Below are positions 1-64,000 of a stretch of 64,000 nucleotides of DNA, piece by piece. Positions within the stretch are counted from its first letter, which is position 1, and each line of letters opens with the position of its first letter. Below the pieces are notes generated by a model that ran no database searches, was not told the origin of the DNA, and worked only from the letters and a program-made list of their open reading frames with translations. A program made the translations under genes and the position numbers. The DNA comes from Butyricimonas sp. Marseille-P3923 (GTDB lineage: Bacteria > Bacteroidota > Bacteroidia > Bacteroidales > Marinifilaceae): the NCBI RefSeq assembly GCF_900184685.1, contig NZ_FXXL01000006.1, forward strand, positions 1,054,001 to 1,118,000, in the 5' to 3' direction.

Positions 1-2
1 AG

Positions 3-2513
3 CCGCTTTTTATCGTGGACGGTTTTGAACAGACTATCGAGAAGGTGATGGACATGGATATGAACCGGGTGGAGTCTATCACGACGTTGAAAGACGCGAC
101 GGCAAAGGCGCTTTACGGTTCCAAGGGGGCGAACGGCGTGGTTGTTATCGAGACCAAACGTCCGGCGATCGGTAAGATGACGGTAAGTTATACCGGGAGT
201 ATGGATATCCAAGCCCCGGATTTAAGTAGTTATAATTTGTGTAACGCGTGGCAGAAACTGGAAGTGGAGCGTTTGTCCGGGGTATATACCTCGTCCACGA
301 ATCACCCGGTGAGTCAACAGCGGTTGGATGAATTGTACGCGGGATTGAATAAAGAGGTAGAGCGGGGTGTCAATACCTATTGGTTGAGCAAACCGTTACG
401 TACCGGGATCGGGCACAAGCACTCGTTGAATTTCGAGGGTGGCGATGAGTTTATCCGGTATAATATTAACGTGAGTTACAACAACGTGGCGGGTGTTATG
501 AAGGGTTCCAACCGGGAAACATTCGGCGGAGGTTTTACTTTTTCTTATCGTTACAAATCTTTGCTTTTCCGGGAACAACTTTCTTTGTTGCATAATAAAG
601 CCGATAATTCCCCTTACGGGTCATTTTCCGATTACGCGAAACTGAACCCGTACTGGAGGGCGAACAATGAAGATGGGACAATTCGGGAGGTGTTGAACCC
701 GGTAGAGGTGGCCTACGGGAGTAACCCGGTTTACAACCCGCTAATAAATAAAACTTTAAACACGAAAGACGAAAGTAAATACACGGATATAACAAATAAT
801 TTTTATATCGAGTGGAGTGTCTTTGATGATTTGAAAGCCACGGGGCGTTTCGGTTTCACTTCCCGCACGGATGAATCGGATATTTTTTACCCGAGGGATC
901 ACACGATGTTCCGTGATATCGATATCACGGACGACGCTTATTTCGAGAGAGGTCAATACACGAAAGGGAACGGGAAGATGACAACCCTAACGACGGATAT
1001 CGCTTTGAATTACTCGAAGATTTGGGATAAACACGTGATGTTTGCCAACGCTCAATGGAGCCTCGGTGAAACGAAATCGGAATCCGTTACTTTTCAAGCG
1101 GAGGGATTTGCCAATGACAAGTTGGATTACATCACTCATGCCCAACAGTATCTTGCCGGAGGAAAACCGAGTGGAAGCGAGTCTTTGTCCAGAGAAACGA
1201 GTTTTCTGGCTTCCGTGAACTATTCTTACGATTCCCGCTACCTGTTCGACGGTAACTATCGGGCGAACGCGTCTTCGTTGTTCGGGGCTGATCGCCGCTG
1301 GGGACATTTTTGGTCTGTTGGTGCGGGTTGGAACATGCACAACGAGAAATTCTTGAATGACATTGGGTGGTTGCAACGTTTGAAATTGCGTGTTTCCACG
1401 GGCTACACGGGTTCACAGAACTTCAATTCTTATCAGGCGGTTTCTACTTACAAGTATTATTCAAACGAAGTTTACGATAACATTATCGGTTCTTACTTGA
1501 TGAGTTTGGCTAATCCCGACCTGCAATGGCAAAAGACACAGGATAATAACGTCGGAATCGATGTATCATTATTTGGTCGTGTCGATTTGACTTTTGATTA
1601 TTATATCAAGAACACGAGTAACTTGTTGACCCCGGTAACGTTACCGCCTTCCGCCGGGTTCTCTTCTTACACAGAGAATCTGGGAAAATCACAGAACAAA
1701 GGATTCGAGTTGCAGGTAAGCGTGCGCGCGATTAATGATGCGGATAAGGATTTGCACTTGAACGTGTTCGGTTCTTTGATGCACAACACGAACAAGATCA
1801 AAGAGATTAACGAGGCTCTGTCAAGCATGAATGATGATAAGGATTCCGACAAAGATTTCAATTATGATCAAAGTACGAAAGAAAAGACCACGAAACCGTC
1901 CGTTCGCTACGCCGAGGGACAATCGATGAGTGCCATTTGGGCGGTGCGGTCTTTGGGGATCGACCCGGGTACCGGAAACGAGCTGTTTCTGACAAAGGAC
2001 GGGCAACTGACTTACACGTGGGATGCCAACGATCAAGTCGTTTGCGGTGACGAGTTGCCGAAATACACGGGAACATTCGGTTTTAACTTGGATTGGAAAG
2101 GTTTCTCTGTAAATACTTCTTTTTATTTCCGTTTGGGCGGACAGATGTATAATCAAACGTTGGTAGACAAGGTTGAGAATTGCGATATGACTTACAACGT
2201 GGACCGTCGGGTGTATACCGGAAGATGGACCACACCGGGACAAAAAGCCGAGTTCAAGAGAGTTACCGACCCGAATTATTTCACGCGCCCGACATCTCGC
2301 TTCGTGCAGGATTTGAGCGAGTTGCAAATGACTTCTCTGAATGTCGGTTACGATTTCAGAAATTGTAAGTTCATGCAGAATGGTATTATCGAGCGGTTGA
2401 AATTGTCTTTCTACATGAATGATGTATTTCGTCTGTCAACGGTGAAGACGGAAAGAGGTACGGATTACCCGTTTGCCCGTTCTTTCTCGTTCCAGCTGCA
2501 AGCGACATTCTAA
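3..2513 (+). CDS. SusC/RagA-family TonB-dependent outer membrane transporter, 5' end outside window (locus A)
   Basis: The reading frame is open from the window edge; the first complete codon is at 3, so the signal peptide, STN domain, carboxypeptidase-like domain and most of the plug are missing. 836 residues are visible. They start at the end of the plug (FIVDGFE, then YGSKGANGVVVIETK, the usual SusC plug signature) and continue through the 22-strand barrel to a terminal Phe (QLQATF), as expected of an outer membrane barrel. The protein would form the channel that is lidded by the SusD encoded 45 bp downstream. It is closely similar along its length to the locus B SusC (13279-16623), for example at GVNTYWL(S/A)KPLRTG and SAIWAVRSLGIDP, so the two are paralogs. 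The substrate is not readable from the sequence. The assignment to SusC is firm. Confidence 0.95.
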   Translation, partial: PLFIVDGFEQTIEKVMDMDMNRVESITTLKDATAKALYGSKGANGVVVIETKRPAIGKMTVSYTGSMDIQAPDLSSYNLCNAWQKLEVERLSGVYTSSTNHPVSQQRLDELYAGLNKEVERGVNTYWLSKPLRTGIGHKHSLNFEGGDEFIRYNINVSYNNVAGVMKGSNRETFGGGFTFSYRYKSLLFREQLSLLHNKADNSPYGSFSDYAKLNPYWRANNEDGTIREVLNPVEVAYGSNPVYNPLINKTLNTKDESKYTDITNNFYIEWSVFDDLKATGRFGFTSRTDESDIFYPRDHTMFRDIDITDDAYFERGQYTKGNGKMTTLTTDIALNYSKIWDKHVMFANAQWSLGETKSESVTFQAEGFANDKLDYITHAQQYLAGGKPSGSESLSRETSFLASVNYSYDSRYLFDGNYRANASSLFGADRRWGHFWSVGAGWNMHNEKFLNDIGWLQRLKLRVSTGYTGSQNFNSYQAVSTYKYYSNEVYDNIIGSYLMSLANPDLQWQKTQDNNVGIDVSLFGRVDLTFDYYIKNTSNLLTPVTLPPSAGFSSYTENLGKSQNKGFELQVSVRAINDADKDLHLNVFGSLMHNTNKIKEINEALSSMNDDKDSDKDFNYDQSTKEKTTKPSVRYAEGQSMSAIWAVRSLGIDPGTGNELFLTKDGQLTYTWDANDQVVCGDELPKYTGTFGFNLDWKGFSVNTSFYFRLGGQMYNQTLVDKVENCDMTYNVDRRVYTGRWTTPGQKAEFKRVTDPNYFTRPTSRFVQDLSELQMTSLNVGYDFRNCKFMQNGIIERLKLSFYMNDVFRLSTVKTERGTDYPFARSFSFQLQATF

Positions 2514-2558
2514 CAGGTGGTAGGCTATGAATATACTAAACAATTATTCGACTAGATT

Positions 2559-3992
2559 ATGAGAAAAGGTTTTTTAAAATATAGTTTGTGGATTTTGGTT
2601 TGTTTCAGCATGGTGGCGTGTAACGACTGGCTGGACGTGAAACCGAAAACCGAGATGGAAGCCGAAGATATGTTCTCCACCGAGGATGGGTTCAAGGATG
2701 CTTTGGCGGGCGTTTATACGGCGATGACAAAATCTTCTCTGTATGGTAGAGAGTTGACTTACGGGATAGTGGATGTGGTCGCCCAGCAATGGGGAGGAAT
2801 CGGCTCCAATCATCGTTACGCGAACGCGTTGAAATACGAGTACGAGGCAACGAACACGAAACCGATTATCGACACGCTTTGGAACGGGTTGTATAACGCC
2901 ATAGCGAACGCTAATAGTATTCTGGCTTATATTGATAATTCAAAAGCCGTGTTCACGGGGGATAATAAGCAGATTATAAAAGGGGAAGCGTTGGCTTTGA
3001 GGGCTTTCATGCACTTTGATTTGTTACGTTTGTTTTGTGCGGATGCGACAAGTGCTTCCGCTGAAGACGGGATTCCTTATGTCAATGAACTCACGAAGCA
3101 GGTAACCGTGTCGGTTTCCCCGAAAGATGTCACGGAACAAATTATCAAGGATTTGAAAGAAGCGGCTACGTGTCTGGCAAATGATCCTGTGCTGACGGGA
3201 CGGGAAGTTTCCGCGAGTGATGACAACGGTTATTTGATAAATCGGAATTATCACTTGAATTATTACGCGGTTATGGGGTTGATGGCACGCGTGTACATGT
3301 ACGCGGGCAATCCGACCGAAGCCCGTAAGAGTGCCATTGCCGTGATCGAGGCTCACGAAAACCGGGAGTTGTTTCCTTGGAGCACGAGGGGCGACGTGTT
3401 GAACGAGAAAAAGGAGTTGCGTGACCGTACTTTTTCCACGGAACATCTTTTCGCTTTAAATATAAGGAAGTTGAAAGATTATATCGAGGGGTCTTTCACG
3501 GGTACGAGCGTGCCTTTATTGACGCGGATTTCCCCGGGTAGTTTGTTTGTCGCGGGGAATGATTTTCGTAGTTTCTTCTTCGAAACCACGAATTATATAG
3601 GGGATGTACCTTCTAAACTGTGGCAGATGGATGGAATTACGGTGGAAGGTCAATTGTACACGCCCAAGCGTGACCGTATGCCGATGATCCGTCTAAGCGA
3701 GATGTATTATATCGTGGCGGAGTGTGATAAGGCAACGCCTTCCGTGGCGGTAGCCCGATTGAACGAAGTGCTCGCTAACCGGGGATATGAAGACACGGAG
3801 TTGTTGGATGCTTCGGTTGTGAATAGCGGGGATGCCGTGCAGGAAGAAATCTTGAAGGAATACCAGCGTGAATTTATTTGTGAAGGACAACTCTTTTTCT
3901 ATCATAAGCGGATGAAGGATGAGAAATTGAATGGCTACACGGTGAATTATGTATTCCCGAAACCGGAGAATGAACTGGAATTTGGAAAATAA
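2559..3992 (+). CDS. SusD/RagB-family surface lipoprotein (locus A)
   Basis: A 477-residue SusD-like protein. It has a lipoprotein signal peptide with the lipid-modified cysteine at residue 21, followed directly by NDWLDVKP, the standard SusD opening. The N-terminal region carries GFKDALAGVYTAM, the middle has GEALALRAFMHFDLLRLF (a TPR-like helix typical of SusD), and near the end MPMIRLSEMYYIVAECD, a family hallmark. SusD proteins sit on the cell surface as the lid of the SusC channel and bind the ligand. The length fits the family. It follows susC by 45 bp and precedes the DUF4843 gene by 12 bp, so the three are probably one transcript. Acidic residues after the cysteine suit surface export. 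Ligand unknown. Confidence 0.95.
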   Translation: MRKGFLKYSLWILVCFSMVACNDWLDVKPKTEMEAEDMFSTEDGFKDALAGVYTAMTKSSLYGRELTYGIVDVVAQQWGGIGSNHRYANALKYEYEATNTKPIIDTLWNGLYNAIANANSILAYIDNSKAVFTGDNKQIIKGEALALRAFMHFDLLRLFCADATSASAEDGIPYVNELTKQVTVSVSPKDVTEQIIKDLKEAATCLANDPVLTGREVSASDDNGYLINRNYHLNYYAVMGLMARVYMYAGNPTEARKSAIAVIEAHENRELFPWSTRGDVLNEKKELRDRTFSTEHLFALNIRKLKDYIEGSFTGTSVPLLTRISPGSLFVAGNDFRSFFFETTNYIGDVPSKLWQMDGITVEGQLYTPKRDRMPMIRLSEMYYIVAECDKATPSVAVARLNEVLANRGYEDTELLDASVVNSGDAVQEEILKEYQREFICEGQLFFYHKRMKDEKLNGYTVNYVFPKPENELEFGK

Positions 3993-4004
3993 AAAACAGA
4001 GATT

Positions 4005-4745
4005 ATGAAATTCATGATAAGATATTTTTTATGGCTTCCGGTATGTTTGACCTTTGTGTTGACTGCCTGCGAGAAAGAAAAAATCCCGTATTACAATGAT
4101 GTGGAGCGAGTGAATTTTAATTACACGAGTATGGGGTTACAAAGGGACACGATTGATGTCGTTTATGGCTTCGTGCTGGATGAATATACCGACATTGACC
4201 TTGAGATATTGTTGATGGGGTATGCTAAAAATTACGACCGGACAATCGGGCTGAAGATCACGAGCGAGAATGGAGCTGTTGCCGGGACTAATTACGAGAT
4301 ACAAGACCGGCTTGTGCTGCCTAAAAACGAGGTTTCCGTAAAAATACCGTTGAAAGTCTTGCGTTCAAGTGATTTGCTGGAGGACGGGGCTAAATCTTTC
4401 TTGGTTGAACTCGTGGATTCCGATGATTTGAAAGCGGGACTTCGGACAACACTTTTTATCACGGTTTCGGATGACATTCCGGAAGAGTGGGTAGGTGGTG
4501 AAAATTGGTTTATGAATAAAGTGAGTGATTATTTCGGGGAGTGTAATCAAACTAAATACTTGTTCGTTTACGAGCAGTTAGGTGTTTGGGATTTTTCAGC
4601 TTGGAATCTGATGGGATTCATGGGTAATGATGCGAAATTCTCGCCGGCGAAGAGAATCTTGAAAGAAAAATTGGCAGAGTACGAAGCCGAGAACGGGCCT
4701 CTGGTAGATCCTAAAACAGGTGATCGAGTAACATTCCCGGATTAA
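4005..4745 (+). CDS. DUF4843-type surface lipoprotein (locus A)
   Basis: A 246-residue lipoprotein with the lipobox cysteine at residue 22 (LTACEKEK). The body is predicted beta-rich. A segment reading AGTNYEIQDRLVLPKNEVSVKIPLKVLRSSDL, cited here only by its outline, lies around residues 90-130 and is typical of DUF4843 proteins encoded directly after susD in Bacteroidales. It is probably an accessory surface lipoprotein of the SusCD complex; family knowledge gives no biochemical activity. The acidic and lysine residues straight after the cysteine resemble a lipoprotein surface-export signal. Homologs occur at the same operon position in loci B, C and D, although those of C and D are shorter (175 and 188 residues). 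The family call rests on position and resemblance, not on a profile search. Confidence 0.75.
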   Translation: MKFMIRYFLWLPVCLTFVLTACEKEKIPYYNDVERVNFNYTSMGLQRDTIDVVYGFVLDEYTDIDLEILLMGYAKNYDRTIGLKITSENGAVAGTNYEIQDRLVLPKNEVSVKIPLKVLRSSDLLEDGAKSFLVELVDSDDLKAGLRTTLFITVSDDIPEEWVGGENWFMNKVSDYFGECNQTKYLFVYEQLGVWDFSAWNLMGFMGNDAKFSPAKRILKEKLAEYEAENGPLVDPKTGDRVTFPD

Positions 4746-4763
4746 CAATTAAACGATGATTTT

Positions 4764-6272
4764 ATGAACAAGAGATTTATAATACAGATCATTTTTTTAC
4801 TGGTTGCCATCTTCGGTTTATGTAATTGCTATGATGACAAGGGTAATTATGATTACAAGGAATTAACGTCGTTGCAGATCGACACGACAGGTATTAAGGC
4901 ACAACAAACGGCGTATCAGTTCGAGAATTTTAAAGTACCCGTGGATGTGAAATATGCGGGGAACAAGGAAGATCTGTCGTACGAGTGGAAAATTTACCCG
5001 CAAGTCCCCCAGAAGGATGAAGATGTGACTAAATATGATTCGGCAGTCGTGTTGTACACGAAAGCGGTGTTCGATACGATTATTTACGAGATACCGGGCG
5101 CGTATTATCTGACCTTGACGGTGACCGACCATCTTCAGAATATTCAAGAGGCTTTCACGTTAAAGTTGAATGTTGAAACTCTCGTTTCCCGCGGGTTGTG
5201 CGTGATGGATGAGAATAACGGTATTTATGATTTGCATTTGATAAAGTCTGCCAAGTTATTGCCGGATATCTTGGAATCGGACGAACAGACTTATTATCAT
5301 GTCTATTCCGGTGTTAATGATCTGGAAATAACGAATGGGAAATTTCTGGGATTTGTTTCTGTTGATGCAGCAACGGATAATAAAGCACTTTATTTCTTTA
5401 CTGAAACCGGAGGTGTAACCTTGGATATTGATACATACGAGATTATGTCGAGTGATTATCCGTCGTGGTTCTCTTTCCCGATGAGTATAACTCCCGCTCC
5501 CGGGGCTTTTATGGTAACAAGTCGCCCGATAGAGATGCTTATCAATAACGGATTGGTTTACGTTTGGGATCATGCGTCTATGGGGGTGACAACCTTTGGC
5601 GACCGGTTGAACGGGGATTATGAAGCGGCTCCTTATTTGCCGCGTATATCTACCAGTACATTCTCAACCGTGATTTTCGACAAGAAAAACAAACGTTTTG
5701 CTCCTATAAATCAATTCGGTTCACAGGTGGGTGAGTTTGAATCTACTGCGAGTGGTGAGTTCGATTTGGATGATATCGGTGTTTCCAAAGAGTTGAAGTT
5801 TATGGATAACGGTTTCAATTCTTACACTTATGCTGTTTTTTACGACACGCAAACATCCGAGTACGCATTGTACGTGATGGATTTCTCCGGAACGGAAGCC
5901 TCGCCGGTGAAGAAATATGCGATGGATAACTGTGAAGGAATAAACGGGGATTCTTATTACGCTTTCGGAAATCAAGGAAACGTGTGTTTCTATTCTTCCG
6001 GTAGTGACTTGTGCCAGTATAAATATGCTTCGACAAATGCGGGAACTGTCGTTCACTCGTTTGCCGGGGAAACAATTACCGGGATTGAAGTATTTAAAAA
6101 CTCCGGACATGCTCAAGACGGGAAACTGTTGATTGTTTCGACGTTGACAGGTGGCGGAGAAGGAAAAATCTACTTGGTAGGATTCAATGAATTGACGGGT
6201 GCGATCGTGGACGGAACCGATAAACCTTATGGCGGTTTCGGTAAGATCGTTGATATATTGTACAAAGAATAA
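4764..6272 (+). CDS. PKD-like family surface lipoprotein (locus A)
   Basis: A 502-residue exported protein whose mature start is CYDDKGNYDYKEL, with the likely lipidated cysteine at residue 22 (the preceding LCN is not a textbook lipobox). Residues about 30-130 look like a PKD-type beta-sandwich (EDLSYEWKIYPQ, then an AYYLTLTVTD strand). The remaining 370 residues are beta-rich with recurring Gly/aromatic strands and may form a propeller; that is a guess. Bacteroidales PKD-like lipoproteins of this length are commonly encoded beside susD and DUF4843 genes and are thought to be surface ligand-binding or scaffolding subunits. The locus B homolog (18876-20429) shares the CYDDKGNYDY start and the C-terminal YGGFGK/YGFGK motif. 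Loci C and D lack this gene. Confidence 0.75.
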   Translation: MNKRFIIQIIFLLVAIFGLCNCYDDKGNYDYKELTSLQIDTTGIKAQQTAYQFENFKVPVDVKYAGNKEDLSYEWKIYPQVPQKDEDVTKYDSAVVLYTKAVFDTIIYEIPGAYYLTLTVTDHLQNIQEAFTLKLNVETLVSRGLCVMDENNGIYDLHLIKSAKLLPDILESDEQTYYHVYSGVNDLEITNGKFLGFVSVDAATDNKALYFFTETGGVTLDIDTYEIMSSDYPSWFSFPMSITPAPGAFMVTSRPIEMLINNGLVYVWDHASMGVTTFGDRLNGDYEAAPYLPRISTSTFSTVIFDKKNKRFAPINQFGSQVGEFESTASGEFDLDDIGVSKELKFMDNGFNSYTYAVFYDTQTSEYALYVMDFSGTEASPVKKYAMDNCEGINGDSYYAFGNQGNVCFYSSGSDLCQYKYASTNAGTVVHSFAGETITGIEVFKNSGHAQDGKLLIVSTLTGGGEGKIYLVGFNELTGAIVDGTDKPYGGFGKIVDILYKE

Positions 6273-6287
6273 ATAAGTATAGAGAAA

Positions 6288-6323
6288 TGAGGTTGTTTGA
6301 AAAGAATCTTTCAGACAGCCTCA
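6288..6323 (+). terminator. 15-bp hairpin between PKD-like and thioredoxin genes
   Basis: Arms at 6288-6302 and 6309-6323 pair over 15 bp (two G-U pairs on the plus strand) around a 6-nt loop. The right arm is followed by A-rich sequence, not a T run, so this is not a standard Rho-independent terminator for the plus strand. It could be an mRNA processing or stability element separating the surface genes from the redox genes. It fills most of the 64-bp gap. Confidence 0.45.
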
Positions 6324-6336
6324 AAAAGAATTATCC

Positions 6337-8211
6337 ATGAAAAAGAATAGTAGAATCGGAACGTGGTTGAGTGTTGTTCTCCTGTTGGTGATGTTTGGAT
6401 TGCCGGTGAAAGCACAGAAGTATAAATCGGTATTCAAGGATCTGACGTGGGAACAAGCCGCGGAGTTGGCTCAAAAGGAGGGCAAAATCGTGTTGGTCGA
6501 CGCGATGATGAAGGCTCGTACTCCCGAAGACCGGAAGAAACGGGATGAGGCGGAGCGGAAATTGTTCTCCGTGCCGGGGATTATGGATTTCTGTAACCGG
6601 AATATCGTGGCCATTCATATAGATATGGGAACGGAGGCGGGGAAGGCATTTGCCCCGAAGCTGGTGATGAATATGTACCCCACTTACGGTTTCTTTATGC
6701 CGGACGGGGATATTCTGGGTGTCGTCAGTCCTTTTATTTTAGCACAGAAACCGGAAGTTTTTTTGGAAAAGGGACAAAAGGCGGTGAAAGAAGCGGAAGT
6801 AAAGAGAAGTAACAAACGTTCTATTCTATTCGAGGAAATCGGGTTCAAGGAGGCGTTGGTGAAGGCGAAGAAGGAAAAGAAGTTGATTTTTATCGATGCT
6901 TATACCGATTACTGCCAACCGTGCGTGATGATGGTGAAGAATATCTTCTCGTTGGATAAAGTGGCTGATTTTTACAACGAGAATTTTATCAATCTGAAGT
7001 TGGATTTCGGTAAAGAGAAGGAATTGGCACAGAAATACGGGACATCGGGGTATCCCGCTTTTGTTTTCGTGAACGGGGATGGTAAGCTCGTGTATTTGGC
7101 AGGTGGTTACACCGAAGCGGAACCTTTTATCGGGTACGGGCAGGAGGCTTTGAAAAAAGCACAGGGAATAGAATTTACCGCCGGGAGCTGGAACGAGATT
7201 CTGGCAAAGGCAAAACAAGAGAATAAATTGATATTTATGGATTGCTATACCTCTTGGTGCGGACCTTGTAAACAAATGGCTCAAACGACCTTTGTCGATC
7301 CTGATGTTACCGCTTTGTTCAACGAGAAGTTTATTAACGTGAAGGTGGACATGGAAAAGGGCGAGGGGAAAGAATTGAGCAAGCGTTATGGCGTGAGAGC
7401 TTATCCCACGTTGAATTTTATTCATGGTGACGGGGAAATAGTGCATTGCGTGGTAGGAGGATTGGGTGCGGATGAATTAATCAGGCAAGGGAAACTCGTG
7501 TTGGAAGGTAAAGGATTAAGTTATATGCAAAACGAGTATGCCGACGGAAACCGGGAGCCGGAGTTTATAACTTCTTATCTGGAAGTGCTCGGGATGGCTA
7601 ACTTGGGAGAGGACGCACAGAAGGTGACGTTGGAGTATTTCGCCACGCTCGACCGGGAGAAATTGAACGAGAAAAAGTATTGGGATATCTTTGTCCGGTA
7701 CGTGAATGATGTGGATAGTGATTTGTTCCGGTATGTATACGCAAACCGGGAACATCTCGTTTCACTTTACGGGGAACAACAAGTGAATCGTAAGATACAA
7801 TCCGTGTGGGCAACCGGGGCGAATCGGTTCGTGCAGGAAAAAGAGGGCGCAAAGGTGTTGGATAAGAAAGGTTTTGAGCGTTACGTGAAGCGGATGAAAA
7901 AGGCGAAAGTTGACGGTTGGGAAGACATCGCGGCGAACGCGAGAATGAATAATGCCGAGAAGACCGGGGACTGGAAAACTTACGTGACTGAGGGTGACGC
8001 GCTGTTGAAAAATGGCAAGGTTTCGGATTTGTTATTGTATAACTGGGGGCTAAGGATAACCAAGAACTGCAAAGACAAGGAGTTGAGGGCACGTGCAGCC
8101 CGTTGGTTCGAGAATGCCGCCGCCGAATCGGCAAAAAAAGAAGCCGAGGGAAAAGCGGGTATGATGTCGTATCGTACCTATTTCGAGAAATTGGCGGCTG
8201 AATTAAAATAA
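6337..8211 (+). CDS. Exported protein with three tandem thioredoxin-like domains
   Basis: 624 residues with a signal peptide ending near VKAQ (residues 1-27). Three thioredoxin-fold units follow. Unit 1 (about 30-140) has the fold pattern (KIVLVDAMMKAR, MYPTYGFFMPDG) but no CxxC. Unit 2 (about 165-275) has CQPC at 193-196. Unit 3 (about 280-395) has CGPC at 308-311 in the context YTSWCGPCKQM and a cis-proline YPT. A helical C-terminal region of about 230 residues completes it. It should act in the periplasm as a thiol-disulfide oxidoreductase or a redox-linked scaffold; partners are unknown. The unit 3 plus C-terminal region aligns with the N-terminal half of the 761-residue locus B protein. 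The stop codon is followed in the same frame by the next gene, so only one stop separates the two frames. Confidence 0.85.
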   Translation: MKKNSRIGTWLSVVLLLVMFGLPVKAQKYKSVFKDLTWEQAAELAQKEGKIVLVDAMMKARTPEDRKKRDEAERKLFSVPGIMDFCNRNIVAIHIDMGTEAGKAFAPKLVMNMYPTYGFFMPDGDILGVVSPFILAQKPEVFLEKGQKAVKEAEVKRSNKRSILFEEIGFKEALVKAKKEKKLIFIDAYTDYCQPCVMMVKNIFSLDKVADFYNENFINLKLDFGKEKELAQKYGTSGYPAFVFVNGDGKLVYLAGGYTEAEPFIGYGQEALKKAQGIEFTAGSWNEILAKAKQENKLIFMDCYTSWCGPCKQMAQTTFVDPDVTALFNEKFINVKVDMEKGEGKELSKRYGVRAYPTLNFIHGDGEIVHCVVGGLGADELIRQGKLVLEGKGLSYMQNEYADGNREPEFITSYLEVLGMANLGEDAQKVTLEYFATLDREKLNEKKYWDIFVRYVNDVDSDLFRYVYANREHLVSLYGEQQVNRKIQSVWATGANRFVQEKEGAKVLDKKGFERYVKRMKKAKVDGWEDIAANARMNNAEKTGDWKTYVTEGDALLKNGKVSDLLLYNWGLRITKNCKDKELRARAARWFENAAAESAKKEAEGKAGMMSYRTYFEKLAAELK

Positions 8212-8247
8212 GTCGTGTTGAATTTTAATGGATTTAATAATAATAGT

Positions 8248-9426
8248 ATGAGGAAATTTTTAAGTGTAATGTTTGTGGCTTGTATGGTGATGCTTACAAG
8301 TTCTGTTTTCGCCCAAAAGACGATAACGATCAAGGGAAAAGTGAAATTCCCGTACAACCGTTTTAACATGGAAATCGTGGAACGTCAAGGCTTTGACAAG
8401 ACGGTTCTTGATTCATGTAAAGTGAACGCTGACGGCACGTACGAGTTTAAAATGAAAGTGGACAAACCGGGGGTTTACACCTTGGATTGCCAGAAATGGC
8501 AGTCCGTGTCGTTTTGGGCAGAGGACGAAGATTTGGAAATTAATTTCCGCGGGGAGGATACCGCTAGAATTAAAATCAAAAATCCCCCTTACGTGTATAT
8601 TAACGGGGGACCTAACAACGAGGTGATGAATCTCATGAACTGGGACGGTTACCGGGGGTACCAGTTGATGATCGGGATTTCTCAAGGAGTTTATCGCATC
8701 CCCGGGATTGACGATGCGGCAAAACAGGAAGTGTCCGGGAAGTTTTACGATATGTTGGGTGACGAGTCCCGTGCCCGTGCAAGATTCCTCGCGGAGCATT
8801 ATGCCGACCGGAATAGCGTGTTGGCGGTACTGCCCGCGTTGCGTGGCGAGGAAGACGAGGCATTGGTAGAACAGGTGCTTGCCCGTTTGGAAAAAGTGAA
8901 CCCGAATTACGCGCCCCTGCTTAGATTCAAGGCGGATAGAGCCGAGGCGAAAGCACAGAAGGAGCGTTTGGCTGAAGGGAAAATGGCTCCGGAATTTTCG
9001 TTCCCCACGCCCGACGGAAAGAAACAACTGGGACCGCAGGACTTCAAGGGCAAAATCCTCGTGTTGGACTTCTGGGCTTCTTGGTGTGGTCCGTGTCGCG
9101 CGGAAATCCCTCATTTGAAAGAGGCTTACAAGGAATACAGTAACAAGGGTGTTGTATTCTTCAGCGTGTCGATTGACAAGGATGATGCCGCTTGGAGAAA
9201 GGCAATGAAAGAGGAGAATATGCCGTGGGCGCAAGTGTGTGCCCCGAAAGCCGGGAAAGACGTGATGAAACAGTATCAGTTCTCGGGAATCCCTTATATC
9301 TTGGTTATCGATAAGGAAGGGCGTATCGTGGCGAAGAATTTGAGGGGAAAAGCCTTGACCGACAAGTTGGCGGAATTGGTTAGCGGGAAGAAAAAGAGTG
9401 TTGCCATGCCGGCAATGGGCATGTAA
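8248..9426 (+). CDS. DUF4369 plus TlpA-like thiol-disulfide oxidoreductase (locus A)
   Basis: 392 residues counted from ATG 8248, chosen because it begins a clear signal peptide (MRKFLSVMFVACMVMLTSS...FAQ). An in-frame GTG at 8215 would add 11 residues before it. The N-terminal domain (about 25-110) is of DUF4369 type (TITIKGKVKF...DSCKVNADGTYEFKM). The C-terminal domain (about 250-380) is an AhpC/TSA-TlpA thioredoxin fold with WASWCGPC (CGPC at 280-283) and the cis-proline motif GIPYILVIDKEGRI. Predicted location is the periplasm, where such proteins reduce disulfides or cytochrome-type thiols; the actual target is unknown. It lies in the same frame as the upstream triple-thioredoxin gene, and the locus B counterpart of the two is a single fused gene. 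Confidence 0.88.
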   Translation: MRKFLSVMFVACMVMLTSSVFAQKTITIKGKVKFPYNRFNMEIVERQGFDKTVLDSCKVNADGTYEFKMKVDKPGVYTLDCQKWQSVSFWAEDEDLEINFRGEDTARIKIKNPPYVYINGGPNNEVMNLMNWDGYRGYQLMIGISQGVYRIPGIDDAAKQEVSGKFYDMLGDESRARARFLAEHYADRNSVLAVLPALRGEEDEALVEQVLARLEKVNPNYAPLLRFKADRAEAKAQKERLAEGKMAPEFSFPTPDGKKQLGPQDFKGKILVLDFWASWCGPCRAEIPHLKEAYKEYSNKGVVFFSVSIDKDDAAWRKAMKEENMPWAQVCAPKAGKDVMKQYQFSGIPYILVIDKEGRIVAKNLRGKALTDKLAELVSGKKKSVAMPAMGM

Positions 9427-9454
9427 ATAATACAAGAGTTTGAGGGATACATGT

Positions 9455-9486
9455 ATAACGAGAGATATTATGCTTCTTTTCGATCG
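9455..9486 (+). repeat. Copy 1 of a duplicated 3' element
   Basis: The 16 bp at 9455-9470 (ataacgagagatatta) recur exactly at 22762-22777, and the following 16-17 bp are similar in both places. Both copies lie 24-29 bp after the stop codon of homologous tlpA genes in loci A and B, so they are probably remnants of the duplication that made the two loci. Confidence 0.6.
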
Positions 9487-9532
9487 ACACAGCAACCGTA
9501 CGGTATTCCTCAACTCTATAAAAAAACGAGAG

Positions 9533-10030
9533 ATGAAAAAGTTTTTGTGCTTAATGATGATACTTTGCACGGCAGGCATCGCCTCCGCGCAAATGACTGC
9601 GGCTAAAAGAATCCCGCCGGCGGTGGAGAAGAAAGTCGTTTTGAAGGCTTCCGCGCAAAAGGTATGGGACTATATGTCCGAACCGGGTAATTACAGGAAA
9701 TTCTCGGGAGTGAAGACTTTTACCTGCGAGGAAAAGGCATTGAATGCCAAAATTGAATTGGAAACGAAAGCCGGAAAGAAAAGAAGTCAACACATCAGCG
9801 TGATTGACTATGACAATTTCAAAATCTGTTATTTCGTGACGAAATCCGACTATGCCGGGGAAAAACAATGGGTGTACGCGTTTGACATTTATCCCAAGGG
9901 AGATGGAAAATGTGAGGTAGTACTTTCGGTTTTCTTCGGGTTTGACGAACTTAGCCCGGAATTTAAAGAAGGTATCACGAAGGAGTTTGACGATATCGTT
10001 TCCGGTTTGAAAAAGAAGTTTAAATCATAA
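9533..10030 (+). CDS. Secreted SRPBCC (START-like) family protein
   Basis: 165 residues from ATG 9533, selected because it opens a signal peptide (MKKFLCLMMILCTAGIASAQ); a longer frame back to 9440 runs through the duplicated 3' element and looks non-coding. The mature part starts with VEKKVVLKASAQKVWDYMSEPGNYRKF, the classic opening of SRPBCC/polyketide-cyclase-like folds, and ends with an amphipathic helix (DDIVSGLKKKFKS). SRPBCC domains have a deep hydrophobic cavity for lipids or other small apolar ligands. Most bacterial members are cytoplasmic, so an exported copy between two redox genes is unusual. Only locus A has one. The role here is unknown; ligand carriage in the periplasm is inference. 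Confidence 0.75.
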   Translation: MKKFLCLMMILCTAGIASAQMTAAKRIPPAVEKKVVLKASAQKVWDYMSEPGNYRKFSGVKTFTCEEKALNAKIELETKAGKKRSQHISVIDYDNFKICYFVTKSDYAGEKQWVYAFDIYPKGDGKCEVVLSVFFGFDELSPEFKEGITKEFDDIVSGLKKKFKS

Positions 10031-10055
10031 GGATGTCTAATTAATATTGTATGTA

Positions 10056-11279
10056 ATGAAGAGATTGTACGTGATAGTCATTTTGTTGACCGCGATTGTT
10101 CTGGGTGCCCGGGCACAGGAACAGGGAATCCGTTTCGAACAAACCAAGGAATGGAAAAAGATTCTGAAGAAAGCAAAGAAAGAGAAGAAGTTGATTTTTA
10201 TTGATTGTTACACTTCATGGTGCGGACCTTGTAAAATGCTTTCGGCCAATGTTTTCACCCGTGAGGACGTGGGAAATCAATTTAACCGGGATTTCGTGAA
10301 CGTGAAGTATGACATGGAGAAAGATGCCGACGGTGTGATACTGAAAAACACCTTTGACGTGAAGGCGTTTCCGACTTTGGTTTTCGTGGACCCGAACACG
10401 CGACAAGTGGTGCATAAGATGGTTGGCGCCGGTTCTGCCGAGTGGTTGATGGAGGGCGGAAAGATTGCCAATGATCCACGGAATAACTTGAGCGGGTTGA
10501 CAATGCGTTATGATGCGGGAGAGAGAAGTGTTGATCTGTTGAGTCGTTATCTGAACGCGTTGGCTTCTGCCTATATGCAGGAAAAACAGGGTGCCGTTGC
10601 CGCGGAATACTTGAATGCTTTGTCGGACGACGAGATCGTGACCAAGGAAAACTGGGATTTGATCAAGAAGAACGTGAGTGATCCGTTGTCAAAACCTTTG
10701 CGGCAGGTGATGGCTAATATCGGTCGTTTCTATGAAGTTGCCGGTAAAGAGGTGGTGGATTATAAATTGGAAATGGCAATAAAAGGAGCCGTGTCGGAGA
10801 TCGCGTATTGGCGTCCGGGTAACGGGGATTTTGATGAGGCGAGAAATACCGAATTGGTCAAACTTCTCCAGTCATTGGATTATGCTTTCGTGCCGGGTTC
10901 TTTGGCAACTTTATTTACTGCCGAATATATAAGAAAGGGTGATTACCGGGGAATGTTGAACAGTATGCGGGAAGCCTTCAAGTACAACGTGTTCCGTGGC
11001 GGGGAAGATCAGATGTATTTCCAGAACAATATCGAGGCTTTGACCGGTTGTGACGACAAAGCCCTTGTGCAGGAAGGTATTGATTGGCTTGATGCTCGAT
11101 GTGCCCGGACGAATGACTATTTCGCCAAGGCTAACTTGATGAACTCCAAAGCCCGCCTGTTGACTAAAAACGGCGATACTTTAGGTGCGGACAAAGCCAA
11201 AATGGAAGAAGAAAAATATAACAAAGAAGGGGAGAAAAGAAGCGGGGGAAAAGCTGTAAGGGCTATTCGGATGAACTGA
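10056..11279 (+). CDS. Exported thioredoxin-fold protein with helical C-terminal domain (locus A)
   Basis: 407 residues from ATG 10056; the frame also permits TTG 10047. A signal peptide ends at ARAQ (about residue 20). The thioredoxin domain covers about 25-145, with YTSWCGPCKML (CGPC at 56-59) and the cis-Pro motif KAFPTLVFVDP. The rest is mainly helical with repeated alanine- and leucine-rich pairs, comparable to the C-terminal regions of the thioredoxin proteins of loci C and D. It should be periplasmic. It is the last gene of the locus A transcription unit, converging on the locus B sigma gene across a strong terminator. The C-terminal tail is lysine- and arginine-rich. Confidence 0.85.
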   Translation: MKRLYVIVILLTAIVLGARAQEQGIRFEQTKEWKKILKKAKKEKKLIFIDCYTSWCGPCKMLSANVFTREDVGNQFNRDFVNVKYDMEKDADGVILKNTFDVKAFPTLVFVDPNTRQVVHKMVGAGSAEWLMEGGKIANDPRNNLSGLTMRYDAGERSVDLLSRYLNALASAYMQEKQGAVAAEYLNALSDDEIVTKENWDLIKKNVSDPLSKPLRQVMANIGRFYEVAGKEVVDYKLEMAIKGAVSEIAYWRPGNGDFDEARNTELVKLLQSLDYAFVPGSLATLFTAEYIRKGDYRGMLNSMREAFKYNVFRGGEDQMYFQNNIEALTGCDDKALVQEGIDWLDARCARTNDYFAKANLMNSKARLLTKNGDTLGADKAKMEEEKYNKEGEKRSGGKAVRAIRMN

Positions 11280-11314
11280 TTGACAGGTTTCGAAAGTCCG
11301 TTTTATTGTTTGTG

Positions 11315-11353
11315 TCATGCTGAACGCAAGGTCTTTTGTTGCGTTCAGCATGA
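11315..11353. terminator. Bidirectional terminator between loci A and B
   Basis: A perfect 15-bp inverted repeat (arms tcatgctgaacgcaa at 11315-11329 and its complement at 11339-11353) with a 9-nt loop. It sits in the 77-bp gap between the converging thioredoxin gene and the minus-strand sigma factor gene, so it can end both transcripts. Confidence 0.8.
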
Positions 11354-11356
11354 TGT

Positions 11357-11908
11357 TTATATCCCGAATAAAATGAATTTAAGATTGTTCCTTAGGATTG
11401 TCATGGCACGTTTGAAGTGAGTTTTTACCGTGGTTTCGGCAATATCCATTTGTTCCGCTATTTCTTTGATTTTCTTCTTTTCCACGATGTGCAATAACAC
11501 GACTTCGCGTTGTTTGTCCGGCAATAATTCCAGTATACGGTTGAGTCGCTCGTGAATATCTTCATCGATTTCCGGGTCTTCAATATTTGAGAATAACATT
11601 GCCTCGATGATTTTGTCCTGATGTTTATATTGAATGTCAAGGTTCCTCAAATAATTCATGCATTTGTTTTTCACGATTCCGAGCAGGTAATATGAAACGG
11701 ACTGCTTTTCATCGTACCTTTCCGGGTACGACCATAGGGATAGAAAAGCATCTTGTACCATGTCTTCTGCTTCTTTCCAGTCATAAAGATAACGCATGGC
11801 ATAATGTTGCAGAGGACGGAATGAAGTCCGGTACAATTCATGAAAAGCCTTTACATCCCGCTTTTTTATTCGGGAGCCCAGTTCATCCTTTTTCGAGAAT
11901 TCGTCCAT
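11357..11908 (-). CDS. ECF RNA polymerase sigma factor (locus B)
   Basis: 183 residues. Region 2 lies at about 17-80 (FHELYRTSFRPLQHYAMRYL, then DMVQDAFLSLW), and region 4 at about 125-180, with a helix-turn-helix IKEIAEQMDIAETTVKTHFKRA. There is no sigma region 1 or 3, as in ECF-type factors. Its partner is almost certainly the FecR anti-sigma factor encoded divergently at 12017; the expected targets are the fecR and susC promoters of locus B. The divergent orientation differs from loci C, D and E, where sigma and fecR run in the same direction. A TATCTTTG -7 box lies 21 bp upstream of the start codon. Confidence 0.93.
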   Translation of the reverse strand: MDEFSKKDELGSRIKKRDVKAFHELYRTSFRPLQHYAMRYLYDWKEAEDMVQDAFLSLWSYPERYDEKQSVSYYLLGIVKNKCMNYLRNLDIQYKHQDKIIEAMLFSNIEDPEIDEDIHERLNRILELLPDKQREVVLLHIVEKKKIKEIAEQMDIAETTVKTHFKRAMTILRNNLKFILFGI

Positions 11909-11928
11909 CCGAGATAGAATATTTTTGA

Positions 11929-11936
11929 CAAAGATA
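11929..11936 (-). promoter_or_regulatory. -7 box of the locus B sigma gene
   Basis: On the minus strand this reads TATCTTTG, matching the Bacteroidota housekeeping -7 consensus TAnnTTTG. No convincing -33 TTTG is present at the usual spacing. The same box precedes the sigma genes of loci C, D and E. Confidence 0.45.
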
Positions 11937-12016
11937 AATTTTTTTCCTCAATCATGTCATCCGTTTTTTGATCTCGTGTTAATTATAGACAAAACCGAAT
12001 GATTGGATTGAAAATT

Positions 12017-13189
12017 ATGGAGAAAAATCATATTAGTTGGGATATCTTGTTGCGAAAAGTTCGCCGGACGTTGTCGCCTGCGGAGGAGGCAATGTTTCAA
12101 GAATGGTTGACGAGGGACGAACGGCATAAGGAGTATTACGAGCGTATTCATCGGGTTTGGTCGGCTGACGAAACGACGTGTGAGTTGGATACGGATATAT
12201 CCGTGATGATCGCGGGATTTGACGAGCATGTACGGAAAGAGCGGGATTCGAGGCGAAAGAAGATCGTCCGGTACGTGTATCGTTTTGCCGCTTGTTTATT
12301 CATCTTGTTGGCTGTTGGCGGAGGTATTTTGTTCTTGAATAAAGGAGAGAAGCAGCCGGATCGGTTGGCTAATGTGAATAAAGAATGGGTACCCGGTGGG
12401 AATAAGGCGATTATTCTTTTGGCTGACGGGAAAAAGGTGGATGTGGAGATGTTGGCGGATACGATGTTGTATAAGGTGGACGGGATTGAGGTACAGAAAG
12501 ACGCGGGCGTTATCAAGTATAGTGGTCTTCAAAAATCGGAAGTAACGTACAACACGATTATGATCCCGAAGGGTGGTGAGTATCAGGTAGAATTGAGTGA
12601 TGGGACAATGGTTTGGTTGAACTCCGATACGGAGTTGAAGATTCCGACCGTGTTTGCGGGAGATGAAAGACGCGTGTATTTATCGGGGGAGGCATATTTT
12701 GTCGTTACCAAGGATGAGCGTAAGCCTTTTATCGTGGAGACGGATTTGGGTAACGTGAAGGTGTACGGTACGGAGTTTAATGTCAAGCGTTACCGGGACG
12801 ACGGGCAATTGAAAGCGACTTTGGTCGAAGGTGTAATCGGGTTCAGCAGTGATCGAATTGCGGAATTGAAACTTAAACCGGGTTACCGGTTGAGTCTGGC
12901 GGAAGGTTCCGAAACGCCGGAAATCAGAGAAGTGAAAGTGTATAACGAGATCGCGTGGCGGGATAAACGTTTCAGTTTTGAAAACGAGACGCTGGAAGAG
13001 ATTGCACGGGAACTGGAAAGATGGTATAACGTGAAGATTGTTTTCACCGATCCGGCTCTGAAAGAATTGGTCTTTTCGGGGACTCTCAGTCGTTACGGGA
13101 AGATTGAAACCATGTTACGACTTTTCGAGGAAGGGGTTGAAGTGAAGTTCACGATTGAAAGTGACACGATAAAAGTGATAAGGAAGTAA
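12017..13189 (+). CDS. FecR-family anti-sigma factor (locus B)
   Basis: 390 residues from ATG 12017 (an in-frame ATG at 11999 would add six). The cytoplasmic N-terminal part (about 1-85) is the sigma-binding region. A single membrane helix covers about 88-108 (CLFILLAVGGGILFL). The periplasmic FecR domain follows, with the hallmark GGEYQVELSDGTMVWLNSDTEL and LSGEAYF near residue 223. The C-terminal about 80 residues (FSFENETLEEIARELERWYNV) are of DUF4974 type, thought to contact the STN domain of the receptor. It should hold the divergent sigma factor inactive until SusC signals ligand binding. susC begins 89 bp downstream, after a hairpin. Confidence 0.93.
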   Translation: MEKNHISWDILLRKVRRTLSPAEEAMFQEWLTRDERHKEYYERIHRVWSADETTCELDTDISVMIAGFDEHVRKERDSRRKKIVRYVYRFAACLFILLAVGGGILFLNKGEKQPDRLANVNKEWVPGGNKAIILLADGKKVDVEMLADTMLYKVDGIEVQKDAGVIKYSGLQKSEVTYNTIMIPKGGEYQVELSDGTMVWLNSDTELKIPTVFAGDERRVYLSGEAYFVVTKDERKPFIVETDLGNVKVYGTEFNVKRYRDDGQLKATLVEGVIGFSSDRIAELKLKPGYRLSLAEGSETPEIREVKVYNEIAWRDKRFSFENETLEEIARELERWYNVKIVFTDPALKELVFSGTLSRYGKIETMLRLFEEGVEVKFTIESDTIKVIRK

Positions 13190-13193
13190 AAAA

Positions 13194-13241
13194 GTAGAGA
13201 ATGCATTCTGTAGTCGGCAAACTTTAGATGACATTCTCCAC
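13194..13241 (+). promoter_or_regulatory. fecR-susC intergenic hairpin (locus B)
   Basis: Arms gtagagaatg (13194-13203) and a complementary 13232-13241 pair with one mismatch. It begins 4 bp after the fecR stop and ends 37 bp before the susC start. Comparable hairpins lie at the same junction in loci C, D and E; the locus E stem shares the GGAGAATG core. Confidence 0.5.
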
Positions 13242-13278
13242 TGATTCATTAATATTAACGAATTAATAAAACAAATGT

Positions 13279-16200
13279 ATGAAAAAAAAGACACCTGACA
13301 GGCATATTCAGTCTGTATTTTCACGAAAAATGTTGTTGGTGTTGCACTTGTTGTTTTTCGTTTCGTTGGCTCACGCGGCAACGGAGGATTCGACTCGTGT
13401 GGTAACCTTTAGCACTAAAGCTGAAAGCCTGAATAATGTTTTGATCAAATTCAAGGATCAGACCGGGGTTGAGATTCTTTTCAACCGGCAACTCTTGGGC
13501 GATCAGAAGTGTAAAGAATTGAATCTGGTGAACGTTCCTGTTGATGTGGCTCTCGGGAAGATTCTGGAAGGAACGGGATTCGAGTTCTCGAAAGTGGATG
13601 GCGTGTATGTTGTTAAAAAAAGTACGAAAAGTAGCGTTACTCGCGTGGAGCCGCGTATGATTTCCGGGACGGTGAAGGATGAGCGGGGAGAACCGTTGCC
13701 GGGGGTGACGGTTGTTGTAAAGGGAACTACGCTGGGATGTGCCACGGATGTGGACGGGAAGTATAAGCTGCCCGTGTCGTCGGACGGGGATATTGTTCTG
13801 GTTTTCTCGTTTGTCGGGATGCAGACGAAAGAAGTTACTTACCGGGGTGAGAAGGAATTGAACGTGACGATGGAACCCGACGTGGTGGAGATGGAACAAG
13901 TGGTGGTTACAGGTATCTTTACCCGTAAAGCGGAGAGTTTCACGGGTGCTGCCACGACTTTCAAGCAAGCGGATTTAAAGCGCTTGGGGAATCAGAATAT
14001 CCTGCAAAGTTTAAAGAACATGGACCCTTCGTTCATCGTGACGGAGAGCGTGGATTTCGGTTCCGACCCGAATCGTATGCCGGATATTCAGATTCGGGGG
14101 GCTTCCAGTTTACCGAACATGAAAGGTGATTACAGTTCCAACCCGAATCAGCCTCTTTTCATTTTGGATGGTTTTGAAGCGACCACTGAGAAAGTGTTTG
14201 ATCTTGATATGAATCGGGTGGCTTCGGTTACGCTTTTGAAAGATGCGGCAGCCAAAGCTATTTATGGTTCGCGTGCCGCTAACGGGGTGGTTGTAATCGA
14301 AACGATACAGCCGGAAAAGGGAATGTTGAAAGTGACTTATTCTGGGGACCTGAATATCACGGGACCGGATCTGACGAGTTATGATTTGTGTAATGCGAGG
14401 GAGAAATTGCAGGTGGAGTTGAATGCCGGACGTTATACGGCTTATTATCCGGAAGATACTCAATTCCGGATGGAGCAATACAATCAGATACAAAAAGATA
14501 TCGCCCGGGGTGTTAATACCTATTGGTTGGCAAAGCCGTTGCGGACGGGTGTGGGACACAAACATTCCTTGTATCTGGAAGGGGGAGATGATTATCTGCG
14601 TTACGGGGTTGACGTGTCTTACAACAAGGTTGCGGGAGTCATGAAAGGTTCCGATAGGGAGAACGTGGCAGGAGCGATCACGTTGTCGTATCGTTACAAA
14701 AGTTTGTTATTCCGGAACGTGTTGAGCGTTACTTTCAATAAAGCGAATGATTCGCCTTATGGTAGTTTTTCCGAGTATACGAAATTGAATCCTTACTGGA
14801 GCCCTCGTGACGAGAACGGGAATCTGAAGCGGGTGTTGGGACAATTCCAACCGAGAGATTGGCAAACGGCAACGGTGTATTATAATCCCTTGTATAATAC
14901 AACCCTCGGGACGAAGAATTTCTCAAAGTACACGGAAGTGACCGATAATTTTTACGTCGAGTGGCAGATGTTCTCGGATTTAAAGTTTATCGGTCGTTTC
15001 GGTTACACGCAAAAACAGGATAGCCGGGAAGATTTTTACCCGGGTAATCACACGAAGTTTGCCGATTGGACGGGAGATGATTATTTTAAACGGGGGTCTT
15101 ATTATATCAAAGATGGAACGAACAAGACATTGAAGATTGACGCAACATTTAATTATTCCAAGCAGTGGGACAAACATTTGTTGTTTGCCAACCTGAACTG
15201 GAATATGCAGCAGGATAGTTATGATTACCACGGTATGGAGGCATGGGGATTTTTGAACGATAAAGTGGATCATATCGCTTTTGCTAAACAGTATGCGGAG
15301 AACGGTACCCCGACGGGAGATGATGCCACAATGCGGGAAATTGGTGTGGTAGGAGCTGTCAATTATTCCTATGATAACCGGTATCTGGCGGATCTTTCCT
15401 ATCGTCTGAGCGGTTCTTCGGTGTACGGGGCTGACAATCGTTGGGGGAGTTTCTGGTCTGTCGGTGTCGGCTGGAATATGCACCATGAGAGTTTTCTAAG
15501 CAATCAGGAATGGCTGAATCAACTGAAATTACGGGCTTCAATAGGATATACCGGAAGTCAGAATTTCAACCCTTATCAAGCGATGGCTACATACAAGTAT
15601 TTTACGAGTGCCGAGTATGATAATATCGTGGGCGCATATCTGATGGGTATGGCAAATGATAAGTTGAAATGGCAACAGACAAGGGACATCAATATCGGTT
15701 TCGATGCCCGTTTATTGGACGGGTTGACGTTACGTTTTGATTATTATATCAGTAACACGGATAATCTGCTGGTGGATTTTGATTTGTCCGGTTCTACGGG
15801 ATTCAGTACGTTCAAGGAAAATCTGGGAGAGGTGCAGAACAGGGGATTCGATGCCACGTTGAGTTGGAAGTTATACAATAATATAGAGAAGGATTCCTAT
15901 TTTACGGTTTTCGGTTCGGTTTCTTCCAACAAGAATAAGATCGTGAAAATCTCTGACGCCTTGACGAAATCGAACGAGGCACAAGATGATGACGACGTGA
16001 ATCCCTCGAAACCGTATACCCGTTTTGAAGAGGGGCAATCCACGAGTGCTATCTGGGCGGTACGCTCGCTGGGGATTGATCCTGCAACCGGTAGCGAGAT
16101 GTTTTTAGACCGTAACGGGAAGAAGACTTACGTGTGGAATATTAATGATCAAGTGGTGTGTGGTGAGTCCAATCCGAAGATGCGGGGTAATTTCGGGTTT

Positions 16201-16623
16201 AACGCCGAATACATGGGAATTTCATTGAATTGCTCTTTCAGTTACAAGTTGGGGGGTGATTATTACAACCAGACTCTGGTAGACCGGGTGGAGAACGTGG
16301 ATATACAGTATAACGTGGACAAGCGGGTATTCACGGGAACATGGAAAGAAGCCGGTGATGTCACTTTCTTCAAGAAGATTTCCGATACGCCGACGACAAC
16401 CCGTCCGACGGACCGATTCGTGGAGCGTTTGAACGAATTGTCACTTGCATCGCTGAACGTGTCGTATGATTTCCGGCATTTACATATATCGAAGTTCGTG
16501 GAACGTTTGAAAATGTCGTTCTATATGACGGATGTGTTTCGGGTATCTTCGGTAAAGGCCGAAAGAGGATTAGAGTATCCTTTCGCCAGAACTTATTCTT
16601 TGGGATTGCAGGCAACTTTTTAA
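13279..16623 (+). CDS. SusC/RagA-family TonB-dependent transporter with STN signalling domain (locus B)
   Basis: A complete 1114-residue receptor. Signal peptide about 1-33. STN domain about 40-112 (SLNNVLIKFKDQTGVEILFN). Carboxypeptidase-regulatory-like domain about 125-205 (SGTVKDERGEPLPGVTVVVKG). TonB-box-like VVVTGIF about 207-213. Plug about 215-345, with YGSRAANGVVVIET. Barrel to the terminal Phe (LGLQATF). The STN domain makes this a signalling receptor that should talk to the FecR protein encoded upstream. The start ATG lies in a context, aaatgtATGaaaaaaa, shared with the susC starts of loci C and D. Strong similarity to the locus A SusC shows paralogy. Substrate unknown; no degradative enzyme is encoded nearby. 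Confidence 0.96.
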   Translation: MKKKTPDRHIQSVFSRKMLLVLHLLFFVSLAHAATEDSTRVVTFSTKAESLNNVLIKFKDQTGVEILFNRQLLGDQKCKELNLVNVPVDVALGKILEGTGFEFSKVDGVYVVKKSTKSSVTRVEPRMISGTVKDERGEPLPGVTVVVKGTTLGCATDVDGKYKLPVSSDGDIVLVFSFVGMQTKEVTYRGEKELNVTMEPDVVEMEQVVVTGIFTRKAESFTGAATTFKQADLKRLGNQNILQSLKNMDPSFIVTESVDFGSDPNRMPDIQIRGASSLPNMKGDYSSNPNQPLFILDGFEATTEKVFDLDMNRVASVTLLKDAAAKAIYGSRAANGVVVIETIQPEKGMLKVTYSGDLNITGPDLTSYDLCNAREKLQVELNAGRYTAYYPEDTQFRMEQYNQIQKDIARGVNTYWLAKPLRTGVGHKHSLYLEGGDDYLRYGVDVSYNKVAGVMKGSDRENVAGAITLSYRYKSLLFRNVLSVTFNKANDSPYGSFSEYTKLNPYWSPRDENGNLKRVLGQFQPRDWQTATVYYNPLYNTTLGTKNFSKYTEVTDNFYVEWQMFSDLKFIGRFGYTQKQDSREDFYPGNHTKFADWTGDDYFKRGSYYIKDGTNKTLKIDATFNYSKQWDKHLLFANLNWNMQQDSYDYHGMEAWGFLNDKVDHIAFAKQYAENGTPTGDDATMREIGVVGAVNYSYDNRYLADLSYRLSGSSVYGADNRWGSFWSVGVGWNMHHESFLSNQEWLNQLKLRASIGYTGSQNFNPYQAMATYKYFTSAEYDNIVGAYLMGMANDKLKWQQTRDINIGFDARLLDGLTLRFDYYISNTDNLLVDFDLSGSTGFSTFKENLGEVQNRGFDATLSWKLYNNIEKDSYFTVFGSVSSNKNKIVKISDALTKSNEAQDDDDVNPSKPYTRFEEGQSTSAIWAVRSLGIDPATGSEMFLDRNGKKTYVWNINDQVVCGESNPKMRGNFGFNAEYMGISLNCSFSYKLGGDYYNQTLVDRVENVDIQYNVDKRVFTGTWKEAGDVTFFKKISDTPTTTRPTDRFVERLNELSLASLNVSYDFRHLHISKFVERLKMSFYMTDVFRVSSVKAERGLEYPFARTYSLGLQATF

Positions 16624-16641
16624 CGATAACAGAACAGGATT

Positions 16642-18087
16642 ATGAGAAATAAAATAAATAATTACAGAAAATACCTGTGTTGCGGCTTGGTTTTGCTGAT
16701 GTTCGTGTCATGTAACGATTGGTTGGACGTGGAGCCGAAATCACAGGTGAAGGACAAGGACCTGTATTCTTCCGAGAGCGGGTTCAAGGAAGCGTTGGCG
16801 GGTGTCTATAGTATCATGACACAGGAATATCTTTACGGCAAAGAGTTGACTTTCGGGATGTTGGGCGTACTGGCTCAGGAATGGGATTATCAGCCGACAG
16901 ACTATACTGACGATAAGGATTATAAATATGGAAACACGAAACCGGAGATACGGATTGATTCCGTGTGGAACGGTTTGTACAACGCGGTTGCCAATGCCAA
17001 TAAACTGCTGGAAGAGATTGACGGCAAAAAGTCGGTATTTTCGGGTGTGAATTATGACGTGATTAAAGGGGAGGCTTTGGCATTGCGTGCATTCCTGCAT
17101 TTTGATTTGTTACGTTTGTTCGGGGCAAGCTATGCGGAGAATCCGGATAAGATGGCAATCCCTTACGTGACGGCTTACACGCCGGAAACCTTCCCGCAGA
17201 GAACGGTGAAAGAGGTTATCGGTAAGGTGCTGGAGGATCTGGAAGCTTCATTGGAGTACTTGAAAAATGACCCGATATACACGGGAAAGACCGTCACGGA
17301 AACCGACGACAACGGGTATTTACTTCATCGACAGATTCACTTGAACTATTACGCGGTGAAAGGATTGCAGGCACGGGTGTACCTGTACAAGAAAGATTAC
17401 GCGAATGCTGCAAGTTGTGCCTCGGAGGTCATCGAGTCCGGTAAGTTTGAGTGGGTGAAACAGTCCAATTTGACGGACGAGAAAATGGCGGATCTTTCTT
17501 TTTCCACGGAACATTTGTTTGCTTTGAACGTGGTGACGTTGGGAAGCCGTGCCGAGAAGTATTTTTCCGGGAGTAATTCTGTCTTCGCGGTGAGCGAGTC
17601 AACATTATTGGGGTATTACGAGTCGGCTCAGGATTATCGTTATCTGTACCAGTTCAAAACCGGCACTGGGTTGAGTAATACGTTGCGCTACCTCAAAAAA
17701 TACGATCAGTTGGAAGGGAATGGTACTACCGCTTGGTCGGCGTCTTACCGGAACAAGATGCCGTTGCTCCGTTTGTCGGAAATGCACTATATCCTTGCAG
17801 AGTGTCGTCATTATACATCCGGGGATGTGTTGGCAGCGTTGAATGAAGTACGGCGTCACAGGGGTGTTGCAGACTTGGGAGAGGCTGATGTGACGGATTT
17901 TGATACTGTTCTGTTGTCTGAATTCCGGAAGGAAATAATCGGGGAAGGACAATTATTTTTTCATTACAAGCGGTTGAATTTACCGATGATCAAAGGGACG
18001 GATGCGGACGTGATCGGTCAGGGTGTGTACAAACTGCCGATGCCGAAAGCAGAGTTACAGAATCCGGGTTGGGTAAGCAATAAATAA
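16642..18087 (+). CDS. SusD/RagB-family surface lipoprotein (locus B)
   Basis: 481 residues with the lipobox cysteine at 24 followed by NDWLDVEPKSQ. Key SusD features are GFKEALAGVYSIM near the N-terminus, GEALALRAFLHFDLLRLFGA in the first third, and MPLLRLSEMHYILAECRHY towards the end. It should cap the locus B SusC and bind its ligand. The gene begins 18 bp after susC and is followed after 9 bp by the DUF4843 gene, a tight operon. It resembles the locus A SusD more than those of C and D (NDWLDV against TDWLTV/NDWLTI after the cysteine). Confidence 0.95.
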   Translation: MRNKINNYRKYLCCGLVLLMFVSCNDWLDVEPKSQVKDKDLYSSESGFKEALAGVYSIMTQEYLYGKELTFGMLGVLAQEWDYQPTDYTDDKDYKYGNTKPEIRIDSVWNGLYNAVANANKLLEEIDGKKSVFSGVNYDVIKGEALALRAFLHFDLLRLFGASYAENPDKMAIPYVTAYTPETFPQRTVKEVIGKVLEDLEASLEYLKNDPIYTGKTVTETDDNGYLLHRQIHLNYYAVKGLQARVYLYKKDYANAASCASEVIESGKFEWVKQSNLTDEKMADLSFSTEHLFALNVVTLGSRAEKYFSGSNSVFAVSESTLLGYYESAQDYRYLYQFKTGTGLSNTLRYLKKYDQLEGNGTTAWSASYRNKMPLLRLSEMHYILAECRHYTSGDVLAALNEVRRHRGVADLGEADVTDFDTVLLSEFRKEIIGEGQLFFHYKRLNLPMIKGTDADVIGQGVYKLPMPKAELQNPGWVSNK

Positions 18088-18096
18088 GAAGGTATT

Positions 18097-18864
18097 ATGA
18101 AAAGACAAATGATATATTTGGGTGTTATCATCGCTTTGGTGTTGTGTGCCTGCGAGGAAGACGACAAACTGATGTTTGATGAGGAGTCGCGTGCATTGAA
18201 TCTTTGGTTCGGAACCGAATCTTTGGAAGGAAGAGTGGATAGTACGGAATACAATTACGCGTTCCGCCCGCTGAATACGGAGTTGGACTCGGTAATGTTC
18301 TACGTGAAGTTGGCGGGAGTGCCGTTGAAAGAGGATTACACGTTTGAATTGGAAGTCACGGGAGGTGATGCCTCGACAGTGATTGCCGGGGAGCATTACG
18401 TGTTGCCGTCTTACGTGTTAAAGGCAGGGACTACCGGGGGAAGTTTCCCGATATATTTGAAGAATACGTCAGATTTTAAGAATAAGGCATTTTCGCTTTC
18501 TTTAAGTTTGAAGGAAAATGAACGATTTGAAACAGGGGCGAAGGAATATGCTTCCCTAAAATTGAATATCAAGGATAAGGAGGAAAGACCTCAATACTGG
18601 GATGACGATCCGGAAACTTATATGCCATTGAAAAATTTCTTTGGTACATATAGTCACAAGAAGTATCAGTTTATTATAAAGGTGACGGGAAAAGTAATTC
18701 TTCGGGTGATCTATCAAGGTACACCTACCCCACCTTACGAGATATCTTATTTTGAAGCCCAGTATTTGCAGGCGAAATGCAGGCTTGCCGTTGAGGAGTA
18801 CAATAATAACCCGGAGAATCCGGATCGTCCGTTGTCGGATGAGTACGGACCGATAACTTTTTAA
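18097..18864 (+). CDS. DUF4843-type surface lipoprotein (locus B)
   Basis: 255 residues; the lipobox cysteine is residue 19 (LVLCACEEDD), followed by an acidic run that resembles the Bacteroidota surface-export signal. The middle carries AGEHYVLPSYVLKAGTTGG and a predicted sandwich of beta strands, as in the locus A homolog (AGTNYEIQDRLVLPKNE). The C-terminal about 70 residues (KNFFGTYSHKKYQFIIKVTG) also align with locus A, which has NKVSDYFGECNQTKYLFVYE, but are missing from the shorter locus C and D proteins. Probable accessory subunit of the SusCD complex, no known reaction. Family assignment by resemblance and position. Confidence 0.75.
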   Translation: MKRQMIYLGVIIALVLCACEEDDKLMFDEESRALNLWFGTESLEGRVDSTEYNYAFRPLNTELDSVMFYVKLAGVPLKEDYTFELEVTGGDASTVIAGEHYVLPSYVLKAGTTGGSFPIYLKNTSDFKNKAFSLSLSLKENERFETGAKEYASLKLNIKDKEERPQYWDDDPETYMPLKNFFGTYSHKKYQFIIKVTGKVILRVIYQGTPTPPYEISYFEAQYLQAKCRLAVEEYNNNPENPDRPLSDEYGPITF

Positions 18865-18875
18865 AGTGTAAGGCT

Positions 18876-20429
18876 ATGAATTTTTTGAAATATATTATAT
18901 CGCTGATTGTTGCCTGTACGGGATTATGGGCGTGTTACGACGACAAGGGTAATTACGATTACCGGGAATTGGACGAGATTGTTATTGATTCGACAGGCGG
19001 GTTGATTCAAGCGGACTATTCTATTGCCCGGATGGATGTTCTGGACATTCCTTTGAAGGTGTATTACAAGGGAAAACTGGTGAATGGTTCCGAGGCGCAA
19101 TACCCGGAGTTGGAATTTAGTTGGGTAGTTTATCAACAGGGCATGGGAACCCCGATCGCGGATCGGGATACAGTCGCCGAACAGATTGAATTGAAGATTC
19201 CCGTGGAGTTGGAAGAGCGGAACTGGGAATTGGTGTTCACGGTACTGAACAAACAGACGAATACCCGGGAGTTTATGAAATTCGGGTTGAAAGTGAATGC
19301 GGCGTTGAGCGAGGGATGGATGGTGTTGTACGAACGGGATGGTAAAACGGATGTCGGTTTGATCGTGGATAAACTGATAGCCCCGAACGTGACTAGGGAA
19401 CAAACATGGGTGGATATATATTCGACGTTCAATGATGTCCCTTTGGACGGTAAACCTGTTCGTTTGCTGTATTCCGTTTCCACGAATCCGCAGGCAGTAA
19501 TAGCGGTGACCGATAAAGATATGGTTGGCGTGGCACCCTCTTCCTTCAGTAAATTATATTCATTTAATGATATGTTCTGGACAACTCCTTCTGTACAGGC
19601 TCCTGATTGTTATACCGCTTTTTACAATAAACGGGAATTAGTAATGAATGACGGGAAGATGCACACGGTTAATTTTTCCACGAGCGGGGCGAACCGGACG
19701 AATTTGTTTTTCGGGGTACCTTGCACCGGGGTGTATGGAAAACTGGCAAAATGGTGCGCGAATATGAGTTCCGGTTATAGCGGTGTCGTGTATGATCAGG
19801 AGAACCGGAAGTTTATGTGTATAAAATCGAATCGGACGGAGGTTGTCGCTTTGCCTATTCAGAGCGCAGGGATTGCGTTCGATTGTAATGATGTGGGATT
19901 GGAACTGGTCATGAGTGATTACGGTTGGAGTCATTATGAATACGTGATTATGAAAGACGGGCAAGAACATTATTATTTGTTGGCAGCCGATTTTTGTAGT
20001 ATAATGACTCAAAATATGATAGGTGTCGGGAAGTATGATATGGCAAATTGTAAAGGACTGTCGGATGGGATTTCTTCTATGACCGCCGGATACAAGGGTG
20101 AAATACTCTATTATGCAGCCGGTAGTAAAGTGTACCTGTACGATTATAAGTCCACGAACAGTACCGGTGATGCCGTGTGGGAAGACCCGAAGGGGGACGA
20201 GGTGACTTGTATCCGGTTGCAGAAATATTATCAGGGTTCGATGATGATGGCAAATACTCCGCCTAATGCTTGTGAAGTGTTGTATATTGCCACGTATAAC
20301 GAACAGGAAGGAAAAGGAACGGTGTACCAGTTAAGAGTAAATCCTTCCAGCGGTGCGGTGGATTTGAGTACTCAAAAACCGTTTTATGGTTTCGGGAAAG
20401 TGAAAGACATGGGGTGGAAAATAAAGTAA
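18876..20429 (+). CDS. PKD-like family surface lipoprotein (locus B)
   Basis: 517 residues; lipobox cysteine at 20 (GLWACYDDKGNYDY). A PKD-like beta-sandwich occupies about 30-140 (LEFSWVVYQQG, NWELVFTVLNKQTN). The remainder is beta-rich, ending in FYGFGKVKDMGWKIK. It corresponds to the locus A gene at 4764, with which it shares the N-terminal mature motif and the C-terminal FGK signature. It is predicted to sit on the cell surface with SusD and the DUF4843 protein. The gene starts 12 bp after DUF4843 and ends 24 bp before the redox fusion gene, with no hairpin in between, unlike locus A. Confidence 0.75.
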   Translation: MNFLKYIISLIVACTGLWACYDDKGNYDYRELDEIVIDSTGGLIQADYSIARMDVLDIPLKVYYKGKLVNGSEAQYPELEFSWVVYQQGMGTPIADRDTVAEQIELKIPVELEERNWELVFTVLNKQTNTREFMKFGLKVNAALSEGWMVLYERDGKTDVGLIVDKLIAPNVTREQTWVDIYSTFNDVPLDGKPVRLLYSVSTNPQAVIAVTDKDMVGVAPSSFSKLYSFNDMFWTTPSVQAPDCYTAFYNKRELVMNDGKMHTVNFSTSGANRTNLFFGVPCTGVYGKLAKWCANMSSGYSGVVYDQENRKFMCIKSNRTEVVALPIQSAGIAFDCNDVGLELVMSDYGWSHYEYVIMKDGQEHYYLLAADFCSIMTQNMIGVGKYDMANCKGLSDGISSMTAGYKGEILYYAAGSKVYLYDYKSTNSTGDAVWEDPKGDEVTCIRLQKYYQGSMMMANTPPNACEVLYIATYNEQEGKGTVYQLRVNPSSGAVDLSTQKPFYGFGKVKDMGWKIK

Positions 20430-20452
20430 ATTAATTTATAATTTAAAAGGAT

Positions 20453-22738
20453 ATGAAGTATTGTTATTTACTTACGATCGTAAGTACCATTGGGATGTTA
20501 TTGATTGGTGTGGATGGCTCTCGGGCTCAAATGACAGTTGCTCAACCCATGCAAACGAAAGCAGAAGTAGAAACGGGTATCCGTTTTTTTGAAGGCTCTT
20601 GGAATGAGGCATTAGCCGAATCGAGGAAAACCGGTAAGCCGATTTTTATGGATTGCTATACCGTGTGGTGTGTACCGTGCAAAAGGTTGGCGCAAGAAGT
20701 ATTTACCAAGCCGGAAGTTGGGGAGTATTTTAATTCCCGTTTTATCAACGTGAAGATGGATATGGGAACCGATCAGGGGAAAGAATTGAACAAACGGTAC
20801 AAGGTGACAGGATACCCGACTTTACTTTTTTTGGATAAAGACGGCAATATGTCACATCGCATCGTGGGGGCTCCGGATGGGAAGATTCTGTTAAGGGAAG
20901 CTGTCCGGGCGATTGAAGGAAACGGATATACTTCAATGAATAGGATGTATACGGAAGGAAATCGTCAGCCCGGTTTTATACAGAATTACATGGAAGTGCT
21001 GGATGTTGCCGGGGAGGGAAAGAAAGCGGCAGATATCTGTTTGGAGTATTTTGACACGTTGGATAAAACCAAGTTGAAAGAACGGGAATATTGGGATTTG
21101 TTTATCAAATACGTGAAGGATGTTGATTCTGACGAGGCTAAATACGTGTACAAGAATCGGAAAGAGTTTATCAATTTGTACGGGGAGAAAGAAGTGAACC
21201 GGAAATTGTTCCAATTGTATAATGGAGGGGCTTATCGTTATTGGAAAGAGGAAGATGGGATAGGGGTATTTGACGAAAAAGGATTCGAGAAGTATGTCCG
21301 GGATTTGTTGAAAAGGGATATCGATCGGAAAGAACAGATTATCAGTGATGCTCGCATGAATTATGCCATGAAAGCGGGTAATTGGGCAGAATTTGTTCGT
21401 TTGGGAAGTGAGCGTTTGCAAGCCGGGGAAAATAGTGAATTTATTGTTTACAACTGGGGTTTGCGGGTAAATATGGCTTGTAAGGATATGGTATTGCGTG
21501 AAGAGGTGGCGAAGTGGATGGAGCAGTTTGCTATGGCTTGTGACCGGAAGCCGAATGCCAAGGAATCGGCGTCATTAAAGAATTCTTTTTTAACCGTTAC
21601 CGATAAGCTAAGGCACCCGGAGAAGAATGACAAGAATTACCGTCCCACGATCACGATAACCGGAAAGGTTGCGGCATTACGCGAGGGGGAAGATATTATC
21701 AGGTTAATCAAGAAGGAAGGATTTTTCAAACAGGTGATTGATTCTTGTGACATTAAGTCGGACGGGACTTACGAGTTGAAAATGAGGGTAGAAAACCCTG
21801 GCGTGTATATTTTGGAATGTCAAGGTGGACAACGGGTTGAATTTTGGGCTGGAAAGGAAGATGTGCGTGTTGATTTTCCCGGTTTCGGGAATGCCAAAGT
21901 TAAAGTTATGCGTTCGATGTATATTCGTGTTACCGGAGGCGATAACAATGAGGTGATGGATAAATTGAATTGGGAGGCTTTTCGGAATATGCAATTTATG
22001 GGGAATCTGTCTCGTCCGGTGTACGGGCAAAAGGAGATTGCCGATCCCGTGAAACAGGAATTGTCCTTACAGTTGAGTGAAGTTGCAATTCATGATATGT
22101 GCGACCGTTTACAGCATTGGGCAGAGATGTATGCCGATCGGGAAGCCGTGGTGGCTATTCTTGCCAAATTGCGAGGAGAAGAGTATGCCGAAACGGTTCA
22201 GAAAGTCTTGACAACACTGGAGGCAAAATATCCGACTAGCGTGGCAGTGAAAGATTTTAAAGCGGCTCGTGCACAACAGGAGCTTATAAAACAAGGTGGA
22301 ATGGCACCTGAATTTTCTTGTCCGACTCCCGACGGGAAAAAGAATTTAGGTCCGCAAGATTTTAAAGGGAAATATCTCGTCATGGATTTTTGGGCTTCAT
22401 GGTGTGGTCCTTGCCGGGGTGAGATTCCTCACTTGAAAGAGGCTTATGCTAAGTATGCGGACAAAGGAGTGGCTTTTTTCAGCGTGTCTATCGACAAGAG
22501 CGATGCCGCTTGGAAAAAAGCCTTGGCAGAGGAAAATATGCCTTGGGAACAAGTATGCGCTCCACAAGCCGGGAAAGATGTGATGAAACAGTATCAATTC
22601 TCGGGAATACCTTATATTTTGGTGTTGGATAAAGAGGGACGTATCGTGGGTACCAATTTGCGAGGAAAAGCCTTGATGGATAAATTGGAAGAATTGGTAA
22701 ACGAAAGTAAACCCAAAACATCCATGATGATGAGATAA
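20453..22738 (+). CDS. Fused thioredoxin / DUF4369-TlpA oxidoreductase (locus B)
   Basis: 761 residues with a signal peptide ending at SRAQ (about 26). The N-terminal half (about 40-390) has a thioredoxin domain with CVPC at 73-76 (YTVWCVPCKRL) plus the helical region seen in the C-terminal part of the locus A triple-thioredoxin protein. The second half has a DUF4369 domain (about 400-490, TITITGKVAALREG...DSCDIKSDGTYELKM) and a TlpA domain with WASWCGPC (CGPC at 651-654) and GIPYILVLDKEGRI. In locus A the same regions are two genes, the second with its own signal peptide; here that signal peptide is absent and the halves are joined. Both active sites would share one periplasmic chain, which suggests electron or disulfide exchange between them. 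Confidence 0.9.
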   Translation: MKYCYLLTIVSTIGMLLIGVDGSRAQMTVAQPMQTKAEVETGIRFFEGSWNEALAESRKTGKPIFMDCYTVWCVPCKRLAQEVFTKPEVGEYFNSRFINVKMDMGTDQGKELNKRYKVTGYPTLLFLDKDGNMSHRIVGAPDGKILLREAVRAIEGNGYTSMNRMYTEGNRQPGFIQNYMEVLDVAGEGKKAADICLEYFDTLDKTKLKEREYWDLFIKYVKDVDSDEAKYVYKNRKEFINLYGEKEVNRKLFQLYNGGAYRYWKEEDGIGVFDEKGFEKYVRDLLKRDIDRKEQIISDARMNYAMKAGNWAEFVRLGSERLQAGENSEFIVYNWGLRVNMACKDMVLREEVAKWMEQFAMACDRKPNAKESASLKNSFLTVTDKLRHPEKNDKNYRPTITITGKVAALREGEDIIRLIKKEGFFKQVIDSCDIKSDGTYELKMRVENPGVYILECQGGQRVEFWAGKEDVRVDFPGFGNAKVKVMRSMYIRVTGGDNNEVMDKLNWEAFRNMQFMGNLSRPVYGQKEIADPVKQELSLQLSEVAIHDMCDRLQHWAEMYADREAVVAILAKLRGEEYAETVQKVLTTLEAKYPTSVAVKDFKAARAQQELIKQGGMAPEFSCPTPDGKKNLGPQDFKGKYLVMDFWASWCGPCRGEIPHLKEAYAKYADKGVAFFSVSIDKSDAAWKKALAEENMPWEQVCAPQAGKDVMKQYQFSGIPYILVLDKEGRIVGTNLRGKALMDKLEELVNESKPKTSMMMR

Positions 22739-22746
22739 AATTTTAG

Positions 22747-22819
22747 AGTCGGGGGATTTGCATAACGAGAGATATTATTGCTTCTCTTCTATCGCACGGC
22801 TTCATTGCAAATTCCCCGC
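22747..22819. terminator. Imperfect inverted repeat between converging genes, with copy 2 of the 3' element
   Basis: Arms at 22747-22762 and 22805-22819 (tgcaaattccccgct) pair over about 14 bp and enclose the second copy of the ataacgagagatatta element (22762-22777). It lies between the converging locus B redox gene and the cstA-type gene and probably serves as terminator for both. Confidence 0.5.
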
Positions 22820-22836
22820 TCTTGTTCTAGGCGTGT

Positions 22837-24276
22837 TTAGGTAGTTTTATGCTTTGCTACTTTCGTTATAAACAACACGAATAACCCGAGTCCGACCACG
22901 ATTCCTACCGGGTAGCTGATGGCGGGAGCGATAAATAATCCGCCGACCTTGTAGGGGGCAATCATAAAATAGGTAGCGCACACGACACTCAGGAATGTTG
23001 CCGGAAGCGACATCATCCAATGCGGTTTGCCTTTCTTTGCCAGATAAGTGGCGGCTGTCCATAGGGTGATGGTTGCCAATACTTGATTACCTATTCCCAC
23101 GTATTTCCAGATAGTGGAGAAATCCACGTTGCAGAGCAGGTAGGCGACCGCAAAAATTGGAATGGATACCATCAAGCGGTTCTTAATCGGTTTTTGGTTG
23201 AATTTCAAGGCGTCGGCGATAATCAATCGCATACTTCGGAATGCCGTGTCGCCGGAAGTGATGGGACAAACGACCACGCCAATGATGGCAATAATTGCTC
23301 CGAAGCGTCCCAGCCAAGAGTTACATATCTGGTTCACGATGATTGCCGGGGTTGCACCTCCTTCTGCTGCCGTATTCAGCCCTTCCGCTCCACCGAAAAA
23401 TGCCATGGCTGCCGTGGCCCAGATCATGGCAACGATACCCTCGCAAATCATTGCCCCGTAGAAAATCGGACGCCCGTACTTCTCGTCTGTCATGCAGCGT
23501 GCCATCATGGGCGACTGCGTGGCATGGAAACCGGAAATGGCTCCACAGGAAATCACGATGAATAACATCGGGAAAAGAATATTGTGTTGCGGATCGGCAT
23601 GCATATTGCGCATGGAATCGAAAGTCAGGTTCTCCAAAACAAGTTCTCCGCTAAATCCGCCGTAAAGCAAATAGGCTCCCACGCTGACAGCCATAAATAT
23701 CAGGGCGGCACCCATGAACGGATAGATTTTACCGATTATCTTATTGATTGGTAATAAGGTCGCTATAATATAATAAGCAAATATGATGTATAACCAAGGC
23801 GTCATGCTCATCTTGGTCAGGCTGCCTAATAGTTCTGCCGGACCGTTCACGAAAGAAACCCCGACGGCTAGCAACAGAAAGCCCGTGAAGAACGTCATGA
23901 ACTTGCGCACCCCGTTACCGAGGTATTTGCCCACGATGTCGGGCAGACTGGTCCCGTCGTGACGGGTAGATAGCATTCCGGAAAAATAGTCATGAGTGGC
24001 GCCCATGAATATACAACCGACAACGATCCACACGTAAGCCATGGGACCGTAGGCGGCACCGAGAATTGCCCCGAAGATGGGACCCAATCCGGCAATATTT
24101 AAAAACTGAATCACGAAAATACGCCAAGGCTTCAGTTCATGGTAATCCACTCCGTCTGCAAGACGTTTTACTGGGGTAGCGATAGTGGATGATGCCCCGA
24201 AAAATCGTTCAACAAATTTCCCGTAGGTGAAATAAGCGACGATTAGTAATCCGATTGAAATAATAAATGTTAGCAT
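22837..24276 (-). CDS. cstA: CstA-family carbon starvation / peptide or pyruvate transporter
   Basis: 479 residues from the ATG at 24276, which opens the usual CstA beginning MLTFIISIGLLIVAYFTYGKFVERFF; the frame stays open 54 codons further upstream, but that stretch is not CstA-like. At least a dozen hydrophobic membrane segments are visible. Family signatures include the NIAGLGPIFGAILGAAYGP motif, GATHDYFSGMLSTRHDG and the GAISGFHATQSPMMARC segment. It is shorter than E. coli CstA (701 residues), as is common in Bacteroidales. The family imports peptides or pyruvate during carbon limitation; which applies here is unknown. It is not part of the SusCD loci. A -7 box TAACTTTG lies just upstream of the start. 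Confidence 0.9.
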   Translation of the reverse strand: MLTFIISIGLLIVAYFTYGKFVERFFGASSTIATPVKRLADGVDYHELKPWRIFVIQFLNIAGLGPIFGAILGAAYGPMAYVWIVVGCIFMGATHDYFSGMLSTRHDGTSLPDIVGKYLGNGVRKFMTFFTGFLLLAVGVSFVNGPAELLGSLTKMSMTPWLYIIFAYYIIATLLPINKIIGKIYPFMGAALIFMAVSVGAYLLYGGFSGELVLENLTFDSMRNMHADPQHNILFPMLFIVISCGAISGFHATQSPMMARCMTDEKYGRPIFYGAMICEGIVAMIWATAAMAFFGGAEGLNTAAEGGATPAIIVNQICNSWLGRFGAIIAIIGVVVCPITSGDTAFRSMRLIIADALKFNQKPIKNRLMVSIPIFAVAYLLCNVDFSTIWKYVGIGNQVLATITLWTAATYLAKKGKPHWMMSLPATFLSVVCATYFMIAPYKVGGLFIAPAISYPVGIVVGLGLFVLFITKVAKHKTT

Positions 24277-24300
24277 TTGCTTGAAATTTTTGCACGAACA

Positions 24301-24308
24301 CAAAGTTA
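24301..24308 (-). promoter_or_regulatory. -7 box of the cstA-type gene
   Basis: On the minus strand this reads TAACTTTG, a full match to TAnnTTTG, 24 bp upstream of the ATG at 24276. The rest of the 574-bp gap up to 24850 holds no gene that I can support; it has a 10-bp inverted repeat (aatgaggatt at about 24551, complement at about 24643) and otherwise featureless AT-rich sequence. Confidence 0.4.
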
Positions 24309-24850
24309 TAAAAATGAGTTTGAAAAGTAAGTCTTTAAAGACGAAAAAAATGCACGCACGGGTAAAAAAGAAATGGCGACCAGTCTGGCATTGAAGGTAG
24401 TTGAGGTGCGCTAGATCTGATCGCCTGGCCTGGGACACGATATTGATATAATCCGTTCTACGGATTATTTCTGGATGTGGAATTGGATGTGGCCATTAGT
24501 GATGTGACATGACAAATGTATAGAGTGATTTTCTAATTACAGTAGGAATCAATGAGGATTTTCACCCCTGTAAGTTCTAAATATAAAGGAAAATTAGGCG
24601 TGTGTTTTTATTTTTGAAAATAAAGCATTGGTCTAATGTTGGAATCCTCATTTTTTGAAATGGAAGTCGTTTGGAACGATATTTACCGTAAATAGGGATG
24701 GTTTTCGATAATTTGATTTAACAAGAAAAAACGGAAATGATATTATAAAATGTTGTTTGGTTTATTTTGAAAATATCGTATCTTGGTCGAGTCATCCGAA
24801 GGAGGCGTATGTTATCGGCAAAAGAATATTTAAAAATACGGAAAGGAAAA

Positions 24851-25813
24851 ATGAAACAAGAAGTTTTGCATGATAACTTATTGAATGCCATACGAACGAA
24901 AGTGCCTCACGAGGAAAATTTGGCGAGTGTTCTGGGAAATATATTATGTATTGGGAAGGAGGCGATATATCGTCGGTTACGGGGAGACGTTCCTTTCACG
25001 TTATTGGAAACGGCGCTAATCTCGAAAGAAATGAATATTTCGGTGGATAGTCTTTTGGAATCCGTGTCCCCGAAAAGCAGGCCTTTCCAGTTGAAGTTGA
25101 CAGAGTTTTTTAACCCGTTGGAAACGGATTTCCTGATGATGGAGAATTACGTGGATGTATTCCGGACTCTTGACGAGAAAACCTATTCCGAGAGTGCATC
25201 TTCCACGAACATACTGCCGCAACCCCTTTATCAGGATTACAAATTTCTTTCAAGGTTCTACCTGTTCAAGTGGAAAGCCCAAAGGGACGGGTTGGATTCC
25301 GTGAAGACATTACATGAAATCGTACCGGAGGAACGGTTAGTCCGTATACAGAAGGATTTGGTCGTGGAGGCTCGTCGGGTAAAAGACACGAGTTATATAT
25401 TCGATAACATGATATTCCTTTACCTGATCAATGATATCAAATATTTTGCTAGCGTGAACCTGATATCCAATGCCGACGTGCAGGAATTGAAAGAAGAATT
25501 GTTCCATTTTTTGAATTGTTTGGAACGCTTGGCGGCAAAAGGGAGATTCGATAACGGGAACAGGATACATTTTTATATATCCAATATTAATTTCGACACG
25601 ACGTACTCCTATGTTCACACGCGGAAATATAACCTTAGTCTGATAAAGGCATTCACGTTGAACGGGATAGCGTCTTTGGACGATAAGACCTTCGAGAGCG
25701 TGAAAAGTTGGATTCTTTCCTTGAAAAGATTCTCGACATTGATATCCGAGAGCGGCGATTTACAGCGGATACATTTCTTTAAAAGTCAAAGAGAATTAGT
25801 CGCCACGTTGTGA
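24851..25813 (+). CDS. Helix-turn-helix protein of unknown function
   Basis: 320 residues counted from ATG 24851 (MKQEVLHDNLLNAIRTKVPH); in-frame starts at 24767 (TTG) and 24809 (ATG) are possible, but the segment before 24851 is basic and of low complexity. Residues about 20-65 (NLASVLGNILCIGKEAIYRRLRGDVPFTLLETALISKEMNI) look like a Cro/C1-type helix-turn-helix. The remaining 250 residues are helical with no recognised domain, perhaps a ligand- or partner-binding region. Proteins of this shape occur as orphan regulators in Bacteroidales. It has no obvious operon partner and converges on the hydrolase gene across a perfect terminator. Confidence 0.7.
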   Translation: MKQEVLHDNLLNAIRTKVPHEENLASVLGNILCIGKEAIYRRLRGDVPFTLLETALISKEMNISVDSLLESVSPKSRPFQLKLTEFFNPLETDFLMMENYVDVFRTLDEKTYSESASSTNILPQPLYQDYKFLSRFYLFKWKAQRDGLDSVKTLHEIVPEERLVRIQKDLVVEARRVKDTSYIFDNMIFLYLINDIKYFASVNLISNADVQELKEELFHFLNCLERLAAKGRFDNGNRIHFYISNINFDTTYSYVHTRKYNLSLIKAFTLNGIASLDDKTFESVKSWILSLKRFSTLISESGDLQRIHFFKSQRELVATL

Positions 25814-25856
25814 TTCGTGTCCCGTTGTCGTAAATCCGGCAATTACAATAAGGTCT

Positions 25857-25906
25857 ATAAAACCATAAAGAGGGGGGATTTTAATTCCCCCTCTTTATGG
25901 TTTTAT
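25857..25906. terminator. Bidirectional terminator, 20-bp perfect stem
   Basis: Arms at 25857-25876 and 25887-25906 are perfectly complementary and flanked by A and T runs, with a 10-nt loop. It ends the HTH gene and overlaps the first base of the stop codon of the converging hydrolase gene at 25906. Confidence 0.9.
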
Positions 25907-26955
25907 TAATTATAAATCGCTTCGAACAGAAATTTGAACGAGGGACTTGTAACCATGTGTTTATCGGCATTTCCGGCGTAAACTTCTCCGTTTGCCAAGT
26001 TCAGTTTCTTTACCGGTGCTCCTTCCGTGAAATCCAGACCTTTCAAGTCAAGCCAGAATACATTCGGGGTTATTGTAGATTCAAAGAAGTAAACCTTATT
26101 CTTTTGGTCTGAAACAGTTCTCCAACGCGTGGAGGAAATATTCGGTTGATCGGGAGTTGAAATCCCGAGAGGAACCGATACATTCCGGATAACACTGAAT
26201 ACTCCAGCCACGGCTTCCTGTTGTTTGTCTGTTTGCGGGATGGCATTGATGTAAAAGGAAGCCCTGACAAAACGGTCGGCTGCACGGTTCGTGCCCGGTA
26301 GCATCACCAGACCGCCGATTTGCTTCCAGTAATTGTTCAACGTGATTTGCTGTTCATAGGAAGGAGAGTTTGTCATCACTTGGTATTCTTTCCCCTCGTG
26401 TATGACCAGTTTGCCTTTGATGTATTCAAAAATGGCACTGTTACCCGAGGCATCCGAGATAGCAAGATGTAATGTTGATTTGGCTCCGTTCGGCATATCC
26501 GGTGCGTCAATGCGGAAAGTTTCCTTGCGCAACTCGTTTACCGCCTCGTCTACCGTGGCGAAATTGTCCAACACGTATTGTGTCCATATACTGATTCCCA
26601 TTACCGGACGAGTGTCATTCGGACGGTAGTAATCGGATTCAGCCAGATACAGGAGGTTGGCAACCAATCCTTTCTCGTTCATCCCGTCGGAAGTACCGAT
26701 ATCATATCCGGCGGTGATGACACTACCGTATTTTGATTTCCAATGCATCGTGTTCCCTTTGTCGGCTCCCGCTCTCTCGATTCCTCTGGGAAACACGTAA
26801 ATATTTGACTTTAAATCTTCTTTCCAGTCCATAGTCCTGCCTGTTACGACCATGCCGTTTTGTCCGATATATACCACTCGAGTACATGCATCGGTATACG
26901 ATACCAGCGTTCCTGCCAGTAATAATGTTGCGATAAATAATGTTTTCCTCTTCAT
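25906..26955 (-). CDS. Choloylglycine-hydrolase-family (bile salt hydrolase / penicillin V acylase-like) enzyme
   Basis: 349 residues with a signal peptide of about 23 residues; cleavage would expose Cys24 as the N-terminal nucleophile (DA|CTRVVY). Catalytic positions of the Ntn-hydrolase family are kept: Arg40 and Asp43 (GRTMDW, at the +16 and +19 spacing known from BSH Arg18 and Asp21), the Asn of MTNSPSYE, and the Arg in DRFVRASFY. The enzyme should cleave linear amide bonds such as conjugated bile salts or N-acyl amides in the periplasm or outside the cell. The sequence alone does not decide between bile salt and penicillin-type or acyl-homoserine lactone substrates. Monocistronic by context. 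Confidence 0.88.
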   Translation of the reverse strand: MKRKTLFIATLLLAGTLVSYTDACTRVVYIGQNGMVVTGRTMDWKEDLKSNIYVFPRGIERAGADKGNTMHWKSKYGSVITAGYDIGTSDGMNEKGLVANLLYLAESDYYRPNDTRPVMGISIWTQYVLDNFATVDEAVNELRKETFRIDAPDMPNGAKSTLHLAISDASGNSAIFEYIKGKLVIHEGKEYQVMTNSPSYEQQITLNNYWKQIGGLVMLPGTNRAADRFVRASFYINAIPQTDKQQEAVAGVFSVIRNVSVPLGISTPDQPNISSTRWRTVSDQKNKVYFFESTITPNVFWLDLKGLDFTEGAPVKKLNLANGEVYAGNADKHMVTSPSFKFLFEAIYN

Positions 26956-27068
26956 GCTTTCATGTTTTATGTGTTAAACGGAAATTACGTTTGACAAGTT
27001 TCTTAAAATTATATGAAAATCAAATATTATTCGCTGATAGAGTGAATCTTTATTTGGTAGAAATTCGA

Positions 27069-27076
27069 TATATTTG
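27069..27076 (+). promoter_or_regulatory. -7 box of the zinc ribbon gene
   Basis: TATATTTG, a full match to TAnnTTTG, 28 bp before the ATG at 27105. An upstream TTTG at 27053 is too close for the usual 19-bp spacing. Confidence 0.4.
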
Positions 27077-27104
27077 TCATGTTAGAATCTAAACATCAAA
27101 TATT

Positions 27105-27377
27105 ATGAAGAATAAAATTTGTCAGAGTTGCGGTATGCCCATGATGGCAGAGGAGCAATTCGGTACTAATGATGACGGTAGTGTGAATACCGAGTATTGT
27201 ACATATTGTTATCAAGACGGGGCTTTCACCGGCAACTACACCATGAATGAGATGATAGACCATAATCTTGAGTTTTTAGATGAATTCAATAAAGATGTGG
27301 AACGTCCGTTCACGAGAGAAGAGGCCAGAGCCGAGATGAGGAAATTTTTCCCCACGCTGAAACGATGGAAAAACTGA
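27105..27377 (+). CDS. Small zinc ribbon protein
   Basis: 90 residues with two CxxC pairs, Cys6/Cys9 (ICQSCGMPM) and Cys32/Cys35 (YCTYCYQDG), which should bind one zinc ion. The pattern CGMPM...CTYCYQDGAFTGN...M is that of the putative zinc-ribbon family (Zn_ribbon_2) found widely as small stand-alone cytoplasmic proteins. No signal peptide. The C-terminal half is helical (FTREEARAEMRKFFPTLKRWK). No reaction is known. Single-gene unit with its own -7 box, ending in the gap before the converging ribF gene, where an inverted repeat (about 27388-27427, ttgacggttcaatgatt and its near complement) probably terminates transcription. Confidence 0.8.
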   Translation: MKNKICQSCGMPMMAEEQFGTNDDGSVNTEYCTYCYQDGAFTGNYTMNEMIDHNLEFLDEFNKDVERPFTREEARAEMRKFFPTLKRWKN

Positions 27378-27387
27378 ATGGTGCTTT

Positions 27388-27430
27388 AATTGACGGTTCA
27401 ATGATTCGGGAAAATCATTGAACCGCCAGT
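27388..27430. terminator. Inverted repeat between the zinc ribbon gene and ribF
   Basis: The arms attgacggttcaatgatt and aatcattgaaccgccagt pair around a short loop (cgggaa) with two mismatches. It sits between two converging genes, as expected for a shared terminator. Confidence 0.6.
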
Positions 27431-27449
27431 CAAGGAATCAAAAGGATTT

Positions 27450-28379
27450 TTATTTCTGAAACAACCTGATAGCCTCGGCCTTGTCTTTTTCCAATTGTTC
27501 CCGAAGCTCCTTTATATCTTCGAATTTTCGTTCTCCCCGAAGGCGGGTAATCAGTTTTATCGTGATAGTCCGGTTGTAGATATTTTGGTTGAAGTCGAAA
27601 ATATGAACCTCACAGGAAACGATGCCTTCTTTACTCACCGTCGGGCGTATCCCAATATTTAACATTCCATGGAAGACCTGTTCCCCGATGAAAACTTCTA
27701 CGGCATAAACGCCTATCGCGGGGAGTAATTTTCTTTCTTCCGGGATTTGCACGTTTGCCGTTGGGAAACCTATTTCCCGACCTAATTTGCGTCCGTCCAC
27801 GACTTTCCCGGTAATGGAGTAGGGGTAACCGAGAAAACGGTTTACCGTGTTGATATCGCCAACGGCCAAAGCGTTTCGTATTTTCGTGGAACTGACATTC
27901 ACGTCATTCTCCTCGAATACAACTTCCCGTTCCAGAAAGAAACCGTATTTCAAGGATAATTCCTGCAAGCTTTCGAAATTCCCCGCCCGATTCTTCCCGA
28001 ACCGGTGGTCGTATCCCACGACGAGTCCTTTGATATGAATCTTGTCCACCAGAATATTTTTCACGAAGTCTTGATAAGGTTGTTGGGAAAATTCGAGAGT
28101 GAATTTCAAGATAATCAAATGGTCTACCCCGTATTGTTCCAGTATGGCAATTTTCTCCTCGAGAGTTGTCAGTATACCCGGTTTCTTTTCCAGAGGATAC
28201 AACACTTCCCGCGGGTGAGGTTCAAAACTGATAATAACGGACTCTCCGTCGATACGGTCAGCTTTCTCTTTCAAGTGTTGAATCACGCGGGCGTGTCCTA
28301 AATGCACTCCGTCAAAACTACCGATAGTGACAACCGGGTTCTTGATATTAATACCTTCGACTCCGTGGTGAACTTTCAT
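27450..28379 (-). CDS. ribF: Bifunctional riboflavin kinase / FAD synthetase
   Basis: 309 residues from the ATG at 28379 (an in-frame ATG at 28397 adds six). The enzyme phosphorylates riboflavin to FMN and adenylates FMN to FAD in the cytoplasm. The N-terminal nucleotidyltransferase domain shows VVTIGSFDGVHLGHARVI (residues 16-33) with its HxGH-type nucleotide-binding motif, and VGYDHRFGKNRAGN further on. The C-terminal kinase domain (about 185-309) shows GREIGFPTANV and the FHGMLNIGIRPT segment. Length and domain order are those of standard RibF. It is preceded by a palindrome that probably terminates the upstream porin gene. Confidence 0.95.
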   Translation of the reverse strand: MKVHHGVEGINIKNPVVTIGSFDGVHLGHARVIQHLKEKADRIDGESVIISFEPHPREVLYPLEKKPGILTTLEEKIAILEQYGVDHLIILKFTLEFSQQPYQDFVKNILVDKIHIKGLVVGYDHRFGKNRAGNFESLQELSLKYGFFLEREVVFEENDVNVSSTKIRNALAVGDINTVNRFLGYPYSITGKVVDGRKLGREIGFPTANVQIPEERKLLPAIGVYAVEVFIGEQVFHGMLNIGIRPTVSKEGIVSCEVHIFDFNQNIYNRTITIKLITRLRGERKFEDIKELREQLEKDKAEAIRLFQK

Positions 28380-28444
28380 TTCAAATGAGTTGAACAATTT
28401 GACGCGAAAGTAATATAAATAACCGAATAATGGAGTCTATAAAA

Positions 28445-28488
28445 TTCATAAGGTTTATAAACTTTATGAACTTTATAAACCTTATGAA
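28445..28488. terminator. 17-bp perfect palindrome between porin gene and ribF
   Basis: Arms at 28445-28461 and 28472-28488 are exactly complementary around a 10-nt loop (ctttatgaac). The words tttataaac and tttatgaac recur across 28450-28498. It lies downstream of the porin gene on the minus strand. There is no T run, so the terminator role is tentative. Confidence 0.5.
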
Positions 28489-28506
28489 CTTTATGAACCC
28501 GCTACT

Positions 28507-29745
28507 TTAGAAGCGATACTGTATCATCGTGTTGATACGACTCGCATTACCGTAGTCTTTGTTGAAGTCGTTACGGCGTCCGAAGACGTATTCGATACCA
28601 CATGAACCGTATTCGCTGAAATCCCAGAATAGATTGGCGGCGGCGTATTGAGCGTATTTGTATGAGGTGGTCGGCATGCCGAACCGTTCCTCTACACGGG
28701 CGTAACTGTACATGATGTTGGAAGAAAGCTCTTCATTCCATTTGTGAGAGAAACCTCCATAGGCTCCCCACGCGCGGGATGCTTTCAATTTTCCCTCGGC
28801 GGTGGCACTGGGTACGAGGTCAAGACCTATACCGGATATATCCTGTATATAATTGGAAATACCTTTACCGCAAACACCTTGGAAACAGAAAGACGTGCTT
28901 TCCGAGAACTGCCAGATTCCACTTAAAGAGGCGCCCCAGCCCGTTACGATTTGGTCTTTGTCCTTGATTTCATCCTTGTAATACATGTTTCTTAATACCG
29001 CTCCGGCTTGCAAGTGACTGCCGTTTTTGAAACTGTATCTCACGTTAAGCGGGATGTCGGGAATCCTTTGATGAATATAATCCGTGAATTCTCCTTCCGT
29101 GTAAGACGGTTCCACGTATTCAAGGGCTAAAGAGGCTTGCCAATGCTCGTTGAAATCCCGCGTGTACCGGATTTGCGGTTGACGTAAGGCAACTTCACTG
29201 GTCGGGCCTTCCTCGTCGATTGTGGCAGGACCCGCGGAAATGTCACAGAAAGTACTCCATGTCTTACCAATAGTGAAGCCTCTGAATTTAATGAAAGCCT
29301 GTCTTAGGATAGGAGCGTTTTGTGAGCCTTCGAACTCCATTTCCATGTAAGTAACCAGTCTGCCGACTTCTGTATCGCCTACCAGTTTGAAGAATAACCG
29401 GGACTGTCCCACGTCGATACCGTAACGTCCGCCGGATTGATGACCTTTCAGGGCGATAGAGTTCGTTTCGAAGTAATTGTCATTGGGAACTCCGTTAAAA
29501 TCGTAAATTCCCTGCACCTGTACAAACCCTCCCACGCCGAATACGAAGTTTTTATCCTTGTTGAAAAACACAAATCTCGGGGAAGCGGGATCGTTAAAGG
29601 ATAGCGGAAAAGCTTCTTTCATCATTTTGTAAAAGTTATCCGCATCATTTTTTGCCGACACGGAAGTCACGTTGACTTGCGCTCGTGCTCCCGTGTAGAT
29701 TCCACAAGAGATAGCAATCAACAATAGCAATGTCAATTTTTTCAT
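28507..29745 (-). CDS. DcaP-like trimeric outer membrane porin
   Basis: 412 residues with a signal peptide ending at ARAQ (about 23). A short helical stretch with MMKEAFPLSF precedes a barrel of alternating hydrophobic and polar strands that ends in a C-terminal Phe (INTMIQYRF), the outer membrane insertion signal. The segment FVFGVGGFVQVQGIYDFN and the downstream RYGIDVGQSRLFFKL fit the DcaP-like family, which forms small-solute channels in Bacteroidota and Acinetobacter. Substrate unknown. Monocistronic by context, on the minus strand between ribF and glyS. Confidence 0.82.
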   Translation of the reverse strand: MKKLTLLLLIAISCGIYTGARAQVNVTSVSAKNDADNFYKMMKEAFPLSFNDPASPRFVFFNKDKNFVFGVGGFVQVQGIYDFNGVPNDNYFETNSIALKGHQSGGRYGIDVGQSRLFFKLVGDTEVGRLVTYMEMEFEGSQNAPILRQAFIKFRGFTIGKTWSTFCDISAGPATIDEEGPTSEVALRQPQIRYTRDFNEHWQASLALEYVEPSYTEGEFTDYIHQRIPDIPLNVRYSFKNGSHLQAGAVLRNMYYKDEIKDKDQIVTGWGASLSGIWQFSESTSFCFQGVCGKGISNYIQDISGIGLDLVPSATAEGKLKASRAWGAYGGFSHKWNEELSSNIMYSYARVEERFGMPTTSYKYAQYAAANLFWDFSEYGSCGIEYVFGRRNDFNKDYGNASRINTMIQYRF

Positions 29746-29820
29746 AGTGCTACAAATTAGTTGGTTAATTTAGTAACACTATATACGGGGAAGGATAGTA
29801 AAAGTTCAGGTAATTCAGTG

Positions 29821-29861
29821 ATTTGACCTTACGACCTTATGGACTTTAAGACTTTATGGAC
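29821..29861 (-). repeat. 41-bp dispersed element, copy 1
   Basis: Its reverse complement matches 47509-47549 at 38 of 41 positions without gaps. In both places it lies 2-5 bp beyond a hairpin that follows the end of a gene (glyS here, a thioredoxin gene there), in the same orientation relative to transcription. Short words such as cttatggac repeat within it. Confidence 0.65.
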
Positions 29862-29863
29862 TA

Positions 29864-29887
29864 GAGGGCGTGTTTTGACACGCCCTC
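29864..29887 (-). terminator. glyS: glyS terminator
   Basis: A 9-bp perfect stem, gagggcgtg and cacgccctc, around a 6-nt loop, starting 7 bp after the glyS stop on the minus strand. It is the hairpin part of the dispersed element described at 29821. Confidence 0.75.
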
Positions 29888-29893
29888 ATCGAA

Positions 29894-31450
29894 TTATATT
29901 TTGACCTCTTTCAGGATTTCCCGCAAGTCGGTCTTCTTCTTCAAAATGTCATATAATTGGTCGATAGCCACGCGTTCCTGTTCCATCGTGTCACGATAAC
30001 GTATGGTCACGGCATTGTCTTCCAGTGTTTGATGGTCAACCGTGATACAGAACGGGGTTCCGATAGCATCCTGCCGACGGTAACGCTTACCGATAGAATC
30101 CTTTTCATCGTATTGGCATCTGAAATCAAGACGTAATAATTTCATGATTTCTTCCGCTTTCTCCGGTAGCCCGTCTTTTTTCACTAATGGCATAACGGCA
30201 AGTTTGACCGGAGCCAAGGCGGGCGGCAATTTCAACACGACACGCGCATCCTTTGAACCGTCTTCTTTCACGATCTCCTCCTCCTTGTACGCGGCGGAAA
30301 GGATTTGCAGGAACATACGGTCTACCCCGATAGATGTTTCTACCACGTACGGCACGTATGACTCGTTCAATTCCGGATCAAAATATTGTAATTTTTTGCC
30401 GGAGAATTCTTGATGTCGTTTCAGGTCAAAGTCCGTGCGGGAATGGATACCTTCTACTTCCTTGAACCCGAACGGGAATTTATATTCGATGTCTGTGGCT
30501 GCATTCGCGTAGTGAGCCAATTTCTCGTGATCGTGGAAGCGATAGTTTTCAGCCCCGAAACCGAGAGCCTGATGCCAGCTCATACGGGTTTCTTTCCATT
30601 TCTTGAACCACTCCAATTCCGAACCGGGGCGTACAAAAAATTGCATCTCCATTTGCTCGAACTCGCGCATACGGAAAATAAATTGGCGAGCCACGATTTC
30701 GTTGCGGAACGCTTTACCGATTTGAGCGATACCGAAAGGAACCTTCATCCGTCCTGTCTTCTGAACATTCAGAAAGTTCACGAAAATACCCTGTGCGGTT
30801 TCCGGGCGCAGGTAAATCTTGCTGGCACCTTCTGCCGTGGAACCCATCTCCGTGGAGAACATCAGGTTGAACTGGCGTACTTCCGTCCAATTGCAGGTAC
30901 CGGATATAGGGCATACAATCTTATTGTCGATGATAATCTGACGCACTTCCGTCAGGTCGTTATCGTTCAACGCCTTTGCCATTCTTGCCGTGAGTTCCTC
31001 TTTTTTTCGGATATTCTCCAGCACTTGGGGATTTGTTTGGCGATATAACGTTTCGTCGAATTTCTCCCCGAATCTTTTTTTGGCCTTTGCCACGTCTTTC
31101 TCGATCTTATCCTCGTATTTGGCGATATGGTCTTCGATCAACACGTCGGCACGATATCTCTTCTTGGAATCTTTATTGTCAATCAACGGATCGTTAAATG
31201 CATCCACGTGTCCGGAAGCCTTCCAGATGCTCGGGTGCATAAAAATAGCGGAATCCAGTCCCACGACATTCTCGTGCAGGAGTACCATCGAGTCCCACCA
31301 GTATTTCTTGATATTATTCTTCAATTCCACCCCGTACTGACCGTAATCATACACGGCAGCCAACCCGTCATATATCTCTGATGACTGGAACACGTACCCG
31401 TATTCTTTACAGTGTGCTACCAGCTTCTTAAAAACATCCTCTTGTGCCAT
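29894..31450 (-). CDS. glyS: Glycyl-tRNA synthetase (alpha2 type)
   Basis: 518 residues; charges tRNA-Gly in the cytoplasm. It begins QEDVFKKLVAHCKEYGYVFQSSEIYDGLAAVYDYG, the typical start of the eukaryote/Bacteroidota-like dimeric GlyRS. Class II motif 2 (FRNEIVARQFIFRMREFEQMEMQFF) is at about 255-280 and motif 3 (ETSIGVDRMFLQIL) at about 380. The anticodon-binding domain fills the C-terminal 130 residues, ending in an LREILKEVKI helix. The length is normal. It is the only subunit needed, unlike the alpha2beta2 GlyQ/GlyS type. Its upstream gap (31451-31529) is AT-rich with repeats of taaatcgtaa-like words and shows no clear promoter. Confidence 0.97.
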   Translation of the reverse strand: MAQEDVFKKLVAHCKEYGYVFQSSEIYDGLAAVYDYGQYGVELKNNIKKYWWDSMVLLHENVVGLDSAIFMHPSIWKASGHVDAFNDPLIDNKDSKKRYRADVLIEDHIAKYEDKIEKDVAKAKKRFGEKFDETLYRQTNPQVLENIRKKEELTARMAKALNDNDLTEVRQIIIDNKIVCPISGTCNWTEVRQFNLMFSTEMGSTAEGASKIYLRPETAQGIFVNFLNVQKTGRMKVPFGIAQIGKAFRNEIVARQFIFRMREFEQMEMQFFVRPGSELEWFKKWKETRMSWHQALGFGAENYRFHDHEKLAHYANAATDIEYKFPFGFKEVEGIHSRTDFDLKRHQEFSGKKLQYFDPELNESYVPYVVETSIGVDRMFLQILSAAYKEEEIVKEDGSKDARVVLKLPPALAPVKLAVMPLVKKDGLPEKAEEIMKLLRLDFRCQYDEKDSIGKRYRRQDAIGTPFCITVDHQTLEDNAVTIRYRDTMEQERVAIDQLYDILKKKTDLREILKEVKI

Positions 31451-31529
31451 TTTAATTTTAGATTTATGATTTTAAATTTTAGATTCAGTTTGCGTTTATA
31501 ATCGTAAATCTGTAATCTGAAATCGTAAA

Positions 31530-33224
31530 TTAATTGTCTACTCCAATTTCTTTTATCGCTTCGGTCACGTTGATAGCGTAATCTCCGATTTTTTCACATT
31601 CGAAGAATATGTCACTGTAAACGATACCTGTCGCGTAATTATATTTCTTCTCCTCGATAGCCGTCAAGTGCTCCTGTTGCAGGATAGTACGGTAATCATT
31701 GATCGTTTGCTCCACCTCGTAAGCTTTTTTTGCTTTTACCTCTTTGTATTCAAGGGCAAGGTTGGCGCACATGACAACGAGAGCTTCGTCCACGATAGCC
31801 ATCATGTGGCGTAACTTCTCGTCAAGAAAGTCTGGAAATTCTATATTCTGTTCATTCCGGCGACCGATAGCCTTTGCCACGTTCAACGAGGAATCCGCGA
31901 TACTTTCAATTTCCGATACGATTCTAAACATGGCACGCAACCGTTGTGTATTTTCCGTGGAGAGTTTCGACTCGGAAACCTTGGTCAAGTAATCGGCGAT
32001 TTCTACTTCCACCACGTCGCTCTCGTCTTCCAGTTTATCGATGCGGTTGAATTTCTTCTCGAACTCTTTTGTCGGCGTGTGCATGATTTCTACCACTTGG
32101 CGATACATGTCCAACGTGTTCTTTGCATAATGCGAAATCTCTTGTTTCGCTTGGAATAGAGAAGCATCCGGGGTAGAAAGCAACCCGATTTTAATGTGTT
32201 TCAGCGTGAACGCATCGTCTGCCGATTCTTTTGATTTAATCATCCGGGTAACCAACTGGGCAATCACTTTCGTGAACCAAATCAGTAAGAACACGTTAGC
32301 GACATTAAAACAAGTATGGAATAATGATAAGGCAACCGGCACGGAACCGACCTCCGTGAACGGGTTACCGATACCCAGAATTATACTGAGTTTTGCCACC
32401 CAGCCGAGGAATATCGGGAAGATGGCTAGTACCCATAATACCCCGAACACGTTAAACAGGAAATGTGCGAATGCGGCTCTTTTCGCTGTCGTGTTGGCAA
32501 CCATGGCGGCAAGATTTGCCGTGATAGTGGTTCCTATGTTTTCACCCAACACCATGGAGGCGGCAATATCGAACCCGATCCATCCGTTGGCACACATGAC
32601 CAGCGTCAATGCCATCGTGGCGGAAGAGGATTGTATCAATATCGTTAAGGCTGTTCCTATCAGCATAAACAGGATGTAGGAACCGTATCCCATGTCCGTG
32701 TAATTATGCAGAAAGTTTAGAATTTCAGGATTCTCGTGTATATTCGGCATGTTCTCCTGCAAGAAGTTCAACCCGATAAACAAAAGACCGAAACCGATGA
32801 TTAATTCTCCCCAGCTCTTTCGTATCCGCTTTGCCGAGAACAGAAGCGGTAAACTCAGACCGATCAGGGGAAGCGACAGGCTTACCATGCTGACTTTGAA
32901 GCCGAGGATGGAAATCAACCATGCCGTGAACGTGGTTCCCACGTTGGCTCCCATGATAACCCCGATGGAACCGACAAGGTCAAGTAACCCGGCGTTCACG
33001 AAACTGACGACCATTACCGTGGTCGCTGACGAACTTTGAATGATTGTGGTAATTAGAAGACCGGTGATAACACCTTTCACGCGATTGGATGTCATTGCGG
33101 CGAGGATGGTTCTCATTTTATTACCCGCTACCTTTTGCAAGGCCTCACTCATCATCTTCATTCCAAAGAGGAACACACCCAATGATCCGATCAATTGCAA
33201 GAAATCGAGAATCGTGTAATTCAT
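31530..33224 (-). CDS. Na/Pi cotransporter family protein with PhoU-like C-terminal domain
   Basis: 564 residues. The membrane part carries the two inverted-repeat signatures of the family: QSSSATTVMVVSFVNAG with GANVGTTFTAW in the first half, and QSSSATMALTLVMCANG with GENIGTTITANLAAM in the second. The C-terminal 200 residues (about 350-564) are helical and PhoU-like, with paired helices such as FEKKFNRIDKLEDESDVVEVE. The family is thought to import phosphate with sodium or to export it; direction cannot be read here. It lies downstream of groEL on the same strand, but a terminator at 33281-33308 separates them, so it likely has its own promoter. Confidence 0.9.
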   Translation of the reverse strand: MNYTILDFLQLIGSLGVFLFGMKMMSEALQKVAGNKMRTILAAMTSNRVKGVITGLLITTIIQSSSATTVMVVSFVNAGLLDLVGSIGVIMGANVGTTFTAWLISILGFKVSMVSLSLPLIGLSLPLLFSAKRIRKSWGELIIGFGLLFIGLNFLQENMPNIHENPEILNFLHNYTDMGYGSYILFMLIGTALTILIQSSSATMALTLVMCANGWIGFDIAASMVLGENIGTTITANLAAMVANTTAKRAAFAHFLFNVFGVLWVLAIFPIFLGWVAKLSIILGIGNPFTEVGSVPVALSLFHTCFNVANVFLLIWFTKVIAQLVTRMIKSKESADDAFTLKHIKIGLLSTPDASLFQAKQEISHYAKNTLDMYRQVVEIMHTPTKEFEKKFNRIDKLEDESDVVEVEIADYLTKVSESKLSTENTQRLRAMFRIVSEIESIADSSLNVAKAIGRRNEQNIEFPDFLDEKLRHMMAIVDEALVVMCANLALEYKEVKAKKAYEVEQTINDYRTILQQEHLTAIEEKKYNYATGIVYSDIFFECEKIGDYAINVTEAIKEIGVDN

Positions 33225-33280
33225 AAACAGTTATTTGTAATAAATAGAATTTGCGACGTAAAGGTATAACAATCTAAATA

Positions 33281-33308
33281 AAAAAAGCCCCCATGCGGGA
33301 GCTTTTTT
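33281..33308 (-). terminator. groESL terminator
   Basis: A GC-rich stem (gctcccg and cgggggc, minus-strand reading, one mismatch) flanked by A and T runs of seven or more, 19 bp after the groEL stop on the minus strand. Textbook intrinsic terminator. Confidence 0.85.
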
Positions 33309-33326
33309 TTATTTTAATTGTCGGTA

Positions 33327-34988
<1,662 letters not shown>

Positions 34989-35049
34989 TTAAATTTTAAA
35001 TTGAAAATCGATAGCGTGTAATTCATTTTCAATTCTCCATTTTCAATTG

Positions 35050-35319
35050 TTATAGAACCACTAGAATATCGGATTGATTCATGATCAAGTACTTCTTGTC
35101 GTCAATCGTGGCTTCCGTGCCTGAATATTTACCGAATAAAACGGTGTCGCCAACCTTGATTTCCATCGGTTCGTCATGCTTTCCGTTTCCGGTTGCAACT
35201 ACGACGCCTTTTTGTGGTTTTTCTTTTGCGGAATCAGGGATGATGATTCCTGAAGCAGTTTTAGTTTCAGCCTCTACCGGCTCTACAATAATTTTGTTAA
35301 GAACTGTCTTAAGTGCCAT
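35050..35319 (-). CDS. groES: Co-chaperonin GroES
   Basis: 89 residues; heptameric lid of GroEL. The start LKTVLNKIIVEPVEAETKTASGIIIPDSAKEKPQKG contains the mobile loop (KTASGIIIPD, residues 20-29) that contacts GroEL. It ends DDKKYLIMNQSDILVVL, as usual. Directly upstream of groEL on the same strand. A terminator for the preceding secG transcript and a sigma-54-like site at 35391-35406 lie upstream, so expression probably starts within that gap. I saw no CIRCE (HrcA) operator. Confidence 0.97.
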   Translation of the reverse strand: MALKTVLNKIIVEPVEAETKTASGIIIPDSAKEKPQKGVVVATGNGKHDEPMEIKVGDTVLFGKYSGTEATIDDKKYLIMNQSDILVVL

Positions 35320-35390
35320 AATTCTTAATTTAAAAGTTTATTATTAATTGAAATTATCTCTATTTTTAAAATCAAATACGTCATTGACGG

Positions 35391-35406
35391 TACACATTCC
35401 GTGCCA
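35391..35406 (-). promoter_or_regulatory. Sigma-54-like promoter site upstream of groES
   Basis: On the minus strand the site reads TGGCACGGAATGTGTA. It matches the -24 block TGGCACG exactly and keeps the -12 G, but reads T where the consensus TTGCA has C. The ATG of groES is 71 bp downstream. The imperfect -12 block makes this only a candidate. Confidence 0.35.
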
Positions 35407-35409
35407 AAC

Positions 35410-35448
35410 AAAAAAATGTCAGTATGACTGACATACTGACATTTTTTT
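35410..35448. terminator. Terminator after secG
   Basis: A 17-bp perfect inverted repeat (arms 35410-35426 and 35432-35448) with an A run on one side and a T run on the other, and a 5-nt loop. It lies 31 bp beyond the secG stop on the minus strand. Confidence 0.88.
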
Positions 35449-35479
35449 TGTTTATAATATAAAATATAGAATCTTCTAG

Positions 35480-35836
35480 TTATTCTTGGGTATCTCCGCT
35501 GTTGTCATCCACTGGAGTCGTGCTAACCGGTGCGCCGAAATCAGGAACACTTTGAGTCGGTGCCGATTGGTTCAATTGTTCTTGAATTGCGGATTGTTTC
35601 CCACCTTGTTGACCTCTCGGGATCACCATGGCAGCCACGATACATAAAACGAGCATAGCGCCGGCTAGTGTCCACGTTGCTTTTTCAAGGAAATCGGTTG
35701 TTTTTCTTACACCCATGATTTGATTTGAAGAAGCAAAGGTTGAAGATAAACCACCGCCTTTTGAGTTTTGCACCAATACGATCAATATTAATAAAGCGCA
35801 AACAATAAAGATCAAAATAGAAACAACTAAGTACAT
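35480..35836 (-). CDS. secG: Preprotein translocase subunit SecG
   Basis: 118 residues. Two membrane helices, about 3-23 (VVSILIFIVCALLILIVLVQ) and about 54-72 (TLAGAMLVLCIVAAMVIP), flank the conserved cytoplasmic loop QNSKGGGLSSTF. A polar, serine/threonine/proline-rich tail of about 40 residues ends the protein, as in other Bacteroidales SecG. It is an accessory subunit of the SecYEG channel. The start codon is 1 bp after the stop of the preceding gene, so translation is probably coupled. Confidence 0.93.
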   Translation of the reverse strand: MYLVVSILIFIVCALLILIVLVQNSKGGGLSSTFASSNQIMGVRKTTDFLEKATWTLAGAMLVLCIVAAMVIPRGQQGGKQSAIQEQLNQSAPTQSVPDFGAPVSTTPVDDNSGDTQE

Positions 35837-35837
35837 A

Positions 35838-36548
35838 TTAATTCGTATTATTATTTAAGTTCTCTTTTATTTTTTCAATCTGACTCGCGAAGTAAACACT
35901 TTTTTCCGGATATTTCAAACTTAATTTCGAATAAGTTGCGATAGCCTTGTCATATAATTGCTGACGGATGTATATTTTAGCCAATGTTTCCGAGAAAAAT
36001 TCTGTTGTCGAATCCGTGTCAGTTGCCGTGATCTCGGGGGAAGGCACGTTTTCGCCCGTGAATTTGGCGATAGAAGGTTCCGTTTCAATAAATTTCTCGA
36101 TCAACGTATCCCGTCGCTCCTCTTTTTGCTTCTTTTTGGTCAACCATTCGTTCGCGAGCTCGTCAAGTGATAACATTTTTTCTTCAGGAAATTCATTTTC
36201 CAGCTGGTAATACGGCATCGGTAAACGAGTTTTTTTCTCTTCTTCCCGATCTTCGAGAAGTTCGATGGCGACAGGTTCCTGCTGGTAAACTTGCTCGAGC
36301 GAAGTACTCTCAAGGGATAACAGGTTATGCAGGTAACGGTAGAATTGTTTGTGATCCGGGATGAAAATGGTATTTTGACGTAATTTCTCCGGGTATGCCG
36401 GATGTCCCGTATCATGTAACATTTTCAAGTACACGACACGTGCCGTTGAGAAATAAGGGTATTGCTCTATCAGTGATTCAACCTCCCCGATAAGCTCTCC
36501 TTCGTTACGTCCGGAACGTATAATATCTATTAATTCTTCCGTGTTCAA
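35838..36548 (-). CDS. Conserved hypothetical protein, TPR-like C-terminus
   Basis: 236 residues, no signal peptide or membrane helix. The N-terminal part is helical with IEQYPYFSTARVVYLKMLHDTG, a motif typical of a Bacteroidales family encoded between lptE and secG. The middle (about 100-170) is charged and of low complexity. The C-terminal about 60 residues (TLAKIYIRQQLYDKAIATYSKLSLKYPEKS) match one TPR unit (residues about 188-221). Cytoplasmic by prediction. Function unknown; its fixed position beside lptE and secG, which I recall from related genomes, hints at envelope biogenesis but proves nothing. It starts 3 bp after lptE. Confidence 0.75.
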   Translation of the reverse strand: MNTEELIDIIRSGRNEGELIGEVESLIEQYPYFSTARVVYLKMLHDTGHPAYPEKLRQNTIFIPDHKQFYRYLHNLLSLESTSLEQVYQQEPVAIELLEDREEEKKTRLPMPYYQLENEFPEEKMLSLDELANEWLTKKKQKEERRDTLIEKFIETEPSIAKFTGENVPSPEITATDTDSTTEFFSETLAKIYIRQQLYDKAIATYSKLSLKYPEKSVYFASQIEKIKENLNNNTN

Positions 36549-36551
36549 ATT

Positions 36552-37070
36552 CTACCAGTTTACAAGTGCTTTATTAAACACGTCTTCGATAATCTTGTCC
36601 GTGATATTCTTTATTAATTCCGGTTCCGCCGCATCATAATTCACGTCTATCCCGTAATCCTCGTAATGCGAGAAACTACTGTCGAAATCGGACTTGCCAG
36701 TTTCGTCTTTCGTGTTCGTGTATTTCACCCGGATAGTGATCGTGAGGCGGTTCTGTGCTGCCACTTCATCCCGTTGGATATCCACCGGGCGTTGCGTAAA
36801 GCCCGTGATTTGTCCCTCGAACCGGATATCCCCGTTATTGTCTGTCACTTCCGTTAGACTGGTACGGTCCCTCAAGTATTTTTTCAATGCCTCCGTGAAA
36901 TCAGAACCCAAGTTTGGTGCAAAAGGTGTTTTATTCGAAAAATAATCCACCGAGAAAGTCTTCTCCCCGTTGGTCAGAGATACTCCCGAGAAAGCGTATT
37001 TCACGCTTGACAACTTGCACCCGCTGAACGTCACGGCTAATAATAATATAGGTAAAATTCTTTTAATCAT
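36552..37070 (-). CDS. lptE: LptE-family LPS-assembly lipoprotein
   Basis: 172 residues; lipobox cysteine at 18 (TFSGCKLSSVKYAFSG). The region of residues 20-70 reads FSGVSLTNGEKTFSVDYFSNK, as in Bacteroidota LptE, followed by a strand-rich core containing IRFEGQITGFTQRPVDIQRDEVAAQNRLTITI (cited as an outline) and a helix at the end (IIEDVFNKALVNW). LptE plugs the LptD barrel at the outer membrane and assists LPS insertion. The gene is followed after 3 bp by the TPR-like gene and preceded after 122 bp by the sigma-54 activator, all on the minus strand. Confidence 0.88.
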   Translation of the reverse strand: MIKRILPILLLAVTFSGCKLSSVKYAFSGVSLTNGEKTFSVDYFSNKTPFAPNLGSDFTEALKKYLRDRTSLTEVTDNNGDIRFEGQITGFTQRPVDIQRDEVAAQNRLTITIRVKYTNTKDETGKSDFDSSFSHYEDYGIDVNYDAAEPELIKNITDKIIEDVFNKALVNW

Positions 37071-37144
37071 CTGATTCTTAATAATGAACTATGAGTAAAT
37101 CTATCGTTTCGACAAAAATACGAATTAATTTTTTAATCGTAAGT

Positions 37145-37193
37145 CATAAATCGTAAATCATAAATCGTAAATCATAAATCGTAAATCATAAAT
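37145..37193. repeat. Tandem 14-bp repeat
   Basis: Three exact copies of cataaatcgtaaat (37145-37158, 37159-37172, 37173-37186) and a partial fourth, running into the stop codon of the sigma-54 activator gene. A related word, aatcgtaaat, recurs at 31498-31526. The repeat lies in the gap upstream of lptE. Confidence 0.75.
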
Positions 37194-38422
37194 TAATTGT
37201 CAATATTATATTCCTTCAATTTCCTGTACAGCGTTCTTTCCGATATCCCCAAATCTTGCGCTGCCAGTTTTCGTTTGCCGTGGTTCTTCTCCAAAGCTTT
37301 GATAATCATTTCTTTCTCTTTCTCTTCAAGGGATAACGATTCTTCAATAACGGCTTCCGTGTCCTCTATATGTCTTTCCTTCTCTGCCGAGAAAGATTTT
37401 GGCGGTTGTGGGGCAAGAAACTCTGATTGAGGTGTTTCGTAAAGCTCGCGTAACACGATCGAGGTCGGGGGTTCCGGCTCCGGCGTGATATGCTCTTTTT
37501 GCATAATATCGTACACCAGATGTTTCAAATCATTCATATCCTTTTTCATGTCAAAAAGAATCTTGTACAAGATTTCCCGTTCATTGGCAAAACTATGGTC
37601 GCTTTCCGGGATGGATGTTAAAGCCGGAAGGCTATTGTTGTGTGCCGGAAGATACCCTTTTAACGTCAGGGCATCCACCGATCTCTCCTGCTCGAGGATA
37701 GAGATTTGTTCCGTGATATTTTTCAGTTCCCGTACGTTACCCGGCCAACGATAGTTTTCAAGCACTTGCACGGCATCTTCTGTCAGTCTTACCGGGGGCA
37801 TCCGGTATTTCTCCGCGAAGTCAGCGGCAAATTTCCTGAAAAGCAAAGAAATATCTTCTTTTCTATCCCTTAAGGGAGGGATGGGAATAGGAATCGTGTT
37901 GATCCGGTAATACAAGTCTTCCCTGAATTTCCCGTTTTTCACCGCCGTCGGGAGATCCACGTTTGTGGCAGCTATCACTCGTACGTTTGTTTTTTGTACT
38001 TTGGACGAACCCACGCGGATAAATTCTCCGGTTTCCAGTACGCGCAGTAATTTCGCTTGCGTGGAAAGGGGTAATTCTCCTACCTCATCCAGAAAAATAG
38101 TTCCCCCGTTACTTACCTCGAAATATCCTTTCCGGTCGGCTAAAGCTCCGGTAAACGAACCTTTCTCGTGGCCGAATAACTCGGAATCAATCGTCCCTTC
38201 TGGGATTCCGCCACAATTGACGGCAATATATTGTTCATGCTTGCGGGTGCTGTAACTGTGAATAATTCGCGGGAATATTTCTTTTCCTACCCCACTTTCC
38301 CCGGAAATCAGTACCGTGAAGTCCGTGGGTGCTACTTGTACAGCTTTCTCTATCGCCCGGTTTAATTTCGCGTCATTACCGATAATTTCAAAACGTTGTT
38401 TGATATTCCTGATATCCTCCAT
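37193..38422 (-). CDS. Sigma-54-dependent Fis-family transcriptional activator without receiver domain
   Basis: 409 residues. It is an AAA+ enhancer-binding protein that remodels sigma-54 RNA polymerase using ATP. Walker A is GESGVGKE at 41-48, the sigma-54 contact loop GSFTGA at 88-93, and Walker B GTIFLDEV at 107-114. The Fis-type DNA-binding helices are at about 375-407 (KRKLAAQDLGISERTLYRKLKEYN). The protein begins directly at the AAA+ domain, so there is no N-terminal receiver, GAF or PAS input domain, and control must come from level or from a partner. A charged linker of about 120 residues lies before the HTH. It heads the lptE-secG group. Confidence 0.93.
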   Translation of the reverse strand: MEDIRNIKQRFEIIGNDAKLNRAIEKAVQVAPTDFTVLISGESGVGKEIFPRIIHSYSTRKHEQYIAVNCGGIPEGTIDSELFGHEKGSFTGALADRKGYFEVSNGGTIFLDEVGELPLSTQAKLLRVLETGEFIRVGSSKVQKTNVRVIAATNVDLPTAVKNGKFREDLYYRINTIPIPIPPLRDRKEDISLLFRKFAADFAEKYRMPPVRLTEDAVQVLENYRWPGNVRELKNITEQISILEQERSVDALTLKGYLPAHNNSLPALTSIPESDHSFANEREILYKILFDMKKDMNDLKHLVYDIMQKEHITPEPEPPTSIVLRELYETPQSEFLAPQPPKSFSAEKERHIEDTEAVIEESLSLEEKEKEMIIKALEKNHGKRKLAAQDLGISERTLYRKLKEYNIDN

Positions 38423-38505
38423 ATCCCATTTAAATAATTAAAGATTCGTGATTTACGCCGCCGAACGGTAAAGCGTGAATCCCCTATCCATGAATTGTTC
38501 ATCTG

Positions 38506-38513
38506 CAAAATTA
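38506..38513 (-). promoter_or_regulatory. -7-like box upstream of the sigma-54 activator gene
   Basis: Reads TAATTTTG on the minus strand (TAnnTTTG match), 84 bp before the ATG at 38422. The 321-bp gap to the locus C sigma gene also holds the divergent -7 box at 38591; no gene was found in it. Confidence 0.35.
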
Positions 38514-38590
38514 GCAGATTAAACTGACAAAATAGCATAGAAATGGGAATAAATTTGAAAACGGGATTTCTGTTATGCAAATTATTTCCA

Positions 38591-38598
38591 TATATTTG
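38591..38598 (+). promoter_or_regulatory. -7 box of the locus C sigma gene
   Basis: TATATTTG matches TAnnTTTG. It lies 145 bp before the sigma factor start, leaving a leader of about 140 nt, longer than in the other loci. Confidence 0.4.
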
Positions 38599-38743
38599 TA
38601 GCTATAATCGAACGTTTCATTATAGTTCTCTTATTTCTGGTACTGGATTTATGTTGAATTGTAAGGCGCTGATTATTAATTCATATTTCAGTCGTGAAAA
38701 TGCGTAATGATTAATTTTATTAATATCAACAAACGTTGGTTTT

Positions 38744-39289
38744 ATGATAGAGGAACCACCTATAGATATCGGTCGTTTAATTGGGGGTGATGAGAATGTT
38801 TTTCAAGCTCTGTTTGTTGATTATTACCCGTCATTAATCTCATTTGCAATGAAATATGTTGAGCGGGAAGAGGCAGCTCAAGATATTGTGCAAGACGTTT
38901 TCGTGAAGGTTTGGGAAACTCGCGAAAAATTGCGCGGTGTTGAAAATCTCTCCGCTTATCTCTATCAGATGGTACGTTTTAAATGCTTTAATCATTTGCG
39001 GGCGGAAAAGATTCGTCATGACGCGACCCGTTCATTTACGGAAGAAATGGATGTTGTCGAGATGAACGAGTATATAAAAGAGGAAACTTTCCGTATCGTG
39101 ATGAGTATCGTCGAGGAACTTCCTCCCGGTAGTCGGAATGTCTTTTCCCGTGCGATACAAGGTTATTCCGCCAAAGAAATCGCGGATGAACTGGGAATCA
39201 CGATAGAAACGGTGAAGAAGCAGAAACAAAATGCCCGTCGGGTATTAAAAGAACGATTGGGTAATCTTTTCATGTTTTTCTGTTTATAA
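38744..39289 (+). CDS. ECF RNA polymerase sigma factor (locus C)
   Basis: 181 residues. Region 2 at about 20-85 (FQALFVDYYPSLISFAMKYV, then DIVQDVFVKVWETREKL), region 4 at about 120-175 (LPPGSRNVFSRAIQGYSAKEIADELGITIETVKKQK). It is the expected partner of the FecR protein at 39661. It shares direction with fecR but is separated from it by 371 bp, which contain a large palindrome, against 76 and 57 bp in loci D and E. The protein ends with a hydrophobic stretch, LGNLFMFFCL. Confidence 0.93.
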   Translation: MIEEPPIDIGRLIGGDENVFQALFVDYYPSLISFAMKYVEREEAAQDIVQDVFVKVWETREKLRGVENLSAYLYQMVRFKCFNHLRAEKIRHDATRSFTEEMDVVEMNEYIKEETFRIVMSIVEELPPGSRNVFSRAIQGYSAKEIADELGITIETVKKQKQNARRVLKERLGNLFMFFCL

Positions 39290-39382
39290 GGTATTTTTTG
39301 ATATCTCGGGTAATGTCATCTTGTATTTTACAATGGGATGTCAAGGTCTTGTTCTATCCGTGACCTATATGAATCGGGTATG

Positions 39383-39538
39383 AATCCCGTATTAATTCCG
39401 GTTCACTTCCGCTTGAAATGTTATTAGTAAGTTTTTGATAAGCTATTAAAACGCTATTATAGTATAGGGTTTTAATAGCGTTTTAATAGGGAATTAATAG
39501 CGTTTTACACGGAAGTGAACCGGAATTGATACGGGATT
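39383..39538. repeat. 156-bp compound palindrome between sigma and fecR
   Basis: Outer arms of 29 bp at 39383-39411 and 39510-39538 pair with one mismatch. Inner arms of 17 bp at 39443-39459 and 39473-39489 (ctattaaaacgctatta and its complement) pair perfectly. A third copy of the inner sequence word, attaatagcgtttt at 39493-39506, could compete for the left inner arm. No coding sequence lies inside. It may be a mobile palindromic element or an RNA switch. Confidence 0.7.
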
Positions 39539-39608
39539 ATTCCTGTTTTCGTGCAGGTTATAGGTATGATACGGGTAGGTCATGGGCGTGATTTTTTTTT
39601 GAAGGCGG

Positions 39609-39638
39609 CATACCTCCTTTTTCTTTTTGAAGTGTCAT
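39609..39638 (+). repeat. 30-bp direct repeat, copy upstream of fecR
   Basis: An exact 30-bp copy of the sequence at 40843-40872, beginning catacctccttttt. It ends 22 bp before the fecR start. A shared promoter element for the locus C sigma factor is one reading. Confidence 0.75.
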
Positions 39639-39660
39639 ACAAATGTAAACGAGTTTAAAT

Positions 39661-40827
39661 ATGAAAAACGATAGAATACACGAGAAAATTCCCGGTTTGT
39701 TGGCAAAAGCCATCTCGGGCACGTTGAGTGAAGACGAGAGGGAGGCTTTGCAGGCATGGAGAGAGGCGGATGAGGCAAACGAGCGTCTTTACGGGGAAGT
39801 GGTGAATGCCGGGTATATAGAGCGTAAATGCCGGGAAACGGCACGGGTGGATGTCGTGGAGGGGTACATGGAAGTTCTGCGGAAGAGGAAACGTAATGTT
39901 CGGGTACGACGAATCCGGAGGATATCTACCGTGGCTGCCGGGATGTTGATACCGCTATGCGCTGTTGTCTTCTGGTTGGGTAACGAAGAGAAGAAAGATG
40001 TCGTTCCGGAACAAGTGGCAGAAGTTATCCGACACGGGGAGGTGAAAGCGGAATTAATTCTGGCTGACGGGACCACCAAAATGTTGAGCACGAACGTTAC
40101 GGATTCTTTGCTTTTGCAGCAAGGCGCGAATGTTGTCATTCGGGAACAGGGAGTCAGTTACGTGGGGGATTCTTCTGATGTAGAGGTACGGTATAATACG
40201 TTGCGGGTTCCCCGCGGCGGGGAGTATTCAATCACGTTGTGTGACGGTACGGTGGTGTATTTGAATTCCGAATCGGAATTACGTTATCCCGTGAAATTCG
40301 CGGGAGGAGAACGGAGGGTTTACCTGTCCGGGGAGGCCTATTTCGAGGTGATGACTGACGGGGAACACCCGTTTGTCGTGGATTTGAAAACTTCTGCCGT
40401 GAAAGTCTTGGGTACCGGGTTTGACGTTCGGGCGTACAAAGACGAGGGGGAGATATTGACAACCTTGGTACATGGTTCCGTGGCGTTCTCTGTCGGGAAG
40501 GAATCTGTCGTGTTGAAGCCGGGAGAACAGGCTGTACTGGATAAATCGGGTGAGTTGGAAACGCGGGAGGTGGATACTTATTTGTACACGGCGTGGAAGG
40601 AGGGTGTGTTTGCTTTCAAGCAACAACGGTTGGAGGAGATTATGAATATTGTTTCCCGTTGGTATAACGTGAACATTTTTTGGGAGAATGCTTCTCAGAA
40701 AGAAGTTACTTTTACCGGAAAAATGCGTCGTTATGACGACTTTTCTAAAGTCGTGGAGATGTTGGAAATGACGGGGAACACGGAATTCGAGATTAAGGGA
40801 AATAATATTTTTATCCGGGAAAAATAA
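39661..40827 (+). CDS. FecR-family anti-sigma factor (locus C)
   Basis: 388 residues. The N-terminal sigma-binding region (about 1-80) reads ILGKLL-type helices, here IPGLLAKAISGTLSEDEREALQAW. One membrane helix follows basic residues at about 84-104 (VAAGMLIPLCAVVFWLG). The FecR domain has GGEYSITLCDGTVVYLNSESELRYPV and LSGEAYF (around 222), and the C-terminal DUF4974-type domain FAFKQQRLEEIMNIVSRWYNV. It should restrain the sigma factor encoded upstream and respond to the STN domain of the SusC at 40997. The gene is bracketed by the perfect 30-bp direct repeats. Confidence 0.93.
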   Translation: MKNDRIHEKIPGLLAKAISGTLSEDEREALQAWREADEANERLYGEVVNAGYIERKCRETARVDVVEGYMEVLRKRKRNVRVRRIRRISTVAAGMLIPLCAVVFWLGNEEKKDVVPEQVAEVIRHGEVKAELILADGTTKMLSTNVTDSLLLQQGANVVIREQGVSYVGDSSDVEVRYNTLRVPRGGEYSITLCDGTVVYLNSESELRYPVKFAGGERRVYLSGEAYFEVMTDGEHPFVVDLKTSAVKVLGTGFDVRAYKDEGEILTTLVHGSVAFSVGKESVVLKPGEQAVLDKSGELETREVDTYLYTAWKEGVFAFKQQRLEEIMNIVSRWYNVNIFWENASQKEVTFTGKMRRYDDFSKVVEMLEMTGNTEFEIKGNNIFIREK

Positions 40828-40842
40828 AAAAATGATATTTGA

Positions 40843-40872
40843 CATACCTCCTTTTTCTTTTTGAAGTGTCAT
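40843..40872 (+). repeat. 30-bp direct repeat, copy upstream of susC
   Basis: Identical to 39609-39638. It starts 15 bp after the fecR stop and ends 124 bp before the susC start, ahead of the fecR-susC hairpin. The spacing between copies is 1234 bp, so recombination between them would remove fecR precisely. Confidence 0.75.
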
Positions 40873-40919
40873 GGGGGTGTAGAACGATTGGAAAAAAGAG
40901 TTTACAGAGAGAAATAAAA

Positions 40920-40948
40920 AAGACGGGATATTGGCCGTATCCCGCCTT
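40920..40948 (+). promoter_or_regulatory. fecR-susC intergenic hairpin (locus C)
   Basis: The 11-nt arms aagacgggata (40920-40930) and tatcccgcctt (40938-40948) pair with one mismatch around the loop ttggccg, followed by TT. The locus D hairpin at 49566 has nearly the same sequence. A second small palindrome, accggacgaaccgg, follows in both. Confidence 0.55.
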
Positions 40949-40996
40949 TTGAAACCGGACGAACCGGAAATTGTTTCATTAAACGTTTACAAATGT

Positions 40997-43900
40997 ATGA
41001 AAAAAAATGAAATGCATGACCTTTCCTGGCGTGAAAGGTTGCTAAAAACATGCTTGATTATGAAATTTGTAGTCTTACTTCTGTTTGTATCGACGCTGCA
41101 TTTGTCAGCGAGTGTTTATAGCCAAGAGGCTAGAGTGACGATTCATTTACAGGATGCATCCTTCGAGGATGTGGTGAAAGTGTTGGAAAATTCAACGAAT
41201 TTTACTTTCCTGTATAGAGATCATCAAGTGGCACAAATCAAAAACTTGAATTTGCAGTACACGGAAGCTGATATCAAGGTGGTTCTGGACGCTTGTCTGA
41301 AAGGTTCCGGGTTGACGTATCGTTTGGTAGACAACACGATTGTGATTCAACCGGTGTACACGGCGGTTACGGATTCAATTGCCAAGATTACCGTGAAGGG
41401 AATCGTGAAAGACGAGAAGGGGGAAATTTTACCGGGGGTGACAATCCGCGTGAAAGGAACAACTATCGGTTTTGTGACGAATGCCAAGGGGGAGTTCGAT
41501 TTTGATTTGCCGAAGCGGGATAGTCTGGAATTGATCTTCTCTTTCGTGGGATTTAAACGGCACAATGTGTTCGTGAAGGACGGGATGAAGCCGTTGACGG
41601 TGGTGATGAAAGAAGATTTGCAGACGGTGGATGAAGTGGTGGTGACAGGTATTTTTAATAAGCCGAAGGAGAGTTTCACCGGTGCTGTGACTTCCGTGTC
41701 GAAGGAAGAGTTTCGAGCGACTTACTCGAGAAATTTAGTGCAAACATTGTCTATTTTAGACCCGAGTATACGAATTTTGCAAAATAATAACGCGGGTTCG
41801 AACCCGAACGCTTTGCCGGAAATTCAGTTGCGGGGACCTGCCACGCTGGTAGATATCCGGGACGTGCAGAGTAGTTCCCGTGCCGAGTTGAATTTGCCGT
41901 TGTTTATCTTGGATGGTTTCGAGGTTTCTTTGCAGCGCGTGATGGACTTGAACGATGATGACGTGGAGAATATTACGGTGTTGAAGGATGCCAGTGCGAC
42001 GGCACTTTACGGTTCGCGCGGGGCGAACGGTGTGATCGTGATTACTTCGGCGAAGCCGATACCGGGGAAGGTCACGGTGAAATACCGGGGATCGTTGCGG
42101 TTGGAGCTCGTGGATTTGAGTACTTACGATCGTCTGAGTGGCAGGGAAAAGTTGGAATTGGAAGAGAAGATCGGCGTTTGGGATGATTACAAGGAAACGG
42201 ACGCTTACAAGGGAATCCGGGCGGCCGTGGATAACGGGGAGAATTACGATTGGTTGAAGGTGCCGACGCGGAATGGCGTGGGGCAAAATCACGTGCTGAC
42301 GATCATGGGGGGCGACGAGATTTGGAAGTTTGCGGCCAGTTTGTCGTATGATGAGAAAATAGGTGTCATGAAAGGTTCGGAGCGTAATAATTTTAACGGG
42401 TCGTTGCATATCACGTACACTTCGGATAAGTTTACGGTGGACGAGGTGCTTTCTGTCGGGGTAAACACGAATTCGGATTCTCCTTATGGGGCGTTCTCCG
42501 AATACGCGCAGATGAACCGGTATTGGAATCCGTACAACGAGGACGGCACGCCGGTGTACGATTATAGTCATCCTTTAAAGATGAGTAGCGACGGACTTGG
42601 TGTGCAAAACCCGATATACGACGCCAGTGTGGGGCGTTGGAATAAGGCTGAGTACACGAATATCCGGAACACGTTTTCGTTACGCTATAATTTCAAGGAG
42701 AATTTTTATTTGGTTGGTTCCTTGGGGTTGACCCGTCAATTGGACACGAGGAATACTTATACGCCTCCTTCTCACGAGTCGTTCGCTGGAAAGGAAATCG
42801 ACCAAAAGGGGTCGAATTACCGTATGGACAAGAAAGACGATCGTTGGCAGGTGCGTTTAGGGGTTGATTACACGAATACTTTCGCGGAGAAGCATATGGT
42901 GACGCTTAATCTCTCCGGGGAGATGGAAGAGAGGAAGTCGGATGCCGTGAATTGGGCGGCTGTCGGTTTTATGAATGATGCCGTGAGTCATCCTTCCATG
43001 GCGTTGAGTTACCCGGCAGAAGGTATGCCCGGCGGGAGCGAAACGACGACTCGCCGTATCGGGTTGCTTTTCTCCGGTAACTATTATTATGATATGCGCT
43101 TTTTCTTGGATGCCAGTATTCGGGTCGACGGGTCTTCTTCTTTTGGTAAAGAGAGTCGTTACGCGCCTTTCTTTTCCGTGGGTGGCGGTTGGACGGTGAC
43201 TAACGAGCGGTTTATGTACGGGTGTTCGAACGTGATTAATAATCTGAAGCTCCGCGGTTCTTACGGGGTGTCCGGTAACATGGGATTTTCCCCGGAGGAG
43301 GCGTTGGCAACGTATAAGTTGGAAACGAATGTTTCGTATTTATCCGGGATGGGGGCTTATTTGCAGACGTTCGGGAATCCGGAATTGAAGTGGCAGAATA
43401 CGCACCAGTGGAACGTGGGCGTGGATTTGGGGTTGTGGAATGACTTGTTGCAATTCCAGTTTAATTATTATACCAAGAGGACGAATAACACGGTGTCGGA
43501 GATGATGTTGCCTATTTCTCACGGGGTGGAAATGTGTAAGGCGAATATCGGGGTGATTCGTAACGAGGGGTACGAGTTGAACGTGACGGCGAATATTATT
43601 CGGGATTTGGAGCGCGAGTTCACGTGGAACGTGACGGGGCGTTTTTCCCGTAATATCAACACGGTGGTTAAATTGTCGGATACTTATAGAGAGGCTCAAT
43701 TGCAGTACGATAACCAGAAGATGAGCGGGCATGAAACTTTTTACAAGTATCAGGAGGGACGTTCGATGGACGCGATATACGGGTTGCGTACGATTGGTGT
43801 GGATCCGTTGACAGGGAAGCGGTTATATTTGACGCACGACGGGCAGGTGACATTGCGCCAGAGGATGGTGGATATGGTGTATCTCGGGGAGAGTCAACCC

Positions 43901-44359
43901 AAGGTGAACGGGACGATTTCCACGTCATTGCTTTACAAGGGTATCACGTTGAACGTGGGGTTCGCGGTTCGCTTGGGAGGAAAACAGTTTAACTCGACTT
44001 TGTTGGCGAGAACGGAGAATGCGGATTTCCTTTATAATCTTGACCGGCGAATTCTGAACGGTTGTTGGGAAAAAACCGGGGATTATGCGTTGTTCACGAA
44101 AATGGACCCGAGTCCTTATCGGGATTACACGAACGTGTGTGATATGTTCGTGCAGAGGGATAACGTGTTGCAATGCACGAATATCAATGTCGGTTACCAG
44201 TTCCCGAAGGTTTTCACGAAGAAGTACTTGGGGATGGAGTCTTTGACCGTTAGCGCTAATTTGTCGGATATATTCTATATCTCGACGATCAAGCGGGAAA
44301 GGGGTATCGATTACCCGTTCTCCCGGAACCCGAATTTTTCAATTTCTTGTTCTTTCTAA
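40997..44359 (+). CDS. SusC/RagA-family TonB-dependent transporter with STN signalling domain (locus C)
   Basis: 1120 residues from ATG 40997, chosen because it falls in the start context shared by susC genes (aaatgtATGaaaaaaa) and precedes the signal peptide (LLFVSTLHLSASVYSQ); the frame is open further upstream through the hairpin. STN domain about 50-125 (ARVTIHLQDASFEDVVKVLEN), carboxypeptidase-like domain about 133-210 (VKGIVKDEKGEILPGVTIRVKG), TonB-box-like VVVTGIF about 215, plug to about 355 (YGSRGANGVIVITS), then the barrel ending in Phe (SISCSF). Closest relative in the window is the locus D SusC. It should import the ligand captured by the SusD at 44377 and signal through FecR. Confidence 0.95.
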   Translation: MKKNEMHDLSWRERLLKTCLIMKFVVLLLFVSTLHLSASVYSQEARVTIHLQDASFEDVVKVLENSTNFTFLYRDHQVAQIKNLNLQYTEADIKVVLDACLKGSGLTYRLVDNTIVIQPVYTAVTDSIAKITVKGIVKDEKGEILPGVTIRVKGTTIGFVTNAKGEFDFDLPKRDSLELIFSFVGFKRHNVFVKDGMKPLTVVMKEDLQTVDEVVVTGIFNKPKESFTGAVTSVSKEEFRATYSRNLVQTLSILDPSIRILQNNNAGSNPNALPEIQLRGPATLVDIRDVQSSSRAELNLPLFILDGFEVSLQRVMDLNDDDVENITVLKDASATALYGSRGANGVIVITSAKPIPGKVTVKYRGSLRLELVDLSTYDRLSGREKLELEEKIGVWDDYKETDAYKGIRAAVDNGENYDWLKVPTRNGVGQNHVLTIMGGDEIWKFAASLSYDEKIGVMKGSERNNFNGSLHITYTSDKFTVDEVLSVGVNTNSDSPYGAFSEYAQMNRYWNPYNEDGTPVYDYSHPLKMSSDGLGVQNPIYDASVGRWNKAEYTNIRNTFSLRYNFKENFYLVGSLGLTRQLDTRNTYTPPSHESFAGKEIDQKGSNYRMDKKDDRWQVRLGVDYTNTFAEKHMVTLNLSGEMEERKSDAVNWAAVGFMNDAVSHPSMALSYPAEGMPGGSETTTRRIGLLFSGNYYYDMRFFLDASIRVDGSSSFGKESRYAPFFSVGGGWTVTNERFMYGCSNVINNLKLRGSYGVSGNMGFSPEEALATYKLETNVSYLSGMGAYLQTFGNPELKWQNTHQWNVGVDLGLWNDLLQFQFNYYTKRTNNTVSEMMLPISHGVEMCKANIGVIRNEGYELNVTANIIRDLEREFTWNVTGRFSRNINTVVKLSDTYREAQLQYDNQKMSGHETFYKYQEGRSMDAIYGLRTIGVDPLTGKRLYLTHDGQVTLRQRMVDMVYLGESQPKVNGTISTSLLYKGITLNVGFAVRLGGKQFNSTLLARTENADFLYNLDRRILNGCWEKTGDYALFTKMDPSPYRDYTNVCDMFVQRDNVLQCTNINVGYQFPKVFTKKYLGMESLTVSANLSDIFYISTIKRERGIDYPFSRNPNFSISCSF

Positions 44360-44376
44360 TTTTAATGATAGATAAA

Positions 44377-45801
44377 ATGAAAAAGAGTTTTTACATATTG
44401 TGGATGGCGTTGGGATTGGTTTCCGGCGCATGCACGGATTGGTTGACCGTACAACCTGAAACGACGATTGTTGCTGATCATCTCTACACGACGGACGCAG
44501 GGGTAGAGCAGGCTTTGAACGGGACGTATATATTAATGAAGACGTCGGTGTATAATCCGGGCGGGATTATGGGTGGAGCCGGTTTCGCGGAGGGGTTGGC
44601 CGCTACGTGGTCGAACATGGGGAATGATCTTAACAAGCATATTTATAACATAAATAATGAATTCGTGGGCAGTATGTTTGATGGTGCCTTCATGGGTTTG
44701 TATAAGATTATCTCTAACGCTACGCCCTTGATTAACGGGATGGAGCAGAACAAAGAGTTGTTAAGCGAAGAGGTGTATAATATCGTGAAGGGGGAGGCTC
44801 TGGCGATTCGCGCTTGCGTTCATTTGGATTTGATTCGTTTGTGGGGACCGATGCCCACGAAGGTCGACCGGACGAAAACGTATTTGCCGTATGTCACGGA
44901 GTATTCTACCTCGAAATACACTTATCACACGTATGACGAGTACATGGAGAAGTTGTTTGCGGATTTGAACGAGGCGGAGGCTTTGTTGAAGAAGTCAGAC
45001 CCGATTTTGAATTTTCCTGCGAATAATACGACTAACGGAAGCACGAAATGGTTGAAGCGTCAATGTCATTTTAATTATTACGGTGTTCTGGGGTTGCAAT
45101 CCCGGGCTCGCTTGTGGTACGGTGATGAAGAAGAGGCTTTGCGTTACGCGAAAATGGTGAAAGAGGCGGTGAACACGGATGGTACTCCTAAATTCAAGTT
45201 GGGCGATCAGGCGCTTTTCAGTAGTTTCGGTGATGGGGCTTGGGACGGGACGATGTACCCGGAGCATTTGTGCGGGGTGGATGTTTCGGAGGTTTTTGAC
45301 TATAACAAGAGTTCTTTTGGTGGGACGAATGTGAAAGTCGAGATGACGAATATGGCTTTCTCGTTTTTGGAGTTGTATGATAATAACACGAGTGATTTAC
45401 GTTTTCAGGTATGGCTTTATTCTACAAGAAGACCCCCGTTTAACGTGACTTGTCGCAAGTACGAGTGTATGCGTCCCGACACGAGGGCAGAAGCGACGAA
45501 TATGCCTGTTGTCCGGTTATCGGAGATGTACCTGACGATTATGGAGTGTGGGACATTGACCGAGGCGAATGCCGCTTTCGAGGAGTTCTGTACTGCCCGG
45601 AAGATGACATACGTGCCTCTCACGGAGGGCGATCGCAAGGAGCGGGTGATGCGCGAGTTTATCAAGGAGTTGATGGCGGAGGGGCAAAATTTCTTTACCT
45701 ATAAGCGTAACGAGGTGAAGCGAATGTTTAATCAGCCGGAGGATAGTGATGATTGCGATATACAGCAATACGTGTTGCCATTGCCCCCGAAGGAGTTTTA
45801 A
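44377..45801 (+). CDS. SusD/RagB-family surface lipoprotein (locus C)
   Basis: 474 residues from ATG 44377, which opens the lipoprotein signal (lipobox cysteine at 19, GACTDWLTVQPETT); in-frame ATGs at 44347 and 44365 overlap or abut the susC end. SusD features include AGVEQALNGTYILM, GEALAIRACVHLDLIRLWGPMP, FNYYGVLGLQSRARLW and MPVVRLSEMYLTIMECG. It lies 17 bp after susC. The LIRLWGPMPTKVD segment is shared with locus D but not with A and B, which places it in a different SusD subgroup. Expected role: surface lid and ligand binding for the locus C SusC. Confidence 0.95.
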   Translation: MKKSFYILWMALGLVSGACTDWLTVQPETTIVADHLYTTDAGVEQALNGTYILMKTSVYNPGGIMGGAGFAEGLAATWSNMGNDLNKHIYNINNEFVGSMFDGAFMGLYKIISNATPLINGMEQNKELLSEEVYNIVKGEALAIRACVHLDLIRLWGPMPTKVDRTKTYLPYVTEYSTSKYTYHTYDEYMEKLFADLNEAEALLKKSDPILNFPANNTTNGSTKWLKRQCHFNYYGVLGLQSRARLWYGDEEEALRYAKMVKEAVNTDGTPKFKLGDQALFSSFGDGAWDGTMYPEHLCGVDVSEVFDYNKSSFGGTNVKVEMTNMAFSFLELYDNNTSDLRFQVWLYSTRRPPFNVTCRKYECMRPDTRAEATNMPVVRLSEMYLTIMECGTLTEANAAFEEFCTARKMTYVPLTEGDRKERVMREFIKELMAEGQNFFTYKRNEVKRMFNQPEDSDDCDIQQYVLPLPPKEF

Positions 45802-45818
45802 TTAAAAAATAGAAGGTT

Positions 45819-46346
45819 ATGAAAGCATTTATAATAGTTTTTTTGATTGGCATGGTTGTCGTGGCTTCTTGTTCGGAGGAACTCGTGGAGCCTTACGAGA
45901 GAACGGAGAGTTATATTTTTTTCATGAGAATGTCCGGGATGACGGCAGTAGACTCGTTGTATGATTATAATACGACGATTAATCTTCCCTCGGGTAGTAA
46001 AACGAAAGATACGGTGTATTTCAAAGTGGGCGTGGGTGGAAATTACGGGAAAGGTCCCCGGAAGATCACGTTGAAGCAATATACTTACGAGGATATTAGT
46101 TACGTGGCAGAGGAGGCTGTCCCCGGGGTGGATTATATCGCTTTTGATGATCCGGTGATGGAGGAATATTACACGATTCCGGCGGATTCCTTGGAGATGC
46201 GGATTCCGATAATCATAACTTCGCCCACGACTTATCCTAGAAAGGTGTTGAATTTCAAGTTGGTGGAGAATGAGGATTTTAAAGTGCTTCATAAAGGGAC
46301 TCAGGAATTGGGAATTTCTGCCGGACGGATAAAGATAGGATGGTGA
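45819..46346 (+). CDS. DUF4843-type surface lipoprotein, short form (locus C)
   Basis: 175 residues; lipobox cysteine at 18 (VVASCSEELVEPYERTESYIFF). The acidic residues after the cysteine suit surface export. The core AVPGVDYIAFDDPVMEEYYTIPADSLEMRIPIII (outline) aligns with the locus D protein and, more weakly, with AGTNYEIQD... in locus A. The C-terminal domain of about 70 residues present in loci A and B is absent. It follows susD by 17 bp and precedes the thioredoxin gene by 25 bp. Accessory surface subunit by context; no known reaction. Confidence 0.7.
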   Translation: MKAFIIVFLIGMVVVASCSEELVEPYERTESYIFFMRMSGMTAVDSLYDYNTTINLPSGSKTKDTVYFKVGVGGNYGKGPRKITLKQYTYEDISYVAEEAVPGVDYIAFDDPVMEEYYTIPADSLEMRIPIIITSPTTYPRKVLNFKLVENEDFKVLHKGTQELGISAGRIKIGW

Positions 46347-46371
46347 TTGTATCATGTATAAAGGTTTTAAT

Positions 46372-47478
46372 ATGAGAAAGTTATTGTTGTCGTTCGTCAG
46401 TATGTTCGTGCTTATATCCGTGTTTGCGCAGACGAATTTTCAGAATTTGACGTTGGAGAAGGCATTGGAGAAGGCGAAGACGGAAGATAAATATGTTTTT
46501 GTAGATTGCTATACTTCGTGGTGCGGACCTTGTAAGATGATGGCGGAAAAGATTTTGCCGTTAGAGGAGGTCGGGGCTTATATGAATGAACATTTCGTGT
46601 GCGTGAAGTTTGATATGGAGAAAGGGGAAGGACGGGATATCGCGAAGAAGTTCAGGGTGACGTCTTACCCGACGTTTTTGATGTTGAAAACGGACGGAAG
46701 TTTGTTGCACCGGGTTATTGGCGGTACCGGAACCGGAGAGGAGTTCTTGAAGAAGGTGCAGGAGGGATTGGATGAAAATTCTATCGGAAAATTGGAAGTC
46801 CGGTACATGAACGGTAATCGCGATATGGATTTCTTGATGAAGTATATCGAGGCTCTGGTGCAGGCTCGTGACGTGGAGAAAGCGAAAGGGATTGCTCAGG
46901 AAGTATTGGTTTCTTTGGACGATGACGAGAAGTGTTCGGCTCCTTATTGGTTTATTTACGAGAACAGGGAGTTGTCGCCCGTGGGTTCGGGAAATATGGT
47001 GTATTTGTTGAAGCACGTGGAGAAATTTCGGCAAGGTGTGGGTGTTGAGAAGGTGGATGCTGCCGTGGCGGGATTGTTTGAAATGCAACTGGAAGATATT
47101 CTCCGCGGGCGGAATCGCAACGCGACTCTTGCCGATGTGGAGGATGCCGAAAAGTTGTTGGAATCTTACCATTTGACGGGACAGGAACACTTGAACGGGT
47201 ATATTGCATTGATAAAAGCCGTGATGGCGGAAGATACGGATGAAACTTTACGGTTGTGTAAGGAGATGTTCCCCAAGATGTCGGATGAGAAAATTTCTTA
47301 TTTGTATTTTAACCCGATCACGTCGCTTGGCGAGAAGTGGGATAAAAAGCAGAAAAAGGAATTGGAGGCTTTAACCAGACAATTGGCTGAGCAGGTGCAA
47401 ATGTCTCAATTAAAACATTCACTGACGAATTTTGCCAACGTGGGGATTTCCCTGTTGGATCAGATGAAAGGGAGATAA
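46372..47478 (+). CDS. Exported thioredoxin-fold protein with helical C-terminal domain (locus C)
   Basis: 368 residues from ATG 46372 (MRKLLLSFVSMFVLISVFAQ signal peptide); the frame opens at 46354. Thioredoxin domain about 22-140, with YTSWCGPCKMM (CGPC at 51-54) and the cis-Pro motif TSYPTFLML. The C-terminal about 220 residues are helical, with paired motifs such as APYWFIYENRELSPVGSGNM that recur in the locus D protein. Predicted periplasmic oxidoreductase. It is the last gene of locus C and the only redox gene there, so locus C is the minimal version of the SusCD-redox arrangement. It is followed by a terminator and the dispersed 41-bp element. Confidence 0.87.
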   Translation: MRKLLLSFVSMFVLISVFAQTNFQNLTLEKALEKAKTEDKYVFVDCYTSWCGPCKMMAEKILPLEEVGAYMNEHFVCVKFDMEKGEGRDIAKKFRVTSYPTFLMLKTDGSLLHRVIGGTGTGEEFLKKVQEGLDENSIGKLEVRYMNGNRDMDFLMKYIEALVQARDVEKAKGIAQEVLVSLDDDEKCSAPYWFIYENRELSPVGSGNMVYLLKHVEKFRQGVGVEKVDAAVAGLFEMQLEDILRGRNRNATLADVEDAEKLLESYHLTGQEHLNGYIALIKAVMAEDTDETLRLCKEMFPKMSDEKISYLYFNPITSLGEKWDKKQKKELEALTRQLAEQVQMSQLKHSLTNFANVGISLLDQMKGR

Positions 47479-47484
47479 AAACGG

Positions 47485-47504
47485 GGGTGTGTCAAAACAC
47501 ACCC
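47485..47504 (+). terminator. Terminator after locus C
   Basis: An 8-bp perfect stem (gggtgtgt and acacaccc) with a 4-nt loop, 6 bp after the thioredoxin stop. It is the hairpin part of the dispersed element, and resembles the glyS terminator (gagggcgtg). Confidence 0.7.
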
Positions 47505-47508
47505 TCTC

Positions 47509-47549
47509 GTCCATAAGGTCTAAAAGTCCATAAGTTCGTAAGGTCAAAT
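47509..47549 (+). repeat. 41-bp dispersed element, copy 2
   Basis: Matches the reverse complement of 29821-29861 at 38 of 41 positions. It follows the locus C terminator at 5 bp. The rest of the 257-bp gap up to the sigma gene has a weaker hairpin (47657-47679) followed by a T run, and a -7 box. Confidence 0.65.
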
Positions 47550-47656
47550 GTACAGGTAATTGGAGTGTTATGATACTGAATATTAATATATTATTAAATA
47601 ACTGATTTTATAGAATTTAGGAGCCGAAGGCTCGACTTTATGAACTTTATAGACGA

Positions 47657-47690
47657 GAGGTGTGTTTTGACATACCCTCGTTTTATTTTT
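47657..47690 (+). terminator. Weak hairpin with T run before the locus D sigma gene
   Basis: A stem of about 6 bp (ggtgtg and catacc, one G-U pair) around ttttga, followed by gttttattttttt. It belongs by sequence to the same hairpin family as 29864 and 47485. It lies just upstream of the sigma promoter. Confidence 0.45.
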
Positions 47691-47694
47691 TTCG

Positions 47695-47702
47695 TATCTT
47701 TG
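47695..47702 (+). promoter_or_regulatory. -7 box of the locus D sigma gene
   Basis: TATCTTTG, identical to the -7 box of the locus B sigma gene, 33 bp before the ATG at 47736. Confidence 0.45.
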
Positions 47703-47735
47703 TCAAATTCGAGATATGAATTAAATGGTGTGAGT

Positions 47736-48296
47736 ATGAAGTTGGAAACTTCAATAGAGATACAAGGATTAGTGTCTGGTGACCGGAAAGTGTACCAGCA
47801 GGTCTTTGATGTTTTCTATGATAGTTTGTGCTTGTTTGTCCATCGTTTCGTGGAAGATGTTGCCGTTTGCGAGGATTGCGTGCAAGAGGCTTTTATCTCG
47901 TTGTGGAATAACCGGGAAAGTATAGTGTCGACGGTTCATTTAAAATCTTTTCTTTATCAAGTATGCCGTAATAATGCTTTAAATTATTTGAAGCATGAGC
48001 GGATTAAAAATGAATATGCCGCCACTATGGTAAATGAACTGGATTCGCGAGTTTGTTTTATCAATTACGTGATTGAGGAGGAGACGGAGCGTATTCTGGC
48101 TCAGACGGAACAGGATTTACCACCTAGATGTAGGGAGATTTTTGTGCTGGCTATGCAAGGGAAGGATAACGAGGAGATAGCACGATTGTTGGGCGTGTCG
48201 GAAAACACGGTGAAGACACAAAAAAAGATTGCTTATAAACGCTTGAAACAGAATATTGCGGATATAGGTATGCTGGTCGTTTTATTGAATCAATAA
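47736..48296 (+). CDS. ECF RNA polymerase sigma factor (locus D)
   Basis: 186 residues from ATG 47736 (MKLETSIEIQGLVSGDRKVYQQVF). The frame is open back to 47640, but that part would include the promoter and hairpin. Region 2 about 18-80 (FDVFYDSLCLFVHRFV, then DCVQEAFISLWNNRE), region 4 about 128-180 (LPPRCREIFVLAMQGKDNEEIARLLGVSENTVKTQKKIA). Partner: the FecR at 48373, encoded 76 bp downstream. It should direct RNA polymerase to the locus D genes. Confidence 0.93.
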   Translation: MKLETSIEIQGLVSGDRKVYQQVFDVFYDSLCLFVHRFVEDVAVCEDCVQEAFISLWNNRESIVSTVHLKSFLYQVCRNNALNYLKHERIKNEYAATMVNELDSRVCFINYVIEEETERILAQTEQDLPPRCREIFVLAMQGKDNEEIARLLGVSENTVKTQKKIAYKRLKQNIADIGMLVVLLNQ

Positions 48297-48372
48297 AAAA
48301 ATCATTCTTTTTTTATTTTTCTTTTCACCCCGGATGGGATGTGAATTGTAATAGGTGTATGAAATTGAAGAA

Positions 48373-49551
48373 ATGAAAGATTTGAACGAATATATAGAAG
48401 ATATTCCCCGGTTAATTGCGAGCGACCTGCAAGGAGAGATTACTCCCGAGGAGAAGGTGCGATTGGAGGGATGGATTCGGGAAAACGAGAAAAATAGGGA
48501 GGTGTATGAACGATTGCGTGCGGGAAGAGAGCGTTCACGTCGGAGAGAGGCGGTTCGGGAATTAAATAAACGTGCCGCTTGGGAGCGGGTGAATAAGGCC
48601 ACGGGCGGAAGGCGATTGTTCCCGATGGTAAAAGTGATGAAGTATGCCGCGGGGATCGTGTTACCGCTGTTGTGCGTGGGGGTGGCTTTCCATTTTCTAG
48701 GGAAGAAGGAGAAAACGATTGTCGCGAAGGTGGAGAACGTGGTGGAAATAAAGCCGGGAGAGATGAAAGCGGAATTGGAATTAGCCGGGGGAGAAAGATT
48801 GTTGCTGGGAGGGAATTTACAGGATTCGTTGACGAACGAGAATGGCGTGGATATTTTGAAGGATGGTCAAGGAATTTCTTATCAAGGAGAGAGCGTGGGG
48901 AAGGAAGAATTAGCGTATAATACCTTGAAAGTCCCGAGAGGCGGAGAGTTTAAGGTAAAGTTGCAGGATGGTACGGTGGTTTACGTGAATTCTGCTTCCC
49001 GATTGCGTTACCCGGTGAAATTCACGGGGAAGGAACGGCGGGTGTATCTGTCGGGAGAGGCTTATTTCGAGGTGGAGAAAAACGAGGGAATGCCTTTCGT
49101 GGTGGAGATGGAAGAGGGCGAGATAAGGGTGTTGGGTACACAGTTTAACGCTCGTTCGTACAAGGAGGAAAAACAGCAATTGACGACCTTAGTGGCGGGT
49201 AAGGTGTTATTGACCTCGAAGCAAGGAAAGAGCGTGGAGCTTACACCGGGAGAGCAAGGTGTGATAGGCGAAAAAGGTATCAGTAAGGGAAAAGTGGACG
49301 TGTATCCTTACACGGCTTGGAAGGACGGGAATTTCGTGTTCCGTAAACAACGTCTGGAAGATATTATGAATATCGTGGAGAGGTGGTATGACGTGAAAGT
49401 GGTGTTCGTGGACGATTGGTGCCGGGAGGTTAGTTTCTCCAGAAATGTGCGACGTTATGACGGGTTTAATAAGTTAGTGGAAATGTTGGAAGTAACCGGA
49501 AGTGTGAAATTTAATATCAAGGACAATGTGATATATATAACCAAAAAATGA
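48373..49551 (+). CDS. FecR-family anti-sigma factor (locus D)
   Basis: 392 residues from ATG 48373; an in-frame GTG at 48355 adds six. The N-terminal domain is sigma-binding and arginine-rich. One membrane helix at about 94-112 (YAAGIVLPLLCVGVAFHFLG). The FecR domain has GGEFKVKLQDGTVVYVNSASRLRYPV and LSGEAYF (about 226), and the C-terminal DUF4974-type domain FVFRKQRLEDIMNIVERWYDV. susC starts 89 bp after its stop codon, past a hairpin similar to that of locus C. Confidence 0.93.
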   Translation: MKDLNEYIEDIPRLIASDLQGEITPEEKVRLEGWIRENEKNREVYERLRAGRERSRRREAVRELNKRAAWERVNKATGGRRLFPMVKVMKYAAGIVLPLLCVGVAFHFLGKKEKTIVAKVENVVEIKPGEMKAELELAGGERLLLGGNLQDSLTNENGVDILKDGQGISYQGESVGKEELAYNTLKVPRGGEFKVKLQDGTVVYVNSASRLRYPVKFTGKERRVYLSGEAYFEVEKNEGMPFVVEMEEGEIRVLGTQFNARSYKEEKQQLTTLVAGKVLLTSKQGKSVELTPGEQGVIGEKGISKGKVDVYPYTAWKDGNFVFRKQRLEDIMNIVERWYDVKVVFVDDWCREVSFSRNVRRYDGFNKLVEMLEVTGSVKFNIKDNVIYITKK

Positions 49552-49565
49552 ATTGAAAAGATGAA

Positions 49566-49592
49566 AGACGGAATATTGGCACTATCCCGTCT
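49566..49592 (+). promoter_or_regulatory. fecR-susC intergenic hairpin (locus D)
   Basis: Left arm aagacggaata and right arm tatcccgtctt pair with one mismatch at a different position from the locus C hairpin, so the stem is conserved although the mismatch moved. It starts 14 bp after the fecR stop. Confidence 0.55.
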
Positions 49593-49640
49593 TTCGTTAC
49601 CGGATGAACCGGTATTTGTTTTACTCTAATGTACAAATGT

Positions 49641-52600
49641 ATGAAAAAAATTAGGATTTTAGACCTTCTTTCGAAAAGAAGGTGGTTAAAAACATGGTTA
49701 GTTATGAGGTTTGTGATACTGTTTTTGTTAGTATCGGCTATGCAAGTGACTGCAGGAGTGTATAGTCAGGAAGCGAAGGTGACCCTGCAAGTGGAGAACG
49801 CTTCGTTCGAGTCTGTTATTCGGTTGTTGGAAAAAAGTACGGATTACACGTTCCTGTATGAAGACCGACACGTGGAGGGCGTGCAGCACTTGAATCTGCA
49901 TTATAACGGTGCGGATATAAAGGAGGTGCTGAACGCTTGTTTGAAGGGTACGAATTTGACGTATAAGTTGATTAATCGCACGATTATTATTCAGCGGGCT
50001 GCGGTTGTATCTGCTGATACCTTGCAGAAGATCACGGTGAAAGGAATCGTGAAAGACGAGAAAGGGGAAATCTTGCCGGGGGTGACGATTCGGGTGCAAG
50101 GAACAACTTTGGGTTTCGTGACGAATGCTAAAGGTGAGTTTGATTTTGACTTGCCGAAGCGGGATAGTATGGAATTGATTTTTTCTTTCGTGGGTTTTCA
50201 ACAACAGAAAGTACGAGTGAAAAAGGACATGAAGCCGTTGACAATTGTGATGAAGGAAGATGTACAGAAGGTGGATGAGGTGGTGATTACCGGTATTTTT
50301 AACAAGCCGAAGGAGAGTTTCACGGGGGCGGTAACAAGCGTGACGAAAGAAGATATTAAACGAAATTTTTCTCGAAATTTATTACAGACGTTATCTAATT
50401 TAGACCCGAGTTTCCGTATCGTGGAGAATAATGCTTATGGTTCAGACCCGAATGCTTTACCGGAAATTCAATTGCGAGGGGCTTCTACTTTTGCAAACGT
50501 ACAGGATTTACAATTGGCGACTCGGGCGGAATTGAATTTGCCTTTGTTTATACTGGATGGTTTTGAGGTTTCTTTGGAGCGAGTGCAAGATTTGAATAAT
50601 GAAGATATCGAGAGTATCACGATATTGAAAGATGCAAGTGCGACGTCTATTTATGGTTCCCGGGGAGCAAACGGTGTTGTGGTGATCACGTCGCTTGTGC
50701 CGCAAGCCGGTACGTTGAAAGTGAGTTATCGGGGAAGTGTAAAACTGGAAATACCAGATTTGAGTACTTATGATTTGTTGAATGCCAAAGAGAAGTTGGA
50801 TTTGGAATATCGATTGGGTGCGTGGGACGCGGAAGCTTATCAAGATTTGTACCGAGAGTTGAAAGAGAAAGTGGATAACGGCTTAGATTATGATTGGTTA
50901 TCTCTTCCGGTGCGGACGGGCGTGGGGCAAAATCATAGTTTGAACGTGATGGGAGGAAACGAAGAGTGGCGTTTTAGTGCCAATTTGGCTTACGACGAGA
51001 CTATCGGTGTTATGAAAGGATCTGATCGTAAGAACTTTAACGGTTCGCTAAACCTGAGTTATCAAAGTAAGAAATTAATGGTTTCGGAAAATCTTTCCGT
51101 CGGAACGAATAATAATGCTAATAGTCCTTATGGTTCATTTTCGGATTACGTGGCTATGAATCCCTATTGGACTCCCTATGATGATAACGGTAAGTTGATA
51201 GAGAATTACGATCATCCGCTTACTACATCTGCCGATAGCAAAAAAGAGAATCCTATATATGATAAGTATATCGGGAATTGGAATAAAACCAGATACACGA
51301 ATGTGCGGAATTCCACCAGTGTACGGTATAATTTCACGGAGAATTTTTATTTGGTGGGAACGTTGGGGCTGTCCCGGAATTTTAGTCAAGCCGATAATTT
51401 CGTACCTCCTTCTCATAAACAATTTGCCGGGAAAGAAGCGAATCAGAAAGGAAGGTTCGGGAGAACCGAAACTGAAACCAATCAATGGCAGGGGCGTTTG
51501 AATTTGAATTACACGAATACTTTCAACGAGAAACATATGTTGACATTGGGAGGTTCCGGCGAGATAGAAGAAAAAAAGGAGGAGAGGTTATCATGGGCCG
51601 GCACGGGATTCTCGAATGATAATATTGATTTCCCGTCTATGGCATTGGGGTATGGGGATAACACGTATCCGACAGGTTCTAAAAATACAACCCGCCGTAT
51701 AGCTTTGATTTTTTCAGGTAATTATTATTATGATATGCGTTATTTCTTTGACGTGAGTTTTAACGCGAACGGCTCGTCTTCTTTCGGGGAGGATAGCCGA
51801 TGGGCTACATTTTGGTCGGTAGGAGCCGGGTGGAATATCAGTAATGAAGAGTTTTTTATCGAGCACGTTCCTTTTATTCAATGGTTGAAGGTAAAAGGTT
51901 CTTATGGCGTTTCCGGGAATATGGGATTCAGTCCGGAAGATGCGATGGCTGTGTATACTTTGGATACGAAAAATGATTATATGTCACGATTCGGGGCTTA
52001 TTTGAAAGCATTCGGCAACTCGACGTTGAAGTGGCAAAATACTTACCAATTGAATCTGGGAGTAGAATTGCACACGTGGAATCGTCGCTTGCAATTTGAA
52101 TTCAGTTATTACGATAAGTTGACGAATAATACGGTAGCGGAAATGTTACTTCCCGTATCTCATGGATTCGGGACGGCTAAGGCTAATTCCGGTTCAATTA
52201 GAAACAAGGGATGGGATGCGAAAGTTACCGTGAATTTGTTCAGTAATCCGAATAGGGGCTTTACTTGGAGCGTGACGGGTTCTTTTAATCACACGAAAAA
52301 TCTTATTGAAAAGATTTCGGAGGGGTATAAGAAGTTCTTGAAGGAGTTGAATTCAAGTATGTACACGGCTGATGTGTATTATCGATACCGTGAAGGTTAT
52401 TCTATGGATGCGATTTACGGGTTGCGTACCGTGGGAGTAGACCCTGCCACGGGACAACGGATGTTTTTAACGAAAGACGGGGATGTAACTTTTGCTCAAA
52501 ATGCGGAGGATATGGTTTATTTGGGGGATCGTTTACCCAAGGTAAATGGTAATTTATCCACGAATCTGGCTTATAAAGGGTTTATGTTGACTGTCGGTTT

Positions 52601-52994
52601 TGGCGTGAAATGGGGAGGTAAACAGTTTAATAGTACTTTGGCAAATAAAACGGAAAACGCTTACTTGATTCTTAATCAGGATCGTCGCGTGTTATCGGAT
52701 ACTTGGCAGAAACCGGGTGATGTTGTTCCTTACAAGAAGTTGATGTTGAATTCCGCGAGTACGAATACTTTTCCTTGTGATGCTTTTGTCCAAAAGGATA
52801 ATGTATTCCAATGTACGAATATTAATGTTTCGTATAATTTCTCGGAACACTTCTGCCGAAAGTTAGGATTTAAAGGTTTGTCGTTGGGTGCGAATCTTTC
52901 GGATGTTTTTTACATTTCAACTGTTAAACGGGAGCGGGGGACAAGTTATCCGTTTTCTCGTAACCCGAATTTTTTTCTTTCGCTTTCATTCTAA
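49641..52994 (+). CDS. SusC/RagA-family TonB-dependent transporter with STN signalling domain (locus D)
   Basis: 1117 residues from ATG 49641 in the context aaatgtATGaaaaaaa. Signal peptide to about residue 45 (LLVSAMQVTAGVYSQ). STN about 50-122 (AKVTLQVENASFESVIRLLEK), carboxypeptidase-like domain about 130-208 (VKGIVKDEKGEILPGVTIRVQG), VVITGIF about 213, plug to about 353 (YGSRGANGVVVITS), barrel to the terminal Phe (LSLSF). The DNA of the carboxypeptidase-like region is very similar to that of locus C. It should carry the substrate bound by SusD 53007 and activate its FecR partner. Confidence 0.95.
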   Translation: MKKIRILDLLSKRRWLKTWLVMRFVILFLLVSAMQVTAGVYSQEAKVTLQVENASFESVIRLLEKSTDYTFLYEDRHVEGVQHLNLHYNGADIKEVLNACLKGTNLTYKLINRTIIIQRAAVVSADTLQKITVKGIVKDEKGEILPGVTIRVQGTTLGFVTNAKGEFDFDLPKRDSMELIFSFVGFQQQKVRVKKDMKPLTIVMKEDVQKVDEVVITGIFNKPKESFTGAVTSVTKEDIKRNFSRNLLQTLSNLDPSFRIVENNAYGSDPNALPEIQLRGASTFANVQDLQLATRAELNLPLFILDGFEVSLERVQDLNNEDIESITILKDASATSIYGSRGANGVVVITSLVPQAGTLKVSYRGSVKLEIPDLSTYDLLNAKEKLDLEYRLGAWDAEAYQDLYRELKEKVDNGLDYDWLSLPVRTGVGQNHSLNVMGGNEEWRFSANLAYDETIGVMKGSDRKNFNGSLNLSYQSKKLMVSENLSVGTNNNANSPYGSFSDYVAMNPYWTPYDDNGKLIENYDHPLTTSADSKKENPIYDKYIGNWNKTRYTNVRNSTSVRYNFTENFYLVGTLGLSRNFSQADNFVPPSHKQFAGKEANQKGRFGRTETETNQWQGRLNLNYTNTFNEKHMLTLGGSGEIEEKKEERLSWAGTGFSNDNIDFPSMALGYGDNTYPTGSKNTTRRIALIFSGNYYYDMRYFFDVSFNANGSSSFGEDSRWATFWSVGAGWNISNEEFFIEHVPFIQWLKVKGSYGVSGNMGFSPEDAMAVYTLDTKNDYMSRFGAYLKAFGNSTLKWQNTYQLNLGVELHTWNRRLQFEFSYYDKLTNNTVAEMLLPVSHGFGTAKANSGSIRNKGWDAKVTVNLFSNPNRGFTWSVTGSFNHTKNLIEKISEGYKKFLKELNSSMYTADVYYRYREGYSMDAIYGLRTVGVDPATGQRMFLTKDGDVTFAQNAEDMVYLGDRLPKVNGNLSTNLAYKGFMLTVGFGVKWGGKQFNSTLANKTENAYLILNQDRRVLSDTWQKPGDVVPYKKLMLNSASTNTFPCDAFVQKDNVFQCTNINVSYNFSEHFCRKLGFKGLSLGANLSDVFYISTVKRERGTSYPFSRNPNFFLSLSF

Positions 52995-53006
52995 TTTGGA
53001 AATATC

Positions 53007-54428
53007 ATGATAAGAAAAGGTATTTATATATTATGCACGTCTTTGGCACTGGGGTGTTGCGCGTGTAACGATTGGCTTACGATTGTGCCGGAAACTACGC
53101 TTGTAGCGGATAATTTGTTTGAAACAGATAATGGTGTTCTTCAGGCTTTGGACGGAGCTTATGTTTTAGCTGCCGCATCTATATACAAGCCTAACGGTTA
53201 TATGGGCGGGGGTGGTTTTGCCGAATATTTGGCGTGTACATGGACGAACACGAATGTAGATTTGGCAGCCCACGTGTATAATTTGGATAATGCTTCGTTT
53301 GCAACCGGTTTGGATGATGTATTTATGGCGTTTTATAAAATCATCAATTCGTTGAACCCGATGATCGAGGGATGTGATAAGAATCGGGAGAAATTGAGTG
53401 AAGAGTATTATAATATAGTGAAAGGTGAGGCATTGGCTTTGCGGGCTTCGTTGCATTTGGATTTGATACGGATTTGGGGACCGATGCCAACGCAGGTGGA
53501 TGCTTCCGTGGAATATTTGCCTTACGTGACACAAAATTCCATAGAGAATTACCCGTATCATACTTTCAAACGGTTCATGGAGTTGTTGGTGTCAGATTTG
53601 GATGAGGCCGAGCAATTGTTGCAGAAGTCCGACCCGATTTTGAATTACCCGTCTGATGGCAGCACGGAATACTCTGGATTTTGGACAGACCGGAAGAGTC
53701 ATTTTAATTATTACGGCGTGTTAGGATTGCAGGCTCGTGCCCGTTTGTGGATGGGGGATAAGGAGGGTGCCGTGCGTTATGCCGCGATGGTGAAAGATGC
53801 GAAGAACGAGGACGGGACGCCGAAGTTTACTTTGGCGGTGGAAGGGAATATCGGTAATAATCTTTTTTATCCGGAACATTTGTGTGGCGTGAATCAGGAT
53901 AAGTTTGATTATCAGCAGAGTGGTTTTAACCCGGGTATGACTACGCTTGGATATTATAATTCCAATTATAATTCATTCGTGACTGATTTATTCGAGGGCA
54001 ACACGAACGATTTGAGATACAAGAGTCATTGGAGTTGGACTAGAAATCAAATGATGCAAAATGTTCGTGTTACGAAGAAATATAATGAGATGTATCCCAG
54101 TTCTACGGCAAAACGAAATATGCCGGTGGTGCGTTTGGCTGAGATGTATCTTATTATTATGGAAGCTGGAAGTTTGAGTGAGGCGAATGTTGCTTACGAG
54201 GAGTATAGTGCGGCTCGTAATCTCACGTATACTCCGATGTCGGAATCGGATAGGCAGGAGAGGGTATTGTGGGAATATATACGGGAATTTGCAGCCGAGG
54301 GACAAAATTTCTTCACGTATAAGCGTTTTGCCGTGAAACGGATGTTGTGGCAGGATATTGAAGCGGCAGATTGTGGCGAGGAGCAGTATGTGTTGCCATT
54401 GCCCCCGAGTGAATACAAGAAAAGATAA
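53007..54428 (+). CDS. SusD/RagB-family surface lipoprotein (locus D)
   Basis: 473 residues; lipobox cysteine at 20 (GCCACNDWLTIVPETT). SusD features: GVLQALDGAYVLA, GEALALRASLHLDLIRIWGPMPTQVD, FNYYGVLGLQARARLW and MPVVRLAEMYLIIMEAG. It is closely related to the locus C SusD (shared MGGGGFAEYLA-like segment, WGPMPT, YVLPLPP end). It begins 12 bp after susC and is followed after 17 bp by the DUF4843 gene. Surface lid of the locus D channel. Confidence 0.95.
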   Translation: MIRKGIYILCTSLALGCCACNDWLTIVPETTLVADNLFETDNGVLQALDGAYVLAAASIYKPNGYMGGGGFAEYLACTWTNTNVDLAAHVYNLDNASFATGLDDVFMAFYKIINSLNPMIEGCDKNREKLSEEYYNIVKGEALALRASLHLDLIRIWGPMPTQVDASVEYLPYVTQNSIENYPYHTFKRFMELLVSDLDEAEQLLQKSDPILNYPSDGSTEYSGFWTDRKSHFNYYGVLGLQARARLWMGDKEGAVRYAAMVKDAKNEDGTPKFTLAVEGNIGNNLFYPEHLCGVNQDKFDYQQSGFNPGMTTLGYYNSNYNSFVTDLFEGNTNDLRYKSHWSWTRNQMMQNVRVTKKYNEMYPSSTAKRNMPVVRLAEMYLIIMEAGSLSEANVAYEEYSAARNLTYTPMSESDRQERVLWEYIREFAAEGQNFFTYKRFAVKRMLWQDIEAADCGEEQYVLPLPPSEYKKR

Positions 54429-54445
54429 TAAAAAAACAGATGGTT

Positions 54446-55009
54446 ATGAAAAAGTTATTTATAGCATTGGTGATCGGGTTGATCGGGTATGCCTGTTCGG
54501 AAGAGAAAGTAGGGGTGTATTCTTTGGAACGTGATTACATTTATTTCCAGTACGAGTCGTCGAGATTGGGGGCGGCAATGAATGTTGCGGATAGTGTGTA
54601 TCTGTATTACAATTCTTCTTCGGTTAGCGTGAATTCGTCACGACAACGGGATACGTTCTTTTTCAGGGTGCAGGTTGCCGGTGTGGCAAGAAGTGTGGAT
54701 CGTAAGATAAATATAGAACCGTATAGTTTCTTGACGAATGGTAGAGAGGAAGCGATAGCGGGAGTGAATTACGTGGCTTTTGATGATCCGGAGATGGAGA
54801 AATGTTGTGTGGTTCCCGCTGATTCCGTGAGTGTGAATATCCCGATCATTGTTACTTATGATCCGGCAATAGCGGGGAGTTATAAAGGTTTTATGTTCGC
54901 CTTCAAACTTGTGGATTCAGAGGATTTTGAAATAATGGCGACTAATTCTAATCTTAGTGCTAATCCGGCACGTACTCATGCTTTCGTGCAATTTACTCAA
55001 AGTAATTAA
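54446..55009 (+). CDS. DUF4843-type surface lipoprotein, short form (locus D)
   Basis: 187 residues from ATG 54446 (an in-frame ATG two codons earlier is possible). Lipobox cysteine at 17 (IGYACSEEKVGVYSLERDYIYF). Acidic residues follow the cysteine. The segment AIAGVNYVAFDDPEMEKCCVVPADSVSVNIPII (outline) aligns with locus C. Like the locus C protein it lacks the extra C-terminal domain of loci A and B. Accessory SusCD subunit by position; activity unknown. Confidence 0.7.
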   Translation: MKKLFIALVIGLIGYACSEEKVGVYSLERDYIYFQYESSRLGAAMNVADSVYLYYNSSSVSVNSSRQRDTFFFRVQVAGVARSVDRKINIEPYSFLTNGREEAIAGVNYVAFDDPEMEKCCVVPADSVSVNIPIIVTYDPAIAGSYKGFMFAFKLVDSEDFEIMATNSNLSANPARTHAFVQFTQSN

Positions 55010-55040
55010 TCGTTATTAATTGATATTGTTATAATTTCCT

Positions 55041-55068
55041 TCACGGTCGATGTTTTCATTGACCGTGA
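55041..55068 (+). promoter_or_regulatory. Hairpin between DUF4843 and thioredoxin genes (locus D)
   Basis: A 12-bp stem (tcacggtcgatg and cattgaccgtga, one G-U pair) with a 4-nt loop in the 106-bp gap. No T run follows. Locus A has a hairpin at the comparable border between surface and redox genes (6288-6323). Confidence 0.5.
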
Positions 55069-55115
55069 GGAAGATTATTGACACATGTTGTTGAAAAGAT
55101 TTTAAATTATAGGAT

Positions 55116-56204
55116 ATGAAAAAGTTTGTATTGTTGTTTACTGGTATGTTGATGATGGCGTCTGTGTTTGCGCAGACTAATTTTCAAGAGTTGACGCTGG
55201 AGAAAGCGTTGGAGAAAGCGAAGGGCGAGAATAAGAAAGTTTTCGTGGATTGTTACACGTCATGGTGCGGACCGTGTAAGATGATGGCGGAGAAGGTGCT
55301 TCCCTTGAAAGAGGTGGGCGAATATATGAACGAACGTTTCGTGTGTATCAAAGTAGACATGGAGAAAGGGGAAGGACCGGATCTCGCCCAGAAATATAAG
55401 GTTACGGCTTACCCGACTTTCCTGGTATTGCAGGCAGATGGCAGTCTGATGCAGCGTGTCGTGGGTGGCACGTTGGACGGGAAAGAGTTTATTCAGAAAG
55501 TGGATGCCGCTTTTGATGAAAATTCGGCAGCTAATTTGGAAGCCGAATACGCCGCGGGGAATCGTGAGATGGATTTCTTGTTGAAATACACGAAAGCTTT
55601 GATTACGGCTTGTGATTTGGATAAAGCGAAAGCAGTGGCGCAGGATATCATTGGTTCTTTGGAAGATAGCCAGAAATACACGGAGCCTTACTGGTTTATT
55701 TACGAGGATGTAAGTTTGTCACCGATCGGCTCCGGGAATATGAATTATTTCTTGAAACACACGGAGCAATTTCGTGAAGGTGTTGGTATCGAGAAGGTGA
55801 ATAAGAAATTAGCTTCTTTATTTGATTTGCAACTGGAGGAGATTATCCGTGGAAAGAATGCAACCGCCACTTTGGCTGATGTTGAGGGTATCCAAAAAAC
55901 ATTGGATGCTTACAAGTTGACCGGACAGGATTATTTGTACGAGTATATCGAGTTGATTAAAGGGATGAAAACGGGAAACACGGATAAGGTGTTGGAAATG
56001 TGTAAAAAGGTGTTCCCGAAAATGGCGGACGAAAAGATTGCTTACTTGTATTTTATGCCGATTCTGAGTTTAAGGAATAAGTGGAGCAAGAAGCAGGCGA
56101 AGGAGTTGATATCCTTAACCGACCGTTTGATAGAACAAGTGGAGATGTCCCAGTTGAAAAATTCGTTAGGCAATTTTAAGACCGGGGTGCTCGAGAAGAT
56201 TTGA
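55116..56204 (+). CDS. Exported thioredoxin-fold protein with helical C-terminal domain (locus D)
   Basis: 362 residues with signal peptide to about 20 (MMASVFAQ). Thioredoxin domain about 22-140, with YTSWCGPCKMM (CGPC at 51-54) and cis-Pro motif TAYPTFLVL. The helical C-terminal part contains EPYWFIYEDVSLSPIGSGNM, matching locus C. The two proteins are of the same length class and probably orthologous in function. Predicted periplasmic. A terminator-like hairpin follows within the operon, so the genes after it may be expressed at a lower level. Confidence 0.87.
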   Translation: MKKFVLLFTGMLMMASVFAQTNFQELTLEKALEKAKGENKKVFVDCYTSWCGPCKMMAEKVLPLKEVGEYMNERFVCIKVDMEKGEGPDLAQKYKVTAYPTFLVLQADGSLMQRVVGGTLDGKEFIQKVDAAFDENSAANLEAEYAAGNREMDFLLKYTKALITACDLDKAKAVAQDIIGSLEDSQKYTEPYWFIYEDVSLSPIGSGNMNYFLKHTEQFREGVGIEKVNKKLASLFDLQLEEIIRGKNATATLADVEGIQKTLDAYKLTGQDYLYEYIELIKGMKTGNTDKVLEMCKKVFPKMADEKIAYLYFMPILSLRNKWSKKQAKELISLTDRLIEQVEMSQLKNSLGNFKTGVLEKI

Positions 56205-56241
56205 TTTGGTGCGTGCTATTTGAAATAACAGAATGGTTTGT

Positions 56242-56279
56242 ACAGGTGGGGATTCGCATGAAGTGGAGTCCCCCGCTGT
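56242..56279 (+). terminator. Attenuator-like terminator inside locus D
   Basis: Arms acaggtgggga (56242-56252) and tcccccgctgt (56269-56279) pair with two mismatches and are followed by a T run (ttttta). It lies between the thioredoxin gene and the TlpA lipoprotein gene, which would be reached only by readthrough. Confidence 0.55.
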
Positions 56280-56296
56280 TTTTATGTTATCGAGAT

Positions 56297-57640
56297 ATGA
56301 TGAGGAATTGTTTGATAGGTTTGGTTTTGTCGGTCGTGTTGGGCGCTTGTGGTGTAGAGGAGTGTACAAGGTTTAAAGTTGTTTTCCCGGTGGGAGAGAA
56401 GAGAAAGGTGGAGTTGGAAACTGTGGAAGGAGGGCGTAGAGCGATTGTGTTCGAGGTGAAGGATTCGATACGGGAGGGGGTTATGGTACTTCCTTTGTCA
56501 AGGGGGGTGTTTGCCCGTTTGTGGGTGGGCGATATGCCTTACACGGTGTGGATGCGACCGGGTAAACCGTGGTGTGCAACTTTCATGTGGAATGAATGGT
56601 TGTTCGAGGGGGAGGATGTGGATGTGAACGGTTATTTGAACACTTCTCGCGGGTTGCAAATGTATTTCACGGATTATTATAGAATCCCGAACAAGGAGTT
56701 CCGGACGAAATTGGAGATCGTGAGTTCTGAAAAGGCGAATACATTGCAGAATGCCGCGTTGGATGTGGAGTTTGTAGAGCAGGAGGCGAAACGACTCCGG
56801 TTTATTCGAGATCGACATGTGGCTTGTGGGGTGGTGTATGGCGAGATAAAAGATTGGAACGAGAATTTGCGGGAGAATACCATGCAGGTGTTGCGAGAGG
56901 GACTCCGGGAGGATAGTTTGTCTTGGGGAATTCCGGAATACAGGGAGATGATTGATAAGTCGTTGATGGCATTGGCTAAATTGGAGGGAGCGGGGAAGTC
57001 GGGACATGATTTGGTGTTGGAGGTGGTGAATCGGGTTGTGGAGAATTACAAGGATAAGCGGTTGGTGGAGTATGTCGTGAACAGGAATGTACTGGAGTAT
57101 GTCAAGAACGTGGGTGTGGAGAATGCGGAAGAGCTTGACCGTGTTTTTCGGGAACACGTGCGGGATACAGGACTCGTGGCGGCGTATGATAAGGTGTATG
57201 TTACCGGAAGAAAATTGATGAAAGGGCAACCTGCCGTGCCGTTTACTTTCAAGGACGTGGAGGGGAATGAGGTGAGTTTGTCGGATTTCAAGGGACGGTA
57301 CGTGTATATCGATTTGTGGGCCACGTGGTGTGGACCTTGCGTGGCAGAGATTCCTCATTTGAAGAAATTGGAGGAGCATTTCCGGGGACGGAATATTTGT
57401 TTCGTGAGTATTTCCAGTGATAAGAAGTGGGAAACGTGGGAGAAGTATGTACGAGAGAGAGAAATGGAGGGGGTACAGCTTCACATGGGGAAGGATGAGA
57501 AATATATGAAGGAGATTCATTGTGAAGGGATTCCCCGCTTTTTGCTGATCGATAGGGACGGTAATTTTATAAATGCCAATATGACTCGTCCCTCGGACGT
57601 GAGGACACGGGAGGTGTTGGAAGGCTTGGAGGGGGTGTAA
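56297..57640 (+). CDS. TlpA-family thiol-disulfide oxidoreductase with lipoprotein signal
   Basis: 447 residues from ATG 56297. The signal peptide ends in a lipobox with cysteine at 18 (VVLGACGVEE), so the protein should be lipid-anchored, and the acidic residues after it could send it to the outer membrane surface. Residues about 20-320 form a large N-terminal region with an initial beta part and a helical part, of a kind common in front of TlpA domains in Bacteroidota. The TlpA domain (about 320-440) has LWATWCGPCVAEIPHLKKLEEHF (CGPC at 345-348) and the motif EGIPRFLLIDRDG. This is the only clearly lipid-anchored oxidoreductase in the window. Neighbours: thioredoxin gene upstream past the hairpin, MG2/plug gene downstream. 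Confidence 0.85.
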   Translation: MMRNCLIGLVLSVVLGACGVEECTRFKVVFPVGEKRKVELETVEGGRRAIVFEVKDSIREGVMVLPLSRGVFARLWVGDMPYTVWMRPGKPWCATFMWNEWLFEGEDVDVNGYLNTSRGLQMYFTDYYRIPNKEFRTKLEIVSSEKANTLQNAALDVEFVEQEAKRLRFIRDRHVACGVVYGEIKDWNENLRENTMQVLREGLREDSLSWGIPEYREMIDKSLMALAKLEGAGKSGHDLVLEVVNRVVENYKDKRLVEYVVNRNVLEYVKNVGVENAEELDRVFREHVRDTGLVAAYDKVYVTGRKLMKGQPAVPFTFKDVEGNEVSLSDFKGRYVYIDLWATWCGPCVAEIPHLKKLEEHFRGRNICFVSISSDKKWETWEKYVREREMEGVQLHMGKDEKYMKEIHCEGIPRFLLIDRDGNFINANMTRPSDVRTREVLEGLEGV

Positions 57641-57724
57641 GATGAAGCGGGTGATGCTTTGATATTTTTATGAATGTATTGTTTTGGAATATTTTGTGTA
57701 TTGTATGTAACAAAAATATTTGCA

Positions 57725-60334
57725 ATGAAAAAGATCGGGTTGTTGATGATTATTGTTTTTGGGGTGTATGTTTACGCTTTCCGGGGAGTTGCGGGATTTG
57801 AGGAACAGGTGGTGAAGAATTTTAATTCTTACGTGCGGTGTCCTCATGAGAAAGTGTATTTGCATACGGATAAAAGTGCTTACGTGGTGGGGGAGAACGT
57901 GTGGTTTAGGGCGTACGGGGTACACGGGTTAGTGAATATTCCCGAGATACTTAGCCGTTTCGTGTACGTGGATTTGGTGGATAAGCGGGATTCGTTGGTG
58001 CGACGGGTAAAAGTGGGATTGAGGGATTCTTGCTTTTACGGGCAATTGGCTTTGCCGGAGGATTTGGCACAGGGGGAATATTGTTTGCGGGCGTATACTT
58101 ATAATTTGCAAAATTTGGGGTCTGAATATTTGTTCAAGAAAAAGATACGAGTCGTGAATCCGCGTGATTCAAAAGTAAAAACGGATGTTTCTTATCGGAA
58201 AAATGAAAATGGGTATGTTGCCGAGATAAAGTTCACGGACGGCAATGGAGACCCGTACGGGAGAGTCCCGGTATTGTGTAATATTGGGGAGAGGAAATTG
58301 GGCGTCCCGGGAAAGAAAATGTACACGAACGAGCGGGGTGTGCTTGAGATGGAAGTGGATTCTGCCGGGCAGGTGATCAACGTGGCATTTGCAAACGGGA
58401 AACCGTTCGTTTTTGATCGTTATATACGGGTACCCGAGTTGCAGAATGATTTTGATGTGCAGTTTTTTCCGGAAGGGGGGACTTTACTCGTGGGTAATCG
58501 TCAACAGGTGGCGTTTAAAGCGGTTGGTGCAGATGGGCATCCGGTGGAGGTGACGGGAACCGTGTATCAGGATTCCGTCCCTTTGTTCGAGATGCAGTCA
58601 GTGCATGACGGTATGGGGAGTTTTATGTTGCCTGTGAATTGGGGCAGGAAGTTTCAAGTAGTCGTGAAAAACGAGGATGGGATAGAAAAATCGTTTGATT
58701 TGCCGGAATCACGGCTTGACGGATGGGGGATGGCCGTGACGAAAGAAGAGGGGAATATGGTGGATTATCTGGTGATGAGGGGAGAGGATGCCGTGTTGCC
58801 GGGTGAATTGTACGTGTTGGTACATAGCCGGGGGGTGGTGTTTGATATCCGACCGGTGACGGGGAAGACGAGAGGACGGATAGATCGGAATTTGTTGCCG
58901 GAGGGGATAGCCCAAGTGGTGTTAATGGATGGTGCCGGGAAAGTGTACAGCCAGCGGCTTTTCTTCGTGAGACATAATGAGCGTCCGGAATTGAGGGTAA
59001 AAGCTAATCAACGAAATTATGTGGCAAGGGAACTCGTGGAGTTGGAAATCGGTTTTGAAGAAGGGGGGCAGGAGGGGGTGTTTTCTCTTTCGGTGACGGA
59101 TGAGCAGAAGGTGTTCACGGATTCTTTAGAGGATAATATTATGTTGAATCTGTTGTTGACTTCGGAGTTGAAGGGATATATTGAACATCCCGCTTATTAT
59201 TTTAACGAGTGGACGGAGAAAACGGAACATCATTTGGATTTAGTGATGCAAACACATGGTTGGACTCGTTTTGACCCGGGAAAGTTGGCTTCCGGTGAGT
59301 TCCCGAACGAGAAACACGAGATTGAGGTGGCACAAATGGTTTCCGGGCAGGTGAAGAATTATTGGGGGAATAAATCCGTGGGAGCCAATATTATATTGCT
59401 CTCGAATTACGGGCAGTATTATATGACGGAAACGGATGAAGAGGGAAATTTTACGGTGGATAATATTTTATTTAATGATAGTACTCGCTTTATCGTGCAG
59501 GCGATGAGTGCTAAAGGACGTCAACGTGTAGAAGTTGCTGTACGGGAGGATGAGTTGATAGCTCCGGTTTATGATTTGCCTGACACGGAGGTGGAGAAGA
59601 AAAAGGAAGAGGAATTTTTGAATAAGTTCGGTTTGAATTACTATTACGAGAATGGAGAAAAGGTTTATGTGTTGGAAGAGGTGAACGTGAACAGGAGAAA
59701 ACGAAATAAAACGTATTCGTTTTATGATAATTTGGCTGAGCGCCAACTGGATTCGGTCAAGTTGGCGATGTATGCGGAACGGAACGATGTGTTTCAAGTT
59801 TTATTGGCAGAAGTTCTGGGAATTTCATTTACCAAGGATACGACCGGGGATGTGGTACTGATGAACGGTCGTCCGATGCGGGTGGTGGTGAATGAAATGG
59901 AGGCGGATATGATGCTCGTGAAATCCATTCCGGTGAAAATGTTGTTGAATATTGCGGTCATCGGTCAGGAGAGAGCCCGAGTCCTTTTGGGAGATAGCGG
60001 TTTGGGTGGTATTTTGGCGATTACGGCGAAACCGGGTTATTGGATGGGTAGTTCTAGGGAACGCTTGAATTTGGTGTCGTTCAAATTGTTGGGATATCAG
60101 GAACCGGAGGAGTTTTATATGCCTCGATATGACGTGGATTCGGTGCGTCGGGATAGTCGTTATGACGAGCGTACGACAATTTATTGGAATCCTATGGTAA
60201 AGGTGAAACGTGGGGAAAGTACGAAGGTGTCTTTTTATACGGCAGATACGTACGGGACTTATTCGGTGACGGTGGAAGGGGTGACTCGGGATGGTGTAGT
60301 GTGTAGGAAGAGAGGAACTTTAGTATTAAAATAA
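57725..60334 (+). CDS. Exported MG2-like protein with carboxypeptidase-like and barrel-less TonB plug-like regions
   Basis: 869 residues from ATG 57725 (signal peptide MKKIGLLMIIVFGVYVYAF; an earlier frame start at 57674 lacks one). Residues about 35-130 hold the MG2-like segment VYLHTDKSAYVVGENVWFRAY. A carboxypeptidase-regulatory-like segment follows at about 540-620 (VSGQVKNYWGNKSVGANIILLSNYGQY, outline). Residues about 660-790 resemble a TonB-receptor plug (VLEEVNV, and LLGDSGLGGILAITAKPG, comparable to SusC YGSRGANGVVVIT), but no barrel follows: the protein ends about 90 residues later. Related Bacteroidota proteins are annotated as plug-domain proteins without a known role. It could bridge SusC or TonB to the periplasmic redox proteins, which is inference. 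Confidence 0.75.
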   Translation: MKKIGLLMIIVFGVYVYAFRGVAGFEEQVVKNFNSYVRCPHEKVYLHTDKSAYVVGENVWFRAYGVHGLVNIPEILSRFVYVDLVDKRDSLVRRVKVGLRDSCFYGQLALPEDLAQGEYCLRAYTYNLQNLGSEYLFKKKIRVVNPRDSKVKTDVSYRKNENGYVAEIKFTDGNGDPYGRVPVLCNIGERKLGVPGKKMYTNERGVLEMEVDSAGQVINVAFANGKPFVFDRYIRVPELQNDFDVQFFPEGGTLLVGNRQQVAFKAVGADGHPVEVTGTVYQDSVPLFEMQSVHDGMGSFMLPVNWGRKFQVVVKNEDGIEKSFDLPESRLDGWGMAVTKEEGNMVDYLVMRGEDAVLPGELYVLVHSRGVVFDIRPVTGKTRGRIDRNLLPEGIAQVVLMDGAGKVYSQRLFFVRHNERPELRVKANQRNYVARELVELEIGFEEGGQEGVFSLSVTDEQKVFTDSLEDNIMLNLLLTSELKGYIEHPAYYFNEWTEKTEHHLDLVMQTHGWTRFDPGKLASGEFPNEKHEIEVAQMVSGQVKNYWGNKSVGANIILLSNYGQYYMTETDEEGNFTVDNILFNDSTRFIVQAMSAKGRQRVEVAVREDELIAPVYDLPDTEVEKKKEEEFLNKFGLNYYYENGEKVYVLEEVNVNRRKRNKTYSFYDNLAERQLDSVKLAMYAERNDVFQVLLAEVLGISFTKDTTGDVVLMNGRPMRVVVNEMEADMMLVKSIPVKMLLNIAVIGQERARVLLGDSGLGGILAITAKPGYWMGSSRERLNLVSFKLLGYQEPEEFYMPRYDVDSVRRDSRYDERTTIYWNPMVKVKRGESTKVSFYTADTYGTYSVTVEGVTRDGVVCRKRGTLVLK

Positions 60335-60362
60335 ATATTGGATTTTTGAATAGGAATAATGT

Positions 60363-60884
60363 ATGAAAAAGATTTTATTTGTTGTTTTATTGTGTTTGCC
60401 TTATTTCGGATGGGCGCAGATGAAAGCTGAGGTGTTGCCTTTGCGAGATACGGCAGAATTGAAAGTTGGGGATCGTGTCCCCGTGTTTGTTTTCCGGGAT
60501 ACGGCGAACCGAGAAATGACGTTGAAGCAGTTCAAGGGGAAATACGTGGTGATTGACGTGTGGGCATCGTGGTGTTATCCTTGTAAACAGGAATATCCGG
60601 CGTTAAAAAAATTGGCAGAGGAATACAAAGATAAAAAGATCGTGTTCGTGAGTCTTTCCTGTGATACGGAAAAGCAACGTTGGTTGAATGAATTGTGGTG
60701 GGGAAAGATGAGCGGTTATCAATGGTGGATAGCCGGGGACGAGTCTGCAATGATCGCTTTTCGGGTAGGAGCGATTCCCCGGTTGATATTATTAGATAAG
60801 AAAGGGCGGGTAATGAATTTGAAATTACCAAAGCCTTCAAGCCCGGAGTTTGAAAAGATTTTGGAGGGATTGAAGGGAATTTGA
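60363..60884 (+). CDS. Small TlpA/ResA-like thiol-disulfide oxidoreductase
   Basis: 173 residues, signal peptide to about 18 (YFGWAQ). A single thioredoxin fold with VWASWCYPCKQEYPALKKL (CYPC at 71-74) and the cis-Pro motif AIPRLILLDKKGR. The dipeptide between the cysteines, YP, differs from the GP of the others and may shift the redox potential. It follows the MG2/plug gene by 28 bp and is the last gene of locus D, ending 28 bp before a terminator. Confidence 0.88.
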   Translation: MKKILFVVLLCLPYFGWAQMKAEVLPLRDTAELKVGDRVPVFVFRDTANREMTLKQFKGKYVVIDVWASWCYPCKQEYPALKKLAEEYKDKKIVFVSLSCDTEKQRWLNELWWGKMSGYQWWIAGDESAMIAFRVGAIPRLILLDKKGRVMNLKLPKPSSPEFEKILEGLKGI

Positions 60885-60912
60885 AGTTAATTGTAATTCA
60901 TGTTTTTTGTAT

Positions 60913-60948
60913 GGTAAGGTCTTGTGTTTCCAAATACGAGACCTTACC
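60913..60948 (+). terminator. Terminator after locus D
   Basis: A perfect 10-bp stem, ggtaaggtct and agaccttacc, with a 16-nt loop, followed by gtatttatt. It begins 28 bp after the small TlpA gene and lies before the locus E sigma gene. Confidence 0.75.
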
Positions 60949-60986
60949 GTATTTATTATATATTCTATTTTATCCGAAGATTGTTG

Positions 60987-60994
60987 TATATTTG
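60987..60994 (+). promoter_or_regulatory. -7 box of the locus E sigma gene
   Basis: TATATTTG matches TAnnTTTG and lies 21 bp before the ATG at 61016. Confidence 0.45.
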
Positions 60995-61015
60995 TCTAAT
61001 GGAAAATAGTCTATA

Positions 61016-61600
61016 ATGAAAGTAGATAATGATGCGAAACAATTGATAATCGAACTTCGAGGAGGAAAAGAAGATGCTTTTGCCCAAGTGTTTCGTATGT
61101 ATTATAATCCTTTGTTGAATTATGCCGGTCGTATTCTTCATGATGCCGAATTGGCAAATGATTTGGTACAAGAGACTTTTTGCAATTTGTTCGAGAGGCG
61201 TAAAGAATTGAAGGAAGATCTTCAGTTACGATCTTATCTTTATAAAACAGTATACAATCGTTGTTTGGATGTGATTAAGCACCAGAAAGTAGAAAGTAAT
61301 TATGCTAATCAGGAATTATTGGACTTCTATTTCTCGAAAGTGATTGAAACCCCGGAGGCGGAGTTGGCTTTGTTAGAAGAGGATTTGAAGGGAGCGCTTC
61401 AAGAGGCTATCGCTAAATTGCCCGAACGGTGTCGGGAAATATTTGAATTGAGTAAAATAGAAGGATTATCCAATAAACAAATCGCGGAAGAATTGAATAT
61501 CTCCGTGAAAACCGTTGAGGCTCAGATGACGATTGCTTTCACCCGATTGCGGAAAGAGTTGGGATGGTTGTTGTGCGTCATTTTTTTTCAAAATTTCTAG
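61016..61600 (+). CDS. ECF RNA polymerase sigma factor (locus E)
   Basis: 194 residues. Region 2 about 18-85 (FAQVFRMYYNPLLNYAGRIL, then DLVQETFCNLFERRKEL), region 4 about 130-185 (LPERCREIFELSKIEGLSNKQIAEELNISVKTVEAQMTIA). It is the expected partner of the FecR protein at 61658 (57 bp downstream). The end is hydrophobic, LLCVIFFQNF. By its position it opens a new SusCD locus that runs out of the window. Confidence 0.93.
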   Translation: MKVDNDAKQLIIELRGGKEDAFAQVFRMYYNPLLNYAGRILHDAELANDLVQETFCNLFERRKELKEDLQLRSYLYKTVYNRCLDVIKHQKVESNYANQELLDFYFSKVIETPEAELALLEEDLKGALQEAIAKLPERCREIFELSKIEGLSNKQIAEELNISVKTVEAQMTIAFTRLRKELGWLLCVIFFQNF

Positions 61601-61657
61601 AAAATCTTTAGGGGTAAATTAGTCTTTAGTCGTTATAGAAATATAAAACGAAAAATA

Positions 61658-62824
61658 ATGACTTGTAACTTTGATAAAGATGAATTGATTTTAAAAGTTT
61701 TGGATGGGAAAGCAAGCCCGGAAGAAATTTTGGCTTTATCTCGCTGGATTGAAACAGATTCCGCGAATGAAGAGTATTTTAATCAATTGAAAAAAGCATG
61801 GAACTTGACGAGCGGGCCTATTTCTTCTAAAGAAAGGGAAGAGAAGGAGTTTCGCTATTATATGAACTATATTAGATCAAAGCGTAAGATTTATCGTTTG
61901 CGTCGGATATATAAATACGTTGCGATAGTAATCTTGCCTCTATTGGTAGGTGTTGTTTATTGGTTACAAAGAGAGCGGATGCCGGAAGACGTCCAGTCTA
62001 TACCTGTTGTCGCCCGAATTGAGCCGGGAGAATATAAAGCAACTTTAATAACAGCTTCAGGAAGTACGATCTCTTTGCTTCCTTCGAATCAAGAAGATAT
62101 TCAGGTGGACGAGAATATTTCGGTGACGAACGGACAGGACGGAATAGCTTATGACAATGTAAAAGGTTCGGTTGGGTCATTACAATACAATACGTTGCAG
62201 ACGTCCAGGGGTGGAGAATATGCGGTGACATTATCGGACGGTACGCGGGTGTATTTGAATGCCGCATCGGAAATGAAGTATCCCGTGATGTTTGATGAGC
62301 GAAAGAGAGAGGTGTATTTGTCGGGAGAGGCTTATTTCGAGGTGACGAAAGACACGAACAGACCTTTTTATGTTGTAACGGATGCTGTACGGGTGAAAGT
62401 CTATGGTACGAAATTTAACGTGAATACATACAGTACCCGGGGGATTCAAACCGTGTTGGTCTCCGGTAAGGTGGGGGTTCGTGGAAAAGGTTCGAGTGAA
62501 GAATATATGATGAAGCCTTCGCAATTGGCAGAGTTTAATGACAAGGGTGTGTTTAAGGGTATTCGGGAGGTGAACCCCACGGCTTACACGGCCTGGCGAG
62601 ACGGGCGTTTTGTTTTTGAAAACGAGAGTCTGGAAGAGATATTGAATAGCTTGTCCCGTTGGTATAATGTAGATATTATCTACGGAAATGAGGAAGTGAA
62701 GAGGTATCATTTTACCGGGCATATGGAAAAATATGAAAGTATAGATATTTTTTTAAGGGCGATTAGTAAAATGGTGGGGGTAGATTTTACTATAAAAGAT
62801 AAAATAATAATAGTGACAGAATAA
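61658..62824 (+). CDS. FecR-family anti-sigma factor (locus E)
   Basis: 388 residues. Cytoplasmic sigma-binding region to about 85 (ILALSRWIETDSANEEYFNQLKKAW), membrane helix about 88-107 (VAIVILPLLVGVVYWLQ), FecR domain with GGEYAVTLSDGTRVYLNAASEMKYPV and LSGEAYF (about 221), and a DUF4974-type C-terminus (FVFENESLEEILNSLSRWYNV). The protein lacks the long charged insertion after the membrane helix seen in locus D. It should hold the locus E sigma factor and sense the SusC at 62928. Confidence 0.93.
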   Translation: MTCNFDKDELILKVLDGKASPEEILALSRWIETDSANEEYFNQLKKAWNLTSGPISSKEREEKEFRYYMNYIRSKRKIYRLRRIYKYVAIVILPLLVGVVYWLQRERMPEDVQSIPVVARIEPGEYKATLITASGSTISLLPSNQEDIQVDENISVTNGQDGIAYDNVKGSVGSLQYNTLQTSRGGEYAVTLSDGTRVYLNAASEMKYPVMFDERKREVYLSGEAYFEVTKDTNRPFYVVTDAVRVKVYGTKFNVNTYSTRGIQTVLVSGKVGVRGKGSSEEYMMKPSQLAEFNDKGVFKGIREVNPTAYTAWRDGRFVFENESLEEILNSLSRWYNVDIIYGNEEVKRYHFTGHMEKYESIDIFLRAISKMVGVDFTIKDKIIIVTE

Positions 62825-62830
62825 AGAAAA

Positions 62831-62856
62831 ACGGAGAATGTTGACGCATTCCCCGT
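62831..62856 (+). promoter_or_regulatory. fecR-susC intergenic hairpin (locus E)
   Basis: Arms acggagaatg (62831-62840) and cattccccgt (62847-62856) pair with one mismatch around ttgacg. It starts 6 bp after the fecR stop. The stem shares GGAGAATG with the locus B hairpin. A second, imperfect hairpin (gcggcag and ctgtcgc, about 62867-62900) follows. Confidence 0.5.
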
Positions 62857-62927
62857 TGTAACAACAGCGGCAGAGTAGTCCTAGAAAAACGCACTGTCGC
62901 TAATAATAATCTTAATAATGCAAATAT

Positions 62928-64000
62928 ATGAGAAAAAAATGGTTATGCCAACTTCTGGGTGGGCATAGAAAACGAAAAGTCTTATTAATGATGAAACTTT
63001 GTATTTCTTTGATGCTGTTTTTCACGTTAGGTTTGTCAGCATCGACATTAGGTCAACAAGAACGAGTAAACCTTAATTTGAAAGATGTTTCCATTAAGGT
63101 ATTGTTTGATGAGATTCAAAAACAGACGGATCTGTCTTTCGTGTTTAACACGGAACAGACGGAGAAGTTAGGTGTGTTCTCCGTGCAGGCAATAAATGAA
63201 ACGGTAGAGAGTGTATTGCGTAGGGTATTAAAGAATATCGGAATGATGTTTGAGTTTGACGGGGGATTGATTATTGTTCGTCCGGAGCCGGAAAAGAAAA
63301 GCGTGGAGAAACTTGCGCTTACCGGAAGCGTGAAGGATGAAAAGGGAGAAACGCTGCCGGGTGTGACCATTCGGATTAAAAACACCACATTAGGATTCGT
63401 GACGGACGTGGATGGTAATTTCAAATTTGATATTCCAAAACAGGATACGATTATCTTGATTTTCTCTTTCGTGGGGTACAAAACGCAAGAGTTTCAGGTG
63501 AAGAACGAGAAGCCGATCGTGATCGTGTTGAAAGAGGATGTGGCGGTGATGGATGAAGTGGTTGTTACCGGTATCTTCACGAAAGCGAAGGAGAGTTACA
63601 CGGGTGCCGTGACGACGATTACTGCGAAGGATTTGCAGCGGGTGGGAAACCGGAATCTGGTGTCTTCCATCCGGAATATAGACCCGAGTTTCAATATCGC
63701 CGAGAATATCACGATCGGTTCGGACCCGAATAAGTTGCCCGATATCACGGTGCGCGGTACTTCCAGTTTGGATGTCGGGGTGAAGGATTTACAGGAGGGA
63801 ACGCGAAGCACGGCGAATCTGCCTTTATTTATCATGGACGGGTTCGAAATTTCATTGGAGCGTATGATGGACTTGGATGAGAATCAAGTGGAGAGTATCA
63901 CCTTGTTGAAGGATGCGAGTGCCACGGCCATGTACGGGACGCGCGGGGCGAACGGTGTGGTTGTTATCGTGACGAAAAAACCGGAACCGGGACGTATCCG
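62928..64000 (+). CDS. SusC/RagA-family TonB-dependent transporter, 3' end outside window (locus E)
   Basis: The frame opens at ATG 62928 (context aaatatATGagaaaaaaa) and is still open at the window end; 357 residues are visible. Signal peptide to about 43 (SLMLFFTLGLSASTLGQ). STN domain about 45-118 (RVNLNLKDVSIKVLFDEIQKQTDLSFVFN). Carboxypeptidase-like domain about 128-205 (LTGSVKDEKGETLPGVTIRIKN), VVVTGIF about 211, then the plug with YGTRGANGVVVIVT near the end. Its STN domain differs clearly from those of loci C and D. Only the N-terminal half can be judged, so the ligand and downstream genes are unknown. Confidence 0.93.
   Translation, partial: MRKKWLCQLLGGHRKRKVLLMMKLCISLMLFFTLGLSASTLGQQERVNLNLKDVSIKVLFDEIQKQTDLSFVFNTEQTEKLGVFSVQAINETVESVLRRVLKNIGMMFEFDGGLIIVRPEPEKKSVEKLALTGSVKDEKGETLPGVTIRIKNTTLGFVTDVDGNFKFDIPKQDTIILIFSFVGYKTQEFQVKNEKPIVIVLKEDVAVMDEVVVTGIFTKAKESYTGAVTTITAKDLQRVGNRNLVSSIRNIDPSFNIAENITIGSDPNKLPDITVRGTSSLDVGVKDLQEGTRSTANLPLFIMDGFEISLERMMDLDENQVESITLLKDASATAMYGTRGANGVVVIVTKKPEPGRI

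Follow-up and report, generated by a model that had tools for sequence, protein, structure and literature searches.

Thioredoxin proteins encoded beside SusCD transporters in Butyricimonas sp. Marseille-P3923

Roughly half of the loci for SusCD, the nutrient importers of the outer membrane, in the genome of the gut-type bacterium Butyricimonas sp. Marseille-P3923 (GCF_900184685.1) were found to be encoded together with secreted thioredoxin proteins, with which they are probably co-transcribed. SusCD loci are usually read as units for the degradation of glycans or peptides. The analysis started from a stretch of 64,000 nt (the window; contig NZ_FXXL01000006.1, positions 1,054,001-1,118,000), in which all five SusCD loci (5/5) have the layout SusD, DUF4843-type lipoprotein, exported thioredoxin/TlpA protein, based on Pfam and NCBIfam. 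A sequence-only reading of the window had described this layout for four of the five, and the gene order it gave was borne out. The fifth, locus E, continues beyond the window with SusD, DUF4843, PKD_2 and TlpA at 66303-71676 in window coordinates; loci A and E were completed with HMMs built from the genome itself. The features are as follows.

Locus A
15..2513, +, SusC, C-terminal 832 aa within the window (open frame starts 882 bases upstream of the window)
2559..3992, +, SusD lipoprotein (PF14322 5.9e-23, PF07980 1.7e-7)
4005..4745, +, DUF4843 lipoprotein (PF16132 2.5e-15)
4764..6272, +, PKD_2 lipoprotein (PF16407 9.5e-19)
6337..8211, +, exported protein, two thioredoxin domains with CxxC (CQPC, CGPC; PF13098/PF13899, sequence)
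8215..9426, +, DUF4369-TlpA protein, WCGPC (Pfam, sequence)
9440..10030, +, exported SRPBCC/Polyketide_cyc2-like protein (PF10604 1.8e-6)
10047..11279, +, thioredoxin with long C-terminal part, WCGPC (Pfam, sequence)
Locus B
11357..11908, -, ECF sigma factor, divergent (judged from sequence only)
11999..13189, +, FecR anti-sigma factor (PF04773, PF16344)
13279..16623, +, SusC (TIGR04056 2.8e-189; STN match below cut-off)
16642..18087, +, SusD (PF14322, PF07980)
18097..18864, +, DUF4843 lipoprotein (PF16132 5.2e-27)
18876..20429, +, PKD_2 lipoprotein (PF16407 2e-33)
20453..22738, +, exported fusion of thioredoxin (WCVPC) and TlpA (WCGPC) (Pfam, NCBIfam, sequence)
Locus C
38744..39289, +, ECF sigma factor (PF04542, PF08281)
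39661..40827, +, FecR anti-sigma factor (Pfam)
40931..44359, +, SusC with STN domain (Pfam)
44347..45801, +, SusD (Pfam)
45819..46346, +, small lipoprotein, DUF4843-like by alignment only (no Pfam match; 38% identical to locus D counterpart)
46354..47478, +, thioredoxin (WCGPC) with helical C-terminal domain (Pfam, sequence; AlphaFold2 pLDDT 93.9)
Locus D
47640..48296, +, ECF sigma factor (Pfam)
48355..49551, +, FecR anti-sigma factor (Pfam)
49629..52994, +, SusC with STN domain (Pfam)
53007..54428, +, SusD (Pfam)
54440..55009, +, DUF4843-like lipoprotein (PF16132 2.5e-4, 21.1 bits, below cut-off 34.5)
55116..56204, +, thioredoxin with long C-terminal part, WCGPC (Pfam, sequence)
56201..57640, +, TlpA protein, WCGPC, lipobox-like stretch (Pfam, sequence)
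57674..60334, +, large exported macroglobulin-like protein (MG2 4.4e-6, CarboxypepD_reg 7.4e-4, MG4 6.2e-3, each below cut-off)
60363..60884, +, small exported TlpA/redoxin, WCYPC (Pfam, sequence)
60909..60952, +, terminator-like hairpin 3' of the last locus D gene (20 pairs, T-rich tail; consensus match only)
Locus E
61016..61600, +, ECF sigma factor (Pfam)
61658..62824, +, FecR anti-sigma factor (sequence; BLAST cluster with other FecR-type genes)
62928..64000, +, SusC, probable start (runs on past the window)

A SusC-type receptor adjoins a SusD lipoprotein in the window loci (TIGR04056 at 2.8e-189 in locus B, SusD families in A-D); the window-cut piece of the locus A SusC gave no Pfam match. 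ECF sigma and FecR genes adjoin the receptors of loci B-E, a cell-surface-signalling layout as read from the genes, and such genes also lie upstream of locus A. Among the receptors scanned (B-D), the STN domain scored over the cut-off in C and D and below it in B. The gene content given by the sequence-only reading was right for A (three thioredoxin/TlpA proteins and an SRPBCC-type protein), B (one thioredoxin-TlpA fusion) and C (one thioredoxin). For D the three thioredoxin/TlpA genes and the large exported protein stood, but the label 'plug-like' for the latter did not, as it had neither a Plug nor an NCBIfam match and gave weak macroglobulin matches instead. The DUF4843 call was confirmed in A and B, while the locus D protein fell below the Pfam cut-off (21.1 vs 34.5 bits) and that of locus C had no match. 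Loci A and B also have a PKD_2 lipoprotein, overlooked earlier, after DUF4843 and ahead of the thioredoxins. The probable start of the SRPBCC-type protein lies inside the ORF 9440..10030, judged from sequence.

The linkage extends over the whole genome. A same-strand thioredoxin domain was present within 4 kb downstream of SusD in 53 of 125 cases and upstream in 0 of 125. The genome holds 132 thioredoxin-fold domain sites in 5.3 Mb, and genes this abundant could adjoin susCD by accident. However, 1000 rotations gave a mean of 5.1 adjacencies and a maximum of 47, against the 53 observed, and same-strand upstream cases within 4 kb were lacking altogether. Moreover, 68 of the 132 sites lie within 4 kb downstream of SusD on the same strand, and none of the 132 has this geometry on the opposite strand. 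Based on the orientation and rotation tests chance linkage was dismissed for this genome; its presence in other genera (see below) also argues against a chance neighbourhood, to which we assign a virtually negligible probability. The gap between the preceding gene and the first thioredoxin had a median of 29 bases and was at most 50 in 40 of 60 cases.

An operon caller placed thioredoxins in 59 of 122 SusCD operons (from 125 SusD, three being without a fetched stretch or gene). The caller loses genes when a longer wrong-strand ORF wins, locus C itself being missed, and four of its six empty operons have thioredoxins by position; on that side, therefore, 59/122 is an underestimate. It can also overrun the true end of an operon, as suggested by the housekeeping genes for EF-P, IMPDH and MutS among the partners.

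In four relatives (Butyricimonas, Marinifilum, Chitinophaga and Pedobacter), picked because each held a linked locus, 41 of 73 sites were linked compared to 1 of 73 in the mirrored position; this count is part of six searched genomes, with G005 and G006 (15 sites) left out, and the SusC HMM was seeded from one sequence; an incomplete list of SusD matches did not enter the count. In an order-wide sample of 59 other genomes, 2 of the best 20 places were linked, with 6 kb of upstream sequence at 15 of the 20; among the best 21 rows, one shared its stretch with another. The enrichment beside susCD in related genomes on which the sequence-only reading was staked is thus present in the four relatives and weak order-wide, where the linkage is patchy.

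A Pfam scan of loci A-D showed no operon gene of a glycosidase, lyase, sulfatase or peptidase family. These loci consequently have neither the linked glycoside hydrolase, lyase or sulfatase of a polysaccharide utilization locus nor a peptidase in the operon, and the claim that thioredoxins occur there instead of degradative enzymes holds for A-D. Genome-wide it goes too far: peptidases were present in 34 of the 122 SusCD operons, 15 of which also contain thioredoxins (15/59). This tally omits a trypsin-like protein (L002) and an S41 peptidase (L055) in thioredoxin operons and an M6 match in an operon without thioredoxin. The peptidases in the same slot of sister loci were of the DUF4953 met-zincin, M16, S8, aspartyl, S9, TldD, Mx1 and M13 types; one representative was scanned per cluster for these labels, the small lipoprotein clusters c20 and c23 being left out. 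HExxH was present in 24 of 28 members of the met-zincin cluster; the six proteins counted as 'aspartyl' may include one thioredoxin-like fusion. In the relatives a recognised peptidase was seen in 6 of 61 thioredoxin-linked units (some places counted twice) and in 0 of 7 unlinked ones. The peptidase operons favour a peptide cargo, which was one of several cargoes suggested earlier. Glycosidase matches also occurred, with GH92, fucosidase and melibiase among the partners of thioredoxin operons and fucosidase among those of other operons (lists of the best 25 of 67 and the best 25 of 44 families), so that some SusCD loci of this genome may serve cargoes other than peptides.

The CxxC motifs of the thioredoxin proteins are largely intact: 90 of the 95 thioredoxin genes in the fetched stretches encode a CxxC (at any position), with 61 occurrences of WCGPC among the 95. 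By rule-of-thumb signal peptides most of the exported proteins are soluble and some are lipoproteins, although on inspection some of the 28 proteins called lipoproteins seem to be false positives. One DsbD match over the cut-off was found in the genome and, in a profile search, no match to DSBA or VKOR; in one locus a DsbD_N-like domain lies between PKD_2 and TlpA. The traits of a DsbD-fed reductase (export signal, thioredoxin fold, CxxC and a DsbD in the genome) are thus all present, as judged from sequence and model. In the model of the protein 46354-47478, the folds nearest to the thioredoxin domain are 2kuc, DsbH and the DsbD C-terminal domain, among other thioredoxins; such likeness in fold does not decide the redox direction. 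2kuc is a putative disulphide isomerase of B. thetaiotaomicron, and the entry holds that single domain only. A fold search with the helical C-terminal domain gave non-significant helical-repeat matches only.

Our preferred reading, which we put just short of an even chance, is that the loci are inducible and import peptides, and that their thioredoxins reduce disulfides of this cargo in the periplasm with electrons passed on by DsbD; both the cargo and the redox direction are what we infer. SusC/SusD, together with surface lipoproteins of the DUF4843, PKD_2 or another class, would bind and import an oligopeptide, and the ECF sigma/FecR pair, signalled via the N-terminal domain of SusC, would turn the locus on when the ligand is present. 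DsbD, a reductase of the inner membrane, would supply electrons to the exported thioredoxin/TlpA proteins, and these would presumably reduce, rather than oxidise or isomerise, disulfide bonds of the cargo. The substrate is probably held by the helical C-terminal domain seen in the main type of thioredoxin. Once reduced, the cargo could be unfolded and then cleaved by peptidases of the periplasm before uptake. The observations on which this is built are the gene order, the close spacing, the genome-wide enrichment, the intact CxxC, the export signals and a DsbD without a DSBA or VKOR match. Against it, the thioredoxin and peptidase modules were independent (Fisher odds ratio 0.79, p 0.69), so the peptidases have no specific tie to the thioredoxins; moreover, glycosidase matches occur among the operons, and the one PDB match of DUF4843, a weak one, is a dextran-binding protein.

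It had also been suggested that the thioredoxins service the transporter itself. Their task would then be to maintain the cysteines in SusC, SusD and the surface lipoproteins in reduced or properly paired form, whatever the cargo. This would suit exported proteins that share an operon with the transporter and whose helical domain might bind a client in its unfolded state, as in YbbN (Foldseek rank 2). The cysteine content gave no support: no significant excess was found in thioredoxin-linked operons for SusD (p 0.45), DUF4843 (p 0.25), PKD_2 (p 0.10) or LP300 (p 0.91), although PKD_2 tended to more cysteines (5.4 in thioredoxin operons vs 3.6 in others). The transporter-cysteine hypothesis was set aside on this result. 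In addition, about half of the SusCD loci do without thioredoxins, and the SusD tree (FastTree) shows 30 changes of the thioredoxin label (mean of 41 when shuffled) and only 10 of the lipoprotein class (mean of 66 when shuffled), indicating that the thioredoxins are not closely tied to the transporter. We therefore consider such a maintenance role unlikely.

Import of a ligand bearing haem or metal, followed by its reduction in the periplasm, has little probability in our view. HBP35 of Porphyromonas gingivalis, reportedly active as a thioredoxin and involved in haem use, would speak for it, as would a thioredoxin-like protein of Prevotella intermedia that is iron-regulated, as are hmu genes, according to excerpts of PMC7999485. 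However, dozens of loci per genome fit poorly with a single cofactor, and the window operons showed no family for haem or metal uptake. Quite improbable, too, is a stress module in which the TlpA/redoxin proteins clear peroxides or guard against thiol-reactive toxins that share the receptor. Several proteins do match Redoxin/AhpC-TSA domains, and GldF/GldG-like ABC transporters are present in 11 of the 122 operons, but the domains have kept the WCxxC thioredoxin site and only 1 of the 59 thioredoxin operons contains ABC genes.

Bt2261-64 of B. thetaiotaomicron and RagAB of P. gingivalis are SusCD systems with oligopeptide ligands in solved complexes, according to excerpts of PMC7782687. Our loci share the SusC/SusD pair with them, with a ligand that is here presumed, and differ in that the DUF4843 and PKD_2 profiles of this genome matched no chain of those entries, Bt2261/Bt2262-type chains included; divergence could hide homology. 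The candidate identity of DUF4843/PKD_2 with the Bt2261/Bt2262 proteins was dropped for lack of a match. The SusC/SusD core is also shared with glycan loci such as those for starch and levan; by E-value the entry closest to the locus B SusC was 8aa4, followed by RagA, and the only PDB match of the DUF4843 profile was weak, to a dextran-binding surface protein (9sje, E 0.048). Unlike glycan loci, the window operons carry thioredoxins instead of a carbohydrate-active enzyme.

DsbH, TlpA/ResA and DsbD-gamma serve cytochrome or disulfide quality control. The proteins described here resemble them in the exported thioredoxin fold, the WCxxC and the DsbD in the genome, but differ in belonging to individual nutrient-receptor loci and, in many cases, in having the helical C-terminal domain. 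In its model, the protein 46354-47478 also resembles YbbN/CnoX of E. coli, a protein with an N-terminal thioredoxin and a C-terminal helical (TPR) domain (Foldseek E 1.8e-5). The whole-chain rmsd of 20.8 A points to a different domain arrangement, and YbbN/CnoX is cytoplasmic whereas the protein found here is exported.

Beyond our preferred reading of peptide import with cargo reduction lies a broader proposal, possible but rather doubtful: a new class of system in which TonB-driven import is coupled to dedicated periplasmic disulfide reduction. In Odoribacteraceae-like bacteria it would have expanded to dozens of separately regulated copies, each for a different disulfide-bonded gut or dietary peptide, with thiol chemistry and not hydrolysis as the locus-specific step. 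No description of SusCD-thioredoxin loci was found in the open PMC literature among the matches listed; a 2007 proteome paper on a P. intermedia thioredoxin locus may be prior art, and PMC10434189 contains both TlpA and SusD, which its excerpts do not link. If about half of the SusCD pairs of a gut genome do go with reductases, a ligand class has been overlooked, probably disulfide-bonded peptides. Annotation by enzymes only would then miss what these loci do, and the many thioredoxins that such bacteria export would gain a job.

Regarding the accessory lipoproteins, HExxH was present in 0 of 45 LP300 members, and this class weakly matched a zinc-metallohydrolase lipoprotein (9urd, E 0.0025).

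Scans with Pfam profiles bore out SusCD loci A-D, and loci A and E, which run beyond the window (C2:1054001-1118000 in the 5.3 Mb genome; C2 is contig NZ_FXXL01000006.1), were completed from flanking sequence.

Gene order of the five SusCD loci (Trx, thioredoxin fold; TlpA, related exported redox protein)
Locus A: SusC-SusD-DUF4843-PKD_2-double Trx-DUF4369/TlpA-SRPBCC-Trx (Pfam and flanking sequence)
Locus B: SusC-SusD-DUF4843-PKD_2-Trx/TlpA fusion (Pfam)
Locus C: SusC-SusD-DUF4843-like-Trx (Pfam)
Locus D: SusC-SusD-DUF4843-like-Trx-TlpA-macroglobulin-like-TlpA (Pfam)
Locus E: SusC-SusD-DUF4843-PKD_2-TlpA (completed by the flank)

Sigma and FecR genes adjoin loci B-E and lie upstream of locus A. 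Neighbouring genes in A-D (A counted from SusD onward) are separated by -13 to 106 bases, taking the called ORF starts. These gaps, and a long terminator-like hairpin 3' of the final gene in locus D, are consistent with one transcript per locus. Three further features were observed in or next to the window:
Window 57674-60334: large macroglobulin-like protein in the locus D operon, flanked by two TlpA genes; family matches below cut-off
Window 25906-26955, minus strand: choloylglycine-hydrolase-family gene (PF02275, 1.2e-57), unlinked to the SusCD loci
C2:1046358-1050674 (stretch L069): further SusCD-DUF4843-PKD_2 locus immediately upstream of locus A

The last of these has no thioredoxin ahead of the next sigma gene and is a natural control for locus A.

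Profile searches of the whole genome yielded 125 SusD genes (PF07980), 39 DUF4843 matches, and 49 Thioredoxin_7 and 89 Thioredoxin_8 matches, which merged into 132 distinct sites. A same-strand thioredoxin site lay within 4 kb downstream of 53/125 SusD genes and upstream of 0/125; 68 of the 132 sites occupied that downstream position, and 0 of the 132 the equivalent position on the opposite strand. When all sites were rotated at random 1000 times, the 4 kb count averaged 5.1 and never exceeded 47. With an 8 kb limit, 63/125 had a downstream and 13/125 an upstream site (null mean 9.3, maximum 59). Thus, the wiring of SusCD loci to thioredoxins exceeds chance in this genome. Searches of the open-access literature found no description of it among the papers listed.

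Genes were called in 117 stretches around SusD genes and downstream operons were walked for 122 SusD, giving counts that err both ways: genes are lost under longer wrong-strand ORFs, and the walk can overrun the real operon end. Downstream of SusD, the lipoproteins fall into three main classes: LP300 (45), DUF4843 (29) and LP210 with LP141 (18). Behind the lipoproteins the modules are interchangeable: thioredoxins occur in 59 operons, peptidases in 34 (15 with both) and GldF/GldG-like ABC transporters in 11, and 35 operons contain none of the three. Presence of thioredoxins and of peptidases was not associated (odds ratio 0.79, p 0.69). The proposal that thioredoxins stand "instead of degradative enzymes" is only half right, because both modules come and go; it fits the operons of loci A-D and fails for the sister loci with peptidases. 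The peptidase clusters, with one representative of each scanned, span many families (DUF4953 met-zincins with 28 genes, M16, S8, aspartyl, S9, TldD, Mx1 and M13). Pfam families of 92 further partner proteins were mostly single cases; among the 25 families listed for each set, the glycosidase matches were GH92, a fucosidase and a melibiase for the 51 proteins from thioredoxin operons and one fucosidase for the 41 from the other operons.

The one LP300 member scanned had no Pfam or NCBIfam match. The class (45 genes, e.g. L080:1986-2888) weakly resembles the zinc-metallohydrolase lipoprotein 9urd (E 0.0025), and HExxH was found in 0/45 members; its proteins may descend from an enzyme that decayed and took on a binding role. 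Other components seen in SusCD operons were:
L061:3213-8809: example of the ABC ATPase and/or permease resembling GldF/GldG; thioredoxins accompany these in just one operon
L026:4346-6307: protein of 653 aa that ends in a DsbD_N-like domain (PF11412, 1.5e-6), PKD_2 on one side and TlpA on the other
L012:5794-7926 and L071:5440-6591: leucine-rich-repeat proteins, of which one also carries a BACON domain

Label changes were counted on a SusD tree (121 sequences from this genome) and compared with those of shuffled labels. Lipoprotein class showed 10 changes against a mean of 66 under shuffling (range 59-72), and thioredoxin presence 30 against a mean of 41 (range 31-47); for peptidase presence it was 23 against 29 (range 25-32) and for ABC presence 11 against 10.7 (range 9-11). 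Therefore, transporter and surface lipoprotein travel together, and thioredoxin and peptidase modules are gained and lost. That the thioredoxins maintain the transporter, independent of its cargo, is unlikely: this reading is weakened by how often thioredoxin presence changes on the tree and by cysteine content, which did not differ significantly between thioredoxin-linked and unlinked operons in SusD, DUF4843, PKD_2 or LP300.

Tentatively, and with a nearly even chance of being correct, we propose peptide import with periplasmic disulfide reduction of the cargo by DsbD-fed thioredoxins. Peptides are the likeliest cargo because sister loci hold many peptidases, few glycosidases were seen, and the solved Bt2261-64 and RagAB complexes contain peptide ligands (excerpt of PMC7782687). 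A weak match of DUF4843 to a dextran surface protein counts against the proposal and lowers confidence in it slightly. The thioredoxins are exported with an intact CxxC and DsbD is encoded in the genome, which suggests that, after import, DsbD-fed thioredoxins would reduce disulfides in the cargo. A haem-binding thioredoxin protein has reportedly been found in P. gingivalis, and we counted it in favour of a haem or metal cargo. Such a cargo, to which an iron-regulated thioredoxin-like protein of P. intermedia also points (excerpt of PMC7999485), seems improbable.

When named genomes were scanned with the thioredoxin alignment, 80 loci came up. In 24 of them a same-strand SusD gene lies no more than 6 kb upstream, and in 2 it lies downstream; 13 of the 24 were among the 20 best matches. 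The closest matches include Butyricimonas and Odoribacteraceae assemblies, and the SusD-linked records include Prevotellaceae, Marinifilum, Pedobacter, Chitinophaga and Croceivirga, ten of them with the order SusC-SusD-DUF4843-PKD_2-Trx. In four genomes picked from these records (73 of 75 Thioredoxin_7 sites covered), 41/73 sites were SusD-linked (Butyricimonas 24/31, Marinifilum 7/17, Chitinophaga 5/12, Pedobacter 5/13), against 1/73 in the mirrored downstream position and 0 on the other strand. In an order-wide sample of 59 other genomes, one per family and with 32 candidates scored in each, the top match reached 256 bits versus 312 for the lowest-scoring of the 32 matches listed from the window's own genome, and just 2 of the 20 best places were SusD-linked, with 6 kb of upstream sequence covered for 15. 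Enrichment in related genomes thus holds in the four chosen for having a linked locus and is weak across the order. The arrangement is therefore real and turns up repeatedly, but its distribution is patchy, and it has expanded strongly in the lineage to which the window belongs.
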